Position numbers and translations under genes: made by a program
In this document: positions 1 to 64,000 of the stretch, in pieces
Layout of the letters: each line of letters begins with the position of its first letter
Numbering within the stretch: position 1 is the first letter of the stretch
The notes under the pieces: model-generated
Databases searched by the model: none
What the model was told of the DNA's origin: nothing
What the model saw: only the letters and a program-made list of their open reading frames with translations
Source of the DNA: a virus
Reading direction: 5' to 3' (one strand)
Length of the DNA stretch: 64,000 bases
IMG/VR virus record: IMGVR_UViG_3300033571_026375
Coordinates: 55,800-119,799 of that record

Positions 1-1064
1 TTATGTAGGAATGCGTTCTGTGTGATTCCCGGAATATTAGAAACAGGATTTGTCTGTGATCCATTATATTCCATAGCTCTAAAAAACATCAATCCGGTCA
101 AGGAGAGGTATCCGCTTAGTGCATTAGTATATTTCATATTGCCTGTGTGTACTATTCCACTTAATAATGGAGTAAGAATACCGCCTCCACTGGCAATGGT
201 AGATAAATTACCAGTAATAGAATTTAGACTAGTAATTTTATGCAATCCTTTGATCGTGCCATTAATTTTAATCTCTTTAGTAAAATCCTCACTCATACTA
301 GTGGATACTGTATAGGTGTCTATCCATGGTTGTCCATTTTTGTGTATAAAATCATCACTAAAATTTATAGACCCCCTACTTTCATCTATGTCTATTGATC
401 TATTATAGTCGTATAATGAACCAGTATCCGGTATGAGACCTGTCAGATATGATTGTCTGCTATTGATCCACTCTACTGCTTCCGATAAAGCTCCGTTCTG
501 TCCTGCTTTATTAGCCGTTGCTGATAATCTTCTAGATATTTTATATGTTGGATATATAATACCGGTCTCTATATATAATTCATTCCAATTGGTTTCAATC
601 TCGACACTTTCTTGTACGGATCTAAGGTTTCGAGGCTTGGAATTCAGAGATCCACTAGACATTCCATCAAATAATTCTATTTCTATAGTATAATCTATCT
701 TATTAACTGCTCTATCCTGATTAGTATCAAAATTAATACTGCTGATATAACCAGAGCCACTTACAAATGGTTGAGATCCTGCTTTGATTATACATAATGA
801 TGGCTCTCTTTGAGATAATAAAGTATTTTTTAGATCGATGGCTTTTTTTAATAGTCCCGATGATGGAGCAGATGAGAATGAAGAACCATAATGACTACCC
901 AACTTATGTAAATAAATGATACCCTCTAAACTTATGGTTTGAGTAGAAGATAAATATTGTTCGGAGGATGTTCTATTATTTTTGTTATCTATTGTAACCC
1001 TGGGAGTTGGGTATCCACTAATAGAGTCAAAAATAAAATTTCCATAAGCTACGCTTAATAACAT
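1..1064 (-). CDS. Tail-tip/baseplate-like structural protein, partial (paralogue of its upstream neighbour)
   Basis: Reading from an ATG at 1064 gives 354 codons open to the left edge, so the C-terminus lies outside the window. AAGGA upstream of the ATG serves as ribosome site, and only one base separates this start from the stop of the neighbouring gene. The protein follows the plan of the 526-aa neighbour: both begin with a Y-G-x-F motif, both carry a 'V(N/D)xI(D)YTI' strand near the middle, and both have W-I-D-T-(Y/F)-T followed by 'I.GT(I/V)KGL'. The two therefore look like tandem duplicates. Their place after the tape measure and a fibre gene suggests a distal tail (tip or hub) part. I do not recognise a named family, so the role rests on position only. 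Confidence 0.7.
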   Translation of the reverse strand, partial: MLLSVAYGNFIFDSISGYPTPRVTIDNKNNRTSSEQYLSSTQTISLEGIIYLHKLGSHYGSSFSSAPSSGLLKKAIDLKNTLLSQREPSLCIIKAGSQPFVSGSGYISSINFDTNQDRAVNKIDYTIEIELFDGMSSGSLNSKPRNLRSVQESVEIETNWNELYIETGIIYPTYKISRRLSATANKAGQNGALSEAVEWINSRQSYLTGLIPDTGSLYDYNRSIDIDESRGSINFSDDFIHKNGQPWIDTYTVSTSMSEDFTKEIKINGTIKGLHKITSLNSITGNLSTIASGGGILTPLLSGIVHTGNMKYTNALSGYLSLTGLMFFRAMEYNGSQTNPVSNIPGITQNAFLH

Positions 1065-1065
1065 A

Positions 1066-2646
1066 TTAATAGAATCCTTGAGGAAAATATGCTTTTTGAT
1101 ACTGCCAAGCATATTTAATACTATATTTGCCATTCATAATATCATATGACTCTTCATTGGCTGTTACCCAACTAAAATATCCTGGTCCAAACTGAGCAGA
1201 GGAACTTATCGGAGTTAATTTATTAGGATTAAATTGTTCTATAATACCAGTAATTTGTGATTTAGCCAAAGGAGGTATGGCTGCTCCTGTGAGAGGTTTA
1301 ATAAATGTGGCTTCATAAGTAACGGTGCGAGAAGGAATTGACCTGGTACCTATATCTTGAGGTAGTGGCATGCGATAATAAACATCTTGCATGTTATATG
1401 TACGAGTAGAAAAACTATCTTCAAAGTTTAAAGATTCTGTGATAGCTCCTGTAACTAAACATAATGGTCTAGAATTATATGTGTATGAATAACCAATACT
1501 GCCTTCTACAATATTATGATCAACATTAGCTGATATAGGTATTGGATTCAATCCTGTATTCAAGCTATATTGATTCGCTAAGCCGCTCAAACTGCCAGTA
1601 GGAAATATTGTACTTAAAATTCTAGAAAAAATATTGGGTTTTACATGACCATAGTATCCTCCGCTAGCATTCTTGAACTGAGTTCCACTAAAATTAGACA
1701 TATATTGATTATTTAAAACGTTATTATACATAACTGGTGAAACAGTAAGATCGTTAAGTCCTTTTACTGTGCCTTGGATGCTCACAGTCCTTAATAATTG
1801 GTCGTTTACTTCGTTATTGATAGTAAATGTGTCTATCCATCCAGAAGCTCCGAGTCCACTCATGGCTATAAAACTATCTTTGATGCTATACTGTCCATCT
1901 ATCTCGCTAGCGGATATCACAATAGATCTATCTAATAATGTTAGATTATTAATAATGTTATTAATTTGAGGATTAGTATTTAGTATGCCTGAAACAAAGT
2001 TTTTTGCATTGTTTAATGCAGAGTTGGCGCTTCCACTGGTATATATTCCTACAGCAGAAACATCTCGTGTTATATTATAGACAGGTAGTCGTTGTGTCTG
2101 TACAGAGTTAGGATAATGTGGGGTAGTAGTAGAAACCGGATGATAATAATAATGATTATCTTGAGCTATTTGGATACTATAATTATCGCTAAAGTCTGAT
2201 ATATAAAATCCAGTATCTGGAATATAATTAGAGTGTCCACTATTGGCTACAGATAAATTAATAGTATAATCTACTATTTGATTCCAGTTATCATCCGTAC
2301 TATTATTAATATTAACACTCTCAATAATAGTAGATAAAGGATTAGATTTATATATTTCTGTACTACCACATTTAATTGTTAAGGAAGAATAATCTTTTAG
2401 TCCTGTGGATAAAAATCCGATACCACTCGCTAGGGTTGTCCATGCATTAGAAGTCGCGGGATCATTAGCATTCTTCGCATCGTTGAGTCTGCCTGAACCA
2501 AAAATAATTCCATTTAATCTAATTTTGTCAGTAGTTCCTATGATATATCCTGCTTCTGATCTGTTGATTTGAGTATCGAAAGATACCAAGGGGTCATTAC
2601 CCAAACCACTAAATGCAAAGCTTCCATATGAAATCGCTATGCTCAT
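1066..2646 (-). CDS. Tail-tip/baseplate-like structural protein (526 aa)
   Basis: The protein is rich in Ser, Asn, Gly and Ile with no signal peptide or membrane helix, as expected of a beta-rich virion protein. An AAGGA ribosome site precedes the ATG. The centre holds W-I-D-T-F-T followed about 20 residues later by 'IQGTVKGL', a pair also found in the partial gene to its left, which supports duplication. The C-terminal third contains Y-S-Y-T-Y and a 'VTYEATFIKPL' strand. It lies downstream of the tape measure and beta-roll fibre, where distal-tail proteins are encoded in siphoviruses. No enzymatic motif is visible. The exact role (hub, tip, fibre anchor) is unknown. Confidence 0.65.
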   Translation of the reverse strand: MSIAISYGSFAFSGLGNDPLVSFDTQINRSEAGYIIGTTDKIRLNGIIFGSGRLNDAKNANDPATSNAWTTLASGIGFLSTGLKDYSSLTIKCGSTEIYKSNPLSTIIESVNINNSTDDNWNQIVDYTINLSVANSGHSNYIPDTGFYISDFSDNYSIQIAQDNHYYYHPVSTTTPHYPNSVQTQRLPVYNITRDVSAVGIYTSGSANSALNNAKNFVSGILNTNPQINNIINNLTLLDRSIVISASEIDGQYSIKDSFIAMSGLGASGWIDTFTINNEVNDQLLRTVSIQGTVKGLNDLTVSPVMYNNVLNNQYMSNFSGTQFKNASGGYYGHVKPNIFSRILSTIFPTGSLSGLANQYSLNTGLNPIPISANVDHNIVEGSIGYSYTYNSRPLCLVTGAITESLNFEDSFSTRTYNMQDVYYRMPLPQDIGTRSIPSRTVTYEATFIKPLTGAAIPPLAKSQITGIIEQFNPNKLTPISSSAQFGPGYFSWVTANEESYDIMNGKYSIKYAWQYQKAYFPQGFY

Positions 2647-2655
2647 ATCTAATCC

Positions 2656-5600
2656 TTAAAATGATGCCGATAAATTTATTCCGCTGGGGTGATTGAGCTG
2701 TTGAATATCTACTGTAGTATTCCATAGAATACGATAATCTGCCAGTCCTCTTGTTACGAACGCTAGTCTCTGTGCATTCCCATCTGTGACTCCAGTAGCA
2801 TAGATAGGATCCTCTGATCCCCAATTTAATAAAGAACTTTTATATACTGTGATGTTTGGTGTTCCTAAAATAACAGCCTGTCGGGTATTCTGATTGTCAC
2901 GATACGTAAGGAATGCTCCTTCTAAAGTTCCAGCTACAGCCCGTGGATTATTTTCTTGTTCAGCGCCGGCAACAATACTATATGCTAAACCACAAAATTG
3001 TGCTTTATATAACCAAACTGACTTACCATTCCATTCGATAAGGTTCGAGCTAGATGGAGTATATAGATATCTAGTGCTAATAGTATTAGTGGGAGACGGA
3101 AGAGGTGATACATCTTTGGTAAAATCAGAAACTAATTCAGTATTTGAGTTATTGCTTGTTCTACCTTTGAGATAAAACCTAGACAACTGACTAGATCCTC
3201 TATATTGTGGATCTATATTAGTATCTAAGAAGGGAGTCCCAGCAAATACATGGGTATTATTACATGAATTTTTTCTGCCTCCAGGACCAATCAATAGTCC
3301 CGGAATAAGATTATCGTTAGTGCTACTGCTGTCCGGCTGATAAAATCTTGCTCCTCTCAAATCAGTATTCCATTTTACTCCGTCCCAAACCAAGTTAAGA
3401 CCATTATCATCTGTTGATAAATTAGTATTATTGCCGGGTCTGCGATTTAGAATGCCTATATCTATATTCGCACTACCTTGTGTTCTAGGTTGAGCATATA
3501 TCGGGAATATGCCACTGAATTGAGGAGATATGTCTAAGGCCGAAAAACTTACTACTCCATCATCATTGACTCTGAGGTATCTTTGACCTATGGGAGGAAA
3601 TTGATTACCATTTAATATAATTTGAAGCCCTTCCGTATATATACGACCCGGGACTACTAACTTATTTGCTGTGATGTTCTGCCATTGTGTGGCGCCACCT
3701 CCAGCAGTCTGTCTAATTGTAGCATCAGGAGCTATATTGACGCCTAGTATCCCATTAGCTGTATTATAATGTAATCCATATCTCGCATTGGGAAAATTGG
3801 CTCCGGAATTCATAACACTAAAAGGTTGACCATAGCCAGCATTATTAATAACTGTACCAAAAGATGAGGTAGAGCCTAGTATAATATTACTAGTGGTATC
3901 TGTAAAACCAGCAAAATTTAAAGTTTGAACATCAGATAGCACACCTGTAGAACCGATAGTTAGAACTTTATCATTGCTAAAAAACTTTATATCATTACTA
4001 CCAGAAGCTAACGAATTTCTATTAGAGAATAACACGGTATTACCTGGCATATTTCTTACCTGTAATGCTCCATCAGTATTAGAAACATTCAATAATGTGC
4101 CAGTTAAATTAAGAGGTAAAAATACTTGGTCTGTAATAGAATATCTATAGAAATGACCAGATACTCCCGTTATATTGTAGAACTGAATAGCATTATATTT
4201 AGGTAGAGTTTTGAGTAGATTAACACGAAGATCATAGCCTTCTACTCCTTCTATCAGTCCGACACCGGACCCCTTCACTGTAATATTGTATGAGCTATTA
4301 TCATCGACCGTATCATTAATAAATAAGCCAGATGGAGTAAGTATGAATGCGTCTTCAAAATCGCCAATATTAGTAGCAGACGGTTTGAGATATGTTAAAA
4401 ATTTACTAACCGGATTAAATACTAGTTCACTAATTCCGCTAGCAACCTTATTATTAATGCGATATAAAATACCATTATTAATACCAGATAAATTAACAGG
4501 GAACTGCCATGTGGCGTTTCCACTAGCATCAGAGGTCAGAGTATATCCTGGAATACCGCTTAGGCCTACTCGTAGAGTATTGGTTGTTAATGTTCCACTA
4601 ACATCCAAGGTAGATCGTGGTACGCTAGTATTAATACCAACTCTATTCTGAGCTAGATTTGCTAATAGAGTAGTGCCAGCTAATCTACTATTAAGTATTA
4701 CTGTGCTTTGAGAAAGACCAGTATTAAAAACGATAGTATCATCATCAAAATAAATTTTATTAGCATTATTACTACCAATTTGCACACTATTATTAGTATA
4801 ATTAGTAATACCATAACCAATAACTATATTATTCACTCCTGTCACACTATTAGATCTGCCCAATATTAATCCACTAGTATTGGGATACCTATTACTATCT
4901 CCTATAACAATATTACTATCGCCATATAACGGATCTCCAACAGGATCTGTCAAATCATTTCCATTTTGATATGGCATTACCCAACCACTAACTGTAACAG
5001 ACGGTGATGGTAACGATCCGTCGAAAGTAGACTGAACTCCATAATCAACACCTACTGGAGCAATACCTTCGCTTAAATTAATAAGAGTAAGGCCATCTAC
5101 ATTCTGATATGATACTGAATCTACTAGTCTTATATAGATATTATCGGTAGCAGCAGGATTTACAATAGATACTAATACCCTATCTCCATTTTTGTAGTTA
5201 GCTGTCACATCTCCGTTGATGATGACAGTTGCAGCATCTACAATACAAGGATTTCTAGATCTTCCAATAAAATTATTTTTCCCATAAACAATATTATTTA
5301 AACCCAATAGATCATTATTGTCTCCTATACATAAGCCACTAACTACAATCTCATTATTTCCAAATAAAATATTGCCATCTCCAAAAGAATATACTGGTCT
5401 TTTAGAGGGATTATTAATAATAGAAGATGAGCCAATCGATGTTACTCTGCCACCTAATATATTAGTAAAGTCGCCCAAAATAAAGTTGTTGTTGCCGATA
5501 TTCTGTGTGTTACTAGTATTTTTTATGTTGTTGAAAGAACCAATAGAATTAAAATTACTACCATTGAGATAATTTTTATTTCCTACTATAGTAGTATTAG

Positions 5601-7122
5601 TGGTACTATAGCCTATATTATTAATGCCTAACATCAAACTATTAGTCACGGTGCTACTACTACGAGAAGGAGAGCCCGAGATATTTCCGTCAGATGTAAC
5701 TCTCATACCACTATTATTATTTAATGCTCCAATAATAATATTATTATTACTAGTTAAAGCACTAAAATTATTAGGACCTAATACAATATTATTTTTAGCA
5801 GTACCGCTTATATTATTATTATTACCCATCACCAGAGTATTAGTGATAGTGGATGATTTATTGTTTTGTCCTACAATTACTAAATCATTGGCTTCTCCGC
5901 TCGACGTATCATTAGTTAAACCTATGATAGTACTATTATTTAAGATATTATCAATCTGATTACCAAGACCCATAACAACGGATCTGCTACTATCAGATAC
6001 ATCAATATCATTACCTATGAATAAACCACTAGAAACTCCGACAGGATTAATACTATTTCCTATAGATACTATATTAAAGCCGCTTATGCTAGATGAACCA
6101 CCATAAACTAAATTATTATTTCCACTAATAGAAGTATTGGTGCCTATAGCGGAGTTATTGGCTCCTGTTATAGTAACATTATTACCAATAAATACATTAT
6201 TTATGCCAGTAGCTCTAACATCAGATCCCATACCTACGCCTGATGAACCGCCTATATTTGCATTATTAAATAAACCAATAATTTTATTTGTATTTATAGA
6301 TAATGTATTATTATTGCCTAATAATATATTCTCTGACCCAGAAACTGTTGAATTATTTGCTACTACAACATTGGTATATCCACTTACAAATGTATTATTG
6401 CCTAGCAACAAGATATTAATCCCAGATAACCCGGCAGTATTAGATACGCAAATAGCATTAGATGCGTTGATATCAATATTATTTCCTAATAATAAACCAG
6501 AATAAACAGTACCAGCGTTATTAGAACCTAGATCTATATATAGTAAACCAGATAGAGTATTATTTGACCCCAGAACATTATATGAGTATCCATTAATAAT
6601 ATTTAATCCACCAAGAACAGTATTGGCAGTATTAGCTCTAAAAACTGTACTCAAAGTACCAGTATGATCAACATTAAAGATAATTTCGCCGCTAGTAGCT
6701 GATGTAGTCGGATTTAAAACTTTTGATCGTATCTGAGCATAATTTATAGTTTGACTATTAGTATCATGACCAGCTAAATCTATAGTAGAAGGATAGCTGC
6801 CGGATTCTGGAGAAATACCGGGATTGTGCAAGAGCAGCAGTCTTACACCAGTAGGACAGTTTGTGGTTCCTTCTATTTTGAGGCCGTCATATGCACAAGG
6901 AGCTATAACGTGCAAAGCAGCATCGGGATTTTTATCTCCCAACCCTAAGCGACCGGTCGAAGCATCATAATATAAAAAGCTGTTTGTGCCAGATACGGCG
7001 AAATCTATATTTTGTCCGTTTCTGTTAAAAACAGTATTAACACCGGAAGTATCTGATATAATATTATCATATCCTGTACCAGAGCCTAGATATAATATTC
7101 CGGAAATTATATTGTCTGACAT
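2656..7122 (-). CDS. Tail fibre/adhesin with YadA-like beta-roll repeats (1488 aa)
   Basis: After a short N-terminal domain, residues about 170-620 form a long run of degenerate 14-residue units of the type N-N-x-x-I-G-x-N-x-x-I-x-G-x, the signature of the left-handed beta-roll in trimeric autotransporter heads (YadA family). A second short run follows near residues 730-780. Next comes 'STLDVSGTL' with 'GYTLTSDASGNATW', a segment typical of phage fibres, and then a beta-rich C-terminal part of about 600 residues. The protein is inferred to be a trimeric fibre or adhesin at the tail tip that binds the cell surface. The gene starts 12 bp after the tape measure stop, so it is co-transcribed. No intramolecular chaperone (S74-type) motif is obvious at the C-terminus. 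Confidence 0.75.
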   Translation of the reverse strand: MSDNIISGILYLGSGTGYDNIISDTSGVNTVFNRNGQNIDFAVSGTNSFLYYDASTGRLGLGDKNPDAALHVIAPCAYDGLKIEGTTNCPTGVRLLLLHNPGISPESGSYPSTIDLAGHDTNSQTINYAQIRSKVLNPTTSATSGEIIFNVDHTGTLSTVFRANTANTVLGGLNIINGYSYNVLGSNNTLSGLLYIDLGSNNAGTVYSGLLLGNNIDINASNAICVSNTAGLSGINILLLGNNTFVSGYTNVVVANNSTVSGSENILLGNNNTLSINTNKIIGLFNNANIGGSSGVGMGSDVRATGINNVFIGNNVTITGANNSAIGTNTSISGNNNLVYGGSSSISGFNIVSIGNSINPVGVSSGLFIGNDIDVSDSSRSVVMGLGNQIDNILNNSTIIGLTNDTSSGEANDLVIVGQNNKSSTITNTLVMGNNNNISGTAKNNIVLGPNNFSALTSNNNIIIGALNNNSGMRVTSDGNISGSPSRSSSTVTNSLMLGINNIGYSTTNTTIVGNKNYLNGSNFNSIGSFNNIKNTSNTQNIGNNNFILGDFTNILGGRVTSIGSSSIINNPSKRPVYSFGDGNILFGNNEIVVSGLCIGDNNDLLGLNNIVYGKNNFIGRSRNPCIVDAATVIINGDVTANYKNGDRVLVSIVNPAATDNIYIRLVDSVSYQNVDGLTLINLSEGIAPVGVDYGVQSTFDGSLPSPSVTVSGWVMPYQNGNDLTDPVGDPLYGDSNIVIGDSNRYPNTSGLILGRSNSVTGVNNIVIGYGITNYTNNSVQIGSNNANKIYFDDDTIVFNTGLSQSTVILNSRLAGTTLLANLAQNRVGINTSVPRSTLDVSGTLTTNTLRVGLSGIPGYTLTSDASGNATWQFPVNLSGINNGILYRINNKVASGISELVFNPVSKFLTYLKPSATNIGDFEDAFILTPSGLFINDTVDDNSSYNITVKGSGVGLIEGVEGYDLRVNLLKTLPKYNAIQFYNITGVSGHFYRYSITDQVFLPLNLTGTLLNVSNTDGALQVRNMPGNTVLFSNRNSLASGSNDIKFFSNDKVLTIGSTGVLSDVQTLNFAGFTDTTSNIILGSTSSFGTVINNAGYGQPFSVMNSGANFPNARYGLHYNTANGILGVNIAPDATIRQTAGGGATQWQNITANKLVVPGRIYTEGLQIILNGNQFPPIGQRYLRVNDDGVVSFSALDISPQFSGIFPIYAQPRTQGSANIDIGILNRRPGNNTNLSTDDNGLNLVWDGVKWNTDLRGARFYQPDSSSTNDNLIPGLLIGPGGRKNSCNNTHVFAGTPFLDTNIDPQYRGSSQLSRFYLKGRTSNNSNTELVSDFTKDVSPLPSPTNTISTRYLYTPSSSNLIEWNGKSVWLYKAQFCGLAYSIVAGAEQENNPRAVAGTLEGAFLTYRDNQNTRQAVILGTPNITVYKSSLLNWGSEDPIYATGVTDGNAQRLAFVTRGLADYRILWNTTVDIQQLNHPSGINLSASF
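4780..6610 (-). repeat. Degenerate 14-residue beta-roll coding repeats
   Basis: The coding DNA consists of diverged 42-bp units, visible as endless variants of 'ATTATTxxxTAATAC' on the plus strand, which encode N-N-x-x-I-G units. Two neighbouring examples are NNVFIGNNVTITGA and NNSAIGTNTSISGN. The run is densest from about 5260 to 6610, and a shorter patch lies near 4780-4930. Identity between units is low at DNA level, so this is an old protein repeat rather than a recent DNA expansion. Confidence 0.75.
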
Positions 7123-7134
7123 TTTTAACTTTCT

Positions 7135-10100
7135 TTATTGTGGTGGTTCTTCGTTACCTACGCGATTTTGATTAAGTGCTGTATTGACATTTCCTCTTAC
7201 AATATCTCCTAATGGACCTTCCAATAGTTTTTGTAGTGCTTCTGCTCCGTTAACATTAATCTCCAATGGCTTCTGTTGTGTTAGAGTTAAATTAATTTGT
7301 GGTGGAATATTAAGTTTTTGTAATTGGCCAATAAATCTATCAAAGGTGGCGGTAAATTGGGCTAATTTATCAAAATCAGGTCCGCCACTATTAGATACAC
7401 CACTAGTGCCTCCGCCAGATTCATCCGTCATTCCGCCATATTGCCTATACATAATAGGACCGCCCGCTTGCTTATATACTACAGGACCACCATTATTAAA
7501 TCTATTACTATTAATATCTTGTAATAAAGCAAGATTATTCCTGGTAGCATTTCTATTAACTACAAATTCACCAGGAGTGAGCATAGCAGGCACAGTATCA
7601 GTTCCTTTGGGCTGATAAGGAATTAACATGCCATTATTAGCATAAATTAATCCTCCGTACTGTTTACCAACAGGCGGATTCGCTCCTCCTGCTCCTGGTG
7701 CTGGTAAACCTACCGCTGTTGAGCCCGGTAAAGATACTGAGCCCACTTCTTTATTTAATTCTAACCATCCTTCGTATAGCGCTTTTCCTTCTGCCTGGCC
7801 ATGCTTTATTTGAGCATCTAGAATATCATAGTAAGTAAATCCAGGATTTTGTACCGACTCATAATTTCTAGCATTACCTGTTAGAGATTGTATAGCTACA
7901 GAAGATCTTTGAACGACACCTAATAAATACTGAAAGCGTTGTTGAGCCGTTGCTCTTTCTGCATTTATGAGAGCAGCCTTTTGATCGGACGATGCTTTTG
8001 CTATTTTATCTTCAACCATAGTTATAACTTGATCTTTAGTTAGATCTTCGTTAATAGCGTTTGCATCAAGTGCATCAAACAGATTACGAGCTTGCTTTAT
8101 CTGATTATCTATTTCAAAAAATAATGGCGCTCTATTTCCAAATTTTTTATATCCGCTTAATATTTGAGTTTGTTCTTGACGTTCTTCGTGTCTTTGTCTC
8201 GCTTCAGCCCATTGCTTATGATCTGGGTTGTGACCCCCGTTCGCATAATAACTCGGTGTGATAATACCACCATCAGCTTTATAATTTCCATCATTAATAG
8301 CACTCAATAGAGGTAAATGTTTTTTTGTTGCTCTAGCATTAACTACAAATTCTCCAGGAGTCAACATTGCTGGTACGGTATCTGTGCCTCTTGGTTGATA
8401 ATTTATAAGAGTTCCATTACTAGCATATACCATACCTCCGTTGTACAAACCAGCGGCTCCCGCCGCAGGAGCAGCGGCGGCACCGGCCGCAGCGGGACCA
8501 GGAACAGCACCAGCAGGTGCAGCGGCGCCTCCGAGCATACCCGCAAGAGCATCTTTGGCCGCCCCAATGGTGTCGGTTACTGATTGTTTCGCCGAGTCTA
8601 TGCTCTGACTAATCATTACAATTATTTTTGATTGTATGCTATTAACTTCCTCGTCTACCCAAGCTGGTTTTTCAACTGAAGCTTTGGCTATCGCGGCCTC
8701 GGCTTTCATTCCAGTATATTCTATGGCGCCCATAATGAGTTTTGTACTAATACCCATATTAGTTCTATTTTGTAGTTGTAGCGTTAAAATATTTTCTGCA
8801 TTTTTTTGGTTTTTATTTTGACTATCTTTACAACAATCTAAAATTTTACCTGTTGATTCATCTAATTTTTTAGGAACAGGATTATTAATTAATAATGATT
8901 TGATATCCTTGCCAAGAATCTCTACATTTTTTACATCTTTACCAACATTACTGAGTTTTGCAGCATTCTTGTCTGATACAAACAAAGGAGGAGCCGCGGG
9001 AGCAGATTGTCCTCCGGCTGATAAATATGAAACAGTTCCGCCTTTGCTACGGTTGAGAGTTTTTAATAAAGGCAAGTGTTTTTGTGTGGCGGCTCTATTA
9101 ACCACAAATTCACCCGGCGTTAACATAGCCGGAACAGTATCAGTACCCCTAGGTTGATAAGGAATAAGCATGCCATTTTGAGCATATACCACACCACCCC
9201 TAGACAATCCTTGTGCTTCTTTTTCTTGTTTTAAGACACTATCATATTTACCAAATCCTTTTTTCCATCTATCTTTCTTTTGATAAGCTATACTATTAAA
9301 ATAATTATATTCTCCTAGTTTACGTCTCCAGAATGCATAAGCTGTTTTATATTGAGTAAGAGGGCTTGTTCTACCCCACATAACTGTTTTTCCGCGAACA
9401 CTCATTGGTCGATTTGCTATTTCCATTTGTTTAGCAACGTCTGTACTACTTGCAGACTCTACAAATTCATCTGCGGCTCCCTGTTTTTTTTCTGGAGGCA
9501 CGGGTCGAACACCAAATGGTATTGCTGGTGCGGCCCCCGCAGATTGACGTATACCCGCATTACCTTCTTTATTATTTTGGTCAGTACCGAACTGGCCGGA
9601 TGGTAAGAATCCTCCTTGTTTTTTTATTCTAGCTTTATCTTCTTCTGATAAATTTCTAGTATCTTGAGGAGCACCGCCTGGCTTATAATTAAACCCGCCC
9701 TTTCCATCATATGTTGTAGAACTAGGGACAAATGGAGCGGTAGTAGTGTGGGTTTGAGACGAAACAGTTCTGCCTCCAACAGGACTTTTAGCGCGCATAG
9801 CGCCGCCGGTTTCATCTCCTTCTAAACCAATACCTTTATTTAAGCCACTAGTATCTCTTTGATCATATGCTGTGGTTCTTCTATTACTACCTCTAATTCT
9901 CTTGCCTGTAGCATCTGTCTGATAGCCATAAACAGCGGCCGTAGTAAATAACTTTTTGATCGGCTCTGGTGGAGCATGACCGGCCACTAGTTGTCTACTT
10001 ACATATTCTTTATATGTTAATTCATCATAATAATTAGGAGTTTCTATCTTTTTAACAGTTTTACCAGCAGGATCGACAACAGTGGGCTCCAGAGGGGGAA

Positions 10101-13100
10101 CAGTTGGTGTGTTACCTCCACCGCTACCGCCGCCGCCACCACCACCAGAACCTCCAGTACCAGGAGCTGGTGGAATTGTTGGAGCACCTCCTGGGGGTTT
10201 TTGATTTTGTTTATTTGCATTAAGCATCATCCAAGCCTGCCATGCAGCCAGTAATGCGGCACCACCCGCTGCTAATCTTGCCCATTTGGACTTAGTGACA
10301 GCAGCCCATTTATCTTTGACATATCCTCTCCATGTTCTTCCTTTAATACTAATATCATCATCATATGCTTTTACTAAATCATCATAATCTTTACTACCTT
10401 TTTTAATTTTTAATTTATCAGCGGCCTCGTCTATACCCTGTTGTCTAGCTTTTGTACGAGCATTTTCAAAAGCCCCGGCCATATTGGGATCAGAATCTAC
10501 AATACCTCTAGCATTAGGACCAAATATAATATTTCCATCATCATCTATCATATATCCATTTTTCTTCAGATCATCTGCAAATTGTCCAAATCTATCGGGA
10601 TACTGTGTTGCTATGGTATTCCAAGCATCAGCATCGTTCATCTTTGTCGCACCAGCATCAAGTTTCAATTGTTCTATTTGAGCATTAACTTGTTGTTTAG
10701 CAGCTGAGCCTGGTCCGGTCTCAAAATAATCTTTCATCTGTTGGTCTGAAAATTCATTTATAGACTTATTATATTTGGCTCTAGCTTCGGCTACGGCATT
10801 ATTCCAGGCTTCTGCTACTTTTGGACTCTTAAATTTAATGGGTTTTTCTGGTGTTGCCGGTTGCTCGGTTTTCGTTTTTGCTTTAGCTTCAGTATCAGTT
10901 TTAACATCATCAGCTGTTTTTGGTTTAGCTTTTGCATCATCGGACATGTCTTTGAGAGCTGCTTTACTTTTATCTGCTATGTCCTTAGCTTCTGCTGAAC
11001 GACTAACAGCAGTATTTTTTATCTTGACAGGCTGACCGTCTGCAGCTTCTTGAAAAAATCTATATTTAAATAATCCCTTTGTGTTTACAGCGCCGGCGCC
11101 AATACCCAAAGCCATATCAGCAATGTCTACAATATTTTCCATAGAAGCAGCAGCTTCCTGATACGAATTTTGACTTCTTAATAACTGTTGACGAGCAAAT
11201 TCTTTAGGATCGGTATTTTTTAGATTTTGATAATTCTTTTCTTCAACAGCATCAGCCAAATACATTGCTCCAAGCGAACCTCCGATAGTTAATACCGCTG
11301 CTCCTCCAGCAGCTGCTATTCCAGCGGGCAATAAAAATGGTGAAGCAGCGCCTATTGCTGCTGTCATGACTAAATTTCTCGCTCCTTTACGCAAACCTTC
11401 TCTATTGCCTTCATCTATAATATCTTCTCTCAAACCTAATTGTTCATTATCTCTAATACTTGTAGACATACCTTGTTCATTGGCGACAAGTTCCTCCAAA
11501 GACCCCACTCCTGTACCGCCGATAGCTCTTAAAGAAATAAGACCTTCTAAAGTATTTAGTCTTTCCATATACTGTAATCTTTTCTGTCCCCATTCTTTTT
11601 GTTTGGCTCTTAGCGTATTAATTTCAGATGGATCTATCCCTCCGGCTCCACCGCTACCCCAAGCTTCAACCCCTTGTTTTTCCTTTGTTTGATTTTGTGC
11701 TAATTTAGCTTCTGCATCTCTTAGATCTTGGGCTTGTCGGGCAGAATCTAGTCTATACCTGAGAACATTCGCCCATGTATCAAGTTGAGGAGAGAGAGTA
11801 CGAATATGCGGTTCTATTTCGGCTCTTTCGTCTTGTTTACGAGTAGTATCAGAAAATACACCGCCACTACCAGATAAAAAGCCTTTGGGCATCCAGGCAT
11901 CGGATGAGCTGATATATGGATTAGCAGCCGATTGAACATCTGGATTTCTAGATAACCATGTTAATAAATCTAGTACATTAACAGTATTATCTTTGGTCAT
12001 ATCTGTTAATTTAAAACGCTCTTCTAATAGTTTTTTATCTTTACGTGCCCCACGAGATGCATCAAAAATGCTTAAGTTTCCCATAAAATATTCAACACCA
12101 AAAACATTAGATCTTGCTAATGCCATTTTTTTCTTATCAAACAAATCTTTTTGTATACGAAATGTCTTATTTTGTGCTTCATAATTAGCTTTTTTAGCTT
12201 TATCAATAATATCTTGTGATATTCCTTGTCTAATTAAAGTACCCGCAATTTGTCTATCATACATATCACCTGCCGGTAAGTCTACGCCGGTTTCCGATCT
12301 TTCTCGTAGATCATCTTCTGCTATTTTAAGCTGTTCTGGAGTAACACCAAGATTTAAAAGATGGTCCTTGAAAACCGTTCGTCTAGTATAATCTCTCACC
12401 GTCATGTCCAAAGTATCTTCTCTAGATGCATTACCGGCTAATAATTGGTCATTTCTAATCCCTGTAATCAATGCTTGTTGAATAACTTTTGGCGATATGT
12501 TTCCAACACCATTGCCGGTAACGTCTACAACAGGGTCGGCACTTCCGCCGCTTAAATAAACCACCCCTCCTTGACTATATCCTGTAGATCCACCACTATT
12601 CAAGGATCGTAGTAGTGGTAGATTTTTTTGTGTTGCTCGTCTATTAACAACAAATTCTCCTGGGGTTAACATCGCGGGAACTGTATCAGTGCCCTGGGGT
12701 TTAAAGTTGACTAAGTTTCCACCCGTTTGAGCATAGATAACTCCGCCAGCCGCCTTCTTTTGTGGCAATACAGCGCCACGAGACATAAACCATTGATCTG
12801 TTGGTAAAGCTCCAAAAGCATTAGACAAACCAAATAGAGTATGGGCTTCCATAGCGTCTTTATAGAATTGAGACCCATCTGTTTTTAAAGATTGAGCAAA
12901 ATTAGCCATACGAAGAGCATTATCTGGTTCGTTTTTCTCATCAAAGAAATAGTCTTGTCCTACCCAATTTCCTTTTCCTCCATACCAATCCATCAAACGA
13001 TAAAGTCCCGTTCTAATAAAAGATAAGGTTTGAGGATCAAAATACGGCATGCGATTTGGTCCTCTCAGATTGAATATATCATCACCAAATTTTTGAATAA

Positions 13101-16100
13101 GACCTTTTCGTATATCTTTACCAGCAAATTCATTATATGGATTAAAAATTACTTTGACTAAATCAGAAACAGTGGCGTTTTCTGGTATCGCACTAACTAA
13201 CGTGGCGTCTGATAATGAACCATCTCGTCCAACAGTTTTCAATTTGGATCCCTGAAGCTGATTACCTAATATATTTTGCCAATCCGGACTCAATTTCATA
13301 CCCGATATTTTACCAAATCTAGACGCAGCTCCTAAACTACGAAATACTGCGGCGATAGGCACCTTATTCTCATAAAACTGCTTTAACAGACTAGTATCCC
13401 CACCAGCTAAGGAACCAAAAGCATTAGCTGCTCCACTAATCATAGTCATAGCATTATCTAGAGCATTATAAGCTGATACATTAGGAGCCCTATTTTGTAA
13501 TTGCGAGACATAAGCTCCTGCTTGATTTAATACTCCTGCCATATGCTGCGCTGCTGCTACGGGGTTACCTGATATAGCAGCTCTGAGAGCTTGAGGACCA
13601 CCAGATTTAGAAAGCCATCCATAAGGAGCACCCGGTAATTTTAGGCCCCCAAATAATGCCATCGATCCACGAATCAGTGCGGCAGTTGCTTGAGGAAGTT
13701 CAGCATCAGAAAATACAGCGCCTTTCGGCATAATTGGATCTACTTTATTTGCTCCAGAAGCTAGCTGGCCTCTAAACTCTTGGAATTTTTTGAGTAAAAA
13801 TTCTCCTACATTAACTGTGGTGGGCTCATCGCTCATAGCAGAGAACACATCTACCCCGCCGTCTCCAGCTAAGCCTACATTTTTAATTAAAGAATTTTGA
13901 GGATGATCGAATACTAAATTAAGATTTGCTGCTACTTTTTTAGCCTGTGCATCTACATTAGGATCATTATTAGTTTGAAACTTGAATAAGTCTATTATAT
14001 CAGTAAAAATCGGATTAGTAGGATCATCTAGTTTCGATGCTTTTAAAATATCTGGTACTGTATATTTTTTAGTTGTAAATAATCTTTTTCGTGATTCGTC
14101 CAAATTTTGAAAAAGAGTTTCTGAAATATTATTAGGCAACAAAGTGGTAAAAGGCTTACCATCAAAATTCTTAGTTGATGGATCAAATAGTTCTCCGGTA
14201 TATTCTTCATAAGCTATTGGTATAGATAATTGAGGTTGTTTACCCTGTATATTCACTGGTAAATTGACCTTTAATTCGTCAACCGGTAGTAATCTGCTAT
14301 GTACTTTGCCTTTAGTAGCAGCAGCTTGTTGAGCAGCGACATCCTCAAAATCTTTACCTAGAATCTCACGCATATTTCCATTTATCATGAACGGAAAAGA
14401 CTTGGATATTTTTGTTGCTGTATTTTCTATATCAAAAGGCTTAGAGGCTAAGAAATCTGGATTTTTGATGGCGGGTTTGGCACCAGTCAATCCTATTTTT
14501 ACTTTATTATATTTAGCAGCATTAGTATCTATAAACTGAAGGCCATCTTTAAATTGTTGCTCTAAAGATTGTTGTGCAATAATTGCGCTAGTAGCATTCA
14601 ATTTGACTAGCTCATCTAAGGGGGCTATTTCATTTTGATCAAGAGTTATAAATTGTGCTAGACCATTATATAAACTAGATAATTTTTGTTGTAAAGCTGC
14701 ACCAAGGCCGCCGGTATCCTTATATGTGGAAGCTCCACTTAAAAAATCTACTGTATTTTTATATAGCTCATAGTTCTCTGAACTAATAGTATTAGCGTCT
14801 TTTATTCCTTTGCCGGTAATAACACCATTCATTTTTTCTAAGTCAGGATACATAGCGGATTTATACTTACCAGATCCGAAAACGACCCAGCTTTTGCTAT
14901 CGAATCCATCATTTGAGGAATATGGAGTGCCAATATCGAAATTTGGCTGCTTTACAGAAACTCCCATCGCTAGTCCTGGAGCCCAGCCCGCATAATTCAA
15001 TGGGGATCTTTTATAGTACCAAATTTTAAAAGAAGGCGCAGCAGACACATCTTTATCAGTTGGTCTAATCTCTGTAGAAGTATCAAACGCTATACCGTAT
15101 GATTTACCAGCTAGTGTAGGATTCCATTCATTAGCATTAGAAGTAAAATCACTTAATTTTGGAAGATCATCAGCAAAAGCAATAGGATCCATACTTATAG
15201 ATTTATGAAGAGTAGAGTCTAATGCTTCAAATGATCGAAATCGATCTTTGTATTCTGTAGCCTTGGACTGAGCAAAATTTGTTGATTTGAACTTGTCTAA
15301 ACCCAAATATAAATTTGTCTCAGCAGCCTTGATAATAGGCATATCGCTACTAGCGTCGATAGCACCTTGGTTGTCTATATATGCATACTGATCATCTCCA
15401 ACCCTGGAAATACCAACTGCTGAGCCAACTCTAACTTTACCACTTGTTGGTTTAATTTGATCTAAGTTAAAGTTAGGACTATCGGGGTCTGCTCCCGGTG
15501 ATGGGATCGTAGTATTATCATCAGAAAAATCTAAAGTATAATAACTAGGTAATAATCTAATATTCTGCTTGTATCCAGCACTCCAAATGGCTCTATTAGC
15601 TTCTACACTAGGATCAATAATCTCTTTATCACTCATCATGCCAAATTCATCCATACTAGTTTGACTGCCCCAATTGGTAACAAAACCACCAGCAGCATAA
15701 TAAGATACTTTACCTCCTCTGGAATATCCATTATTAATAGATTTTAATAACGGAAGATTCGCTTGAGTAGCGGCTCTATTGACAACAAACTCTCCCGGTG
15801 TTAGCATTGCAGGAACAGTATCTGTACCTTTTGGTTGAAAATTGATAAATTGACCACCAGCAGCATAAACCATGCCTCCGCTAGCTAAACCTCCAGCGCC
15901 AGGAGCTTTCTGCATAATAGAAACCATTGTATTGACTTTGTCTGCTATATCTCTAAGCTCATTATTCTGGAAAGTTAATACTGTTTTAGTTAAGCCGTCT
16001 ACTATTAGTTTACTATTTTGTACTGCTATATCATTGGCTAGTTGTTGATCTAATTGTCCTAATAATCTAGTAGCTGTTGACTGTTCCGCTATTGACTGAT

Positions 16101-19100
16101 TATAATATTGTATAGCAGCAGCTGTGGCGGGATCTTGTTCGGGATTTCGTAGAGTATTGAGTATCTGTTGGAATAGCGGAGAAACTCCCATGCCGGACTC
16201 GGCTAACATTGTCTCTAGAACATTTGCTTTAATATTATTTGCTTGTTGATTGTCTCCTAAAAATGGCATAATATCTTGAAGAGTACCTAGGGTTTCCTTT
16301 CTTTCGTTGGCAAAAGCTGTTTGAGCAGCTCTCATAGCTTCAGCAGCAGAAGCTCCCTGATTTAATGCATCCCTATATGCCTTTTGAGCACCTATGCTAT
16401 TCTGAATAGTATTTTGTTGACCATTCATATTTCTTTGCAGTCTATACAAAGATTGATTTAACGAATCTAATTCATCAGGAGTACTGGTAACTACTTTTTC
16501 TAAGAAGCCAATTCTACCAGCTGCTTTTTGTTGAGCTTCTTGTATAGCATCCATAGCTGAGCTTGCTTTTTCTGTATTAGTAGCCATATCCTCTAAAGCA
16601 GCTCTATTTTCTCTTAAAGCAATATTAGTATTCTTAAGTTCGCTATTAAATTTGATAAAATCTTGAATACCAGCAGGACCTTTATCAGCCGCTTCTCTAC
16701 TAGATGATTGTAAAATATCTCTATTATTATTCAGACTTAAGATCTTATTAAAGATATCCGTTGGATCAGTTAGACCACCTGTTTGTCTAGCAATAGAAGC
16801 ATCTCTTTTAGCAAAAGCATCTGCGACAGTGATGGTTCTGCCAAGAGCTTTAGATAAAGCGGTACTACCATCAGCAGCGATATTGACAGATTTATTAAAT
16901 TTATCTCTAGCACTGGTTTCCAGGTCAATAATACGATTAATATTATTAGCATAAGCATTCAAAACATTCTGATAATTCTCTAAAGCTTTGATAGCTGCTT
17001 GCTGTGCATCTTTTGCTGTATCTATAACGCTAGACAACGATCCTAGTTTTTCGGAAAGCTTGGCAAAATCAACTTTTTCGTCGCCAGATTTTCTTAAATC
17101 TACTAATGTATCACCAACTTCTTTAGCTAATTTATCCGCTAGCTCCGGAGGTAATCCTAATCCACTGAGTTCGTCTCGTACGCTTTTATCTACAGCTCTG
17201 GCTATAGCTTCATTAGAGGCATCTGGACCTTTGTCTTCTAATGTTTTATTGATAGTAGACATAACAGTATTTTCTACTGTTTCTCCAAGATTCATAAGCT
17301 GCGCCATTTCTGGTGCTCTTGTACCAAATAACGAAGAGGCAGATGCCTGAGCAGATGATCTTACTCCGGGATTATAGGCTCGTGGATTTTGTATAATATT
17401 AGATGTTTGTAAATCAACTGAACCTACTTTGGCTTGTCCTTGTAGGGCGCTAACATTTAAATCTATATTGTCCGTCATTTGTTTTAATGAATATGCAGCA
17501 GCATTTATAGCCTGTTCCATATTAGTAAACATTCTCTTTAATGATCTTGTATATACAGAAGCTACTGTGCCTAATTCTCTTTGATCTTTTTCTCTCTGGG
17601 CAATTGCGGCCTGCGTACGAATTTTATTAGCTCCTTGTATACTAATAATCTCATCTATACGAGCTTTTTTCTCTTCTTCTGTATATCTAGTAGATAATTC
17701 TATCTCACGAATATGCTTATTTAAAGCACTATCAGCATAAACTAAGGATGTAGCAAAATCTTTAAATTCCGGTCCGCCAAGAATATCTCCAATATTTTCT
17801 CCTCCTCTAATACGGGCAGAAATTAATTGATTAATATTATCAGCTACTGGCTTAAAGGATTGACTAGATTCTAGAGCTTGCTGTCCACTATATTTTGCTG
17901 CTTTGGCAGCATAAGTATCAGCACCTCCAAAACTAGTGTTGATATATTCCATAATACCTTCTTTTTCCAATACTTGTGATCTTAAAGCAGCCCTCCTATT
18001 GGTATTATTGGTTTCACTATTTTGTAGAGATGATATGAAAACATCTATACCATTGATCCATCCAGCGGAGGCCGTATCTAATGTTTGTGATCTTAGTCTT
18101 TCCGAAGATCTGCTAGCATCTATAATATTTGACTGAATAGCATTTCTAAGATCTAACTGATTCAGATCTTTATTTAACTTATCAAATTGTTCGGTAAGGC
18201 CACTAAGAGCTTGCTCAACTCTATTTTTTTCTAATTCTATACCAAATTGTCTAATCCCATTATATGCTTGTATAGCTGCTTCTCCTAGCACAGCAAAAAT
18301 TTGAACTCTTCCAGCAAATCTAGCAATATTACTGGCTAGGCCAGCAAATCTATTCCCCGTACGACTAAGACCATCTGCAAAATTAGTTAATTCTCCACTA
18401 ATCTGATTTGCATATGCAAAAGCCTGAGTTCCTCCTCTGATACCTCCAGCAACACCAGCTTCCGTGGCGCTAGATTTAGCATTGATAGTATCAGCAATAA
18501 TATTCCCAACGGTCATAACGGCAAAAGAAGCTAGCATATTATTTTGCCTATTAAATTCTCTAGCTTCATCTGGACCCCTAGCTCCAGTACTTCTAGCATT
18601 TTGTTCTACTGCTGTTGTTCTAGCTCTTATTTCTCTCTGTATAGTCTCTTCTACATCTCTTTCACTACCAGCTCGTATTCTAGCTGCTCTAGCTATATTA
18701 CCGGCAGCCATAGCGGCTTGTGCTACTTCTTCTCTGCGATTTTGAGTATATCGCATATTCATCTGTTCTAGAGTTTCTGCGTCTCTCATCAAATTATTAA
18801 TAACCCTACCCAGATCATCTCCAGTAGCGCCAATAGCAGCTAAATCTAAACCAGTTCCTCCACCAAGGGCACGAAGTGGACCAGTTCCAGAGGCCGCAAC
18901 AGTTTCGAAAGCTTGTCTTCGACGATCTCCAGCTCCTGCTCTAACTTCTGTTTCTAGTTCCTCTCCGGTTAGTCCAGCAGCGGCCGCGGCATTCCTAGCG
19001 GCGTCCGTCAATCTTCTTAATTCATCTTCCATGTCGCTTAGAGTATCTTGCAATTCTACTCCACTCATGTTTGCTAAAGATTGCATTACTGCTACTTCTG

Positions 19101-22100
19101 CTTCTGCTTCTTGTCTGGTTCTAATTAAAGCTTGTTCTAGATCGTATAATACATCTGCACTAGCACCGGCTGCGCGAGCCATAACTAGATCGGCCTCATA
19201 TGCTCTTTGTGCTTCTGCTGCCGTGGCCTGATATCCACGACTCAATAATTGAGAGGATCTAGAGGATGCAACTCCTAAATCATTAAGTACTGTAGCTAGG
19301 TCTCCTAGAGATCTGACAGCAGTATTACTCGCTCCTATTGTATCTACAGAAATAGCATCGGGTCTTGCTGCTGGCCCTCTGCTTCTGCCTCCGAATAAGA
19401 ATTTCTGTACCCTGCCTCCGCTATTCAACCCCAAAGCCTTCGTGGCTTTTTCTCTTAAGATAAAGCTGCCAACAGGCAATCCTATAGGACCAATACTATC
19501 ACTGGTTCCAGTGCCCGATCCTTTAAATATGCTCATCCCTCCACTCGCAAAACTATTCATCCCATTTCGATCAGCCTGATTCATTTTATGGAGTTTCCCA
19601 TAACCAATTTTTTTAGCCATAGCTGGAGGAACATAAGCTTCACCATTACTAACCATAGCAGGTACAGTCCCACCACCAGCATAGCCCATAACGTTCTTTA
19701 AATATGTAACGATATTATCTTTGATTGTGGATGGCCCACTAATAGTTCTCTTAACATCTGTGGGTATATCATCAGGTAGTCCAAAATATTTAGCAGCATC
19801 GCCTAACCCATTGGGAAAATCAAATCCCATGCCTTTGAGGGCTCCGGGACCACCAAGTTTTTGTACAACCTGTTCTAGTAATAACCCCTCTATATCTCCC
19901 TGTGCTTGCGAATTTGGTAAACTTTTGCCAGTTCCGTATAAATAACTAGTGATACCTTCATTAGATCGTTTTTTGGCTGCTGCTATATTACGCGGATCAT
20001 CATCAACAAATAATGAATCTGGATTCAAAAATGCAGCCTTTAATTCGGCAATTTCATCTGCACTAATATTTTCGCCACCAAAGCCTTTAAATTGAGATCG
20101 TGGTATGGGTAGATCTTTACTGGCTAAAAATCCTTGTATAAGACCCAAAGTCGATTCTGGTCTAGCCGTCACCACTCGTATATATTGTAATAAATCTTTT
20201 CTTTGTTTTATCAACTCTACTAAAGATGATCCAAGATAAGTTAATTCTGCTCCCTGTAATGCTGCAGATACTTTATTTGGGTCACTAAACTCCGAAAACA
20301 CTGGTTTGCCTGGATCGGATAATATCTTGTCGGCTCCAGTAACTAGTGTTCGGTCAAAATCCGTATTAAGTTCTTTACCTAGCCCAAGTTTTGCTAGTAT
20401 ATCGCCTGTTGTGGCTACCTCTGCTAATCTCGTGGTTAATTTATCTGTTGTTTCTGATACAATAGAGCTAAAAGAAGAAGCTATTTTACTATCCATTATT
20501 CCGCTAATAACTCTAACCTTTGCGGACTGAGAAAGTGACGGAGATTCGATATCCATATTTTGATCGGCAAATTTCGATCCAAATAAGCCTGCTGCGGCAA
20601 CTTCTAGATTATTATTCTGTAATTTAGTTATCTGAGCTTTTGCTGCTCCTAATTGCCTATTGTTTGCTGTAACAGCTTTTTGAAGAATAGCTTCTTTAAG
20701 TCCTTGTGTTTTTGCATCTGGATTTCTTTGTCCTAGTATTGTGTATATCTCACCTGAACTAACTCCAACTTCTCTTTCTGTTGTACTTATGCCACCTTTT
20801 CTGCCAGATAAAATATCTAGGATATCTTTTCTACTCATGCCTCTTGCTTTTTCAAGAGTAAGGGTTTCACCCCCTTCTTTAAATTTTTGAACAATACCTC
20901 CAGATCTTAATTTCCTATAAAATTGCTTTTTATGAGATTCTAATCCAGGACCTGTATCTCCTCCATAGTATTCAAGATTGCCTAGATTGACAGTATTACG
21001 ACCAAGCGGGTCTGTTTCTATGGATCCGTCAACTTGGTCCGAAGAATTTTCTTTAAAAAACCTATTAACTGATCTATCTAATAATTTTTTAGCCAACAAT
21101 TTAGCTATTAAAGCTCGTTTTGGTTCTTTGGTAGTTTTAAATTTTACTTCCCCCCATACGTTACGAGATGATACGGTGTCTACAGGATAATTGGGATTGT
21201 CTTTATTAGCTGCTTCAAGATTATGTCTTTTCCTGATTATTTCCTCATACTTAGTAGCCCAGGCTTTTTCTGCACGAGAATACTCTAGACCATCTATAGA
21301 ATCTGATTCAGGTCCTTGATAGGTTGGTCGCTGAGATTCTACTAATAATTTTCTATTCTTAGGATCTTTTATTTTTGTCTTTAATTTTCCAGTTAACGTA
21401 GGATATGCACCTTTGATCTCACGTATCTCTGCATCAGTGAGCGGTTTCTCTTTAACTCTAATAATTTGAGCATTAACTTTATCATTTAATTCTAAGTTAG
21501 AGTTTTTGTTACGTGGATATAAATAGTTATTTATGATAGTTCTCTGACTATCAGCAAGCTCTCTAACAGTATATCCTCCTTCTCGTAATTTTTTTATACC
21601 TCCTCCACGATTCATGCTGCTTAAATTGTCAGCACCGATACTTCTAACCGCACTCTTTCTCATTACAAACTCACCAGGAGTTAATCTAGCATTGACGCTA
21701 TCAGAATCTCCTGAGCCGGGAACCAATCCTCCTCTAGCAAAACCTATAACACCTCCGTCTCTGGCTCGTTGACGATTACCCCTAAAACCTCCACCAAAAC
21801 CACCAGCAAATTGAGTGAGGGCACTAGCTCCTCTAAAAGCACCCATAATAGCTATTAATGGCAAAACACCTTTAGTTGCATCAGCTACTTTAATTAGTGC
21901 GCTGGCTAAATCCAAACCAAGTCTCACTAAAGTTTGAAAACCCTTACTATCTCCTAGAGATCTAACTAAAGCACTAAATTCTTCTCTTACTTTTTGTATT
22001 TGAACCGCCAGTGCCATCTGACCTTTAGCCGCATCTATCGCAAGAGAGCCTTGACCTTGTTGTGCAATTTTCAGAGCTTCTTGAGCGGTGGAAAACTGTT

Positions 22101-23310
22101 GGATTAACGGAAGCACTTTACCGATTTGTCTGAATCCACCAAGTTCTTCTACTATGCTACTAAATTTTAAATCTCTGGGATCTAGTCTACTTAATCCTTC
22201 GCTGAGTCTGCGCACAGCTTCGTAGGGCCCAACGAATTTACCTTCTAAGTCTGTGAGAGTAACTCCGAATTCTTTTAAGGCTTCTACTGTATCTCCTCTT
22301 TGAATACGAGTAAAAATAGTTCTTAATCCAGTGGCGATAGTTTCAGCACTTTCGCGAGTAGTCGCACGAACACTAGTAAATACTGCAATAAATTCATTTA
22401 ACGCATCTGTGCCTTCACTGACACCTTTACTAGCAGCAGCAAATACACCACCAGTTCTTTGTATAGCAGTAATAATATCTCCGGCTTCTACGGCAAAAGC
22501 CGCAGCAACAGAATTTACACTACCTAAAGCATTTTCTAGCTGTCCAGCGCTAATGCCGAACTGTCTCATAAGCGCGATACTGCCTTCTACAGTATCTGAT
22601 AAGCTATCAAAAGATGGGGCCAAAGCACTTTTAGCTAATGCTTCTAGCGCGATTCTCGTATCTTTAGCTGTTAAACCAGCTTGCGCCAATGTTACAGCAA
22701 CCTGAGAAATATCCGATGATGAGACGCCAAAATTTGTAGCTAATTTTGTTATCTCTTGTACCATAGCAGATAATGATTCTCTGCTTTCATTAGTAACTTG
22801 TGACAATCTAACGATTTGTCTATCAAATTCTATATACTGTTGAACACCTTTGGCCAGAGCGTTTGTAACGCCGTAAATAACAGATGTTACAGAAGCGAAC
22901 GCAGCAAAACGTCGTACGGCTAGTCCTGCTTGACGACCGAAATCCTCAAATTCTGTTCTGGCTTGCGCAATGGCTCTGCTGGCGTTATTGGCGGCGCCGG
23001 CTGTTCTAACCAAAGGAGTACTGATGGTTGCGGGCAAATTCACATTTCCAACCGCTCTCATCGCAGCCGCCAAATTATTAAATGCTGTAGTAGCATTTGT
23101 CGCAGCTGTTGTCGTAGCTCCTAAAGTTTGTGTTAATACTCTTAGATTATTATTGACTTGAGTAATTGTTCTAGATGCATTTCTATCTATATTTAAATTG
23201 ATATTAGCATTGATATTACCTAGCTGTCTACGAATATTAGACGTTATTTGCCTAATATTAGACGGACCTCTGAGATTGATTTCTGCTGTAAGATTAAATC
23301 CTCTAGCCAT
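7135..23310 (-). CDS. Tape measure protein, giant (5391 aa)
   Basis: It sets tail length and is ejected during infection. Residues about 95-510 match the TP901-type tape measure core (conserved 'FDRQIVRLSQVTNE' and Gly-rich helical segments). Long helical, Ala/Gln-rich coiled-coil stretches follow. Five near-identical GTDTVPAMLTPGEFVVN modules and three diverged ones punctuate the chain. Residues about 970-1125 carry HAD-phosphatase motifs. A dockerin/EF-hand-like loop lies near 12.0 kb. Two hydrophobic segments (about residues 3979-4022 and 4341-4365) could enter the membrane; the second is followed by a Gly/Pro-rich linker. GGGAG precedes the ATG. Common siphovirus tape measures have 700-2000 residues. 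At about 0.15 nm per residue this one would give a tail near 0.8 micrometre. No lysozyme or peptidase motif was recognised. Confidence 0.95.
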   Translation of the reverse strand: MARGFNLTAEINLRGPSNIRQITSNIRRQLGNINANINLNIDRNASRTITQVNNNLRVLTQTLGATTTAATNATTAFNNLAAAMRAVGNVNLPATISTPLVRTAGAANNASRAIAQARTEFEDFGRQAGLAVRRFAAFASVTSVIYGVTNALAKGVQQYIEFDRQIVRLSQVTNESRESLSAMVQEITKLATNFGVSSSDISQVAVTLAQAGLTAKDTRIALEALAKSALAPSFDSLSDTVEGSIALMRQFGISAGQLENALGSVNSVAAAFAVEAGDIITAIQRTGGVFAAASKGVSEGTDALNEFIAVFTSVRATTRESAETIATGLRTIFTRIQRGDTVEALKEFGVTLTDLEGKFVGPYEAVRRLSEGLSRLDPRDLKFSSIVEELGGFRQIGKVLPLIQQFSTAQEALKIAQQGQGSLAIDAAKGQMALAVQIQKVREEFSALVRSLGDSKGFQTLVRLGLDLASALIKVADATKGVLPLIAIMGAFRGASALTQFAGGFGGGFRGNRQRARDGGVIGFARGGLVPGSGDSDSVNARLTPGEFVMRKSAVRSIGADNLSSMNRGGGIKKLREGGYTVRELADSQRTIINNYLYPRNKNSNLELNDKVNAQIIRVKEKPLTDAEIREIKGAYPTLTGKLKTKIKDPKNRKLLVESQRPTYQGPESDSIDGLEYSRAEKAWATKYEEIIRKRHNLEAANKDNPNYPVDTVSSRNVWGEVKFKTTKEPKRALIAKLLAKKLLDRSVNRFFKENSSDQVDGSIETDPLGRNTVNLGNLEYYGGDTGPGLESHKKQFYRKLRSGGIVQKFKEGGETLTLEKARGMSRKDILDILSGRKGGISTTEREVGVSSGEIYTILGQRNPDAKTQGLKEAILQKAVTANNRQLGAAKAQITKLQNNNLEVAAAGLFGSKFADQNMDIESPSLSQSAKVRVISGIMDSKIASSFSSIVSETTDKLTTRLAEVATTGDILAKLGLGKELNTDFDRTLVTGADKILSDPGKPVFSEFSDPNKVSAALQGAELTYLGSSLVELIKQRKDLLQYIRVVTARPESTLGLIQGFLASKDLPIPRSQFKGFGGENISADEIAELKAAFLNPDSLFVDDDPRNIAAAKKRSNEGITSYLYGTGKSLPNSQAQGDIEGLLLEQVVQKLGGPGALKGMGFDFPNGLGDAAKYFGLPDDIPTDVKRTISGPSTIKDNIVTYLKNVMGYAGGGTVPAMVSNGEAYVPPAMAKKIGYGKLHKMNQADRNGMNSFASGGMSIFKGSGTGTSDSIGPIGLPVGSFILREKATKALGLNSGGRVQKFLFGGRSRGPAARPDAISVDTIGASNTAVRSLGDLATVLNDLGVASSRSSQLLSRGYQATAAEAQRAYEADLVMARAAGASADVLYDLEQALIRTRQEAEAEVAVMQSLANMSGVELQDTLSDMEDELRRLTDAARNAAAAAGLTGEELETEVRAGAGDRRRQAFETVAASGTGPLRALGGGTGLDLAAIGATGDDLGRVINNLMRDAETLEQMNMRYTQNRREEVAQAAMAAGNIARAARIRAGSERDVEETIQREIRARTTAVEQNARSTGARGPDEAREFNRQNNMLASFAVMTVGNIIADTINAKSSATEAGVAGGIRGGTQAFAYANQISGELTNFADGLSRTGNRFAGLASNIARFAGRVQIFAVLGEAAIQAYNGIRQFGIELEKNRVEQALSGLTEQFDKLNKDLNQLDLRNAIQSNIIDASRSSERLRSQTLDTASAGWINGIDVFISSLQNSETNNTNRRAALRSQVLEKEGIMEYINTSFGGADTYAAKAAKYSGQQALESSQSFKPVADNINQLISARIRGGENIGDILGGPEFKDFATSLVYADSALNKHIREIELSTRYTEEEKKARIDEIISIQGANKIRTQAAIAQREKDQRELGTVASVYTRSLKRMFTNMEQAINAAAYSLKQMTDNIDLNVSALQGQAKVGSVDLQTSNIIQNPRAYNPGVRSSAQASASSLFGTRAPEMAQLMNLGETVENTVMSTINKTLEDKGPDASNEAIARAVDKSVRDELSGLGLPPELADKLAKEVGDTLVDLRKSGDEKVDFAKLSEKLGSLSSVIDTAKDAQQAAIKALENYQNVLNAYANNINRIIDLETSARDKFNKSVNIAADGSTALSKALGRTITVADAFAKRDASIARQTGGLTDPTDIFNKILSLNNNRDILQSSSREAADKGPAGIQDFIKFNSELKNTNIALRENRAALEDMATNTEKASSAMDAIQEAQQKAAGRIGFLEKVVTSTPDELDSLNQSLYRLQRNMNGQQNTIQNSIGAQKAYRDALNQGASAAEAMRAAQTAFANERKETLGTLQDIMPFLGDNQQANNIKANVLETMLAESGMGVSPLFQQILNTLRNPEQDPATAAAIQYYNQSIAEQSTATRLLGQLDQQLANDIAVQNSKLIVDGLTKTVLTFQNNELRDIADKVNTMVSIMQKAPGAGGLASGGMVYAAGGQFINFQPKGTDTVPAMLTPGEFVVNRAATQANLPLLKSINNGYSRGGKVSYYAAGGFVTNWGSQTSMDEFGMMSDKEIIDPSVEANRAIWSAGYKQNIRLLPSYYTLDFSDDNTTIPSPGADPDSPNFNLDQIKPTSGKVRVGSAVGISRVGDDQYAYIDNQGAIDASSDMPIIKAAETNLYLGLDKFKSTNFAQSKATEYKDRFRSFEALDSTLHKSISMDPIAFADDLPKLSDFTSNANEWNPTLAGKSYGIAFDTSTEIRPTDKDVSAAPSFKIWYYKRSPLNYAGWAPGLAMGVSVKQPNFDIGTPYSSNDGFDSKSWVVFGSGKYKSAMYPDLEKMNGVITGKGIKDANTISSENYELYKNTVDFLSGASTYKDTGGLGAALQQKLSSLYNGLAQFITLDQNEIAPLDELVKLNATSAIIAQQSLEQQFKDGLQFIDTNAAKYNKVKIGLTGAKPAIKNPDFLASKPFDIENTATKISKSFPFMINGNMREILGKDFEDVAAQQAAATKGKVHSRLLPVDELKVNLPVNIQGKQPQLSIPIAYEEYTGELFDPSTKNFDGKPFTTLLPNNISETLFQNLDESRKRLFTTKKYTVPDILKASKLDDPTNPIFTDIIDLFKFQTNNDPNVDAQAKKVAANLNLVFDHPQNSLIKNVGLAGDGGVDVFSAMSDEPTTVNVGEFLLKKFQEFRGQLASGANKVDPIMPKGAVFSDAELPQATAALIRGSMALFGGLKLPGAPYGWLSKSGGPQALRAAISGNPVAAAQHMAGVLNQAGAYVSQLQNRAPNVSAYNALDNAMTMISGAANAFGSLAGGDTSLLKQFYENKVPIAAVFRSLGAASRFGKISGMKLSPDWQNILGNQLQGSKLKTVGRDGSLSDATLVSAIPENATVSDLVKVIFNPYNEFAGKDIRKGLIQKFGDDIFNLRGPNRMPYFDPQTLSFIRTGLYRLMDWYGGKGNWVGQDYFFDEKNEPDNALRMANFAQSLKTDGSQFYKDAMEAHTLFGLSNAFGALPTDQWFMSRGAVLPQKKAAGGVIYAQTGGNLVNFKPQGTDTVPAMLTPGEFVVNRRATQKNLPLLRSLNSGGSTGYSQGGVVYLSGGSADPVVDVTGNGVGNISPKVIQQALITGIRNDQLLAGNASREDTLDMTVRDYTRRTVFKDHLLNLGVTPEQLKIAEDDLRERSETGVDLPAGDMYDRQIAGTLIRQGISQDIIDKAKKANYEAQNKTFRIQKDLFDKKKMALARSNVFGVEYFMGNLSIFDASRGARKDKKLLEERFKLTDMTKDNTVNVLDLLTWLSRNPDVQSAANPYISSSDAWMPKGFLSGSGGVFSDTTRKQDERAEIEPHIRTLSPQLDTWANVLRYRLDSARQAQDLRDAEAKLAQNQTKEKQGVEAWGSGGAGGIDPSEINTLRAKQKEWGQKRLQYMERLNTLEGLISLRAIGGTGVGSLEELVANEQGMSTSIRDNEQLGLREDIIDEGNREGLRKGARNLVMTAAIGAASPFLLPAGIAAAGGAAVLTIGGSLGAMYLADAVEEKNYQNLKNTDPKEFARQQLLRSQNSYQEAAASMENIVDIADMALGIGAGAVNTKGLFKYRFFQEAADGQPVKIKNTAVSRSAEAKDIADKSKAALKDMSDDAKAKPKTADDVKTDTEAKAKTKTEQPATPEKPIKFKSPKVAEAWNNAVAEARAKYNKSINEFSDQQMKDYFETGPGSAAKQQVNAQIEQLKLDAGATKMNDADAWNTIATQYPDRFGQFADDLKKNGYMIDDDGNIIFGPNARGIVDSDPNMAGAFENARTKARQQGIDEAADKLKIKKGSKDYDDLVKAYDDDISIKGRTWRGYVKDKWAAVTKSKWARLAAGGAALLAAWQAWMMLNANKQNQKPPGGAPTIPPAPGTGGSGGGGGGGSGGGNTPTVPPLEPTVVDPAGKTVKKIETPNYYDELTYKEYVSRQLVAGHAPPEPIKKLFTTAAVYGYQTDATGKRIRGSNRRTTAYDQRDTSGLNKGIGLEGDETGGAMRAKSPVGGRTVSSQTHTTTAPFVPSSTTYDGKGGFNYKPGGAPQDTRNLSEEDKARIKKQGGFLPSGQFGTDQNNKEGNAGIRQSAGAAPAIPFGVRPVPPEKKQGAADEFVESASSTDVAKQMEIANRPMSVRGKTVMWGRTSPLTQYKTAYAFWRRKLGEYNYFNSIAYQKKDRWKKGFGKYDSVLKQEKEAQGLSRGGVVYAQNGMLIPYQPRGTDTVPAMLTPGEFVVNRAATQKHLPLLKTLNRSKGGTVSYLSAGGQSAPAAPPLFVSDKNAAKLSNVGKDVKNVEILGKDIKSLLINNPVPKKLDESTGKILDCCKDSQNKNQKNAENILTLQLQNRTNMGISTKLIMGAIEYTGMKAEAAIAKASVEKPAWVDEEVNSIQSKIIVMISQSIDSAKQSVTDTIGAAKDALAGMLGGAAAPAGAVPGPAAAGAAAAPAAGAAGLYNGGMVYASNGTLINYQPRGTDTVPAMLTPGEFVVNARATKKHLPLLSAINDGNYKADGGIITPSYYANGGHNPDHKQWAEARQRHEERQEQTQILSGYKKFGNRAPLFFEIDNQIKQARNLFDALDANAINEDLTKDQVITMVEDKIAKASSDQKAALINAERATAQQRFQYLLGVVQRSSVAIQSLTGNARNYESVQNPGFTYYDILDAQIKHGQAEGKALYEGWLELNKEVGSVSLPGSTAVGLPAPGAGGANPPVGKQYGGLIYANNGMLIPYQPKGTDTVPAMLTPGEFVVNRNATRNNLALLQDINSNRFNNGGPVVYKQAGGPIMYRQYGGMTDESGGGTSGVSNSGGPDFDKLAQFTATFDRFIGQLQKLNIPPQINLTLTQQKPLEINVNGAEALQKLLEGPLGDIVRGNVNTALNQNRVGNEEPPQ
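7520..15840 (-). repeat. Five copies of the GTDTVPAMLTPGEFVVN module in the tape measure gene
   Basis: Copies lie at about 7556-7607, 8338-8390, 9098-9152, 12650-12700 and 15775-15830. Each is preceded by a G-G-x-(V/I/L)-Y-A hairpin with (Q/Y)-P-(R/K)-G or F-x-P-(K/Q)-G, and followed by A-T-x-x-(N/H)-L-(P/A)-L-L and another G-G hairpin, so the whole unit spans about 60-80 residues. Diverged relatives occur at about 21655-21715 (LTPGEFVMRKSAV), 19605-19680 (VPAMVSNGEAYVPPA) and 19430-19520 (LPVGSFILREKAT). Protein identity is high but the DNA copies differ at many third positions, which argues for selection on the peptide. Confidence 0.85.
19935..20395 (-). other. HAD-superfamily phosphatase-like domain inside the tape measure protein
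   Basis: All four HAD motifs appear in order within one reading frame. Motif I is D984-F-D986-R-T988 followed by L-V; motif II is V-V-T1048-A-R; the motif III lysine is K1075 in Q-F-K-G-F-G-G; motif IV is L-F-V-D1103-D-D-P-R-N. Spacings of 62, 27 and 28 residues suit a small HAD fold. The hydrophobic strand before each motif is also present. HAD enzymes use the first Asp as nucleophile for phosphoryl transfer. The substrate and the purpose of an enzyme inside a tape measure are unknown; it could act after ejection into the host. Confidence 0.7.
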
Positions 23311-23330
23311 TAATTACTCCCATAAAATAA

Positions 23331-23358
23331 CAACGCCACACTAAAAAGCATGGCGTTG
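23331..23358 (-). terminator. Hairpin between chaperone-position gene and tape measure gene
   Basis: A perfect 8-bp stem (CAACGCCA / TGGCGTTG) encloses a 12-nt loop. In the leftward transcript the stem is followed by TTATTTTATG, a weak T-tract, and then by the GGGAG ribosome site of the tape measure gene. It may be a partial terminator, an RNA processing site or a translational hairpin that lowers tape measure expression, since only a few copies are needed per virion. Confidence 0.5.
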
Positions 23359-23394
23359 GTTAATGAAACAAAGCTAGAATAAAACAATAAACTA

Positions 23395-24282
23395 TTATGT
23401 AGTTGATTTATTTCCCTCTGATACTGATGCTGCAGGAGTTGCTTCATTGGTAGGTTCTTTGGTTTCTAAACTTTTTTTAGTTTCCTCATCTAAAATTACT
23501 GGATTGCCGTTGTCATCCAAAAATGGCTGACTATCAACTAAGTACTCTCCATCTGCATCTACTCTATTACCATCTTTATCAATGAACTCTCCGTTGTCAT
23601 TAATGTACCTACCATTTTCATCTACTAATCTTCCTTCGCCATCTACAGTTCTACCTTGCTTATCTATAAATCTTAAATTGTCATTAACAAATTTATATTT
23701 ACGTAAAAACTTATTCTCGGGCAAATTCTTCTCAAAATCATTATCCAAACCGTAAATCATATTGGCCAATTTCTGTGCTCCCGCAAGAGCTACGGGATCA
23801 TCTATGCGACCCATATAGTCTTCCAGGCTCTCAAAATACTTTTTATCACTATCTTTATACACCACACAAACACTCACCAAATAATTAAATCTAGCATTAT
23901 CAGCTTGACCTTCGGCACTATGATTGTCTAGGGAAGTCCTAACACTAATTAATTCTCTAATCTTACCTCGTACTTCTCTCATCTTAATGGCCATTTTTTT
24001 AGCTTCACTAAGAGCAAAACCGCCCTTGGCTAGTTTTCTTTCGCCTTCTAATAATTCTTTTTGCAAATCATTGTATTCTTTTTGCTTATCTTCGTTCCAT
24101 AAGCCTTGCTCTTCGAGTAGATCATCCATTTTGGCTCTTACAACACTCTTGCTTTTAATAGCGTCTGTAAAAGCATGATTATATACTTTCTGAGCTTCTC
24201 TTTGATCCGTTAAAGAGGGCGACCTCACCATAAATGTTTTCGTCTCTTCACCAACCACAACTTTAAAATCCTCAGTTTTCAT
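23395..24282 (-). CDS. Probable tail assembly chaperone with tandem heptapeptide repeats (295 aa)
   Basis: The gene lies directly upstream of the tape measure, the standard place of tail assembly chaperones. The N-terminal third starts with a beta strand pair (residues 5-20) and continues as charged helices (30-115), the usual make-up of such chaperones. Residues 204-259 consist of eight exact 7-residue units of the form x-hydrophobic-hydrophobic-D-x-x-G, for example RFIDKQG, RTVDGEG, RLVDENG, RYINDNG. The tail (260-295) is acidic and low-complexity. AAAGGA precedes the ATG. Function is inferred from position; the repeat is described separately. Confidence 0.6.
   Translation of the reverse strand: MKTEDFKVVVGEETKTFMVRSPSLTDQREAQKVYNHAFTDAIKSKSVVRAKMDDLLEEQGLWNEDKQKEYNDLQKELLEGERKLAKGGFALSEAKKMAIKMREVRGKIRELISVRTSLDNHSAEGQADNARFNYLVSVCVVYKDSDKKYFESLEDYMGRIDDPVALAGAQKLANMIYGLDNDFEKNLPENKFLRKYKFVNDNLRFIDKQGRTVDGEGRLVDENGRYINDNGEFIDKDGNRVDADGEYLVDSQPFLDDNGNPVILDEETKKSLETKEPTNEATPAASVSEGNKSTT
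23506..23673 (-). repeat. Eight tandem 7-residue repeats, consensus xΦΦDxxG
   Basis: Units start at residues 204, 211, 218, 225, 232, 239, 246 and 253. The first six keep a Gly at position 7 and Asp or Asn at position 4. The seventh is disturbed (EYLVDSQ) and the eighth restores the pattern (PFLDDNG). Asp/Asn/Gly spacing resembles short calcium-binding turns. DNA identity between the units is limited. Confidence 0.8.
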
Positions 24283-24305
24283 ATTATACTGTCCTTTCTT
24301 CTATG

Positions 24306-24614
24306 TTAATTATTTTTTGTATTATCTTTTGGTACTCTAAAAGAATAATTGAAATTTTGCTTAAAAAATCCACCATACTTATAAAAATCATCTTCAAGAT
24401 TTCTGATCTGAGCATTTCCTTGGTTTAGAATCTGATTTCTAGTTCTTTCCCACATATCAGAAAATTCTATTTGTTCCGAGGTAAGGTTATCTTCATTTTC
24501 AATATCTTGCCCCCACAAAAATCCAAAAGTATTTTCAAACTTGCTTAATGCTCCTATCATTGTTGTTTCTACTCTTTTTTTAAGATGAAATATCAGTCGT
24601 TCAGTATCTGTCAT
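24306..24614 (-). CDS. Small protein in tail assembly region, unknown function (102 aa)
   Basis: A charged, mostly helical protein without recognised motif. The C-terminal half is rich in aromatic residues (Y-K-Y-G-G-F-F, then F-N-Y-S-F). It sits between the 348-aa gene and the probable chaperone, separated from them by 14 and 23 bp, so it belongs to the tail transcription unit. By position it could be one of the tail assembly chaperones or a tube terminator; the sequence does not decide. Confidence 0.7.
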   Translation of the reverse strand: MTDTERLIFHLKKRVETTMIGALSKFENTFGFLWGQDIENEDNLTSEQIEFSDMWERTRNQILNQGNAQIRNLEDDFYKYGGFFKQNFNYSFRVPKDNTKNN

Positions 24615-24628
24615 AGTATTATTCCTTA

Positions 24629-25675
24629 TTATTTTTTCCTATTAAAATTTAATTCTTTGAGCTGATCTCTAATGTTTTGTTTCACATCCGGTAAATCCGC
24701 GTCTTTGATAGTTCCTGCATTCAATACCGTACTAACTTTATTTTGTCTTTTCAAGAGATTTTCCGGACTATTCAATTTTAAAATATCATCTCTTTGAGCT
24801 GCTGAATCAGCCATGAGAAAAACTTCGTTAGCTTTTTTCATGCGATCAGATCCCAATATATTATTTACACTCTTTTCCTGTTTTTGTTTCTTATTTTCTC
24901 TTTGGTTATGAATCATCCATCCCTCAAGAGCATCGTCATCCTCTATAATTTCTTTTTCAGGACACTCTGGATGTTCATATACTCTATCATACATTAATGA
25001 TATACTAAGAATAGCCTTTTGTTCTTCATTAAAATCTATAATACTATATGGAAATAAATGATTTTTATTAATAGCATAATAATTACGCCAATAGTCGCTA
25101 CGAGCAAGAGCTTTTAACGTGGATATATCTATAATATTAGAGCTAATCTTATGAATTAAATGATTAAATAGCTGATAATTATTATTGTTATAAAATATTA
25201 AATTATTAGTTTGATAAATATATAATGTATTACTAATAATAAATTCGTTTTTAATATTAGCGCAATAATTTTCTAAAGTTAAAAAATCTAAACTATGAGA
25301 TAGATTAAATAACTCATTATATCTGGTTCTAGTAGAAGCTAATTCTTTTCTATATTTAGTTTTCTTAGTATTATCAAAAAAATGATAGTATAAATCTACC
25401 TTAATATTTTCAATTTTTTTCTCCAGCATTTCCATATCTTTTTTATATGCTGGGTATACTATGTCTAATTCAAATAATAAGTCTTCTATATTATCTTCTA
25501 AAATAAATGAACTAGAATATAAATTGTCTTCGTATGTATTGTCGTATAATAGATTAGCCTGAAGTCTTATATCTATACTAGCAGACCTCAACTCGTATAA
25601 CACATCTTTGTGTTCTATAAGTTGCTTACCAGATAAAATTCTATTTACAAATTTTTCTAGTTCTATTGTTTTCAC
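24629..25675 (-). CDS. Tail-module protein, unknown function (348 aa, GTG start)
   Basis: The reading frame opens with GTG at 25675, just behind the stop of the 49-aa gene (25677-25679), an arrangement that favours coupled translation. The protein is largely helical. Residues about 75-125 look like a coiled coil (Glu/Lys-rich), the middle is rich in Asn, Tyr and Ile, and residues 240-290 are strongly charged. The stretch around residue 225 carries H-P-E-C-P-E-K-E-I-I-E-D-D-D. Position between tube and tape measure suggests tail assembly. I recognise no family. Confidence 0.75.
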   Translation of the reverse strand: MKTIELEKFVNRILSGKQLIEHKDVLYELRSASIDIRLQANLLYDNTYEDNLYSSSFILEDNIEDLLFELDIVYPAYKKDMEMLEKKIENIKVDLYYHFFDNTKKTKYRKELASTRTRYNELFNLSHSLDFLTLENYCANIKNEFIISNTLYIYQTNNLIFYNNNNYQLFNHLIHKISSNIIDISTLKALARSDYWRNYYAINKNHLFPYSIIDFNEEQKAILSISLMYDRVYEHPECPEKEIIEDDDALEGWMIHNQRENKKQKQEKSVNNILGSDRMKKANEVFLMADSAAQRDDILKLNSPENLLKRQNKVSTVLNAGTIKDADLPDVKQNIRDQLKELNFNRKK

Positions 25676-25676
25676 A

Positions 25677-25826
25677 TTATTCTGTCTGCTTAGCTATAAT
25701 AGAATTTTGTAAACTAGATATCTCTTTATCTTTATCATCTAGTTGTTTTTGTAATTCTGTAATAGCTTTTTGAGACTGAACAATATCTACATACATTTTA
25801 CCTATTATAGTAAAAATTTCTTCCAT
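25677..25826 (-). CDS. Small coiled-coil protein (49 aa)
   Basis: This frame starts with ATG at 25826 behind a very good ribosome site (AAGGAAGGA, 5 nt spacing) and ends with TAA at 25677. Residues 12-45 show a heptad pattern of Ile, Val and Leu (V-D-I-V-Q-S..., L-Q-K-Q-L-D-D-K-D-K-E-I), so a short coiled coil is expected. It fills the gap between the tail tube gene and the 348-aa gene. The strong ribosome site implies high expression relative to the GTG-started gene that follows. Function is unknown. Confidence 0.75.
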   Translation of the reverse strand: MEEIFTIIGKMYVDIVQSQKAITELQKQLDDKDKEISSLQNSIIAKQTE

Positions 25827-25860
25827 CGTGTCCTTCCTTTTGAATCTCTGTAACTAATTA

Positions 25861-26919
25861 TCAACTAATTGGGAACGTGCTATCGCTCTCATAAATATCA
25901 GTACTATAGTTTACAGTACCTGTTGGTGCGCTATAGGTGAAATCATTGTAAGTTTGATAGCTATAAGTTACTGTTGCATTACCACCACCAGTATCACCAC
26001 CGGTATAGTTAACACTTGTTAATTTATTCTTCTTACCAAGATCAATTGTTGTACCGTCACAAAGCCTAATCACAATTTCTTTGTTAGTGAGAGCTTTAGG
26101 ATTGTTACATACAGCTTCGGTATTTCCTGCAACACCGACTAAATCGCCGTCACCAGCAACACACTCAATTTCGCATGTTACTTCAACAGGGAAATTCACG
26201 TAGCGATAGTATGGAGTACGCTGACCTAGTCTATAGATACTTTCTCTACCTAAATTCATACTAACACTAACATTTTGAATTTTCATACCGGAGGGAATGC
26301 CTCCGCTAAGATAAGATAGGGTAGAAGCAGCATTAGCGGCTCCTGTTGGTAAAACACTAGAAGAACTCCATAAACCACGACGCAAAATACCAACGCCGCT
26401 TGGGACTGCACTGCCAAGCTTGTTCTCATTAGCAGTTGCGGATGGGGATGCAAGCCAAACTTTGTCGTTACTAACTAGTGTAACTTCTTCTGTAAAATTA
26501 CCCTCCGTTGGGAAAGTATATGTTACACTAGATAAGTATGCTGGGACACATTCAACCGATGCTACCGGAGTGCCGGTATTAGCTGAATCTGTATCTTTGA
26601 ATAAATTTAATCTAACGCCGCAACGATGATTAGCCAATGTGCTAAGACTACCCGTGCCCATGGTCATAGCATACAAAGTAGGGTTATTATCTAATACTTT
26701 ATTAAGTGTAATTTCAACTTCTGGAATTTCTTCGTAGTTATCATATAATTCTAGCTGTCCAAGCTGATAAACTGGTTCAAGATTAAAATTGGTGTTCATA
26801 CCTACGCTCTGTAAGCCTCTAACAATATCATATGATGTATTTTGAGCACTTGCTGTGCCCGATGGGCCGTTAACTTCTACAGATTGACAAGCGTAGTAAA
26901 TTCTATTATTATTAGCCAT
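25861..26919 (-). CDS. Major tail tube protein (352 aa)
   Basis: The N-terminal part reads as a typical tube protein: 'GLQSVGMNTNFNLEPVYQLG' followed by Y-D-N-Y-E-E-I-P-E-V-E-I-T-L and repeated alternating strands. The pattern 'QLGQLELYDN..EEIPEVEITLNK' describes the tube beta-sandwich hairpin. A strong TGGAGA ribosome site precedes the ATG, consistent with the high copy number of a tube subunit. It lies upstream of the chaperone-position genes and the tape measure, as in most siphoviruses. At 352 aa it is longer than a minimal tube subunit (150-250), so the C-terminal 130 residues may be a surface domain. No sheath gene accompanies it. Confidence 0.75.
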   Translation of the reverse strand: MANNNRIYYACQSVEVNGPSGTASAQNTSYDIVRGLQSVGMNTNFNLEPVYQLGQLELYDNYEEIPEVEITLNKVLDNNPTLYAMTMGTGSLSTLANHRCGVRLNLFKDTDSANTGTPVASVECVPAYLSSVTYTFPTEGNFTEEVTLVSNDKVWLASPSATANENKLGSAVPSGVGILRRGLWSSSSVLPTGAANAASTLSYLSGGIPSGMKIQNVSVSMNLGRESIYRLGQRTPYYRYVNFPVEVTCEIECVAGDGDLVGVAGNTEAVCNNPKALTNKEIVIRLCDGTTIDLGKKNKLTSVNYTGGDTGGGNATVTYSYQTYNDFTYSAPTGTVNYSTDIYESDSTFPIS

Positions 26920-26956
26920 AATTTAATCTCCAGAAAATATTGTGTGTTATTGGTTA

Positions 26957-27913
26957 TCAGATAATAACTTGCGTGGTTAATCTTAATGTACACCAATATA
27001 AATTTTTATTCGCGCTCTCCATATTTAATACACTGATTTCTTTGAAATAGCACAAATTCCAACGATAATTTTCTAACAGGTCAGTATAGCATAATCCGTT
27101 GGGATTGAGAGATCCATTATAGGTCAAAGGATAGGTTCCACTATTGACCACTTTATTAATATCGTATAAAATAATAGTCTTATTTTTCTGTAGACGAATA
27201 ATATCTATAATTTTATTGTTGTCTATCGCATTCTCAGTAAATACATGTAATAAAATATCTTGATCTACAGCAAAATCATAAGATCCTAATTGCCATGGTT
27301 GAGAATAGCTTCTAGAAATAGGCTCTATAACAATTGCTGGCATTTGAACCCTATGAGAAGCTCCTATAGCATATTCTCCAGAGTTTGCCTGATTAATTTG
27401 TGGGACCGGTTTGTATGTTAACTCTTGTAATTCTTTCCATTGTGGATCAGAACTATTTTTATATACTTGACACCATCTATAAGCATAATTGGCTCGTACA
27501 TTACTATTTATGGGGATGGAAGAATTAAAAATAACTTGTCCCATAGGATAATTGATGCTATATGAGATGGCATTATTTCCAGTAGGTCCAGGATAAAATG
27601 TATTACCAATATATAAACCAGAAAATAATATTGGTTGATAATTATTGTATGTAATACCGGATTCCCAAATCCAGTCTTTTTTAAAGGTTTGCCATACTTG
27701 TCCATTACTATATCCTGGTTGGGATACTGGCTTTAATGAGCTGAAAGAGCCTCCGTATAAACCAGAAGTTGGAATATTAATATTTACAAAACCCCCGATA
27801 TTCAAAAAGCCCCAGTCTAAGAAGTGTTTCAGATTGGCCTCAAGCTGATTAAGTAGCTGATTTTCTCCTATATTTGATATATTATTAAATGTGTTTGAAT
27901 GATTACAACTCAT
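26957..27913 (-). CDS. Tail/neck structural protein, unknown function (318 aa)
   Basis: The frame is open from 27988, but I chose the ATG at 27913 because GGAGAG lies 7 nt upstream and because this ATG overlaps the stop of the preceding gene as ATGA. The protein is beta-rich with many aromatic residues (W-Q-T-F-K-K-D-W-I-W near residue 80) and the pattern Y-R-W-C-Q-V-Y near residue 150. Its place, after a gp10-like protein and before the tail tube, fits a tail completion or neck component. No enzymatic motif is visible and I do not recognise a family. Confidence 0.75.
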   Translation of the reverse strand: MSCNHSNTFNNISNIGENQLLNQLEANLKHFLDWGFLNIGGFVNINIPTSGLYGGSFSSLKPVSQPGYSNGQVWQTFKKDWIWESGITYNNYQPILFSGLYIGNTFYPGPTGNNAISYSINYPMGQVIFNSSIPINSNVRANYAYRWCQVYKNSSDPQWKELQELTYKPVPQINQANSGEYAIGASHRVQMPAIVIEPISRSYSQPWQLGSYDFAVDQDILLHVFTENAIDNNKIIDIIRLQKNKTIILYDINKVVNSGTYPLTYNGSLNPNGLCYTDLLENYRWNLCYFKEISVLNMESANKNLYWCTLRLTTQVII

Positions 27914-28557
27914 ATATATCTCTCCAATTCTTTTTCTATTTGTTGCAATAGGGAGTCGTCTAATCTTTCTATAGCTCTTGTAACCCAATTATTGTTAACA
28001 GTACCAGCAAATTGAGCGGGAACTCTCCAATTAATTTTTTGAGAAGATACCATGATAGCAGAACCTGTTCTGGATCTTGGATTGTTACCCATTTGTACTG
28101 TATAATTTCTAATTAAAATTTTGTTACCATCTAGTAATAACCATCTTAACCACGGGATAGTTGATCCGCTAGTATCATCAACTACTATAGATTCAGGTAA
28201 TGATAAAACATCAGAAAAATCTGACTTAATAATATCCAAACTAAATCCACCACTGAGTCTTCCGGCCCTGGCTGATAGGGGAGATTTTCTCAGATTAACA
28301 TTAGAGGACCATGCATCAAAAAGCCTATTGATTCTAGAATCTGCATCTGGAACACCCAACTCTGATCGTAGTTGCCCACTTAATAAAGATACATATTCTG
28401 GCTCAGCAAAAAGTGCTTGTTTAACATAGGTAGGTAATATTTTTTGTGTAGATGACTCTACTTTATCGAAAATAGGTTGTAGATAAGCTATAATAGCAGA
28501 TAAAATTTTACTATTTATTTGTGAGTCGGTATCTAGAATTTTGAATTGAATATTCAT
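27910..28557 (-). CDS. Tail completion/neck protein, HK97 gp10-like by position (215 aa)
   Basis: The first start in frame is a GTG at 28572; I prefer the ATG at 28557, which overlaps the preceding stop as ATGA. Three genes in this stretch are linked by 4-bp overlaps, so their translation is probably coupled. The N-terminal half is helical ('PIFDKVESSTQKILPTYVKQ'), the centre contains W-L-R-W-L-L-L-D-G-N and the end is helical again. This mix and the place between head and tail genes suggest a minor tail or tail completion protein. The assignment is by position and general look only. Confidence 0.65.
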   Translation of the reverse strand: MNIQFKILDTDSQINSKILSAIIAYLQPIFDKVESSTQKILPTYVKQALFAEPEYVSLLSGQLRSELGVPDADSRINRLFDAWSSNVNLRKSPLSARAGRLSGGFSLDIIKSDFSDVLSLPESIVVDDTSGSTIPWLRWLLLDGNKILIRNYTVQMGNNPRSRTGSAIMVSSQKINWRVPAQFAGTVNNNWVTRAIERLDDSLLQQIEKELERYI

Positions 28558-29075
28558 AATATTTTTTGCCACATAGTAATAATATAGTTATTATGTCCTA
28601 GTCCACATGGTTCGGGCTCATTAACTCTACTATATCTACGATGTCCGTAGCCGGATATTGTACTATCTATAATAATTTCTTTTGCATTTTGTAATTTAGG
28701 TAGTAACGATATGCTGCATATAGATTGAGCCATATTATTAGTAATGTTTACACTTTTAGAATCCCAATTAAACCAGTACTTACTATCGAACAGCATAGCT
28801 AAATAAACAGTTTCTTCTGGACTAAGATCAATAATACCATAGCTATTACATACAGGACATATGCCCATAGGAGCAAAAGGAGCAGGGCCGGTATTATTAT
28901 ACATATTAGACGATCTTTGATTAATAGGATCAAAAATACAATTGCTACAGATGGCCTGTTTCAATGAACTATAGATAATTTTACATGGCACAGACAAACC
29001 ATTCTTACCAATCAGCGAATCAATAGCGCTATTATAAATGCTTTTCAATTCTGGGAAATTAATATTGTCTATCAT
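28554..29075 (-). CDS. Head-tail joining/neck protein with two Cys pairs (173 aa)
   Basis: C43-x2-C46 and C73-x2-C76 form a zinc-ribbon-like pair separated by 26 residues that are rich in Pro, Asn and Gly. The N-terminal 40 residues are helical. The C-terminal part has a strand-rich region ending in M-W-Q-K-I-L. It overlaps the next gene by 4 bp (ATGA). Small proteins with such a zinc site occur among head-closure and neck proteins of phages, and the gene order (adhesins, this gene, gp10-like, tube) supports a neck role. A regulatory function cannot be excluded. Confidence 0.6.
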   Translation of the reverse strand: MIDNINFPELKSIYNSAIDSLIGKNGLSVPCKIIYSSLKQAICSNCIFDPINQRSSNMYNNTGPAPFAPMGICPVCNSYGIIDLSPEETVYLAMLFDSKYWFNWDSKSVNITNNMAQSICSISLLPKLQNAKEIIIDSTISGYGHRRYSRVNEPEPCGLGHNNYIITMWQKIL

Positions 29076-29101
29076 ATAAAACCTATGTGGTAAATAAAGT
29101 A

Positions 29102-31576
29102 TTATACACTATATGGGATTCTTTGTTCTTTAGTACCGGTTCCGAATACATACGGGAATGCTGGTACTGATAAATTATTATCCTCAAAAGTTAAATAATA
29201 AGCATATGTTCCGGATGGATATTCTGGGGTGACTCCGAATCTTCCGTTGAAATTATCTAAGTCTCCATATCCAGAAACATATACATAATCTTCTATAAAT
29301 AATCCCATAGGCAAAGAATATGGAGTATCTCCAACAACCATAGTGTTCCAATATTTCCAGTTTATTGGTCTATGGGTACTATCCGTAATACCAGAATAGC
29401 TCGGTCGCATTTTAATAATAGCACTATCTATATTCATGCTTCCAGAATAAGCATAAGGACCATATATAGGATAGCCATCTGTGCAAAAACCCAGAATCTT
29501 AGAATGTCCATCAGAGTGTCTAAAATAGTCATGATTATAGTGACTACCGCTATAATAGCTATTAGATTTTATTAATTTATCTGTTTCCCAACACCTCTTT
29601 AAAAATTTACCGTCTGTATACTTATATGAACCATCCACATTCACATAACCACCACAATCATCTGCTCCAAAAAAATGACTATTAAAAGATAGATTATATG
29701 TAAAACCAGATGGTGCCGATACGAATCCGGGTAGTGTTCCTGTGCCAGCTGATATAGATAAAATTGGAACACCATTATTCATTATTCCATGTATACCAGT
29801 ATTATTGATTCTCATAGGATTATGAGTATATTGACCGCCTCTATAATCCAATCTAAATGTATAATTTTGATCAACAATCACCGCTCCATTTTTGAAACCT
29901 ATTCTGGCAGAAGTACCATTATTATTAAGAGGGCGCCCTGCTAAAGCCGGATAAGGATCACCATCTGTAGATATTGCAAATTTATTTCCATCAAAAATCA
30001 TAGATGTATTACTCGGATAAGATCCACTATTATTAGAAATAGTTAATAAAGAAAAATCGAACCAGTTTTTGTCTAATGGAGATCTTTGCCAATAATTATT
30101 TTGTACACAAAAATAAAACCAGTCGCTATCGTATAGCAATGAGCCTGGGGTGCCAGAGCTAGTGGGATTAGATATGGTCCCGGAACTAACAGGATTATAT
30201 AATTTATCTGTTTTAATACTTAGTCTTTTATAACTATTACTATAGTCTATAGTAACTCCTTCTTCTCCTACTATATTGAGTCTGTCTCCATCTGTTAAGT
30301 TTATAATTATTCTATCATTGTTAGAAATATTATTTGGTGAAGATGCTATGATCAAACGAGTATCTGGTGGGGTAGGAAAATCGATAGATGATTCGTCTAC
30401 TGTTAGGTATGCTAAGCTATTCCAGGAATTAGTGCCATTTCCTACTTTCATCCTATGGGTGTCTAGCTCGTATCCTATTTCTCCGATAGCTAAAGTAGGA
30501 TTAATACCTGTCCATTGAGACAGGGTGTCTCTTCTAACCCTAATTCTAGTATAATTACTGTCGTTATAGGATAACGGAGTGACAGGAGCACCTGATCGAG
30601 ATATGGTAATTGGTATGCTGGGTGTAGTATATTGTCCTTGACCAGCAGAATTTCTACCACCTACTCTAAAAATATATGTTTTGTCTAACTCTAAATTATC
30701 GACAGCAAATGATGTTGAACTAGTAATACCAGCAACTAACCAGTTGGTAGAGTATATAGCATCACCAGACACGGGTCCGTATTGTATAGTGTAATCTGTT
30801 ACATTAGCACCTCCGTCATCCGCAGGATAATTCCAGTTTAAACTAACTTGTTTGTATGCTGTTTCGGATATAACGAGCGACTGTGGCTCAAAAGGAGGAA
30901 CCGGATCGTATACCAAATTCAATAGAGATGGACTAAGAGCAAACTCGTTGCCTATATTAATCACGCCTCCTGCTCCTAAGCCGGATCTTACTCCGCTAAG
31001 TATCAGAATTATTCTATTATTTTTTTGCCACGATATAGAGTTATTATGAGGTAATAAGTGTTCGGTTACCGGTATGGATACCTGTGAGTTTGCGCTTACT
31101 GTGACAATCGATATATTAGTTTTTTTATAATCTCGGATAGTTGAGAAATTATTGCTTGGCAAATATCCGCCTGATTGAGAGCACGATGCTATATGTATAT
31201 TTGTAGATGATCCAAAATCTGAAACTAGTGCTTTTCTGAAATCGCTCTCTAAAGCAGGAACGCTTATATTTACATTAATATTGGGGTCGGAACCCAATTG
31301 AGGAGCAGACGTTAGAGTCTTGTCATCTATCCCACTAGATAAATTTAAAATTAAATTAGCAGATACTAGTGCTCCTTTATGGATAGGTAAAGATAAATCT
31401 ATTGTGTTGACACAAAATCTTTCTATGATATTTTTATTATTTCTATAACCAGATGGATTATATCCTATTAATTGATAGTTTCCGTCTATATCCTCTATAA
31501 TTTGAGAATTATTTGGTTCTATATAAAAACCCTGTAATATACCAGAAGATAATGGAATAGATAAATTAAAGCTCAT
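29102..31576 (-). CDS. Virion adhesin with FN3, Mtd-N-like and YHYH domains (824 aa)
   Basis: Domains in order: a beta-rich N-terminus (1-220); fibronectin type III (about 225-325, with 'VSLNWNYPADDGG' and Y-T-I-Q-Y); a fibre motif of the Mtd N-terminal type (about 344-390, 'GEIGYELDTHRMKVGNGT' then W-N-S-L); a linker; and a YHYH-family domain (about 590-760) with G-S-H-Y-N-H-D-Y-F, 'DGYPIYGPY' and conserved Cys. YHYH domains are known from secreted bacterial proteins of unclear function. The start overlaps the preceding gene by 4 bp (ATGA). It is inferred to be a surface-exposed binding protein of the neck or head. No reverse transcriptase or variable repeat was found nearby, so the Mtd likeness does not imply a diversity-generating element. 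Confidence 0.75.
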   Translation of the reverse strand: MSFNLSIPLSSGILQGFYIEPNNSQIIEDIDGNYQLIGYNPSGYRNNKNIIERFCVNTIDLSLPIHKGALVSANLILNLSSGIDDKTLTSAPQLGSDPNINVNISVPALESDFRKALVSDFGSSTNIHIASCSQSGGYLPSNNFSTIRDYKKTNISIVTVSANSQVSIPVTEHLLPHNNSISWQKNNRIILILSGVRSGLGAGGVINIGNEFALSPSLLNLVYDPVPPFEPQSLVISETAYKQVSLNWNYPADDGGANVTDYTIQYGPVSGDAIYSTNWLVAGITSSTSFAVDNLELDKTYIFRVGGRNSAGQGQYTTPSIPITISRSGAPVTPLSYNDSNYTRIRVRRDTLSQWTGINPTLAIGEIGYELDTHRMKVGNGTNSWNSLAYLTVDESSIDFPTPPDTRLIIASSPNNISNNDRIIINLTDGDRLNIVGEEGVTIDYSNSYKRLSIKTDKLYNPVSSGTISNPTSSGTPGSLLYDSDWFYFCVQNNYWQRSPLDKNWFDFSLLTISNNSGSYPSNTSMIFDGNKFAISTDGDPYPALAGRPLNNNGTSARIGFKNGAVIVDQNYTFRLDYRGGQYTHNPMRINNTGIHGIMNNGVPILSISAGTGTLPGFVSAPSGFTYNLSFNSHFFGADDCGGYVNVDGSYKYTDGKFLKRCWETDKLIKSNSYYSGSHYNHDYFRHSDGHSKILGFCTDGYPIYGPYAYSGSMNIDSAIIKMRPSYSGITDSTHRPINWKYWNTMVVGDTPYSLPMGLFIEDYVYVSGYGDLDNFNGRFGVTPEYPSGTYAYYLTFEDNNLSVPAFPYVFGTGTKEQRIPYSV

Positions 31577-34272
31577 AATTTTTCTACTCCCAATCTGATT
31601 CCGGAGGTGAAAATTTCTCCGGATGTCCAGGGTTGATTGGTACCTGGATTTGTCATTTGGTAAAATTGAAATAGCCTATATGATGCTCTATCTGTTGTAT
31701 GGATTGGTCCGAACCTCATATAATCATCATAATTAGCCTTAAACTTTGAGGTTGGTGGATCAAAATTACTAGTATATCTTGCAATATTTTGACTATATCT
31801 ATATTCATCAATAATGCCACTATAGCCTATAAAAATATATGGATAAGGGTCTCTTGAGCCCCAGTACGAACCATACCAAAGTCCATTTCCACCAAATAAA
31901 ATATTCTGTAAAAATGGCAAACCAGAAGTATCTGTTGATACATACGGATAAGAATTAGTTAAGCTATAAAGAACTGGCCCATCAATAATATCACTTGATT
32001 TTAACTTAGAGGGATACCAGATGGCAAAATTACCGTTATGATCTAGTATGGAGTTGTTATTATCATCGAAAAATTGCCATCCTTGACCTTTACGTCCGGA
32101 TGGGAAAGATAGTCTCTGATATGTTGTACCAGAAACACCATTCAAATACGCAATATACTGACCGGTATTAGGCAATGGATGGGATCTTACAAGAGCTACG
32201 TGATGCCATTCTCCAGTATTAGCAATAACAGGAAAAGGTAAAACTAATTGAGACGTTATAGAAGAGAGTTCCCAGGTGTTCTGACCGTCTTCATTTGGAT
32301 TTATTTTTATAGGATGTTCTATTTTTATAGAAGATGGATTACAGGATATTCTATACCATTGTGAGTAGCTATTATAATTAAATGCTGGAATTATGTTAGG
32401 TAATGTCCTAGGAAAAGTATCCATAAGTACAATAGTATCATTTTGTCCTGTGAAGTTTACCCAAGACTCAATCGTAAATTTTTCTTCCTCGGGATGCTTC
32501 TGTATATTTGCTATTAATGATGATTGTTTTTGATTATCACTCAAAAAAGCAATTCCACTAGAGCCAAATCTATGATTAGAGGTATAATATGTTGAACCAT
32601 CCTTTATAATAGGATGATTGTATTTAGAATAATCTCGAATAGGATCCTCTTCACCATGTATTAAGAGCATAACATTATTTCTGTGAGGATCGGAGATGCC
32701 TGTCTCAAAAACGTTTATAAAAGATGAATCTAGAAAATTTTTACGAGCACTATTATACACTTTTAATCCTGCGACAGCTTCACCAGGATTGTGTCTCCAA
32801 CGTGACAGAGGATCGGAAAATGATAAGGAGTTGCCATAGTTATCTCTACCTCTGCTATTAGCTGCATATATAATGCTGTTGATGACCCCTTTTTTATCTG
32901 TAAAAATATATGAAGAGTCTTTATCCATAGATGCTAATAGTCTTCTATCTGAAGACGATGTACTCTTACTCCATTCTGTTAGTCCATCAGAAATAATTTG
33001 ATTATTATTAAGAGCCTGTTGGGTATCATTATTATTGATGACGAAAGTTAATCCTGGAGTGAGTGGTAATATCTTAGAATCTGCACCTAGAAAATATCTA
33101 GGGTCATTACCTGTGTTATCAACCAAAGTTATATCATCAAATAATATTAATTGTCCTCTAGCATAATATGCCGAGTCAACAGGATTGCGGGGTCTCGGAA
33201 CCATAGAAAGATACTGAAAGAGTAGCACACCTTCATCATAGTAGTGAGCATTTCGCTCATATGTTCTATTAAACAATCTAATATTATCATATTTAAAACC
33301 ACTAATTTGTATCTCTATATCCCATAGATCTCTATCGGTATAAATATCAGTATTTTCTACTAGTGCATCTGTTCCCTCTACTTTTAGCTTTAGTCCTCCG
33401 CCTATATGATCAAATTCAAATTCAAAATGTGTCCATCTAGACGTAACATCGCTTCCTCTTGTGATACCTTTACCTTGGGATCTTATCGTATCATCATTAG
33501 CTATTGTCAGTATTTTACAAGGATTGCTAAGAGATGGGATTCCATTAGTATCCTGCGCACTATATAAAGGAGTAATTCTATAATTAGGTAAAGTATCTGA
33601 TAAATTTAAATCAAAAACTCCACTAATTCCATTATTTTGTTCCACCTGTAAACCGATAGATTGTCTCACCCCTGTATTTTGTGGGGGGTTGTACATCTTA
33701 AGTGGTAAAAGATGATCTCCGCTAATCTGTACTATGTTCAATAACAAACCAGTAACATTTCCACTACAAAATGCTAAAAATGGATGTTTATTTCCAAATC
33801 TTCCAGCAGGAAAGTCTACATTGTGGTAATCTAAATGTTTGGTTTCTATTCCTAAAGTTCTGATACCAAAATAAGATTTTGTTCCGCTTATAGAAGGAAA
33901 GCCACTTAGTTGAATATAACTTATAAATTCAAGATTATTAGGATCATTAACAGGAACATTCGTAAGAGCTAAAAATCCGGGAGGACTACCAAAACCAGGA
34001 TAATCATTACTCAGTATATAAGTACCGCAGTTATTGTCTGAACAAATAGTACTATAATGTTGACCACTAGGGACAATTCCATTATTTACAGAATATGTAG
34101 AGTATGTTGCCGATAATATTCCATTTGATGCTATCGTTTCGTTGCTATAGGTATATCCTCCAAAAGCATATCGTGGATATCCTGGCTTAGAATATTCGGT
34201 AGACCAATATTTTGGGTCTAATTGTTTAGTAAATGTGGCTCTGTCAAAACCATCAAAAAATAATGTGGCCAT
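31573..34272 (-). CDS. Virion adhesin with concanavalin-A/LamG-like domains (899 aa)
   Basis: The N-terminus (L-F-F-D-G-F-D-R, later W-T-H-F-E-F-E-F) resembles a first lectin-like jelly roll covering about residues 1-395. A clear LamG/concanavalin domain covers about 528-845: 'FTIESWVNFTGQNDTIVL', 'GEWHHVALVRSH', an I-A-Y-L-N-G-V strand and the closing 'IDEYRYSQNIARYTSNF'. Such folds bind carbohydrates. CTGGAG lies upstream of the ATG. The gene is part of the adhesin block and overlaps the next gene by 4 bp. It is inferred to decorate the virion and bind glycans, with unknown target. Confidence 0.75.
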   Translation of the reverse strand: MATLFFDGFDRATFTKQLDPKYWSTEYSKPGYPRYAFGGYTYSNETIASNGILSATYSTYSVNNGIVPSGQHYSTICSDNNCGTYILSNDYPGFGSPPGFLALTNVPVNDPNNLEFISYIQLSGFPSISGTKSYFGIRTLGIETKHLDYHNVDFPAGRFGNKHPFLAFCSGNVTGLLLNIVQISGDHLLPLKMYNPPQNTGVRQSIGLQVEQNNGISGVFDLNLSDTLPNYRITPLYSAQDTNGIPSLSNPCKILTIANDDTIRSQGKGITRGSDVTSRWTHFEFEFDHIGGGLKLKVEGTDALVENTDIYTDRDLWDIEIQISGFKYDNIRLFNRTYERNAHYYDEGVLLFQYLSMVPRPRNPVDSAYYARGQLILFDDITLVDNTGNDPRYFLGADSKILPLTPGLTFVINNNDTQQALNNNQIISDGLTEWSKSTSSSDRRLLASMDKDSSYIFTDKKGVINSIIYAANSRGRDNYGNSLSFSDPLSRWRHNPGEAVAGLKVYNSARKNFLDSSFINVFETGISDPHRNNVMLLIHGEEDPIRDYSKYNHPIIKDGSTYYTSNHRFGSSGIAFLSDNQKQSSLIANIQKHPEEEKFTIESWVNFTGQNDTIVLMDTFPRTLPNIIPAFNYNSYSQWYRISCNPSSIKIEHPIKINPNEDGQNTWELSSITSQLVLPFPVIANTGEWHHVALVRSHPLPNTGQYIAYLNGVSGTTYQRLSFPSGRKGQGWQFFDDNNNSILDHNGNFAIWYPSKLKSSDIIDGPVLYSLTNSYPYVSTDTSGLPFLQNILFGGNGLWYGSYWGSRDPYPYIFIGYSGIIDEYRYSQNIARYTSNFDPPTSKFKANYDDYMRFGPIHTTDRASYRLFQFYQMTNPGTNQPWTSGEIFTSGIRLGVEKL

Positions 34273-34314
34273 TTAATACTCCAGAAAGATATAATATAAG
34301 TATATACCCCTTTG

Positions 34315-35616
34315 TTATGTACAATCTATGCTGAACGGAGATTTCTTTACAACAGTGAAATTTTTACGATAAAATGCTGATCGTGACACGATAATATCGT
34401 CAATATAACCACTAAAACCTTCTGTTACATAACCTCTGCTATACAGATTATCAAAATTATAATATTGACTATGTAATGCTCCAATAATTAAATATGGATT
34501 ATTTATGATAATATTATTAGGATAATAAATCTCTTGTTGTTCGATACCATCAAAAAATAATGATATATAGTTTTTAGATCTACATATAGTAATATTATTA
34601 TATGAGTTTGTAGCTAATACCGGAGAACTAGATAAAATATTCACTCCGTTGATATTAAAATAAATATTTTGATTATTGTGATATAATTGCCATATATTAT
34701 CATTGCCACCATATTCTGAACAAGACGACAGCAGAGTTCTATTCTGACTGTCTACAATAGAATCTGGTTTAAACCATACTGAGATGGTAAAGTTTCCACT
34801 AAGAGACCAGAGTGTATTATATAAACCATCCGGGTCGTATGCTCTCATATGAGGATAAGTTTGAGTAATAAAAGATTCGTCACTATATGAAACATCTCCA
34901 GGAAAATACCAGCTTCCATCTGATATATTTGGCTCGACATTTTCTATTGTATCAATTTGATTAATTAAACAAGAATAATCCACAATTTGATTTCTATCTG
35001 CTTGATCCATATTTGCAAAGAACAATAAATCATTATCATTATCTATTCCGCCAGATGGAATAATAATATCACTAGTAGTAAACAATCCGGTTCCTATATT
35101 ATTAATTGCGGCTACTCTAATTTGATAAGGAACATTATTTGTTATGGAAATATTTAATCCTGTATTGGTACTAGTGCCATCGTAATAGGTATTCCAAGAA
35201 GCTCCAGAATCGTCACTATACTCTACTAAATAGTCTGTAATGGGTGATTTACCATCAAAAGGTTTTGGCCATTTAAAAATACCTAATGAATCCTTGTCTC
35301 TTGCAAAAATATATTCTATAAGACCAGGAGGAGTAGGGGGTAAATTATATACCAAGACATCTGCTGCTATATAAGATATTCGATTTTCTTCCTTGAGAGT
35401 ATTATAAGATAATACATCGCTAGAGACATATGTTAAATTTATAATAGGTGATTTTTTATTATATGAAATAACATCAGCCGCAAGATAAGATAAATTAATT
35501 TTTTCTGTTGGAATAGTATAAGATACAGTATCGATAGAAAGATACGAAAGCAATATCTGTTCAAGCTCGCTGGTGTCTCTTTTATTGATAAAACCAAAGA
35601 ATGGAGGAAGAATCAT
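34315..35616 (-). CDS. Virion adhesin: 19-residue repeats, FN3, LamG (433 aa)
   Basis: Residues 23-91 hold four tandem 19-residue repeats (see repeat entry). A fibronectin III domain follows at about 93-190 (W-P-K-P-F-D-G-K-S-P-I-T-D-Y, then Y-Q-I-R-V-A-A-I-N). Residues about 195-433 form a LamG domain: 'SGNFTISVWFKPDSI', 'NSYNNITICRSKNYISLFFD' and the closing 'GYIDDIIVSRSAFY'. The repeats probably attach or space the binding domains. Start chosen at ATG 35616, with GGAGGAAG upstream. It lies in one transcription unit with the other adhesins. Confidence 0.8.
   Translation of the reverse strand: MILPPFFGFINKRDTSELEQILLSYLSIDTVSYTIPTEKINLSYLAADVISYNKKSPIINLTYVSSDVLSYNTLKEENRISYIAADVLVYNLPPTPPGLIEYIFARDKDSLGIFKWPKPFDGKSPITDYLVEYSDDSGASWNTYYDGTSTNTGLNISITNNVPYQIRVAAINNIGTGLFTTSDIIIPSGGIDNDNDLLFFANMDQADRNQIVDYSCLINQIDTIENVEPNISDGSWYFPGDVSYSDESFITQTYPHMRAYDPDGLYNTLWSLSGNFTISVWFKPDSIVDSQNRTLLSSCSEYGGNDNIWQLYHNNQNIYFNINGVNILSSSPVLATNSYNNITICRSKNYISLFFDGIEQQEIYYPNNIIINNPYLIIGALHSQYYNFDNLYSRGYVTEGFSGYIDDIIVSRSAFYRKNFTVVKKSPFSIDCT
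35344..35550 (-). repeat. Four tandem 19-residue repeats
   Basis: Units begin at residues 23, 42, 61 and 80, an exact period of 19. The shared core is (L/I)-(S/T)-Y-(L/V/I)-(A/S)-x-D-(V/T)-(I/L/V)-(S/V)-Y, for example LSYLAADVISYNKKSPIIN. The fourth unit is cut short by the Pro-rich hinge before the FN3 domain. Alternating hydrophobic and Tyr residues suggest short beta hairpins. Confidence 0.85.
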
Positions 35617-35618
35617 AA

Positions 35619-36785
35619 TTATGGTCCACTATTTAATGCTGTTGTATCTCCCGATAATAATAATTTAGCTGTAGCAATTTTAACAATAGTAGCTATAGAG
35701 TATTGTCCAACTAGTTTGGTGTGATTATATCTATTTAATATGGTGCCGGAAAATCTCACTTGCCCCGACCCTAATTGGGCTACCAGACAATTAAATCCAT
35801 TGGTAATATTATTTGAAAAACTCACATTAATAAAACTATCATTGTGGTCTAGTGCTATAATTTTACCGTTATCGTTTTGTTCGACAATATAATTATTAGT
35901 AGTTTGATAATTAATACTGGCAGAAAATCTATTTAGTTCACCGTCGCCCAAAGACTGAGTTCCTGTGAAACTATTGCCGCCATTAATTTTTGCAAAATAT
36001 GATTGGTCATATATCGCGGACGAGCCTAAGCCGAGTGTATTGCGTTGTTCTTGAGCCGTACCATCATTTAATAGTTTTACTGCTTGGCTAGTAGCTGTAA
36101 TTAATCTGAAGCCTGTATTACTATTTCCATACAACATAGCGCCGGAATAGATGGACAAACTAGATATAGAATCTAGAGCAGAAGAGTGGGCTTGTACGTC
36201 TGTGCCAATATCTAATCCGGAAACACTTATTAGTAGTTTATTAAAATCATCATCATGATAAGATAATGATATATAATCTCCGCTTTCTAAAAGATTATAA
36301 ACTCTGTCATCGACTCCTTCGTTAAAATTTGTAATTTGAGCAACATTGTGTTGATGACTCACAGGAGCATAGATCCCAACTATATTTGGTGAAGAAATAG
36401 TCAATGTATTACTATTACTGTCGAGAGCAATAGATGTTCCATTATTACCAGCTATTCGTAATGTATCAGATATTCCGCTTAAAGAAATTGTATTAATAAA
36501 ATCAGTCAATTTTAACACAGATATTCCGGAACCAGGTGGTCCCATGGGTCCAATAGGCCCAACTATACTATCACCCTTGTCTCCCTTCTCTCCCTTATCT
36601 CCTTGAGGACCTGGTAGGCCGGATCCTGGTGGTCCTTGTAAACCTCTTTCTATATCAACAATAGCAATAGTCCTAGTAAAATTATCGTTTATATTTACTG
36701 TGGATGAACGAACATCTTCAGAGCTTTCTGTAGTATTGATAATGAGTAATTTATTTTCTGGAGTAATCACATTGATAGTAGGCAT
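35619..36785 (-). CDS. Collagen-like fibre protein (388 aa)
   Basis: An N-terminal domain of about 47 residues is followed by collagen-like Gly-x-y triplets (about residues 48-87: GPPGSGLPGPQGDKGEKGDK and on), then a beta-rich fibre with phage-fibre motifs ('HQHNVAQITNFNEGVDDRV', and L-N-D-G-T-A-Q-E-Q-R-N-T-L-G-L-G) near the middle. Collagen repeats in phages form trimeric stalks. The N-terminal domain and the jump into collagen match the start of the 4690-aa neighbour, so the two probably share an attachment site. Only one base separates its ATG from the neighbour's stop. Confidence 0.8.
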   Translation of the reverse strand: MPTINVITPENKLLIINTTESSEDVRSSTVNINDNFTRTIAIVDIERGLQGPPGSGLPGPQGDKGEKGDKGDSIVGPIGPMGPPGSGISVLKLTDFINTISLSGISDTLRIAGNNGTSIALDSNSNTLTISSPNIVGIYAPVSHQHNVAQITNFNEGVDDRVYNLLESGDYISLSYHDDDFNKLLISVSGLDIGTDVQAHSSALDSISSLSIYSGAMLYGNSNTGFRLITATSQAVKLLNDGTAQEQRNTLGLGSSAIYDQSYFAKINGGNSFTGTQSLGDGELNRFSASINYQTTNNYIVEQNDNGKIIALDHNDSFINVSFSNNITNGFNCLVAQLGSGQVRFSGTILNRYNHTKLVGQYSIATIVKIATAKLLLSGDTTALNSGP

Positions 36786-36786
36786 A

Positions 36787-39700
36787 TCATGTATCCTTCA
36801 ATATAAGTACGGTATCTGTGCCGGTGCTATCGGAAACCCTAATATGAAATGCTGATTGGTTACCCCAATCCACCGTATTAGGAATAGAAGATAAAGTAAT
36901 AATAGTAGTATTATTTATCGGATTAAATATATCTTTATCTTTATTTATAGGAAATCTTCTAAACCCACAGCGAACATAATTTTCAGTACCATCTAGGTCT
37001 ATTCTGACATCAATAGTTTCAGACAGAGCTGGCAGTCTGCCCCCATCTATCTCTAGGGTAACAGTCCAACTATTAGATGCTGAAGGCCAAGTAACAGAGG
37101 CCGACAGTATCTCTAATGGCTTACTAACCACCATAGGAATGTCTTTTTCATATTTTTTAGGAACAATATTTGTACTAATATTACTAAATATAGGCATATT
37201 TATATTTTCTTTAGTCATAATACGATAAAAATAGTTACCATATAAAATATTGGCTCTTCCAGAGATTTTGAAATCATAAACACCTTCTTGATCTGAAGAT
37301 ATATTATTTGGCATAATTTTAATATTATCTTCTATGATTTTGTATATATTTACATAATTGCCTATGTTGAAATTATTATATAGATTAGTGCTAATTATTA
37401 ATCCTGTATTATCTATGACGGCAATATAGGGCACTCCAGGAGAATCGATAGCATTTAATGATGTAGATCCACTAACAGAACTCATGGCTATATTATCATT
37501 AATTGATAGATTTAGATTATTATGATAAACAGTAACTAAATTATTAATAGTATCTATATCTTTAATTTGATTTAGAAATTTAATATCTATCATCAAAGCG
37601 CTCTGTCCTATATTAGTATAAATTTTATTATAGAATACAACATTATTTCCGACTATATTGGTTGAAGATAGCTCTGTTATAAATGAATCAACGACAGTTA
37701 TCTCGTTATTCCATTCTGTTTTGGTAATTGTTATATTTATTAGATTTCCCTCTAATAATACATTATTGATATTGCTAATTAAAACAGTTTGAGCCGAAGA
37801 GTTGTAACTACCTGTGGTTTTAAAATTATTTTTAGTATTTATAGACTCTAGTATAATGCCAGATATAATGGGAAGATAATTCTTAGCTAACCATGGAGAT
37901 CCTCCGCTAGTATAATATAATTCGTTATTAGAGCAGGTAGGAGGCTCTGGAAAACAAATATCGTGAGGAATGTATCCTCCGTATGCAGAACCATCTATGC
38001 CATAAATAGATGGACTAATATTATTAATAATATCTCCACTAACTATACTAATATATTCAGGTATGCAAGGGATAATAGGAGGTAATGATGATTGAGAAGG
38101 TTTTGTAACTGGTGTAGCGGTAGCCTTATGTACCCAGAAATATGTGGATGGGATAGCACCCGGCCTAGCCTGAACATTAAAGGTTGGAAAAGTAGAATTA
38201 GATGGTGATTCTATGTCTAATTTAAATACAGTGCCTGTGCCACGAGCGGCATTACCCAAAATAGCAGATGTTAAATTGATAGCCACTGGGCTAGTCAGGG
38301 ATATCGACTGAGAGCCGGATAATTCTGTTTGATTGGTATACATATTGGTCAATAAGTAGTTTGCTGTTCCATTACGCAGATTTTCTACGATGCCTCTTTC
38401 CAGCTGAGTATTACCAAATGATAGTCTAGTATCTAAAGCAAAAGACGAACCATCCCAACTAAAATTATTATTAGCCGCTGGTGGAGGATCCGTTATTTCC
38501 ACATACGGCCTCGGCAATACAACTCCGCTGATCCTTAAATATCCTGTTTCCCAGCAATTAGTATATGCTATATTGGTTCTAGTATTAGAAGAATCAATAT
38601 TTATAAAACGTAGACCTGTTAATCTAACATCATTCGACTTCCATGCTCCATTTGTGGGCAGATATCCGCTAAAACCGGGACTTAGATATCCTTTAATGCC
38701 CAGCTTATTGTTCAGTCCATCGTTTCCTATGGATCCATTACCCAATAAGCATCCAAAATTATATTGTATATCTCCATTAAATAAATTATTCAAGTCACTG
38801 ATATTTTCAAATTTATAATTTCCTACTACAATATCAACTAATCCGGTTCTGGGTTGAAAAGCTTCTTTTGTATTTACATACCACAGATTAGATGGAACTG
38901 GAGATCCAGGAAAACTCGAAGTAGTTTTCTTTAAAGAATATCTTCCATTATTCGAATTACTGACATCTTGATTTATTCTGATATAAACTTCATTCCCTAT
39001 CACAAGATCTTCTGACTGGATACCAAAATTATTAGTTTCATTCATCAGCAAAAATAGAAGTGAGTCTGGTTCTTCTTGTCCACTATATGGGATAATCTTA
39101 GTTGGACATGTATTATTAGGTAATATACTACGACATTCTAATTCATCAACAATAGGCTCTGGTTTCCATCTATACGTTCCCTGTAGTGGTAAAATTTGTA
39201 GTCCGGTAGATGGTGTAAATACCGGCTTATCACTATCGAAGTAAACTGCTATGCTAATGTTAGGATCATTGATAGAAACTGTCTGATTAAAAGTTAGAAC
39301 CTTAGATCCGCTATTATTTCTTGCGTCTACCACTGTAATGCCGAAAGTTTCATCGTATGCAGCACCATTGGGAGCAAAAGACAAAGGATATCCTTGGATA
39401 ATAACTTCTCCACTCTGTAAGTTATTATATAGCGGAGCGTTAAAAGGATTATCTAATAAATAAGATGGATAATTAATAGTATAGCTTAAGCCAGATGGTA
39501 AACTGCCGCTAATAATTATCCCAGTTAAACCAGTTGGCTGTGGACATTGTTCTCTTGCTTTGGGGCCGAATTTTAATTTACGAAAATAAAATGTATCACA
39601 CAGCGGCTTGAGTAATAGTTGCTCCTGAGGATCCTCTTTATCTTGTACAACGGGATCAGGATGAGGAATATCTATAGGAACATAAGTAAATAAAGTATCT

Positions 39701-42700
39701 ACAATATCTGGTGGTTCTATATATGGATTTTCTAATACCAAATTTGTATCTATGGCAGTAATCGTGAATGGTAATGATCCCAACAAGGAGCACGACGGCA
39801 CTCCAGAAAACTTAAAATGCCAAGTTTTAAGATTATCATTGAAAGATGGACTAGATGAAGACAAGCATGGATTTTGTAAATTCGGATCGATTACATCGCT
39901 ATATTTGGGATCTAAACGAGGGTCATATCCTGTGCAAAAAGTTGGAGTGTTTTGTAAAATAATAGTAGGAGGATGTAATGGTGACTCCAAACCAAAAATA
40001 GTATCAAATTCCAGTGTCCACGGCTCGTCACCTTGTTTAATAATAATTCCAGATTCTGGATTGGTATAATTTTTAATGCCACTAATTTTTATTGATTTTG
40101 CTTGATCAATAACAATATCTCTATTAGTATTTTGTAATTCTAGTAAATTAACTTTTGCCACAGCCGTAATCTTATCTGTAGCTATGCCTTTGCATTGAAG
40201 AGTGATAGAAGGATTAATAGATGTCTTATCTATTAAAATTCTAGAATCCCATTTCTGTACAAATTTATTACCTGTTCCAGCTACCTCCCAGATATTCAAA
40301 TCTTTATTATACTTTTTGTACATATTAGCATAGTTCATATCGATAGTATTTTCACCATCAAATGTAATATTCGGGTATACCCCACTATTTGGCTCCTTGA
40401 TATCAGCTTGAATAAAAAATTCATTGTTAGGAGTATTGTATAAATTAGGAAAAATATATTGTATAGAATTAGTGGGAATGTACTTGATATTGAATGAAGA
40501 ACGACTATAGCTCCCGTATGTATCATCAGCAAAAATATTCATAGTATATATACCGGTAGACGGAGCATATTTACCATATATGTCTGGCTTACCTTGCGCT
40601 GTTACGATCCACAGTTTATTAATATTATCATATCTATAAGACAAACTATAAGATAAATATCTGTGTGTTATAGTGCCAAAATTAGGAGTATTAAATAATG
40701 TTACTCTTGGAGGTAGATTGGGCCTATGTTTGCAAACTCCCTCTACTATAGCAAATTCGTATACCCACGGTTTATCAATTTCAAATTCGGGCACTGTATT
40801 GGTAAAAGTAGTATCTATAAGCAATGGTCTGAAAAAAGTAAAATTAGTCAAATAATTTTCTGAAGTATAAGTAGTCCAACTCGGATTGCCATTTGTATAT
40901 ATAGGTTGAGATACCGAGAAATTGACCAGTCTATCAGCAGCATAAGCTGTTTCTGATAAATACGATGTATTTCCGGTGTTAGTCGGCACATATTCTATGT
41001 TAAATCTGTTTAGGCCAGGATCAAAACCAGCAAAGATTCGTGTTGTTCCAAAATATACTCCTCCATTTACTGATGTGGTGATAGAAGAGTGTTGCTGATC
41101 CGTTTCGTAAACCGGCACCTGAAATGATATATTTTCATCTTTTGCTAAATTTATATATGTGTTAGTATTTAAATTATTAATATGTGGAGTATATGGAGGT
41201 CTATCATTTAAGCTAGATAATATATGTAAAGAACCACTACCCGAAGCTATTATTTGACCGCTATTAAAATCATTGACAATAACTATTGGATTCCAAATAC
41301 CAGTAGAAAATCCACCACCAGCTGGATAGCCTATAAGCTCTAGCTCAGAAGATGAATGTCTTACAAAATCATAACTGAAATCATTGGGTGATCCGTAAAC
41401 GAATAATCCTTGATCGTTAGGATTATTAACTCCTAAATCTATACCTTTAACATCAAAATATAGCTTCCAATAAGGAGAAGTTACTGATGCATACCCAGTA
41501 GGATAGGTAGGTACTATCATAGGTCTTTCAGTAATACTCAAATTAAGATATCTATAATCTGAACCAGTTTCATCAAAGACACCAATCGCTATAGGAAACA
41601 CCCCAGTATTTTTAAACGGATAGATATTGATGCCTATATTCCAGCCAGATGATGTATATCCATATAAACTATCAAAATATAGAAAACTATATTCCGCTAC
41701 TCCGCTAATAAATATCTTAGGAGTATTAATAGAAATATTGCTATTTAATGGAGGAGTACCTCCGCTGATCCTAACTCTCACTGTAAGCGCATCAGTATCA
41801 GTATAGGTCGACATATTATTAGTTACAGGATTAAATATAGCAAAATCTCTATTTTTTAATACCGACACATCACGAATGCCTATTTTGGGAATTTCTGGAT
41901 AATTGACAATATTACCAGATTGTAACGCAGAACCTATGGACACAGAGATGGGATAAGATGAAAATGCTGGTAATGTTTGAGGCAGATGGAAGATATGGTT
42001 CCATTTTTTAGTACTGTCGTCAAATGCATGTATAGTATGTTCCAGCAGATCAATATTATTTACATTAGAAAGCGTGGCAACATTTCTTATAAAGGCATTA
42101 TTTAAATTAGGATCCAGGTGGGGCTTGATATTAAAGTGACTATCTATTATGTAAACTAGACCAGAATTATTAATCAAACTAGTATCATATGGTATATCTA
42201 TAGATATTTTTTGATATGATAATTTATCTTTAATTTTATAAAGATTACTAGATGATGGCATACCATCAATAAAATCAAAATAATAATATTTATCAAATAA
42301 CATATAATCAGATATAGGAGTATTTTTATATCCAGATATTGATACACATAATCTTCCAGAGGTACACGATGAAGTACCATTATCTACTACAGAATATATA
42401 CCTGTAAATATAGGAGGAACAAGATGCCCATCAGTATCCTGGGGCCACCTAGCAGTAGAACCTCCATGAGACTGCACTATAAGATTGTTATAGTCTATTA
42501 AGTTAAACGATCCGGAATTATACCCTACAAAATCGATGTATCCAGATATAGGAGTTCGAGTGTTAATACCAGTAGAGAATACGTCTACATGTCTGTTTGT
42601 GTCTTCTAACAAAGCTTTGCTAGCATACATATATTGATTTGGAGGTATGGCGATCTTTCCGTCTATAGATATTCCTGTTATATGAGTGGTCTCATTGCTG

Positions 42701-45700
42701 TTATTTATTTTATTGATATGCGATCCACCAATAATATTTACATCATTAATTTTTTGTAATTTAATATGATCATTTTTATTAAGAAAACTTTTAATAGAAT
42801 CTAAGCGAGTTAACTGAATAATATTGCCATTATAAAATATATTATTATTTTTATTATATGGTTGATTAAGATTACAATATTTAACTGTAGTATTAATAGT
42901 TGGTAAAATATAAAATAAAGATTTATTTATCTCTTTATAAGAAGGAAAGTATGCTATGCCAGTATTAACTAGCGACGGATGATCTAGCTTAAGAGGTAAG
43001 GGATCAGCCGGATCTTGCATATATGCATATAAATAACAAGCATTATTACCAGAAGGCATATTATTAGGATCAATTCTCAACTGAATGATATCATATCTAT
43101 CAACTGGTATAGACCAATTAATATTTGAATCATAGCCTAGTGTTCCGGTATCTATCACAGGAGTTACGCCGGAAACAACACCTAATTTATTTAAATAATC
43201 GATGTGCAATTGATCAGCTAATTTTATTTGTGTGATAGAAAAATCTCCCATTGATCCGGACGTGCTCAATACTCCATAAAAATTTAGAGTATTAGGGTTA
43301 TGTCCAAGATATAAAAGTTCTACCATTCTCGTATTTGTGCTGGATCCGCTTGTATCTATAAAAATCTTATATGGCAAAGAAACAGTTCCTTTACCATAAA
43401 TACCACTAGATAACAAGTGATGAACAGGGAATCCAGAGGCATTAATCCTATAAAATTCTGTATACCCAATATCATCGGAGTCAACGATCTTGTGTGTTTT
43501 CACTCCGCTAAGTAGAATCGGAGATCCGGTAGATATTACACTAGAAAAACCCAGCCTGTCATCTAGAAGAATTCCAGTGGATGATAGAATATTATGATTA
43601 CGAGGAATAACTCCAGATAATTGATATCCGTTTTGAATACTTAACACCTGGTGACCAGATTGATTAGATATATTGTCTGTGTAGTTTAATAAATATCCGG
43701 TAGCAAGTCTATTTGCTAATTTAGACGAAATAGAACATGTCCCTGACACCGAATTACTGAATATATCACTATTGAAGGTTAGTCTTTCGATATTATCTGG
43801 AGCTAGAACTGTTAATGATCTTTCCATCAATATAAAATCTTGTTCCGGAGTGGGATCGGTATTTCTGATAGACATATTTTGTTGCAATACAGTGAAGCCT
43901 GTGTGGTAGACTTTAGACGTATCAAAAATCATATAAGGAGATAATGCAGCAAAATTGAATAGTTCAATATTGTCAAATACTTTTACAAGACCAGTAGGTA
44001 AATTTATAGCGAGTTCTTTTTTGTTCTTGTCAAATTCGAAAGTAGCATTATTATAGACTTGATCAAATAAATTTAAATTGGGTCTTATATCATATATCTT
44101 ATTATTATTATGAAATAAAGATCCTAAAAATGAACAACCATTGGTCAAATAGGATGCTCGTACAGCATGATTAAAATAATCAGGATAAATACTTTCTTTA
44201 AGAAGATAGCTTCTGTCATCCTTAACGTAGATTTTATTTCCGCTGATACTCTCTATATCAAAAAAGTTATTTTTTGGTAAGCGATTTTGATTTGAATTAT
44301 AGACAGTATCAAAAACTATGGGTATTCTATTTACTATTTTAGGACTATAGCTCTTACGATTATGATTACGATCTAGATTAACAGAAATATTACCGGAATG
44401 AACAATATTATATATGGATGGGTATAAAAATAAATTTTCTACAGAAAAAGCTTTGTCAGATAAAATATCGATATCGAAATAAGTATCTATTCTAGGCAAT
44501 TGAGGATTATACGCGGATGTGACCGGGTTATAGATCCTGAGATAATCGGTATTTCGTTCATCTAAATTAAATTCATCATTTATAGCACTAATAGAAATCT
44601 TAGAAGATGTTACATCCGTATAAAAAGTAACTAGTCCCGTAACATACTCTCCATTATCATTATAATTTTCTCTGATACCAAAGCCGTTAAAGCCTCCAGA
44701 TAATGAAGGTATCGGGCAAATACCTGTATAGGTAGTAAAGTTATAGGTCTGAAAAATTTCTGGAAAATAATGTCCAGAATCAGGAATATTACCAGAATAG
44801 CAAATCTTGCCATTTTGAGATATTCCGCTATAAGCAGAATCAAGTCTTATAGCATATTCATCTGTATAAAGTCTATACGGAATAAGCTTACCCCAGGTAT
44901 AGAAAAAGTTTGGTTCAGTAAATTTTAGACTTGTGGGTAATAGAGACAGTTGATCTTCATAATATCCCTGTTGACCATGACCTATTCTATTAGCAGATAA
45001 TGATGCTCTATTAGGATAATTAATTTTAATCTGATTATTTTTACCAGGAAATAGGATGTACGCCGTACCACTCTTAGCGCTAATGGCATAGTCGTGTACT
45101 ACAAGATCGTTATTTTCACAAAGAAGAGAGTCAATAGAAGAATCGAGAAAAATTTTGCCATTATCATTAAATATATTAATTGATTCCAAAATTTCATATC
45201 TATCAGATAACTCTATTCTTGATCCATGATGAGTTTTTGTATTAGAAATAATTCCATGGCCATCCTCTGTGATTAATAAACCATACTCATATGGGGCGCT
45301 ATCAATGTAGGCTCCAGCATAAATGCGTTGCTCTGTAATAAAATGAGCATTATCATCAGAACCTAATTTATCGACATATAAGACAGCATTATTAAGTTCT
45401 TTATCAAAATACCAGTAGTCATGAGCATAATTTAATTGATTGTTATCTCTAGTATAATCTATATTTGACTGTAATAATCCTATAGTATCATTACTGTAAT
45501 ATAATTGTTGTAATGGATTTAGCGGATAATTAGGACTCTTATTGTCTATAAAAGATCTATCAATATTGTTATGAAATTGTCGATAAATTTTTATAGGATC
45601 ATCAGAGTACCACACATAATCTACAATATTATCCGTTAATGAAAAATAAGCTTCATCATTTATATTCTCGTAATTTTCTGTTAATAATTCTATATTTGTA

Positions 45701-48700
45701 TAAGTGGGTGGATACGAAATACTCTCTAGGTTAGATATATTTTCGCTTTGTAGGTTCTGGAGAACATTATTTTCTGGCACCAAATTAGAATCTTCAGACT
45801 CTGTGAATAACCAAGAGTACATATTTTTGGTGGACCATGAAATATTTTTATATTCATGATAGTTAGTATATATTAATTTATCTACTTCATTCTCTGAACA
45901 TATATCATTAAATCGGTCTTCTTCCTCAATATAATAAGAAATTAAAAGTTCATTCATATTATGATTTATAACTTCATTATTCTCGGTCAAAATAAGCTCT
46001 ATATCTGAACCTCTTTTTTCTTGTAATAATCCATTCGTCAACGTGGCGCTATAATCATTAAATGAGCCGATTCTCATCCTAGAACCAAAAGACGGATTAA
46101 CATTCCTCATGGGTAATAACTGATTTGTAAATAATGTAGATACAGAATAATCAAAATTAGTATTATCAAAAATAATTTTGCCATTATTAATAGGTGTTCC
46201 GCTAAAAATAGTTGGCTTATATACATTTTTTACTTTATATCCAGATCCCAAAGTATTGTTAAGATTGTCTTTAAGAGATACATCAGAATAAATAGATAGA
46301 AACTCTGGAGATCCTGATATAGATGCTGGGATATAATGTTGTAAAATGGGCTTACATTTTGTGACGATATCGCTATTTTTATTCAAGATGCCGGAAAAAT
46401 TATTTTCTGCAGTCAAAAATGTTATGTATGGATTATATCCTCCGATATGACGCAATTCTCCAACAAGTGTAGCCGGAGGTGCGTTTTCCTCCAAATGATT
46501 TTGTGTAAGATAAATATTTTCTGTTCTTAGAATATTGCTCACGTCATAAGCGAAGACTTCCATGGTTGATACAGGATTATCGGCAACCTCGATAATAAAA
46601 TTATCTGTAATACTCAAGCCATCTTCGTCTGTAGCTATTAAATCTATAGAATAAGCTCCTATATCGCATATATCCGGCGTTCCGCTAAAACTAATAGTTT
46701 GGCTATTAAATACTAACCATCTTGGTAAGGAGTGTCCACCTTTTATCTCTGCGGAATATTTTAGTTCTCCATGATCTGAATCAGAAAAAGTATCACTAGG
46801 AACATTATATTCAAAAATATCATTAGCATAAATATTAAAATTACCAATAGGTTTAGCTACTAAAGGATTTTCTTGTTGATTCTGTATATAGATATAAAGA
46901 ATTTTTTCAAAATTAGGAGCAATATTATCTTTGTGTGATGATGCTTTAACTCTAATGGGAATTATATTATTAGTTTCATAATCAAAAGATGTATTAGTAT
47001 ATAAATAATATCTATTACCACTTTGTTGAATATTAAAAAATTTATTATTATCAGATAAATATCCGTTAGATAACTCAAATGACGGAGGATTGGATATAAA
47101 ATTGACAGGTTTATTTCCAGAATCAAAAATAGATATTCTGTGATAATTACTATCATCTTTCCATCTAATATAACAGCCACTATGTTTATTGAGATCAGAG
47201 TATGTAGAGCTATAACTACAATTATATGTATTTCTATGATATAAATTTAATGTTCCTGTATTATTATTAAAAACGGGTCTTACAGAAACAACGGAGCCAT
47301 CTGAAATATTAGTAATGTTGTATGGTATAGATATAGAAAATATAAAAGGATTATTGTTTGTGGCCACATTTGTTACATCATCTAAATCAAATATTCCATT
47401 TTGATCAATATCATCAACAGCTATCTCTATAGAATTATTTTGATTGCTGTATAAAAGAGCATCTTGGGGATTGATCACCGTGCCTGATCCGCCGTCATTT
47501 ACAAATGAAAATCTCGCATCAGGGAAAAACTGCGCAGTATTTGTGGCTTTTGCATCTTTGATATTTTGAAACTCAGAATTAATATAAAGACTATCGCATT
47601 CTTTATATACAAAAAAAGAGTAATTATCTAGAATAACACGAATATCTCCAGTAAATTGTTGTGGATTAGGACTATCTGAGTATAATGGATAGTTAATAAA
47701 TAATTTATTGCCACTAATAGATTGTATAATTCGATTATAGGCTATATTAGAATAAGGTTGTACAAGCTTAATATTCATATTATTTTTAGCAATTTGATCT
47801 ATTCTATAGCCGGCATTATTTACCGTACCGATGGGTAAAGTAATGATATTATTACTAATAGAAGCAATAAAATCAAATGCAAATAATTTATTATATTCAC
47901 TAGTATTTTGAATATAAATTTTAGTTTCGTTATTTAGTGTTTGTTTGACTCCTCTCCATTCTGGTGATGATACAAAAAAGGAGTCTTGACCACTTAGCAG
48001 AGCTTTATATCTCTTTTTGGGTAAAAAATATTTAGAGCTGCTTACAAATTCTATATCTACTTCTGAGTCTTGTACCACGCCATGATTTTTACTGTATATG
48101 GAGATATGAGGACTTGTAAACGACTGGGTAAAAATACCGCTATATCTAGGTTTAGATACATCTAGAATGAGATTACCATCAAAAGTTTTTTCGAATATGC
48201 CACTTATATGTACCTGTGTTGGAGTATACATATGATAAGTAGGTAAATGTCGAATAGATATATCAAGTTCTCTATTAGGAGCATCCAGACAATTTATATA
48301 TTGTCCGACTCGGGTTGGCGATTCTGGTCTTACTGGATTTGTATAGTTCCAAAAATGATAATGTCTACGTAGTTGAGAGTTATTAAATACTTGTATTTTA
48401 GTTCCGCTATTGGGAACAGTTGTACTATTTAGTATTTCTGTAATATTTAAAGGATTACGATAGGTTGCATTATTAATAATACCACTTTCAAAAAGAAAAT
48501 GTCCAACACCGCTACTTAGACCTTTATTAATTAATAGTTCTATATTGAATGCTATAGTTTTATCTTTAGGTAAATTAATAATAGGTGTCATAGAGCGCCA
48601 ATTACCATCCGTCTCTGTGCCCCTTAAATAAGCTGCAACAGTTGAATACTGTCCGTGTTCCAAAATTTGATTACCAGAACCCACTGTTCTAAAAGCTCCA

Positions 48701-50859
48701 AAAGCAAACTGGTTAGGCACCTCTGTTATGCCATAAGAACCCATAGCTACTGACTGATCACTTCTGGTAGTAGAACCTAAATTAGTAGCAATAGAATTAT
48801 CGCCACTTGCCATATTGCGACTGCCGATAGTAGCAGAATTAAAGCCGGCTAATATATTATGTTGACCTATTGATATGCTATTTTCAGAACTGGTGAAATT
48901 GTTTTCTCCAACAGTGAGCGTATTAATAGAAGCACTATCAGTAACATTATCATCTAGTCCAACAATCAGATTCCTTTCATTACTAATTTCTATGTCGCCA
49001 TTAGATCTTTGTAAAATATTAGATGCTGTGATTTGACGAGAAGGTTCTCTGGGATCTGTAAACTTAGGTATAAAATTATTTTCGCCCTGAATGTGATCAA
49101 AGGTAACATTATTATAACTAAAAGACCCAGTGATATTTGCTGCATTACGATAAAATGATCCGTGCGCATTATCTAATAAGTCCGCATTTAAATTAGTTAC
49201 TAATAAATTATTATTACCAACAGACAACGGAGGTCTAGTAGGAGTAGCATTGTCTCCCAGTATACGTAATTGTGATGCAACCTCTAAGTCTGCTAAGAAT
49301 CTTTTAAAGCCATATATAGTTTGAGATGTATTTGTACTAATATATAGTTGATCTGCAATTTCTCTAAATAAAACTGTACTAGTATCTCCCTGTAGATTCT
49401 CTATTATATAAATAGATTGAGCATCTCCTCCATTAATATCGTCCTGATTTATATCATTAGCATCTATACTAGAACCCGATCCAAAAATATTAGTAATCAA
49501 TCTAAGTTGATTATCTGTAGGATAATATGCTAAGATACCTGTTTTATTAGTAAAAGATCCACCATAATTAAAAGTAAATCCTCTTGGCTCGGAGGGTAAT
49601 ATATTAGGTCTGTTTGTACCTAACAGAGGAAGATTGTCATATAGGCTAACATCTCCAGCACTAGTAATTAAATTACCAATAATATTTAATGATCCTAATT
49701 TTGTGTCATCTGATTCAGCATTTAGCGGCCTATAGCCAAGAGAAGAAATAATATCTTGAGAATCAGCGAGATATACATCTTCTATCAGGCCTTTGGTATT
49801 GATAACAAATTTGGTTCCTACTTGGGATTGACTGTGTAAATTGGGCAGTCTATCTAAATTTAATGTGCCAGATAAATTGTTAGCATTTTGATAAAAAGAT
49901 CCATGCCTCCCATCTAATAAATCAGCATCCAGTCCGGATGATTCTCCGTCGTTACCGGCATGCCAAGGAGTATATCCCAACAATGCAATAATATCTTGAA
50001 TAGTTAATGATGATCCAGATATGACTCTTCCTTTATCATCTGTCGTAATTTTGGTATATGTTCCTGGAGATCCTACAGGAGTTAAAGATATAGAATTTTC
50101 TTCAACTAAAATATCTGAAGAAGGACCAATTTCCAAAACCACCGTGCCGTTTGGTACTGTGGTCAGTCCTCCGCCAATAAGACCAGAACCAGCTACAATA
50201 TTTATAGTGGATCCGCTAACTACAATATTTCCAGTATTCAAAGGAAAAGAACTAAAACTAGAACCATTGTAATAAATTAATCTATTAACAGAATACGAAG
50301 AATTACTTGTGCCTCCCTTAGAAATTGGGAGCGTGCCGATCAATTGATTTATATTAACGCCAGTAGCTCTAACGACACTATCATCTACTACAATAGTAGA
50401 GTTGGAAATTCTTAGACCATCTCCGATTTTTACATCTAAAATAGAAGTATTATTGGGACCGATTGTGCGTTGTATTCCAGAACCGGCTATTATACCAGTT
50501 ATACTATTATTAGTAGCATTACTCAGATTAACTATATCATTAACGGTATACGGAGAGCTAACAAGTTTATTTCCATCATATGAGATCAAATAATTGGTAT
50601 CAAAATTAGTATTATTGGTACCTCCACTAGTAATTGGCAATACATTAAAAATTAAACCATCTTTACCGGGTTCTCCTTTAGGTCCTTGTGGTCCAGTATC
50701 GCCGACTGGACCTTTTTCTATGGTGACCAAATTAATAGTATTAGTTCTTAAATCAGATACTAGAACTCTGGTTGTAGATATCTCTTGTGAATTAGATAAA
50801 TTAGATATTACAAGATATCTAGATGGTTGAAATTGCTCTTGAACGGATACTATACTCAT
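36787..50859 (-). CDS. Giant multidomain fibre/adhesin (4690 aa)
   Basis: N-terminal anchor (1-49), collagen triplets (50-68), two phage fibre repeats with 'LDADLLDGRHGSFY' (about 310-340) and 'LNADLLDNAHGSFY' (about 575-605), a YadA-like beta-roll (about 645-715, 'NSISIGQHNILAGFNSATIG'), an EF-hand-like loop (D-I-D-Q-N-G-I-F-D-L-D-D, near 1145), a cadherin/Ig-like domain (about 1335-1425, 'RWLVFNSQTISFSGTPD', 'YSIDLIATDEDGLS'), then more than 3000 residues of beta-rich modules that include related 'PP(R/T).xL.NTP' Ig-like units (near 3400 and 3550). An acidic Asn/Tyr-rich segment at about 1620-1840 breaks the pattern. No signal peptide or enzyme motif is seen. The length is extreme for a phage fibre. 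Confidence 0.85.
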   Translation of the reverse strand: MSIVSVQEQFQPSRYLVISNLSNSQEISTTRVLVSDLRTNTINLVTIEKGPVGDTGPQGPKGEPGKDGLIFNVLPITSGGTNNTNFDTNYLISYDGNKLVSSPYTVNDIVNLSNATNNSITGIIAGSGIQRTIGPNNTSILDVKIGDGLRISNSTIVVDDSVVRATGVNINQLIGTLPISKGGTSNSSYSVNRLIYYNGSSFSSFPLNTGNIVVSGSTINIVAGSGLIGGGLTTVPNGTVVLEIGPSSDILVEENSISLTPVGSPGTYTKITTDDKGRVISGSSLTIQDIIALLGYTPWHAGNDGESSGLDADLLDGRHGSFYQNANNLSGTLNLDRLPNLHSQSQVGTKFVINTKGLIEDVYLADSQDIISSLGYRPLNAESDDTKLGSLNIIGNLITSAGDVSLYDNLPLLGTNRPNILPSEPRGFTFNYGGSFTNKTGILAYYPTDNQLRLITNIFGSGSSIDANDINQDDINGGDAQSIYIIENLQGDTSTVLFREIADQLYISTNTSQTIYGFKRFLADLEVASQLRILGDNATPTRPPLSVGNNNLLVTNLNADLLDNAHGSFYRNAANITGSFSYNNVTFDHIQGENNFIPKFTDPREPSRQITASNILQRSNGDIEISNERNLIVGLDDNVTDSASINTLTVGENNFTSSENSISIGQHNILAGFNSATIGSRNMASGDNSIATNLGSTTRSDQSVAMGSYGITEVPNQFAFGAFRTVGSGNQILEHGQYSTVAAYLRGTETDGNWRSMTPIINLPKDKTIAFNIELLINKGLSSGVGHFLFESGIINNATYRNPLNITEILNSTTVPNSGTKIQVFNNSQLRRHYHFWNYTNPVRPESPTRVGQYINCLDAPNRELDISIRHLPTYHMYTPTQVHISGIFEKTFDGNLILDVSKPRYSGIFTQSFTSPHISIYSKNHGVVQDSEVDIEFVSSSKYFLPKKRYKALLSGQDSFFVSSPEWRGVKQTLNNETKIYIQNTSEYNKLFAFDFIASISNNIITLPIGTVNNAGYRIDQIAKNNMNIKLVQPYSNIAYNRIIQSISGNKLFINYPLYSDSPNPQQFTGDIRVILDNYSFFVYKECDSLYINSEFQNIKDAKATNTAQFFPDARFSFVNDGGSGTVINPQDALLYSNQNNSIEIAVDDIDQNGIFDLDDVTNVATNNNPFIFSISIPYNITNISDGSVVSVRPVFNNNTGTLNLYHRNTYNCSYSSTYSDLNKHSGCYIRWKDDSNYHRISIFDSGNKPVNFISNPPSFELSNGYLSDNNKFFNIQQSGNRYYLYTNTSFDYETNNIIPIRVKASSHKDNIAPNFEKILYIYIQNQQENPLVAKPIGNFNIYANDIFEYNVPSDTFSDSDHGELKYSAEIKGGHSLPRWLVFNSQTISFSGTPDICDIGAYSIDLIATDEDGLSITDNFIIEVADNPVSTMEVFAYDVSNILRTENIYLTQNHLEENAPPATLVGELRHIGGYNPYITFLTAENNFSGILNKNSDIVTKCKPILQHYIPASISGSPEFLSIYSDVSLKDNLNNTLGSGYKVKNVYKPTIFSGTPINNGKIIFDNTNFDYSVSTLFTNQLLPMRNVNPSFGSRMRIGSFNDYSATLTNGLLQEKRGSDIELILTENNEVINHNMNELLISYYIEEEDRFNDICSENEVDKLIYTNYHEYKNISWSTKNMYSWLFTESEDSNLVPENNVLQNLQSENISNLESISYPPTYTNIELLTENYENINDEAYFSLTDNIVDYVWYSDDPIKIYRQFHNNIDRSFIDNKSPNYPLNPLQQLYYSNDTIGLLQSNIDYTRDNNQLNYAHDYWYFDKELNNAVLYVDKLGSDDNAHFITEQRIYAGAYIDSAPYEYGLLITEDGHGIISNTKTHHGSRIELSDRYEILESINIFNDNGKIFLDSSIDSLLCENNDLVVHDYAISAKSGTAYILFPGKNNQIKINYPNRASLSANRIGHGQQGYYEDQLSLLPTSLKFTEPNFFYTWGKLIPYRLYTDEYAIRLDSAYSGISQNGKICYSGNIPDSGHYFPEIFQTYNFTTYTGICPIPSLSGGFNGFGIRENYNDNGEYVTGLVTFYTDVTSSKISISAINDEFNLDERNTDYLRIYNPVTSAYNPQLPRIDTYFDIDILSDKAFSVENLFLYPSIYNIVHSGNISVNLDRNHNRKSYSPKIVNRIPIVFDTVYNSNQNRLPKNNFFDIESISGNKIYVKDDRSYLLKESIYPDYFNHAVRASYLTNGCSFLGSLFHNNNKIYDIRPNLNLFDQVYNNATFEFDKNKKELAINLPTGLVKVFDNIELFNFAALSPYMIFDTSKVYHTGFTVLQQNMSIRNTDPTPEQDFILMERSLTVLAPDNIERLTFNSDIFSNSVSGTCSISSKLANRLATGYLLNYTDNISNQSGHQVLSIQNGYQLSGVIPRNHNILSSTGILLDDRLGFSSVISTGSPILLSGVKTHKIVDSDDIGYTEFYRINASGFPVHHLLSSGIYGKGTVSLPYKIFIDTSGSSTNTRMVELLYLGHNPNTLNFYGVLSTSGSMGDFSITQIKLADQLHIDYLNKLGVVSGVTPVIDTGTLGYDSNINWSIPVDRYDIIQLRIDPNNMPSGNNACYLYAYMQDPADPLPLKLDHPSLVNTGIAYFPSYKEINKSLFYILPTINTTVKYCNLNQPYNKNNNIFYNGNIIQLTRLDSIKSFLNKNDHIKLQKINDVNIIGGSHINKINNSNETTHITGISIDGKIAIPPNQYMYASKALLEDTNRHVDVFSTGINTRTPISGYIDFVGYNSGSFNLIDYNNLIVQSHGGSTARWPQDTDGHLVPPIFTGIYSVVDNGTSSCTSGRLCVSISGYKNTPISDYMLFDKYYYFDFIDGMPSSSNLYKIKDKLSYQKISIDIPYDTSLINNSGLVYIIDSHFNIKPHLDPNLNNAFIRNVATLSNVNNIDLLEHTIHAFDDSTKKWNHIFHLPQTLPAFSSYPISVSIGSALQSGNIVNYPEIPKIGIRDVSVLKNRDFAIFNPVTNNMSTYTDTDALTVRVRISGGTPPLNSNISINTPKIFISGVAEYSFLYFDSLYGYTSSGWNIGINIYPFKNTGVFPIAIGVFDETGSDYRYLNLSITERPMIVPTYPTGYASVTSPYWKLYFDVKGIDLGVNNPNDQGLFVYGSPNDFSYDFVRHSSSELELIGYPAGGGFSTGIWNPIVIVNDFNSGQIIASGSGSLHILSSLNDRPPYTPHINNLNTNTYINLAKDENISFQVPVYETDQQHSSITTSVNGGVYFGTTRIFAGFDPGLNRFNIEYVPTNTGNTSYLSETAYAADRLVNFSVSQPIYTNGNPSWTTYTSENYLTNFTFFRPLLIDTTFTNTVPEFEIDKPWVYEFAIVEGVCKHRPNLPPRVTLFNTPNFGTITHRYLSYSLSYRYDNINKLWIVTAQGKPDIYGKYAPSTGIYTMNIFADDTYGSYSRSSFNIKYIPTNSIQYIFPNLYNTPNNEFFIQADIKEPNSGVYPNITFDGENTIDMNYANMYKKYNKDLNIWEVAGTGNKFVQKWDSRILIDKTSINPSITLQCKGIATDKITAVAKVNLLELQNTNRDIVIDQAKSIKISGIKNYTNPESGIIIKQGDEPWTLEFDTIFGLESPLHPPTIILQNTPTFCTGYDPRLDPKYSDVIDPNLQNPCLSSSSPSFNDNLKTWHFKFSGVPSCSLLGSLPFTITAIDTNLVLENPYIEPPDIVDTLFTYVPIDIPHPDPVVQDKEDPQEQLLLKPLCDTFYFRKLKFGPKAREQCPQPTGLTGIIISGSLPSGLSYTINYPSYLLDNPFNAPLYNNLQSGEVIIQGYPLSFAPNGAAYDETFGITVVDARNNSGSKVLTFNQTVSINDPNISIAVYFDSDKPVFTPSTGLQILPLQGTYRWKPEPIVDELECRSILPNNTCPTKIIPYSGQEEPDSLLFLLMNETNNFGIQSEDLVIGNEVYIRINQDVSNSNNGRYSLKKTTSSFPGSPVPSNLWYVNTKEAFQPRTGLVDIVVGNYKFENISDLNNLFNGDIQYNFGCLLGNGSIGNDGLNNKLGIKGYLSPGFSGYLPTNGAWKSNDVRLTGLRFINIDSSNTRTNIAYTNCWETGYLRISGVVLPRPYVEITDPPPAANNNFSWDGSSFALDTRLSFGNTQLERGIVENLRNGTANYLLTNMYTNQTELSGSQSISLTSPVAINLTSAILGNAARGTGTVFKLDIESPSNSTFPTFNVQARPGAIPSTYFWVHKATATPVTKPSQSSLPPIIPCIPEYISIVSGDIINNISPSIYGIDGSAYGGYIPHDICFPEPPTCSNNELYYTSGGSPWLAKNYLPIISGIILESINTKNNFKTTGSYNSSAQTVLISNINNVLLEGNLINITITKTEWNNEITVVDSFITELSSTNIVGNNVVFYNKIYTNIGQSALMIDIKFLNQIKDIDTINNLVTVYHNNLNLSINDNIAMSSVSGSTSLNAIDSPGVPYIAVIDNTGLIISTNLYNNFNIGNYVNIYKIIEDNIKIMPNNISSDQEGVYDFKISGRANILYGNYFYRIMTKENINMPIFSNISTNIVPKKYEKDIPMVVSKPLEILSASVTWPSASNSWTVTLEIDGGRLPALSETIDVRIDLDGTENYVRCGFRRFPINKDKDIFNPINNTTIITLSSIPNTVDWGNQSAFHIRVSDSTGTDTVLILKDT

Positions 50860-50866
50860 TTGATTA

Positions 50867-51319
50867 TTAATTGCCTAATGACGAACATTGTCCACAATCA
50901 TCTTGCGTATTAATATCACACTGAAATGCTTCAGTACCAGGAACATTTCTTGATATCAATCCAATAGAGCCTTGTAAAATTCTAAATACTTTTTTCCCTC
51001 CACCAGAATATAAATCGTTCGGCTCTTGTAATTCTAGATCATATCTTGCACCACCGAAGGTATATTGAGCTGTTTGACTAGCTGGTATTCTTAAAATTAG
51101 TTTACCTAATAATGGATCTATATAAAACTCATATTGACTATTTCGTGTATCTGTCACAAAAGTACGTATAATGGGATTTTCTGGTTGATCTTCTATCCAT
51201 CTGAGTCTTGCACACCAATTTGTCAAATTAATAGCAGTATTATTATCGTTCTTATATTCAAAAGCAATAACAAAAGCTGTTCCTTTTTCCATTGTAAAAC
51301 TGTATTCAGCAGCTGCCAT
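50867..51319 (-). CDS. Small beta-sandwich structural protein (150 aa)
   Basis: The N-terminus (Y-S-F-T-M-E-K-G-T-A-F), the middle 'INLTNWCARLRW' and the closing 'YDLELQEPND' with 'VFRILQGSIGLIS' follow the pattern of a widespread family of small phage structural proteins that often sits next to fibre genes. The C-terminal tail has three Cys (C-D-I-N-T-Q-D-D-C-G-Q-C). It ends 7 bp before the giant adhesin gene begins. It may be the adaptor that holds the collagen-like fibres at the head-neck region; this is inference from position. Confidence 0.65.
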   Translation of the reverse strand: MAAAEYSFTMEKGTAFVIAFEYKNDNNTAINLTNWCARLRWIEDQPENPIIRTFVTDTRNSQYEFYIDPLLGKLILRIPASQTAQYTFGGARYDLELQEPNDLYSGGGKKVFRILQGSIGLISRNVPGTEAFQCDINTQDDCGQCSSLGN

Positions 51320-51334
51320 GGTTGTCTCCTATGA

Positions 51335-51850
51335 TCAAGAATAGAAATATCGTGATCTATCAGTATAGGTTTGTAAATATCTGGGATCAAAATTATTTCC
51401 AACGAATGGACTGAGAATAGCCTTAGCAGTGGTAGCTTGCCCAACATCCCAATGAGAAACTAGTTCATCGTATGCTGCACAAGGACCTTGTTCTAGTATA
51501 GTTTTCCATCCCGCTAAACTGCCCGCTATAGATAATTGAGCTGGACCGAGTGCTGCTCTTATACCCTCATTGGCAGCTTTGGTTCTAAAAGTACTTTGAT
51601 CAACAATACAAGCAGCTTTCAAGCTGACTAAACTAATAAAAATTTCATCTCTATCAGAAGTAGGATCTGGACTAATGTTTGGATTGGTAACATCGACCAG
51701 ATATTGATGTTCAAGAACCACGTCAAATTGAACATATTTTGCTGCTACTGTTATAACTTGCAGTATCCTTTCGTCGCTATAAGTAGGTTGATCACTTAAA
51801 TCGTTGATTAGCGTGCGCACAATAATAGGTATTTCTGTTTGCCAAGACAT
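51335..51850 (-). CDS. Head-tail connector protein (171 aa)
   Basis: An all-helical N-terminal part ('VRTLINDLSDQPTYSDERIL', 'VAAKYVQFDVVLE') and location directly after the capsid gene fit a head-tail connector (gp6-like adaptor). The end is rich in Tyr and Arg. The gene lies behind the capsid terminator, so it is either read through at low level or has its own promoter in the 60 bp upstream, where an AT-rich TATAT stretch lies but no clear consensus. Confidence 0.65.
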   Translation of the reverse strand: MSWQTEIPIIVRTLINDLSDQPTYSDERILQVITVAAKYVQFDVVLEHQYLVDVTNPNISPDPTSDRDEIFISLVSLKAACIVDQSTFRTKAANEGIRAALGPAQLSIAGSLAGWKTILEQGPCAAYDELVSHWDVGQATTAKAILSPFVGNNFDPRYLQTYTDRSRYFYS

Positions 51851-51910
51851 AATAATAATTCCTATAAGAAAAAATGCTGCTTATATAGAAGATATACACC
51901 TTTTGCTAGG

Positions 51911-51953
51911 TATATAAAAAAAGAAGGACCAGATAAACTGGTCCCTCTTTTAT
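51911..51953 (-). terminator. Rho-independent terminator after the capsid gene
   Basis: On the leftward transcript, GGACCAG pairs perfectly with CTGGTCC around a 5-nt loop; A/T pairs and one G-U extend the stem to about 14 bp, and it is followed by TTCTTTTTTTATATA. Located about 30 bp after the capsid stop. It would favour capsid mRNA over the connector and adhesin genes downstream. Confidence 0.85.
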
Positions 51954-51979
51954 TTTAGCTATATCAAAGTCAAGAACTA

Positions 51980-52993
51980 TTATAGAGAGCCTAAAATCAC
52001 TCTGCGGTTGTCTAGAACAGCAAAGCCCTGTTCTGCCCAGCCGTAAAAACCAGCTCTCTTTTGACGATGAAGAGTATCATCTTCAAAAATCTGAACTTCT
52101 TCACGGATTGGCATAATGAAACTATCTCTCTTGCGTAGATCAAGACCAACAACAAGCTCATTGTCGCCACCCGGTAAAGTAGCTGAGAGTGTGTTATTGA
52201 AGAATAACTGGTATTCTTGACCTTCGCCAAGTTCATCTAGATCATGAAGATTAACGCCGAAAACGCGATTTACTGTGCCATCGGCAGCTGTGTAAATCTC
52301 TCTGCGTGTTACTTCATCAACCTGATCGAGACCCCAATTACGGATATCTTCCATTGCCTCGGGAGAAATATAAAGATCTGTTAATAGACCTCTATTGTTA
52401 CTAGCTGAGTTACCGCCTCCGTTACGACGCATAACTGTTTTCATAAGAGAAACCAATCTCTTTGTAAACTGACCACTAGCGGCATCGCTATCATAAACAA
52501 CGATATTACGATCAACGCCAGCGGCTAGAAGAGTATGCCAGCCATCATCGTTCATCTTTTTAACAAATGAAGCTTCTAGAACTTCCATTGCGCGACCAAC
52601 AACGTCCCAACGGGCGTCTCTAGCGTATTTTAGGAGATAGTCGATACTAGCACCAATATCAAATGTTGGTACCATAACGTAATCGCCTTCTACATGTCGC
52701 TCTGGGATATAACCGTGGTTGGGTACAGTATAGGCGACAAAGTCCTTTTCTGTACCAGGAGCCAAGAAATCTAATGGAAATTCTGGAGTAGCGCTTTGAG
52801 CTAAACGAATAGGTTCAAAGATACCGTCTAGAATATTGCCGCTAAGTACGGCCTGACGAAGAGGCTGCTCTAGAGCTTTGGCAAATTCTGCGTTGGCAGC
52901 TAAAGAAGTTTCTCTGTGTTGTGAACCAGACTTGATCAAAAGATCTGTAAGTTCTGGTGTTGCTTGAAAAGGTTTACTATTTACTGCTGACAT
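51980..52993 (-). CDS. Major capsid protein, HK97 fold (337 aa)
   Basis: The order helix, extended E-loop ('LDFLAPGTEKDFVAYTVPNH'), 'GDYVMVPTFDIGASIDYLLK', the long spine helix ('DVVGRAMEVLEASFVKKMND') and a C-terminal 'EEVQIFEDDTLHRQKRAGFY' pattern fits the HK97-type capsid fold. Length is usual. CGGAGA lies upstream of the ATG. It follows the protease/scaffold and decoration genes and is followed by a strong terminator, as expected of the most abundant virion protein. No obvious N-terminal delta domain is seen; the separate scaffold would supply that role. Confidence 0.85.
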   Translation of the reverse strand: MSAVNSKPFQATPELTDLLIKSGSQHRETSLAANAEFAKALEQPLRQAVLSGNILDGIFEPIRLAQSATPEFPLDFLAPGTEKDFVAYTVPNHGYIPERHVEGDYVMVPTFDIGASIDYLLKYARDARWDVVGRAMEVLEASFVKKMNDDGWHTLLAAGVDRNIVVYDSDAASGQFTKRLVSLMKTVMRRNGGGNSASNNRGLLTDLYISPEAMEDIRNWGLDQVDEVTRREIYTAADGTVNRVFGVNLHDLDELGEGQEYQLFFNNTLSATLPGGDNELVVGLDLRKRDSFIMPIREEVQIFEDDTLHRQKRAGFYGWAEQGFAVLDNRRVILGSL

Positions 52994-53014
52994 GTTTATT
53001 TTCTCCGTTTGTTA

Positions 53015-53497
53015 TTAGGCAATGTTGACTGCTACTTTTGCGTAACCATCTGCATCTTTTGCACTCAAGAAACGACCAACGCGATAAGCTTCATCTTCTG
53101 TGCCAGCATCACTGGGTGGTGTGGCAGAGAAGTTTCCGCTGGCACCAACATAAGCGGTAGCGCCAGCAGTTGGAGAGCCTACTACTCTATTTGTAGTAAT
53201 TTGACCAACTTGTAGCAAAGTAACTTTGCCACCACCTTGCACTTCATCTTTGTGCCAATTGATGTGTTGTCTAGTCAAATCAATATTCACTACGTCATTT
53301 AAGAGTACACCTACTGGTTTGCAGCCACTAGCAGTGGTAGCATATGCTACTACAGCCGAGCTATCATCCATAGCTACTCCCGAACCACCGGTGCTGATAG
53401 AAGCAACACCACCACGTTCTATAGTAGAAGTAGTAGAATTGTTCATGAAGTAAGAGATATCTGTTTGAAGTTCAATACGATCTGGTTTAAGAGCCAT
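53015..53497 (-). CDS. Probable head decoration protein (160 aa)
   Basis: The small Gly/Ala/Val-rich beta protein lies between the protease/scaffold and the capsid gene, where decoration (capsid-stabilising) proteins are encoded. Features include V-A-Y-A-T-T-A-S-G-C-K-P-V-G-V-L, 'VTLLQVGQITTNRVVG' and the end 'VGRFLSAKDADGYAKVAVN', a pattern of small phage structural beta barrels. A strong GGGAGAA ribosome site supports high expression. It might alternatively be a minor head protein. Confidence 0.65.
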   Translation of the reverse strand: MALKPDRIELQTDISYFMNNSTTSTIERGGVASISTGGSGVAMDDSSAVVAYATTASGCKPVGVLLNDVVNIDLTRQHINWHKDEVQGGGKVTLLQVGQITTNRVVGSPTAGATAYVGASGNFSATPPSDAGTEDEAYRVGRFLSAKDADGYAKVAVNIA

Positions 53498-53510
53498 GTT
53501 TTATTCTCCC

Positions 53511-54233
53511 TTATTTTGAGTTTTTACTTAATCTAGCACTAACAAATTCTACAAGTTCAGAACGAATAGCTTCTACTGGTGATTCTGTGGAATCACTACC
53601 AACACTAAGTTCAATAGCTTCTTCTGTTTCTACTGTTTCAAGAGCAGCAACAGCTTCTTCTGCAGCCATTTTCTTAGAAGGTTTCATCATCATGGCCTCT
53701 TCTTCTTTTTTCATTGAAGGCTTAACAGCGGCCAGAATTGTAGTCATAGCTTCGAACGACTCATCGTCAATACTATCAAATTTATCGACGGTGGAAGTTG
53801 CGGTATCATTGTCTAAACCAGCAGAAAGTAATGCTGCCATTCTTTTCATTTTCTTTTCTTTCTTGAGCATTTCTTCTTCTTTAGACTTATAGCCCGCTAA
53901 AGTTTCGACTAAGGCTTCTAATTCTGCCTTGGTTTTCTTGGATTCTTCTTCCATAGAATCTTTTTCTGCTTGCCATTTTTTCATAGCTGCTTCGAGCTGT
54001 TCGTCAAAAGATGCTTTCATTTTTTCTGTTTCTTCTTCTTGTAGTTTCTTGGCGGCTTGAAGTGAAGCAAGTTCTTCTTCTTTGGCCTGAAGTGTACTAG
54101 AAAGATTCTGATTAGAATCCTTAAGTTCCGAAGCAATACTGTATGCTTCTTTAACAGTTTCGGCGCAAGCAGATGATACTGTATCGATTTTAGCGCCTAG
54201 TTCTGCGACTTGCTTTTCTAAAATTTCGCTCAT
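53511..54233 (-). CDS. Nested scaffold protein from internal start (240 aa)
   Basis: An in-frame ATG at codon 277 of the fused gene begins the coiled-coil part exactly where the protease domain and its linker end. GGAG stands 9 nt upstream, the same motif and spacing as for the capsid and decoration genes next door. The product would be scaffold only (M-S-E-I-L-E-K-Q-V-A-E-L onward). This arrangement is known from lambda C/Nu3. The start is inferred from sequence, not proven. Confidence 0.7.
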   Translation of the reverse strand: MSEILEKQVAELGAKIDTVSSACAETVKEAYSIASELKDSNQNLSSTLQAKEEELASLQAAKKLQEEETEKMKASFDEQLEAAMKKWQAEKDSMEEESKKTKAELEALVETLAGYKSKEEEMLKKEKKMKRMAALLSAGLDNDTATSTVDKFDSIDDESFEAMTTILAAVKPSMKKEEEAMMMKPSKKMAAEEAVAALETVETEEAIELSVGSDSTESPVEAIRSELVEFVSARLSKNSK

Positions 54234-55061
54234 AATTATATTCTCCACGGTTGAAGTAGACTGATTTAATATTACACCTGATTTTGATAAATCATCATTT
54301 TTTTTATCGAATAAACTAGAAATATTTTCTTTTGTAAAAATTATACTATCTGGATTAGCGGGTTTGTCCACAAATCCCTTACCACTAAAAGTAATATTTC
54401 TAAGTACACGACCAATCTTATAGATCTCATGCTCACCGGCTCCGCCATATGATCTTAAATATTTAGTTAAATATGCAGTACTATTATTTCGCTGCAATAT
54501 TTTATATTCTCCAGTGTTCTTATGAATTAAGCCGTAATCGAATCCATCAAAATAACATTCCATGCTAACATATTTGGTACCATTTTCTATCTCTGTGATG
54601 AGGTTTTCAGCACGTTCTTTGAGAGTAGGATCTGTAAAAGCTCGATATATTACAGAGCCGGTTAGAATATGAAATTTATCTGGAATACTATTAATATCTA
54701 TGTTTTCATCTATACGACTACCATTCTCATCAATCGGCCAATTAGCTGTAATGTGACCTATAATAAGATTTTCATCGTGTTCAAGATTTGTCGGCTTATC
54801 TTCTGGTGTGTGCCTAGCTTTCCATACTTCAAGTTTATCAAAAATATCATCATTTTTATTCCATGATGAACTAACTAATATAGATTGTACATAATACAAG
54901 TCTGCATCATCTAAAGAAGCTAAACTAATAAATTGATCTTTAATACGAGTAGACGGGTCGTTATTTATCAGAGGGCATGCTATGGAAGCATATGCTATAG
55001 TAGAGGATGATAAAATTTGATTATTTAATCCATCATTAATTTCTTGGTCATATATAATCAT
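53511..55061 (-). CDS. Prohead protease fused to scaffold (516 aa)
   Basis: Residues about 85-240 are a herpesvirus-assemblin/U9-U35-type protease: H103 in I-I-G-H-I-T-A-N-W, S166 in Y-V-S-M-E-C-Y-F, and the closing 'SGKGFVDKPANPDS'. Residues 277-516 form a Glu/Lys-rich coiled coil and low-complexity tail typical of scaffolds ('LQAKEEELASLQAAKK'). The protease would cut scaffold and head proteins during maturation inside the prohead. The ribosome site before the first ATG is weak (AAGG, 11 nt away), whereas an internal in-frame ATG at 54233 has a strong one, so a free scaffold is probably made as well. Confidence 0.85.
   Translation of the reverse strand: MIIYDQEINDGLNNQILSSSTIAYASIACPLINNDPSTRIKDQFISLASLDDADLYYVQSILVSSSWNKNDDIFDKLEVWKARHTPEDKPTNLEHDENLIIGHITANWPIDENGSRIDENIDINSIPDKFHILTGSVIYRAFTDPTLKERAENLITEIENGTKYVSMECYFDGFDYGLIHKNTGEYKILQRNNSTAYLTKYLRSYGGAGEHEIYKIGRVLRNITFSGKGFVDKPANPDSIIFTKENISSLFDKKNDDLSKSGVILNQSTSTVENIIMSEILEKQVAELGAKIDTVSSACAETVKEAYSIASELKDSNQNLSSTLQAKEEELASLQAAKKLQEEETEKMKASFDEQLEAAMKKWQAEKDSMEEESKKTKAELEALVETLAGYKSKEEEMLKKEKKMKRMAALLSAGLDNDTATSTVDKFDSIDDESFEAMTTILAAVKPSMKKEEEAMMMKPSKKMAAEEAVAALETVETEEAIELSVGSDSTESPVEAIRSELVEFVSARLSKNSK
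54243..54246 (-). promoter_or_regulatory. Internal ribosome site for the nested scaffold
   Basis: GGAG (in GTGGAGAA on the minus strand) lies 9 nt before the ATG at 54233. It decides the nested start and is stronger than the site of the full-length protease-scaffold gene. Confidence 0.7.
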
Positions 55062-55067
55062 ATAATA

Positions 55068-57254
55068 TTAAACCTTATCACTGTATAAAAAATGATAAAA
55101 TGAGGTTTTAGCGTGTTTAATTTCATCAGTACTAATTTCTTTACCAATAGATAAAGACAACTGCTTTAACCATACACTATATTCATTAATAATTGTGTTA
55201 TTTAACGGAGAATTAATAGTATTTAAGATTTTTTCTTGGGATATGGTGCAGAAAGGATCCAAGTTAAAGAATATGGAGCTTTTAAGCTTTTCTAGTTCTT
55301 CGATCTCTTGATTGGATAAACTACGTAGATTTTTTTTGTTGAAAAACTCTAGCATGATAGGATTTACAATTTTATTGATTTGTTCTTGAGCTTGGGCGCA
55401 CCATAAGATTAATTTAGCTCCGGTTTGTGGGGCAAATTTTTTGGGAGATCTTTTACTGGAATCTTTAGATGATGGGGGTCGGCCTTGCTGTGGTTCGCCT
55501 GGCAAAGATTCTGGCGAATCTTTGACCAACTGGGTTGGTTTAAAAGCTTGTCTGAGTTCTAGAGAATTCTTCTCTCCATTTTTTTTAGTATCGAGTTGCA
55601 AACCCACCTGGCTCGGCGTAACTATACCTGTTTGTAAAGCTATTTTTTTCAAACTATTGTCTGGCTGAGGATCATGCCACGGACCAGATTTATTTATCAT
55701 TCTTGAACCCTTTCGATCTCTATGTTCTCTATTGAGACGAGATTTTTCTATATCTGGATCAAAACCAAAACGAGTTTGTAAGAGTTCGTCACTAATAAGA
55801 TTACGATCAGCCAATTGAATTAATAATGCTTTTTCAGAATCTTCGTTACTAAGATCCATTCTATCAAATTCTATCTTTGCAGGATATTTAAAACCCATAG
55901 CCTTTTGTACTAATGCAATTTCTTTATCCCAAAATTCTGTCAATAAATCTCTTCCATACTGTAATCTTTGAGTTAGTGTCTTTAGACTAATAAAATTATT
56001 GGTTGTTCCTGCTGCCCCAAAAGTACCTGTTAGGGTGGGAGGAATGCCAAGACCAGCATAGACACTATTAAGATGTGGTATATATTTAGCTTCGCCTAAA
56101 AATTGATGAACATTAGTATTGGATTCTAACAACTCTATATCAGGCCCCCAAACTAAGTCCATTGTGCCTCCACCAACATTATTTCCTAGAATCTGAGCTA
56201 ATTTACCAGCTGCTGCTTTGGTAGGAGCTATTTTATGCTCTAAACTACCTAATTTAAAAATACGGATATTTGATATTGCTCCGTCGAGCGCTGCCATATC
56301 AGCTAATTTTAATTTTTCGATAACTGTAATATCATCCATGATAGAGTATACCATGGGATAAGCCCAAGGTTGCCAATCGTCTTTTTTGTAGTGAAAAACA
56401 AGTGTTTTGTCTGCGGACAAAGGAAACGGCTTTTTACTTTTAGCTGCTTCCAGAATTTGTGATGGTAAATTATTTACAATTTCTTGCTCTTGAGTGCTTT
56501 TAGGACTATTAATAGTTCTTCTAAGATTAGCTGGCAAAGATAGTTCATAAGTTTTAAGCGAACTAAAAGATGCTAGAGCACCAGCAGACACATCAACATA
56601 GAATGGGTCTATAAAAGTATATTTCCACGGTATCTCTCTTTTTTCTAGTTTAATAGAATCCAAGTCGTCTACAGTTAAATCAGGAGAGCCTACTGCTCTA
56701 TATAAATTATCAGAAACTTTTAAGCTTAATTTACCTGTTTGTCTATTAATTACTATATTACCTGTTTTATACAGATTATTAAGAAATCTTTCGCTACGTT
56801 CTTTTCCTTTTATTTTTTTAAACCAACTTCTATAGAATCTTTCTATTCTTTTGTTTTTATGTACTAATCGAATTCCTTGAGAACCAAAATCACCCATAAG
56901 ATCTATGACATTTTTAACTAGTCCTACTCTCTGATAAATATCTTCTGCTCTTTTGATAATACCTTTGATGTGTTTGGGTACTGCTTCGTCTGGACGAAAA
57001 AAATCATAGTCAGATCTGGTTAAGCCTGGGCGGCCGCCGGTGCTACCATCTAGATTGGAATAATTTAACCCATATCGTCTATTAGCATTAGCATGTTGAT
57101 GCTCTATAAGTGTATATTCTGACATAGATTCAGAAGATTTATTTAGAGCTTCTCTTTTTGACGATAAATCATCTCCCCATGTAACATATGCTTCTTGGCC
57201 GATAATAGATTGATCGTCTATAGCTGAACTTTTTGGATACTTTTTATTGGCCAT
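55068..57254 (-). CDS. Portal protein (728 aa)
   Basis: The gene sits directly between the large terminase and prohead protease. The body carries portal-like features: 'RAEDIYQRVGLVKNVIDLMG' with an F-Y-R-S-W-F helix, then a wing region with 'FIDPFYVDVSAG', K-T-L-V-F-H-Y-K-K-D-D-W, and 'FISLKTLTQRLQYGRDLLTE', a stem-helix type segment. The portal forms the dodecameric DNA channel of the head and binds terminase. At 728 aa it is longer than many (400-550); the last 200 residues (basic, with R-P-P-S-S-K-D-S-S-K-R-S, then helices) may be an internal extension. Confidence 0.85.
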   Translation of the reverse strand: MANKKYPKSSAIDDQSIIGQEAYVTWGDDLSSKREALNKSSESMSEYTLIEHQHANANRRYGLNYSNLDGSTGGRPGLTRSDYDFFRPDEAVPKHIKGIIKRAEDIYQRVGLVKNVIDLMGDFGSQGIRLVHKNKRIERFYRSWFKKIKGKERSERFLNNLYKTGNIVINRQTGKLSLKVSDNLYRAVGSPDLTVDDLDSIKLEKREIPWKYTFIDPFYVDVSAGALASFSSLKTYELSLPANLRRTINSPKSTQEQEIVNNLPSQILEAAKSKKPFPLSADKTLVFHYKKDDWQPWAYPMVYSIMDDITVIEKLKLADMAALDGAISNIRIFKLGSLEHKIAPTKAAAGKLAQILGNNVGGGTMDLVWGPDIELLESNTNVHQFLGEAKYIPHLNSVYAGLGIPPTLTGTFGAAGTTNNFISLKTLTQRLQYGRDLLTEFWDKEIALVQKAMGFKYPAKIEFDRMDLSNEDSEKALLIQLADRNLISDELLQTRFGFDPDIEKSRLNREHRDRKGSRMINKSGPWHDPQPDNSLKKIALQTGIVTPSQVGLQLDTKKNGEKNSLELRQAFKPTQLVKDSPESLPGEPQQGRPPSSKDSSKRSPKKFAPQTGAKLILWCAQAQEQINKIVNPIMLEFFNKKNLRSLSNQEIEELEKLKSSIFFNLDPFCTISQEKILNTINSPLNNTIINEYSVWLKQLSLSIGKEISTDEIKHAKTSFYHFLYSDKV

Positions 57255-57309
57255 AATTTATATTCTAAATGTAATAGTATTGTAATTGAATTATCTATTC
57301 ATACACTAA

Positions 57310-59343
57310 TTATCGATATATGCCATTATATAGGTCTTCATTAGCTCCAGAAGTAAACCATTCAGGGCCTTTGTATAATTGACCATCTTGTTTCACTATT
57401 TCCGTTCTATTTCCTCCAATAACATCATAAGATGGTGCTACCAAATATGTCTTTAATTGTCTAGCTATCATATTAGCTATTAATAGTGCGCTATATCTGT
57501 CTTTACGTAGTCTACCCTTTTTTCCATTTTGTAATTTAACCTCTGGAGTATCCCAACGATCACGACCTCCAGATCCTGTACTTGTTTGTGTCATTACAAT
57601 AGTGGTAAGTTCATTCTTTAATTCTTCTATTTCCAATATGCACTCACTTAAGCTATCATATAAAGGATTAAGATCGGTGTCTAGAATATTTTTGCCCTCT
57701 TGATCTAAAGCTAAGCCCAATGTAAGAGGATCAAATCTAGGAAATAATAATACTTTATCTTCTAAATCTTTTCGTAAGCCATGATTAGCTTGACTAGTCC
57801 AGTCTGCTTTAGCAAATTGTACCAGCTCTAATATATGATGTCCTGGCTGATCATCTGTATCCTTAGGCTTGTCTCTATTGATAGTAGGCCATATCAATAT
57901 TTCTCCATTTTCTAATTTTGACGGATCATGCAGCGACTCTTCGATAGCTATACCACCACCCTGAGCATCCATTCCTATTTTCAAAGGAGGAAATACTTTC
58001 ATTAAGTTTCGGATTTTACGAGCGCAAAAACTATAAAAATCATATTCATTAATTAAACCAGTTTTTTGACGCTCTTTAAAATTAGTTCTATTAGTAGTCC
58101 AACAATAAACAATTCTAGCATGATCAGGATGTAGTTCTAAGACTACAATACTAAAATTATCTCTTTCAGAGGCTGGGTCGATACCATAGATATATTTACT
58201 AAAATTATTGCCAGTAGTAACAGAATCAAAGACAATGATCTGGTTATTTAATATAATGGGTCGTGTATCGCTAGTGACACAACTTTCGATTAAACTTCTC
58301 TTAAAAAACCCATCGCTGTCAGCCGTAAAGCATGCTGCATATTCCATATTATATATGCCAGTATGAATGGTGGCTTTTGCTCTAGCAACCTGTTTGTCAT
58401 CCATGAAGCCTTTAGGTATGAGTTCATATGGTATTCTAATAATACTATAGTCTTTCCAATTAAAATTTTCTGGTACTTCACCATTAAAAATTTCTTCTAA
58501 TTTTTTATTATCTCCTTTGCTTTCTATAATAGTTTTATATCGTTTCCAATAATTAGCAAAATGTTTGAATGAATAGTCTGCTGTTCCTGATATAATAGCC
58601 TGATTACCCATTTTTTGACTTAGCTGTTCTAGTTCTTCATTCCATACTCCTGCTTCGATCATGGCTCTTTTTTTGGCTTGTTCTTTAACATTCTGGATAG
58701 GACTAGCTGAAACTGCTGCGAAACCAGCGACTACTGTTTCATAAATATCCGGAGATATAGATGCAAACTCGTCCGCAATAATAATATGAGCTCTTAAACC
58801 TCTGATTTTGCTACCATCTCCCATAGGAACAGCTATGGTCCAACTATCTCCTAATCTAATAGTACATCTATCAACATCTCGACGAGGACCATCATCATTA
58901 CCATTAAAAATACTTCTCAGAATAGGACTGCCTCTCCAGATAGTTTCCATATACTCAAAAATAATTTTACTCTGCCTAAAAGCTGCGCCAACTATTACAA
59001 TTTTAGTACCAGGATTAAAAATACATCGTAATATAGAATATAAAGCTAAAAGAAAAGATTTACCCCAACCACGACTAGCGATATACATAGGAAATGGTCT
59101 TTCCCAAAATTCTTGTAGAATTACTACTTGCATAGGATGCAATTCTATATTAAATAGTAATTTACATGTTGTTGCTATGTATCTAGGACTTTTTAATAAC
59201 TTTATAAGATGTAAATCTGGATTTTCTATATCCTGTTCTGATCTACCAATCATTGGATTGCTTGCTATACTAAGAGAATTAAGATCTCCTAGGTCTAGCC
59301 AAGCATCGTCAAAGATCTGTTTTTGGCTGTCCGTGATATTCAT
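57310..59343 (-). CDS. terL: Terminase large subunit (677 aa)
   Basis: The ATP-driven DNA packaging motor and nuclease. The ATPase domain has a Walker A-like motif at residues 91-97 (R-G-W-G-K-S-F) and Walker B at 188-192 (I-I-A-D191-E192), followed by coupling-type residues. The RNase H-like nuclease has acidic residues D389 (Y-G-I-D-P-A-S), D459 (I-G-M-D-A-Q-G-G-G) and a candidate third near D563. The length is above the common 450-600. The start overlaps the ERCC4-type nuclease gene by 35 bp. Confidence 0.93.
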   Translation of the reverse strand: MNITDSQKQIFDDAWLDLGDLNSLSIASNPMIGRSEQDIENPDLHLIKLLKSPRYIATTCKLLFNIELHPMQVVILQEFWERPFPMYIASRGWGKSFLLALYSILRCIFNPGTKIVIVGAAFRQSKIIFEYMETIWRGSPILRSIFNGNDDGPRRDVDRCTIRLGDSWTIAVPMGDGSKIRGLRAHIIIADEFASISPDIYETVVAGFAAVSASPIQNVKEQAKKRAMIEAGVWNEELEQLSQKMGNQAIISGTADYSFKHFANYWKRYKTIIESKGDNKKLEEIFNGEVPENFNWKDYSIIRIPYELIPKGFMDDKQVARAKATIHTGIYNMEYAACFTADSDGFFKRSLIESCVTSDTRPIILNNQIIVFDSVTTGNNFSKYIYGIDPASERDNFSIVVLELHPDHARIVYCWTTNRTNFKERQKTGLINEYDFYSFCARKIRNLMKVFPPLKIGMDAQGGGIAIEESLHDPSKLENGEILIWPTINRDKPKDTDDQPGHHILELVQFAKADWTSQANHGLRKDLEDKVLLFPRFDPLTLGLALDQEGKNILDTDLNPLYDSLSECILEIEELKNELTTIVMTQTSTGSGGRDRWDTPEVKLQNGKKGRLRKDRYSALLIANMIARQLKTYLVAPSYDVIGGNRTEIVKQDGQLYKGPEWFTSGANEDLYNGIYR

Positions 59344-59788
59344 AAATTTTTCTCATGATACTGATAGCCATCTTTTCGGCATTAGATGCATTACCACAAA
59401 ATACCAGTTTAATATTATATATTATTTGTAATTCTATCATGTGTTTCAAAATAAATTTAGGCGATATTTTTAACTTATCCCACATGCGTTTAGGAACATT
59501 AGATCCCACAGGATATATTAAAACATCTTCTAGATCAAATTCACATAGTAAGAAAGAATTAGGTATTTTATTCATTCTTTCAATAACATCTTTAAATCTT
59601 TTTTCTGTAATATTATTAGCAAATTCACTTACACTACCTTTACGCTCTATACAAAAAATATGTTCTAATCCTTTTAAGGAATAATCCCCAGTATCTAATT
59701 TAGATATACTTTTTTCCATGTGATCGAAAGACCATGGATGTTGTTCTCTGGTATCTATAATTATATGAAAATTACTGAAGTCTATCAT
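59309..59788 (-). CDS. ERCC4/XPF-type nuclease domain protein (159 aa)
   Basis: The conserved nuclease core is complete: D12-T-R-E15 (in I-I-I-D-T-R-E-Q-H-P-W), G34-D35-Y, and I-E48-R49-K50 (the ERK motif), followed by E-F-A-N-N-I. XPF-family nucleases cut branched or flap DNA; several phages carry single-domain versions. No helix-hairpin-helix domain is present; the C-terminus is helical. It overlaps HNH by 17 bp and terminase by 35 bp, so the three are probably translated together, which suggests a role in preparing or resolving DNA for packaging. Confidence 0.85.
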   Translation of the reverse strand: MIDFSNFHIIIDTREQHPWSFDHMEKSISKLDTGDYSLKGLEHIFCIERKGSVSEFANNITEKRFKDVIERMNKIPNSFLLCEFDLEDVLIYPVGSNVPKRMWDKLKISPKFILKHMIELQIIYNIKLVFCGNASNAEKMAISIMRKIYEYHGQPKTDL

Positions 59789-60041
59789 TAGCTAAAATTC
59801 TTAAAAAAGTTGCAGCATATATTTCTTCCATACCCTTAATTAAATCATGATGATATTTACACAATGTAATACCATTTTCTGTGTTAAATCTCAAACCGGG
59901 ATAATTTGACCAAGTTTTGATGTGATGGGCGTTTAATTTTTTTTTCATATTACAATTAGGCCATCTGCATTTATACTTATCTCTTTGATATACTTGTTCT
60001 CTCCATTTTTTATAGGCAGGATCTTTAAAATTTCTAAACAT
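59772..60041 (-). CDS. HNH endonuclease (89 aa)
   Basis: C25-x4-C30, H39-H40 and N56 with C61-x2-H64-H65 make a compact zinc-bound HNH domain with almost nothing outside it. Small HNH proteins next to terminase genes are needed for DNA packaging in HK97-like phages. Here it stands two genes from the large terminase, separated by the ERCC4-type nuclease. No good ribosome site precedes the ATG, and the start lies 2 bp behind the stop of the dehydratase gene, so translational coupling is likely. Confidence 0.85.
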   Translation of the reverse strand: MFRNFKDPAYKKWREQVYQRDKYKCRWPNCNMKKKLNAHHIKTWSNYPGLRFNTENGITLCKYHHDLIKGMEEIYAATFLRILANDRLQ

Positions 60042-60043
60042 AG

Positions 60044-61018
60044 CTAATTAGTATCGTGTAAAACCATTTCTTTTACCAAATCATCAAAAGTTGTAGATGG
60101 TTTCCAGCCTAATTGCTGTTGTGCTTTAGTATTGACTCCCCTAAGATACTGAACCTCTGCTGGTCTATATAATGAAGGATCAATATCTACATACTTCTTA
60201 TAATCAAGATTGACTATTTCAAAGGCTTTCTTTAAAAAGTCTAACACAGTATATGTAGAGCCGGTGCAAATAACATAGTCATCAGCTACTTTATGTTGCA
60301 ACATAAGATGCATAGCATATACATAGTCTTTAGCATGTCCCCAATCTCTACTAGCATTTAAATTGCCTAATTTTAAGGTATCATTGGTTTTACCTTTCAC
60401 TAAGTCTCCTATATATTTTGTGATTTTACGAGTAACAAAATTGTCCCCGCGTCGTGGACTTTCGTGATTAAACAATATTCCAGAACAAGCAAAAATACCA
60501 TATGCTTCACGATAAATCTGCAACATTCTGTGACTTGCTACTTTGGCTACTCCGTATGGGCTCTGAGGTATTAATTCGGTATTTTCATCTTGATATTTTT
60601 TCCCATCATTAGATATGCTAAAATTACGACCAAACATTTCGCTAGTACTAGCCTGATAAAACTTTATGGCTGAGCCATGACTTCGTATGGCTTCTAGCCA
60701 GTGTACAACTCCTATAGTATCTATCTCGAAAGTGGTAGATGGTTGCTTGAAGCTGGTTCCTACATGGCTTTGTGCTGCAAGATTGTATATCTCATCAGGA
60801 CTATATTTATTAATTAATGTATGAGAACATGATGAGTCTGTGAGGTCAAATTCTTCTAAAATTAAATTGGGGGCTTTTATTATGTGCTTAATTCTTTCAA
60901 AACTATTAATACTAGATCTACGATAACATCCTATTACTTTATATTCCTTGTCTAGTAGTAGTTCAGCTAAATATGATCCATCCTGACCTGTTATTCCTGT
61001 AATAATAGCTGTTTTCAT
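60044..61018 (-). CDS. gmd: GDP-mannose 4,6-dehydratase (324 aa)
   Basis: It converts GDP-mannose to GDP-4-keto-6-deoxymannose, precursor of GDP-fucose, rhamnose or related sugars. The NADP-binding G8-x2-G11-x2-G14 (T-G-I-T-G-Q-D-G-S-Y) and the catalytic S-T125-S-E127 and Y155-x3-K159 (Y-G-V-A-K) are all present, as is N-A/N-H-E-S-P-R-R-G. Length is just under the usual 320-375. Some phages carry gmd to alter surface glycans or glycosylate virions; no partner reductase or epimerase lies nearby. Its location inside the packaging module is unusual. Confidence 0.93.
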   Translation of the reverse strand: MKTAIITGITGQDGSYLAELLLDKEYKVIGCYRRSSINSFERIKHIIKAPNLILEEFDLTDSSCSHTLINKYSPDEIYNLAAQSHVGTSFKQPSTTFEIDTIGVVHWLEAIRSHGSAIKFYQASTSEMFGRNFSISNDGKKYQDENTELIPQSPYGVAKVASHRMLQIYREAYGIFACSGILFNHESPRRGDNFVTRKITKYIGDLVKGKTNDTLKLGNLNASRDWGHAKDYVYAMHLMLQHKVADDYVICTGSTYTVLDFLKKAFEIVNLDYKKYVDIDPSLYRPAEVQYLRGVNTKAQQQLGWKPSTTFDDLVKEMVLHDTN

Positions 61019-61023
61019 CTGTA

Positions 61024-61860
61024 CTATTCTCCTCTGTCTAAAATGATTTCTGGTGTGAGTAATGGGCTGTCTACTATTTGATCTGCATATTCGTGGTATT
61101 CAGCTAGTTTATTTTTACTTTTTTCTACCGCCATAGCCATAATTTCCATTTGTCTTCCTTCTTTTTCTCTAATATTTTCATCTTCTAACATTCGTATTAA
61201 GCCTATCCAAGAGCTTTTACCATCTTCTATGCGTTTTATGCGCTGTTCTCGCGTAGCTTTTAAATCTTTGCTTATCTTTTGTTGTTCATTTAATAGTTTA
61301 GTATATTCATTAGTATAATTAGCAATACTATTTCTAGCGAAACTTAGTTGTGTTTCTAAATTAGACAATTTAGCAATATCTCTTTGGTCCTCTGGTTTAG
61401 TATATTCTTTATCGACTTGTACCTGAAGCTTTTCAGTGTCAGCTATGTGTCGCTTTCTTTCTTTCATACTGCGATTGATGAGAATATCTATTGTAATAAA
61501 CTGTTTAATTTGTAATTCTTCTGCTGCTAAAACGTCTTCTCTAAATTGTTTGATGAGTCCTATCCATGTATTTTCAAAATATGCTAATTCTCCGCTATCT
61601 TTATCAAATTGTTTTTCTATTTCTGGCCAAAATGTTTTTGTATATAGTTTTTGTCTAAGTATTCGATCATTAATTTGTTCTTCGTGAGACGATAAATTGA
61701 TTTTAGATTCTCTAATGTATCTCTCGATAGGAGTTGAGCTTCGATTTAAATGTTGAGCAATTTCATCAATACTTAATGTTGTAATATTATCTCTAATATA
61801 TTTTTCTTCATCTAAACTTAATTGTCCTCTTTTTTTAGGTATTTTAGAATTAGATGTCAT
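61024..61860 (-). CDS. HTH/coiled-coil protein, candidate small terminase (278 aa)
   Basis: Residues about 14-56 form a helix-turn-helix ('LSLDEEKYIRDNITTLSIDE' onward, with I-A-Q-H-L-N-R and I-E-R-Y-I-R-E). The rest, about 65-260, is a long helical, charged region. This layout and the place upstream of terL match a small terminase that recognises packaging-start DNA, but two genes intervene and the protein is larger than typical (150-200). It could also be a transcription regulator. The start overlaps the sigma-like gene by 11 bp. A related HTH is in the plus-strand 72-aa protein. Confidence 0.6.
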   Translation of the reverse strand: MTSNSKIPKKRGQLSLDEEKYIRDNITTLSIDEIAQHLNRSSTPIERYIRESKINLSSHEEQINDRILRQKLYTKTFWPEIEKQFDKDSGELAYFENTWIGLIKQFREDVLAAEELQIKQFITIDILINRSMKERKRHIADTEKLQVQVDKEYTKPEDQRDIAKLSNLETQLSFARNSIANYTNEYTKLLNEQQKISKDLKATREQRIKRIEDGKSSWIGLIRMLEDENIREKEGRQMEIMAMAVEKSKNKLAEYHEYADQIVDSPLLTPEIILDRGE

Positions 61861-62506
61861 AATTATTTTCAGATAAAATATTTTTAATAACTTTGGTTAA
61901 TTTAACGAGATCTGACTTATAGACTTTATCTCCATGCTTCAATCTCAAGTATGTTTCTCTGTATTGTGCAGGAATATGTTTGTCTAACAGGGTGATTATT
62001 TGTTCATTAGCTACAATATCTAATATTGAATGTTTGGCATTTCCACTGGTGAGACTTTCAGACAGATCGTCTATTCCTACCGGTTTCATTATGTTCTTTT
62101 TTCTAGAGTTTCTATTATTCCATGCTGCATATTCTTCGCAGTCATCTTTATTTGTATATTCTAAACACTGATTAGTAGAGTTCTTACAATGTTTATCAAA
62201 AAATCTACAACTAATACAGGGTTTATCGGGTCTTTGATAATTATCTCGTTTATAGTTAAATAGCCTATTTCTTACGTGGGTCCATAAGAAGTTTTCTAAG
62301 GGGCGTTTTTTGTCATATTTTTCCAGGCCTTCTAGAGCAAATATGGCTGCCTGCTGTTTCATATCCTCAAAACTATGATAGCCGAACTGGAATTTATAGG
62401 CCAATCTTTTACTAATATTATCCAATACTGTCAAAAATTCTTGCTCATTTACATTGTTCGGAAGTGTTGATGGGCATTTCTTGGGCTTGAGATTTTTCTT
62501 GGTCAT
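61850..62506 (-). CDS. Sigma-like transcription factor with Cys cluster (218 aa)
   Basis: Residues about 35-92 match sigma-70 region 2: 'FEDMKQQAAIFALEGLEKYD' and 'RPLENFLWTHVRNRLFNYKR'. An insertion follows with C97-x2-C100-x6-C107-x6-C114-x8-C123, a probable metal site. Residues about 160-215 may be a region-4-like helical end. Such phage sigma factors (T4 gp55 type) direct late transcription. It is the second gene of the leftward unit. The ATG overlaps the preceding gene by 62 bp. Confidence 0.75.
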   Translation of the reverse strand: MTKKNLKPKKCPSTLPNNVNEQEFLTVLDNISKRLAYKFQFGYHSFEDMKQQAAIFALEGLEKYDKKRPLENFLWTHVRNRLFNYKRDNYQRPDKPCISCRFFDKHCKNSTNQCLEYTNKDDCEEYAAWNNRNSRKKNIMKPVGIDDLSESLTSGNAKHSILDIVANEQIITLLDKHIPAQYRETYLRLKHGDKVYKSDLVKLTKVIKNILSENNYDI

Positions 62507-62630
62507 TTATAAGCTCTGCTATACACTTTCCATCTGGTTGGTTAAGATCATCCGCTATATTTTCGATACATCCTGAAGCTTTAGTACACAGCACAGAAGC
62601 AACATTGGTGATTTTTTTGGAATTACTCAT
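62445..62630 (-). CDS. Small Cys-containing protein, first gene of the leftward unit (61 aa)
   Basis: The frame is open from 62657, but the ATG at 62630 has AAGGT 8 nt upstream and lies just after the promoter, so the start is placed there. The protein has four Cys (C-T-K-A-S-G-C, then single Cys near 35 and 60). It overlaps the sigma-like gene by 62 bp in another frame. No family recognised; it could be a small regulator or sigma partner. Confidence 0.55.
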   Translation of the reverse strand: MSNSKKITNVASVLCTKASGCIENIADDLNQPDGKCIAELINDQEKSQAQEMPINTSEQCK

Positions 62631-62647
62631 AATTTTACCTTGCGCAA

Positions 62648-62674
62648 AATAGGTCAATACCTATTATAATAGGT
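62648..62674. promoter_or_regulatory. Operator-like array of three AATAGGT half-sites
   Basis: The half-site occurs as AATAGGT (62648-62654), inverted ACCTATT (62659-62665) and AATAGGT (62668-62674), with 4-nt and 2-nt spacers. Two overlapping palindromes result, one of which (CCTATTATAATAGG) is perfect and contains the -10 box. Because a -10 box lies on both strands, a bound protein would control transcription in both directions. The 72-aa HTH protein encoded next door is a natural candidate; this is inference. Confidence 0.65.
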
Positions 62675-62693
62675 TGTTGTGGCAATTTGTCAA
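62663..62693 (-). promoter_or_regulatory. Leftward sigma-70-type promoter of the late unit
   Basis: On the minus strand a perfect -35 TTGACA (62688-62693) is followed after 16 nt by TATTAT (62666-62671), which overlaps TATAAT (62663-62668, 19 nt spacing). The transcript would start near 62659, about 28 nt before the ATG at 62630. The -10 region lies inside the operator-like repeat. Confidence 0.75.
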
Positions 62694-62713
62694 CTTTACA
62701 AAGGAAATAAAAA

Positions 62714-62932
62714 ATGGCTAATTATAAAAAATGGTCTAGTAGTGAATTAGATTACATTCAGAATAATCATGCTGCATTATCTGATGACGGACTAGCGGCC
62801 AAGTTAACAGAAATGACAGGGCAAAATATCAGCACATCTATGATTCGTAGACAGCGTCGTAAGTTGGCTCTGAAAAAGAATAGGGGAAGACCAAAAAAGA
62901 TTAATACTACTAAGTCTTCTACTACAGTTTGA
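62714..62932 (+). CDS. Small HTH/AT-hook DNA-binding protein (72 aa)
   Basis: Residues about 7-48 form a helix-turn-helix (W-S-S-S-E-L-D-Y-I-Q, L-A-A-K-L-T-E, S-M-I-R-R-Q-R-R-K-L). An AT-hook, R57-G-R-P-K-K, follows in the Lys/Thr-rich tail. AAAGGA stands before the ATG. It is divergently transcribed from the late unit and ends at a terminator, so it is a one-gene unit. The fold resembles the HTH of the 278-aa protein. Likely a regulator that binds the half-sites in the divergent promoter. Confidence 0.75.
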   Translation: MANYKKWSSSELDYIQNNHAALSDDGLAAKLTEMTGQNISTSMIRRQRRKLALKKNRGRPKKINTTKSSTTV

Positions 62933-62965
62933 TAATTTAATTTAAATACTAATGTGTGTTGCAGC

Positions 62966-62988
62966 AAAGGCGGGGAAACTCGCCTTTT
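62966..62988 (+). terminator. Terminator of the HTH/AT-hook gene
   Basis: AAAGGCG pairs with CGCCTTT, extended by G-U and G-C pairs, around a GAAA tetraloop; TTTTGTTGT follows. The stem is strong and the T-tract moderate. It lies about 35 bp behind the stop codon and probably acts rightward. Confidence 0.8.
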
Positions 62989-63380
62989 GTTGTATATTAA
63001 CTGTATTTTTAGACAATAAAAGCTACTCTGGTTACTAGCAACAACCCATAAATTATTTAAGTTTATCATTAAAGTGGGTCTATAGGGGTGGTTTAGGTGA
63101 TACATTTACTTTATTGTGTCCTTATTATGTTTGTACCACCGGGCGATTTTCGAAGTTTGGGGGAAATGGGTAACATAAACGAAAAAACCCCCTAACCTAT
63201 TGTGGTATAAGGACTTAGGGTATATTTGCCCCCAAAAATTTGATGTAACTCCTTATGCCACAAGCACTTACAACAACTTTTTTTGGCATGACTCTTGCGA
63301 TAGCAAAAGGTGTGCCAATCGGGCCGATAAATCGTAAAAGTTTTGTCAAAATCTCTTGACATAAAAATTCCTATTTTTCT
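62989..63380. other. Non-coding stretch with strong RNA-like secondary structure
   Basis: No credible gene is seen on either strand. TTGTGGTATAAGGA (63200-63213) pairs with TCCTTATGCCACAA (63250-63263) with one G-U. TTTGGGGG (63156-63163) can pair either with CCCCC at 63188-63192 or with CCCCCAAA at 63229-63236, so the structures are mutually exclusive. A further hairpin (TTGGCA 63283-63288 with TGCCAA 63313-63318) contains an inner TTGC-GATA-GCAA stem. It could be a small RNA, a regulatory leader or an origin; the sequence does not decide. Confidence 0.5.
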
Positions 63381-63409
63381 CTTGAAGTTTCAAGAAAGCA
63401 TGGTATAAT
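63381..63409 (+). promoter_or_regulatory. Rightward extended -10 promoter with overlapping palindrome
   Basis: TTGAAG (63382-63387), 16 nt spacing, TATAAT (63404-63409) preceded by TG-n (extended -10). The -35 lies in the palindrome CTTGAAGTTTCAAG (63381-63394), a possible operator. Transcription would start near 63416, about 32 nt before the ATG at 63448. Confidence 0.8.
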
Positions 63410-63447
63410 GTCGATATAAGAAAAAGAGAAAAAAGAGAGAAAGAAAA

Positions 63448-63678
63448 ATGTTTGCTAACCTGATTGTTCTGAATACTGTGACTGAGTTGACCGAGTTCCT
63501 CAATAAGACTTCGCTCGATACTCTGGTGAATAGGGTTGCTTTTGCTGGTGATCTTCTGGCAAGGGTTAATAAGTTTAACCAGATTAACATAGATGAGGAA
63601 ATTGGATTCTGTGATGATGGTGGTTGGATTGAAGTTGACGAGATGGGCTATGTTGTGGATGATGCCTGGCTTCCCTAA
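63448..63678 (+). CDS. Small acidic protein, unknown function (76 aa)
   Basis: The ATG follows a purine-rich leader (GAGAGAAAG) and an extended -10 promoter. The N-terminal half is helical (L-T-E-F-L-N-K-T and L-V-N-R-V-A-F-A-G-D-L-L), the C-terminal half is very acidic ('DEEIGFCDDGGWIEVDEMGY'). Its GC is higher than that of the structural genes, as is that of the next gene. Probably an early protein of the phage. No family recognised. The acidic surface would suit a nucleic-acid mimic or inhibitor, but that is speculation. Confidence 0.75.
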   Translation: MFANLIVLNTVTELTEFLNKTSLDTLVNRVAFAGDLLARVNKFNQINIDEEIGFCDDGGWIEVDEMGYVVDDAWLP

Positions 63679-63719
63679 GTTATCCAACAATCCTACACTC
63701 TAAACAGAAAGAAAAAGAA

Positions 63720-64000
63720 ATGTATCCGATTATCCGAAATGCAAAACGACAAGCCAGAATGGTTTTCCTGGGAATAGCAATCCCTACCGAAGTGAAAAAC
63801 ATAGATGGTGAAGATATCCAAGTTGAGAAGGTGATCAAATTCAACCGAACCGCCCTGAAGAATATGGGCAAGCGTAAGGTGGAAAAGAACGATCCCCGCT
63901 TTGTGGGGGGTACTGATCATATGATCATGCGTGTGGGAAAGCCTGGCTCATCTGAGCGTGTGCAGGCTCTCGCCTCACAATATGCCGCGATTATGGAGTG
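63720..64000 (+). CDS. Unknown protein, partial at right edge (93 codons visible)
   Basis: The ATG lies 41 bp behind the preceding gene, with a weak purine-rich ribosome site (AGAAAGAAAAAG). The frame is open to the edge. The product begins M-Y-P-I-I-R-N-A-K-R-Q-A-R-M and is basic overall with many Lys/Arg in the middle (N-M-G-K-R-K-V-E-K-N-D). Codon use (CTG, AAG, GTG, CGT, GGC) and a GC near 50 percent differ sharply from the genes to the left. Not recognised; probably an early gene of the rightward unit. Confidence 0.7.
   Translation, partial: MYPIIRNAKRQARMVFLGIAIPTEVKNIDGEDIQVEKVIKFNRTALKNMGKRKVEKNDPRFVGGTDHMIMRVGKPGSSERVQALASQYAAIME

Follow-up and report, generated by a model that had tools for sequence, protein, structure and literature searches.

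The window analysed here, 64,000 nt long, comprises bases 55800-119799 of the 119.8-kb IMG/VR virus record IMGVR_UViG_3300033571_026375. Its late genes are encoded on the minus strand in the order terminase, portal, cement protein (PF22758 match), major capsid protein (MCP), probable head-tail adaptor and a block of fibre genes, followed on the same strand by three neck-region genes, the tube gene, three small genes, the tape measure gene and, past the window, the tip genes. The block consists of five co-directional ORFs with gaps of -4 to +42 bp among them, which together cover 21,758 bp (29102-50859), or 34% of the window. Both the position between the capsid/adaptor and terminator/tube genes and the share of about a third that an earlier note had assigned to the block are thus borne out. 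The cassette as a unit begins one gene before, at 51319, with an LtfC-like gene that was absent from that note. The features of the region, from upstream to downstream, are as follows:

51980-52993, minus strand: MCP (phrog_2522, 5e-4; 21% identity to gp27 of Bacillus phage G)
51335-51850, minus strand: probable head-tail adaptor, judged from its position and helical nature, directly upstream of the cassette; 53-77% identity in relatives
50867-51319, minus strand: LtfC-like Ig-fold mount protein, B type, 150 aa (phrog_1084, 1e-12); first gene of the cassette
36787-50859, minus strand: 4690-aa fibre protein with a short beta-strand anchor, a collagen-like stretch, a long body and He_PIG (4e-13)
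50692-50838, minus strand: residues 8-56 of the 4690-aa protein, forming an N-terminal anchor that recurs in the product of 35619-36785
35619-36785, minus strand: collagen-like fibre of 388 aa; N-terminal anchor as in the 4690-aa protein (hhalign match)
34315-35616, minus strand: 433-aa protein with Laminin_G_3 (lectin-type; 1.8e-11) and fn3 (1.2e-6) domains
31573-34272, minus strand: 899-aa protein with a weak LamG-like domain (Laminin_G_3, 1.2e-4, below the cut-off); homologues at the same place
29102-31576, minus strand: 824-aa protein with YHYH (2.7e-27), fn3 (8e-11) and Mtd_N (7e-10) domains; phrog_2576 (1e-73)
28554-29075, minus strand: probable neck protein, Cys-rich and conserved, with invariant cysteines; directly downstream of the cassette
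26957-27988, minus strand: terminator-like gene (weak match to phrog_17840, tail terminator, E 0.02, for 2 of 14 homologues)
25861-26919, minus strand: probable tail tube protein (from its position), with a conserved counterpart in 20 of 21 related records
7135-23310, minus strand: tape measure protein, 5391 aa (phrog_28, 4e-27, with an N-terminal piece as the query)

Domain searches support the adhesin character of the 824-aa, 433-aa and 4690-aa proteins and, weakly, that of the 899-aa protein, with a lectin-type domain above the cut-off in one of the five (34315-35616). Of the five, which the earlier note called giant adhesins, only the 4690-aa protein is giant; the other four range from 388 to 899 aa. 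The 4690-aa and 388-aa proteins share a strand-rich N-terminus of 49 residues followed by collagen repeats, and their anchors align over 49 columns with an hhalign probability of 98 (E 6e-14). The first 600 aa of the 4690-aa protein are its most conserved part (47-60% identity), and the middle is variable. Because homologues of 3363-4589 aa are encoded at the same place in seven distinct relatives, the block is not an assembly accident. No match to T4 fibritin (wac) was found for any of the five proteins in Pfam or PHROGs, and the Pfam domain search of the block recovered no Hoc- or phi29-type capsid-binding match. The Mtd_N domain was considered as a sign of a diversity-generating target, a candidate that was rejected because the reverse transcriptase RVT_1 is absent from the 119.8-kb record, itself a fragment.

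The small protein encoded at the head of the cassette connects the block to a known type of fibre attachment. All 48 of its homologues match phrog_1084 (best 3e-18), a family that DT57C LtfC matches at 1.4e-32, and its profile aligns with the P-HM1 homologue at E 1e-8. The relation to LtfC is argued through the phrog_1084 family because the direct match between the profile and DT57C LtfC alone is poor; Pfam hits among the 48 homologues are likewise weak (LtfC PF23926, best 0.0025, 5/48; BppU_N, 0.0097, 4/48). The AF2 model (pLDDT 86) is a compact single-domain beta-sandwich, with elements that are nearly all strands, and its structural matches in BFVD include BppU_N-type and small phage proteins, whereas a fold search of the PDB returned generic Ig domains only and was uninformative. 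A sequence match in the PDB, 26dk_M, was traced to ORF087 of Pseudomonas phage KPP25. In DC31, P-HM1 and KPP25, a phrog_1084 gene is followed by a gene for a small protein, in part collagen-bearing.

In the window and in relatives, the mount gene adjoins that of the 4690-aa fibre, an arrangement that parallels DT57C LtfC beside LtfA with its strand-donating N-terminus (PMC10713586). In both cases, a small Ig-type phrog_1084 gene directly precedes a long fibre gene, the product of which has a short, strand-rich N-terminus and then a rod, trimerising in DT57C and probably so here. Thus, we consider an LtfC-type mounting of the fibres to be well supported and likely. The two systems also differ: here the pair stands between the adaptor and neck genes, in T5/DT57C it follows the tip genes; a collagen-like rod takes the place of a helical one; the fibre reaches 4690 aa; and each phage encodes two paralogous mounts. 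BppU of phage TP901-1 sits at the tail end, as does LtfC of T5-like phages, so membership in the LtfC/BppU family does not in itself point to the neck.

The sole match to the MCP in the phage collection, in which no cultured close relative was found, is gp27 of Bacillus phage G (21%); with MCP relatives encoded in at least 596 IMG/VR stretches, the phage, a large, uncultured and water-borne one, belongs to a common lineage. In G001, a 223-kb record, all compared capsid-to-chaperone proteins are identical to those of the window. Profile searches with the adaptor candidate (51335-51850) gave no match, and profile comparison of 51335, 26957 and 27910 (the neck-region gene between 28554 and 26957) with the DT57C neck proteins detected no homology. 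The best PDB fold match of the 28554 model is a chain of the T4 portal-neck complex, at low confidence (E 8e-3, TM 0.37). The listed TTG start of 26957-27988 overlaps the upstream gene and homologues start with MSC; the ATG at 27913 (MSCNHSN) is probably where the protein really begins, giving ~318 aa. The tail sheath family PF04984 is absent in 22 of 22 related records, so the phage is likely a siphovirus, with a divergent sheath still possible. Moraphages (PMC12619734), considered as phages of the same kind, differ in that a sheath is present and were set aside.

Several side observations concern the same genes. The tube gene occurs in two or three copies in some relatives (L103:7575-11138; L107-L108; L115; L117), and one relative (L115:10714-11913) carries a ~210-aa domain inserted between the two cysteine pairs of the 28554 homologue, which by eye resembles a von Willebrand A type domain and has no match in Pfam. 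Tape measure open frames of ~5000-7700 aa are found in relatives G006, G010, G013, G009 and G004, the longest (7737 aa) in G006. By the rule of thumb of ~0.15 nm of tail per tape measure residue, tails of ~0.8-1.1 micrometres would follow from tape measure lengths.

Gene order was compared across relatives, as the earlier note had proposed. A search with the MCP gave 80 loci. In 57 of these, the MCP gene is directly followed by an LtfC-like gene, and in 4 the LtfC-like gene comes one ORF later; in 14 loci, the adaptor gene follows that of the MCP and is succeeded by an LtfC-like gene (12 loci) or directly by 28554 (2 loci), and the remaining 5 are uninformative. In longer stretches, the core genes do not change order, and the fibre genes occupy one or both of two places, cassette A between the MCP and adaptor genes (in a few relatives after the adaptor) and cassette B, that of the window, between the adaptor and 28554, each with its own LtfC-like gene first. 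The A-type mounts form one group irrespective of gene location. The small anchor proteins of the A cassettes showed no detectable homology to the B anchor. A scan with the B-type mount yielded 10 loci, each of which reads adaptor, LtfC-like gene, 4690-aa homologue; a scan with gene 28554 yielded 14, and in each of them the block, or at least its final genes, stands before 28554. The range of the two scans is limited to close relatives, and several loci belong to contigs that had been counted before. Within this range, the place of the B block is invariant, always between the adaptor and 28554. In the window phage, the MCP gene lacks an adjoining A cassette; in G001, that cassette is found from 173.4-173.8 kb onward, a distance of ~125 kb.

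The block is replaced in six relatives (G007, G009, G010, G011, G013 and G019), and in two others it is reduced to the mount with a 96-aa protein (G008, which keeps the tail-tip homologues) or to the mount with nothing (G012). The B mount is missing from its usual place in G018 and G020, the latter being without the block. Six relatives lacking the giant fibre encode a single-chain mount with an extra domain, which in the one that matches Pfam is a P-domain. The block is thus dispensable, since several relatives retain the core genes but have only a reduced block or none.

The type of block follows the tail genes rather than the head genes. Relatives with the giant-type block and the others split cleanly, in the sense that the lowest identity within groups exceeds the highest between them, at the terminator-like gene, the tube gene and one further gene at the chaperone position; the tip proteins also split by block type. 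No such split is seen at the cement protein, MCP, adaptor, TerL or the N-terminus of the tape measure, and it is only partial at 28554 and 27910. Since block type follows tail and not head proteins, this pattern argues for a mount on the tail side rather than on the capsid, with the caveats of linkage and of few genomes. Linkage alone could explain the co-segregation with tail genes, yet the adjacent 28554 shows a weaker effect than the tube gene.

Considering these observations together, we propose that the block encodes an accessory adhesion device, in which fibres are carried on an LtfC-like collar at the neck of a large siphovirus, a model for which we see about even support. The Ig-fold mount protein would form a ring on the virion, and the 4690-aa and 388-aa proteins would insert their short, strand-rich N-terminal anchors into it; the collagen-like stretches would make the rods trimeric, with the lectin, fn3 and YHYH proteins as side arms or tips of the finished fibres. 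The most likely site of the ring is the neck or upper tail, at the terminator or first tube ring, similar to the lactococcal neck passage structure (NPS), and the device could provide reversible binding to glycans in addition to a tail tip that separately binds the receptor. We hold a placement at the neck or upper tail to be about as likely as not; the distance of the second cassette from the neck genes counts against it. The block itself is confirmed; its placement at the neck is plausible rather than established.

Precedents for adhesive proteins at this position exist. In the lactococcal 936 group, nps lies upstream of mtp, and its product was located at the neck by immunogold (PMC4759559). 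The NPS combines a BppU-type N-terminal ring with CBM tips at the neck and is non-essential in TP901-1 (PMC6669499, PMC4759559, PMC4493119); it resembles the device proposed here in the BppU/LtfC-type fold of the mount, the glycan-binding modules, its optional nature and, in the 936 group, a gene upstream of that for the tube (PMC4759559, PMC6669499). The NPS, however, is a single polypeptide of ~500-900 aa, whereas here the mount and the fibres each have a gene of their own, in a stretch of 22 kb, and none of the window genes unites a BppU-type N-terminal domain, a coiled coil and a CBM in one chain. We do not file the block as an NPS, although it may work in an NPS-like manner; the closest parallel is the single-chain mount-adhesin of the six relatives, which is without an evident coiled coil. 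In the Alteromonas phage R7M, the 1154-aa adhesin-like ORF28 lies between the MCP and head-tail adaptor genes and is the second most abundant virion protein, whiskers are seen at the neck, and the assignment of ORF28 to the whiskers is the inference of the authors (PMC8265664). Unlike the window fibres, ORF28 has no LtfC-like neighbour; ORF27, considered as an LtfC homologue, proved unrelated on comparison. The Shigella phage Sf14 also encodes its whiskers, gp30 and gp31, within the head-neck gene cluster, between the portal and capsid genes (PMC11821841). The likeness is one of gene position; Sf14 is a myovirus, and its whiskers are dimers attached through an adaptor protein.

Gene order by itself, from which the earlier note derived a location on the head or neck, does not settle the matter. 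The position is invariant and known neck genes are similarly placed, but a second LtfC-headed cassette lies ~125 kb away, the TP901-1 neck structure gene lies past the baseplate genes (PMC4493119), and the best-known member of the LtfC family forms a tail-tip collar (PMC10713586). The main alternative, possible but clearly less than an even prospect, is that the proteins are lateral fibres of the T5 type at the tail tip. In that case the LtfC-like ring would encircle the final tube ring close to the tip, the 4690-aa protein would be a side tail fibre, and only the gene position would be unusual. In the solved LtfC placement, twelve copies form a collar at the DT57C tail tip, to which the LtfA N-termini add beta-strands (PMC10713586), and the P-HM1 homologue is encoded among baseplate genes. 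Block type, moreover, follows the tail-tip proteins as well as the tube, and gene order need not mirror location in TP901-1 (PMC4493119). In the ocean Prochlorococcus siphovirus P-SS2, long fibre genes (ORF067-074) similarly lie upstream of the tape measure gene, and their products were detected in virions (PMC2784084), although no match to the P-SS2 records was obtained with the window's MCP, TerL or LtfC-like protein. Against a placement at the tip, the B cassette is not seen in the tip gene cluster, being found after the adaptor in all 10 B-type loci of the separate scan; the tip proteins are separately encoded and persist without the block; and two LtfC paralogues would need two collars on one tip.

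The head is the weaker half of the head-or-neck proposal. Head fibres that decorate the capsid or its vertices would fit the A-type LtfC-like gene directly after the MCP gene in 57 of 80 loci, but block type tracks tail proteins and not the lineage of the MCP, cement protein, adaptor or TerL, which lowers our estimate of capsid decoration; furthermore, LtfC, the family member of known placement, forms a collar on the tail, the A cassette of the window phage is remote from the head genes, and no capsid-binding match of the Hoc or phi29 type was found, so that we regard this explanation as improbable. Still less credible is that the products are secreted or cell-surface proteins outside the virion, or decaying cargo, given the tight packing in a late operon with structural genes, the intact genes conserved across relatives, and the presence of a collar-type mount and anchors.

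Returning to the fibre-bearing collar, the block on this reading represents a new arrangement of a known device, the LtfC/BppU-type collar with fibres, distinguished by the exceptional size of one fibre and by a second, paralogous mount. Tentatively, and with less assurance than we attach to the neck model, we suggest that the siphophages of this large lineage, uncultured and for the most part aquatic, bear as many as two LtfC-type collars that are independent of each other and have a matched anchor apiece, one fixed among the neck genes with a giant collagen-stalked fibre and the other mobile in the genome with changing adhesins. If so, the head-tail junction would serve accessory adhesins as a modular docking platform, apart from the receptor-binding tip. 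Should the mount sit at the neck, LtfC-type rings would be a portable docking module used at both tail ends, and the swapping of blocks would amount to a natural experiment on accessory adhesin function. Because the paralogous cassette moves far yet keeps its mount, these phages also caution against reading virion location from gene order.

Some further features of these genomes were noted. Close MCP relatives (L131-L135) are binned in metagenome-assembled genomes of Flavobacteriales (2), Chitinophagia, Alphaproteobacteria and SAR202, a contradictory host signal with Bacteroidota in 3 of 5 bins plus an alphaproteobacterium and SAR202. By eye, sugar-nucleotide, sugar kinase and glycosyltransferase-like genes are recognizable at 60044-61018 of the window and in relatives (L002:7545-14061; L003:12417-18448), among them a GDP-mannose dehydratase-like protein adjoining the terminase. 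The second fibre cluster of G001 (C1:146000-174000) extends over ~15 kb and contains, besides the A-type LtfC-like mount, proteins that by eye are Mtd_N-like and LamG-like; the small genes that come after it may include lysis functions.
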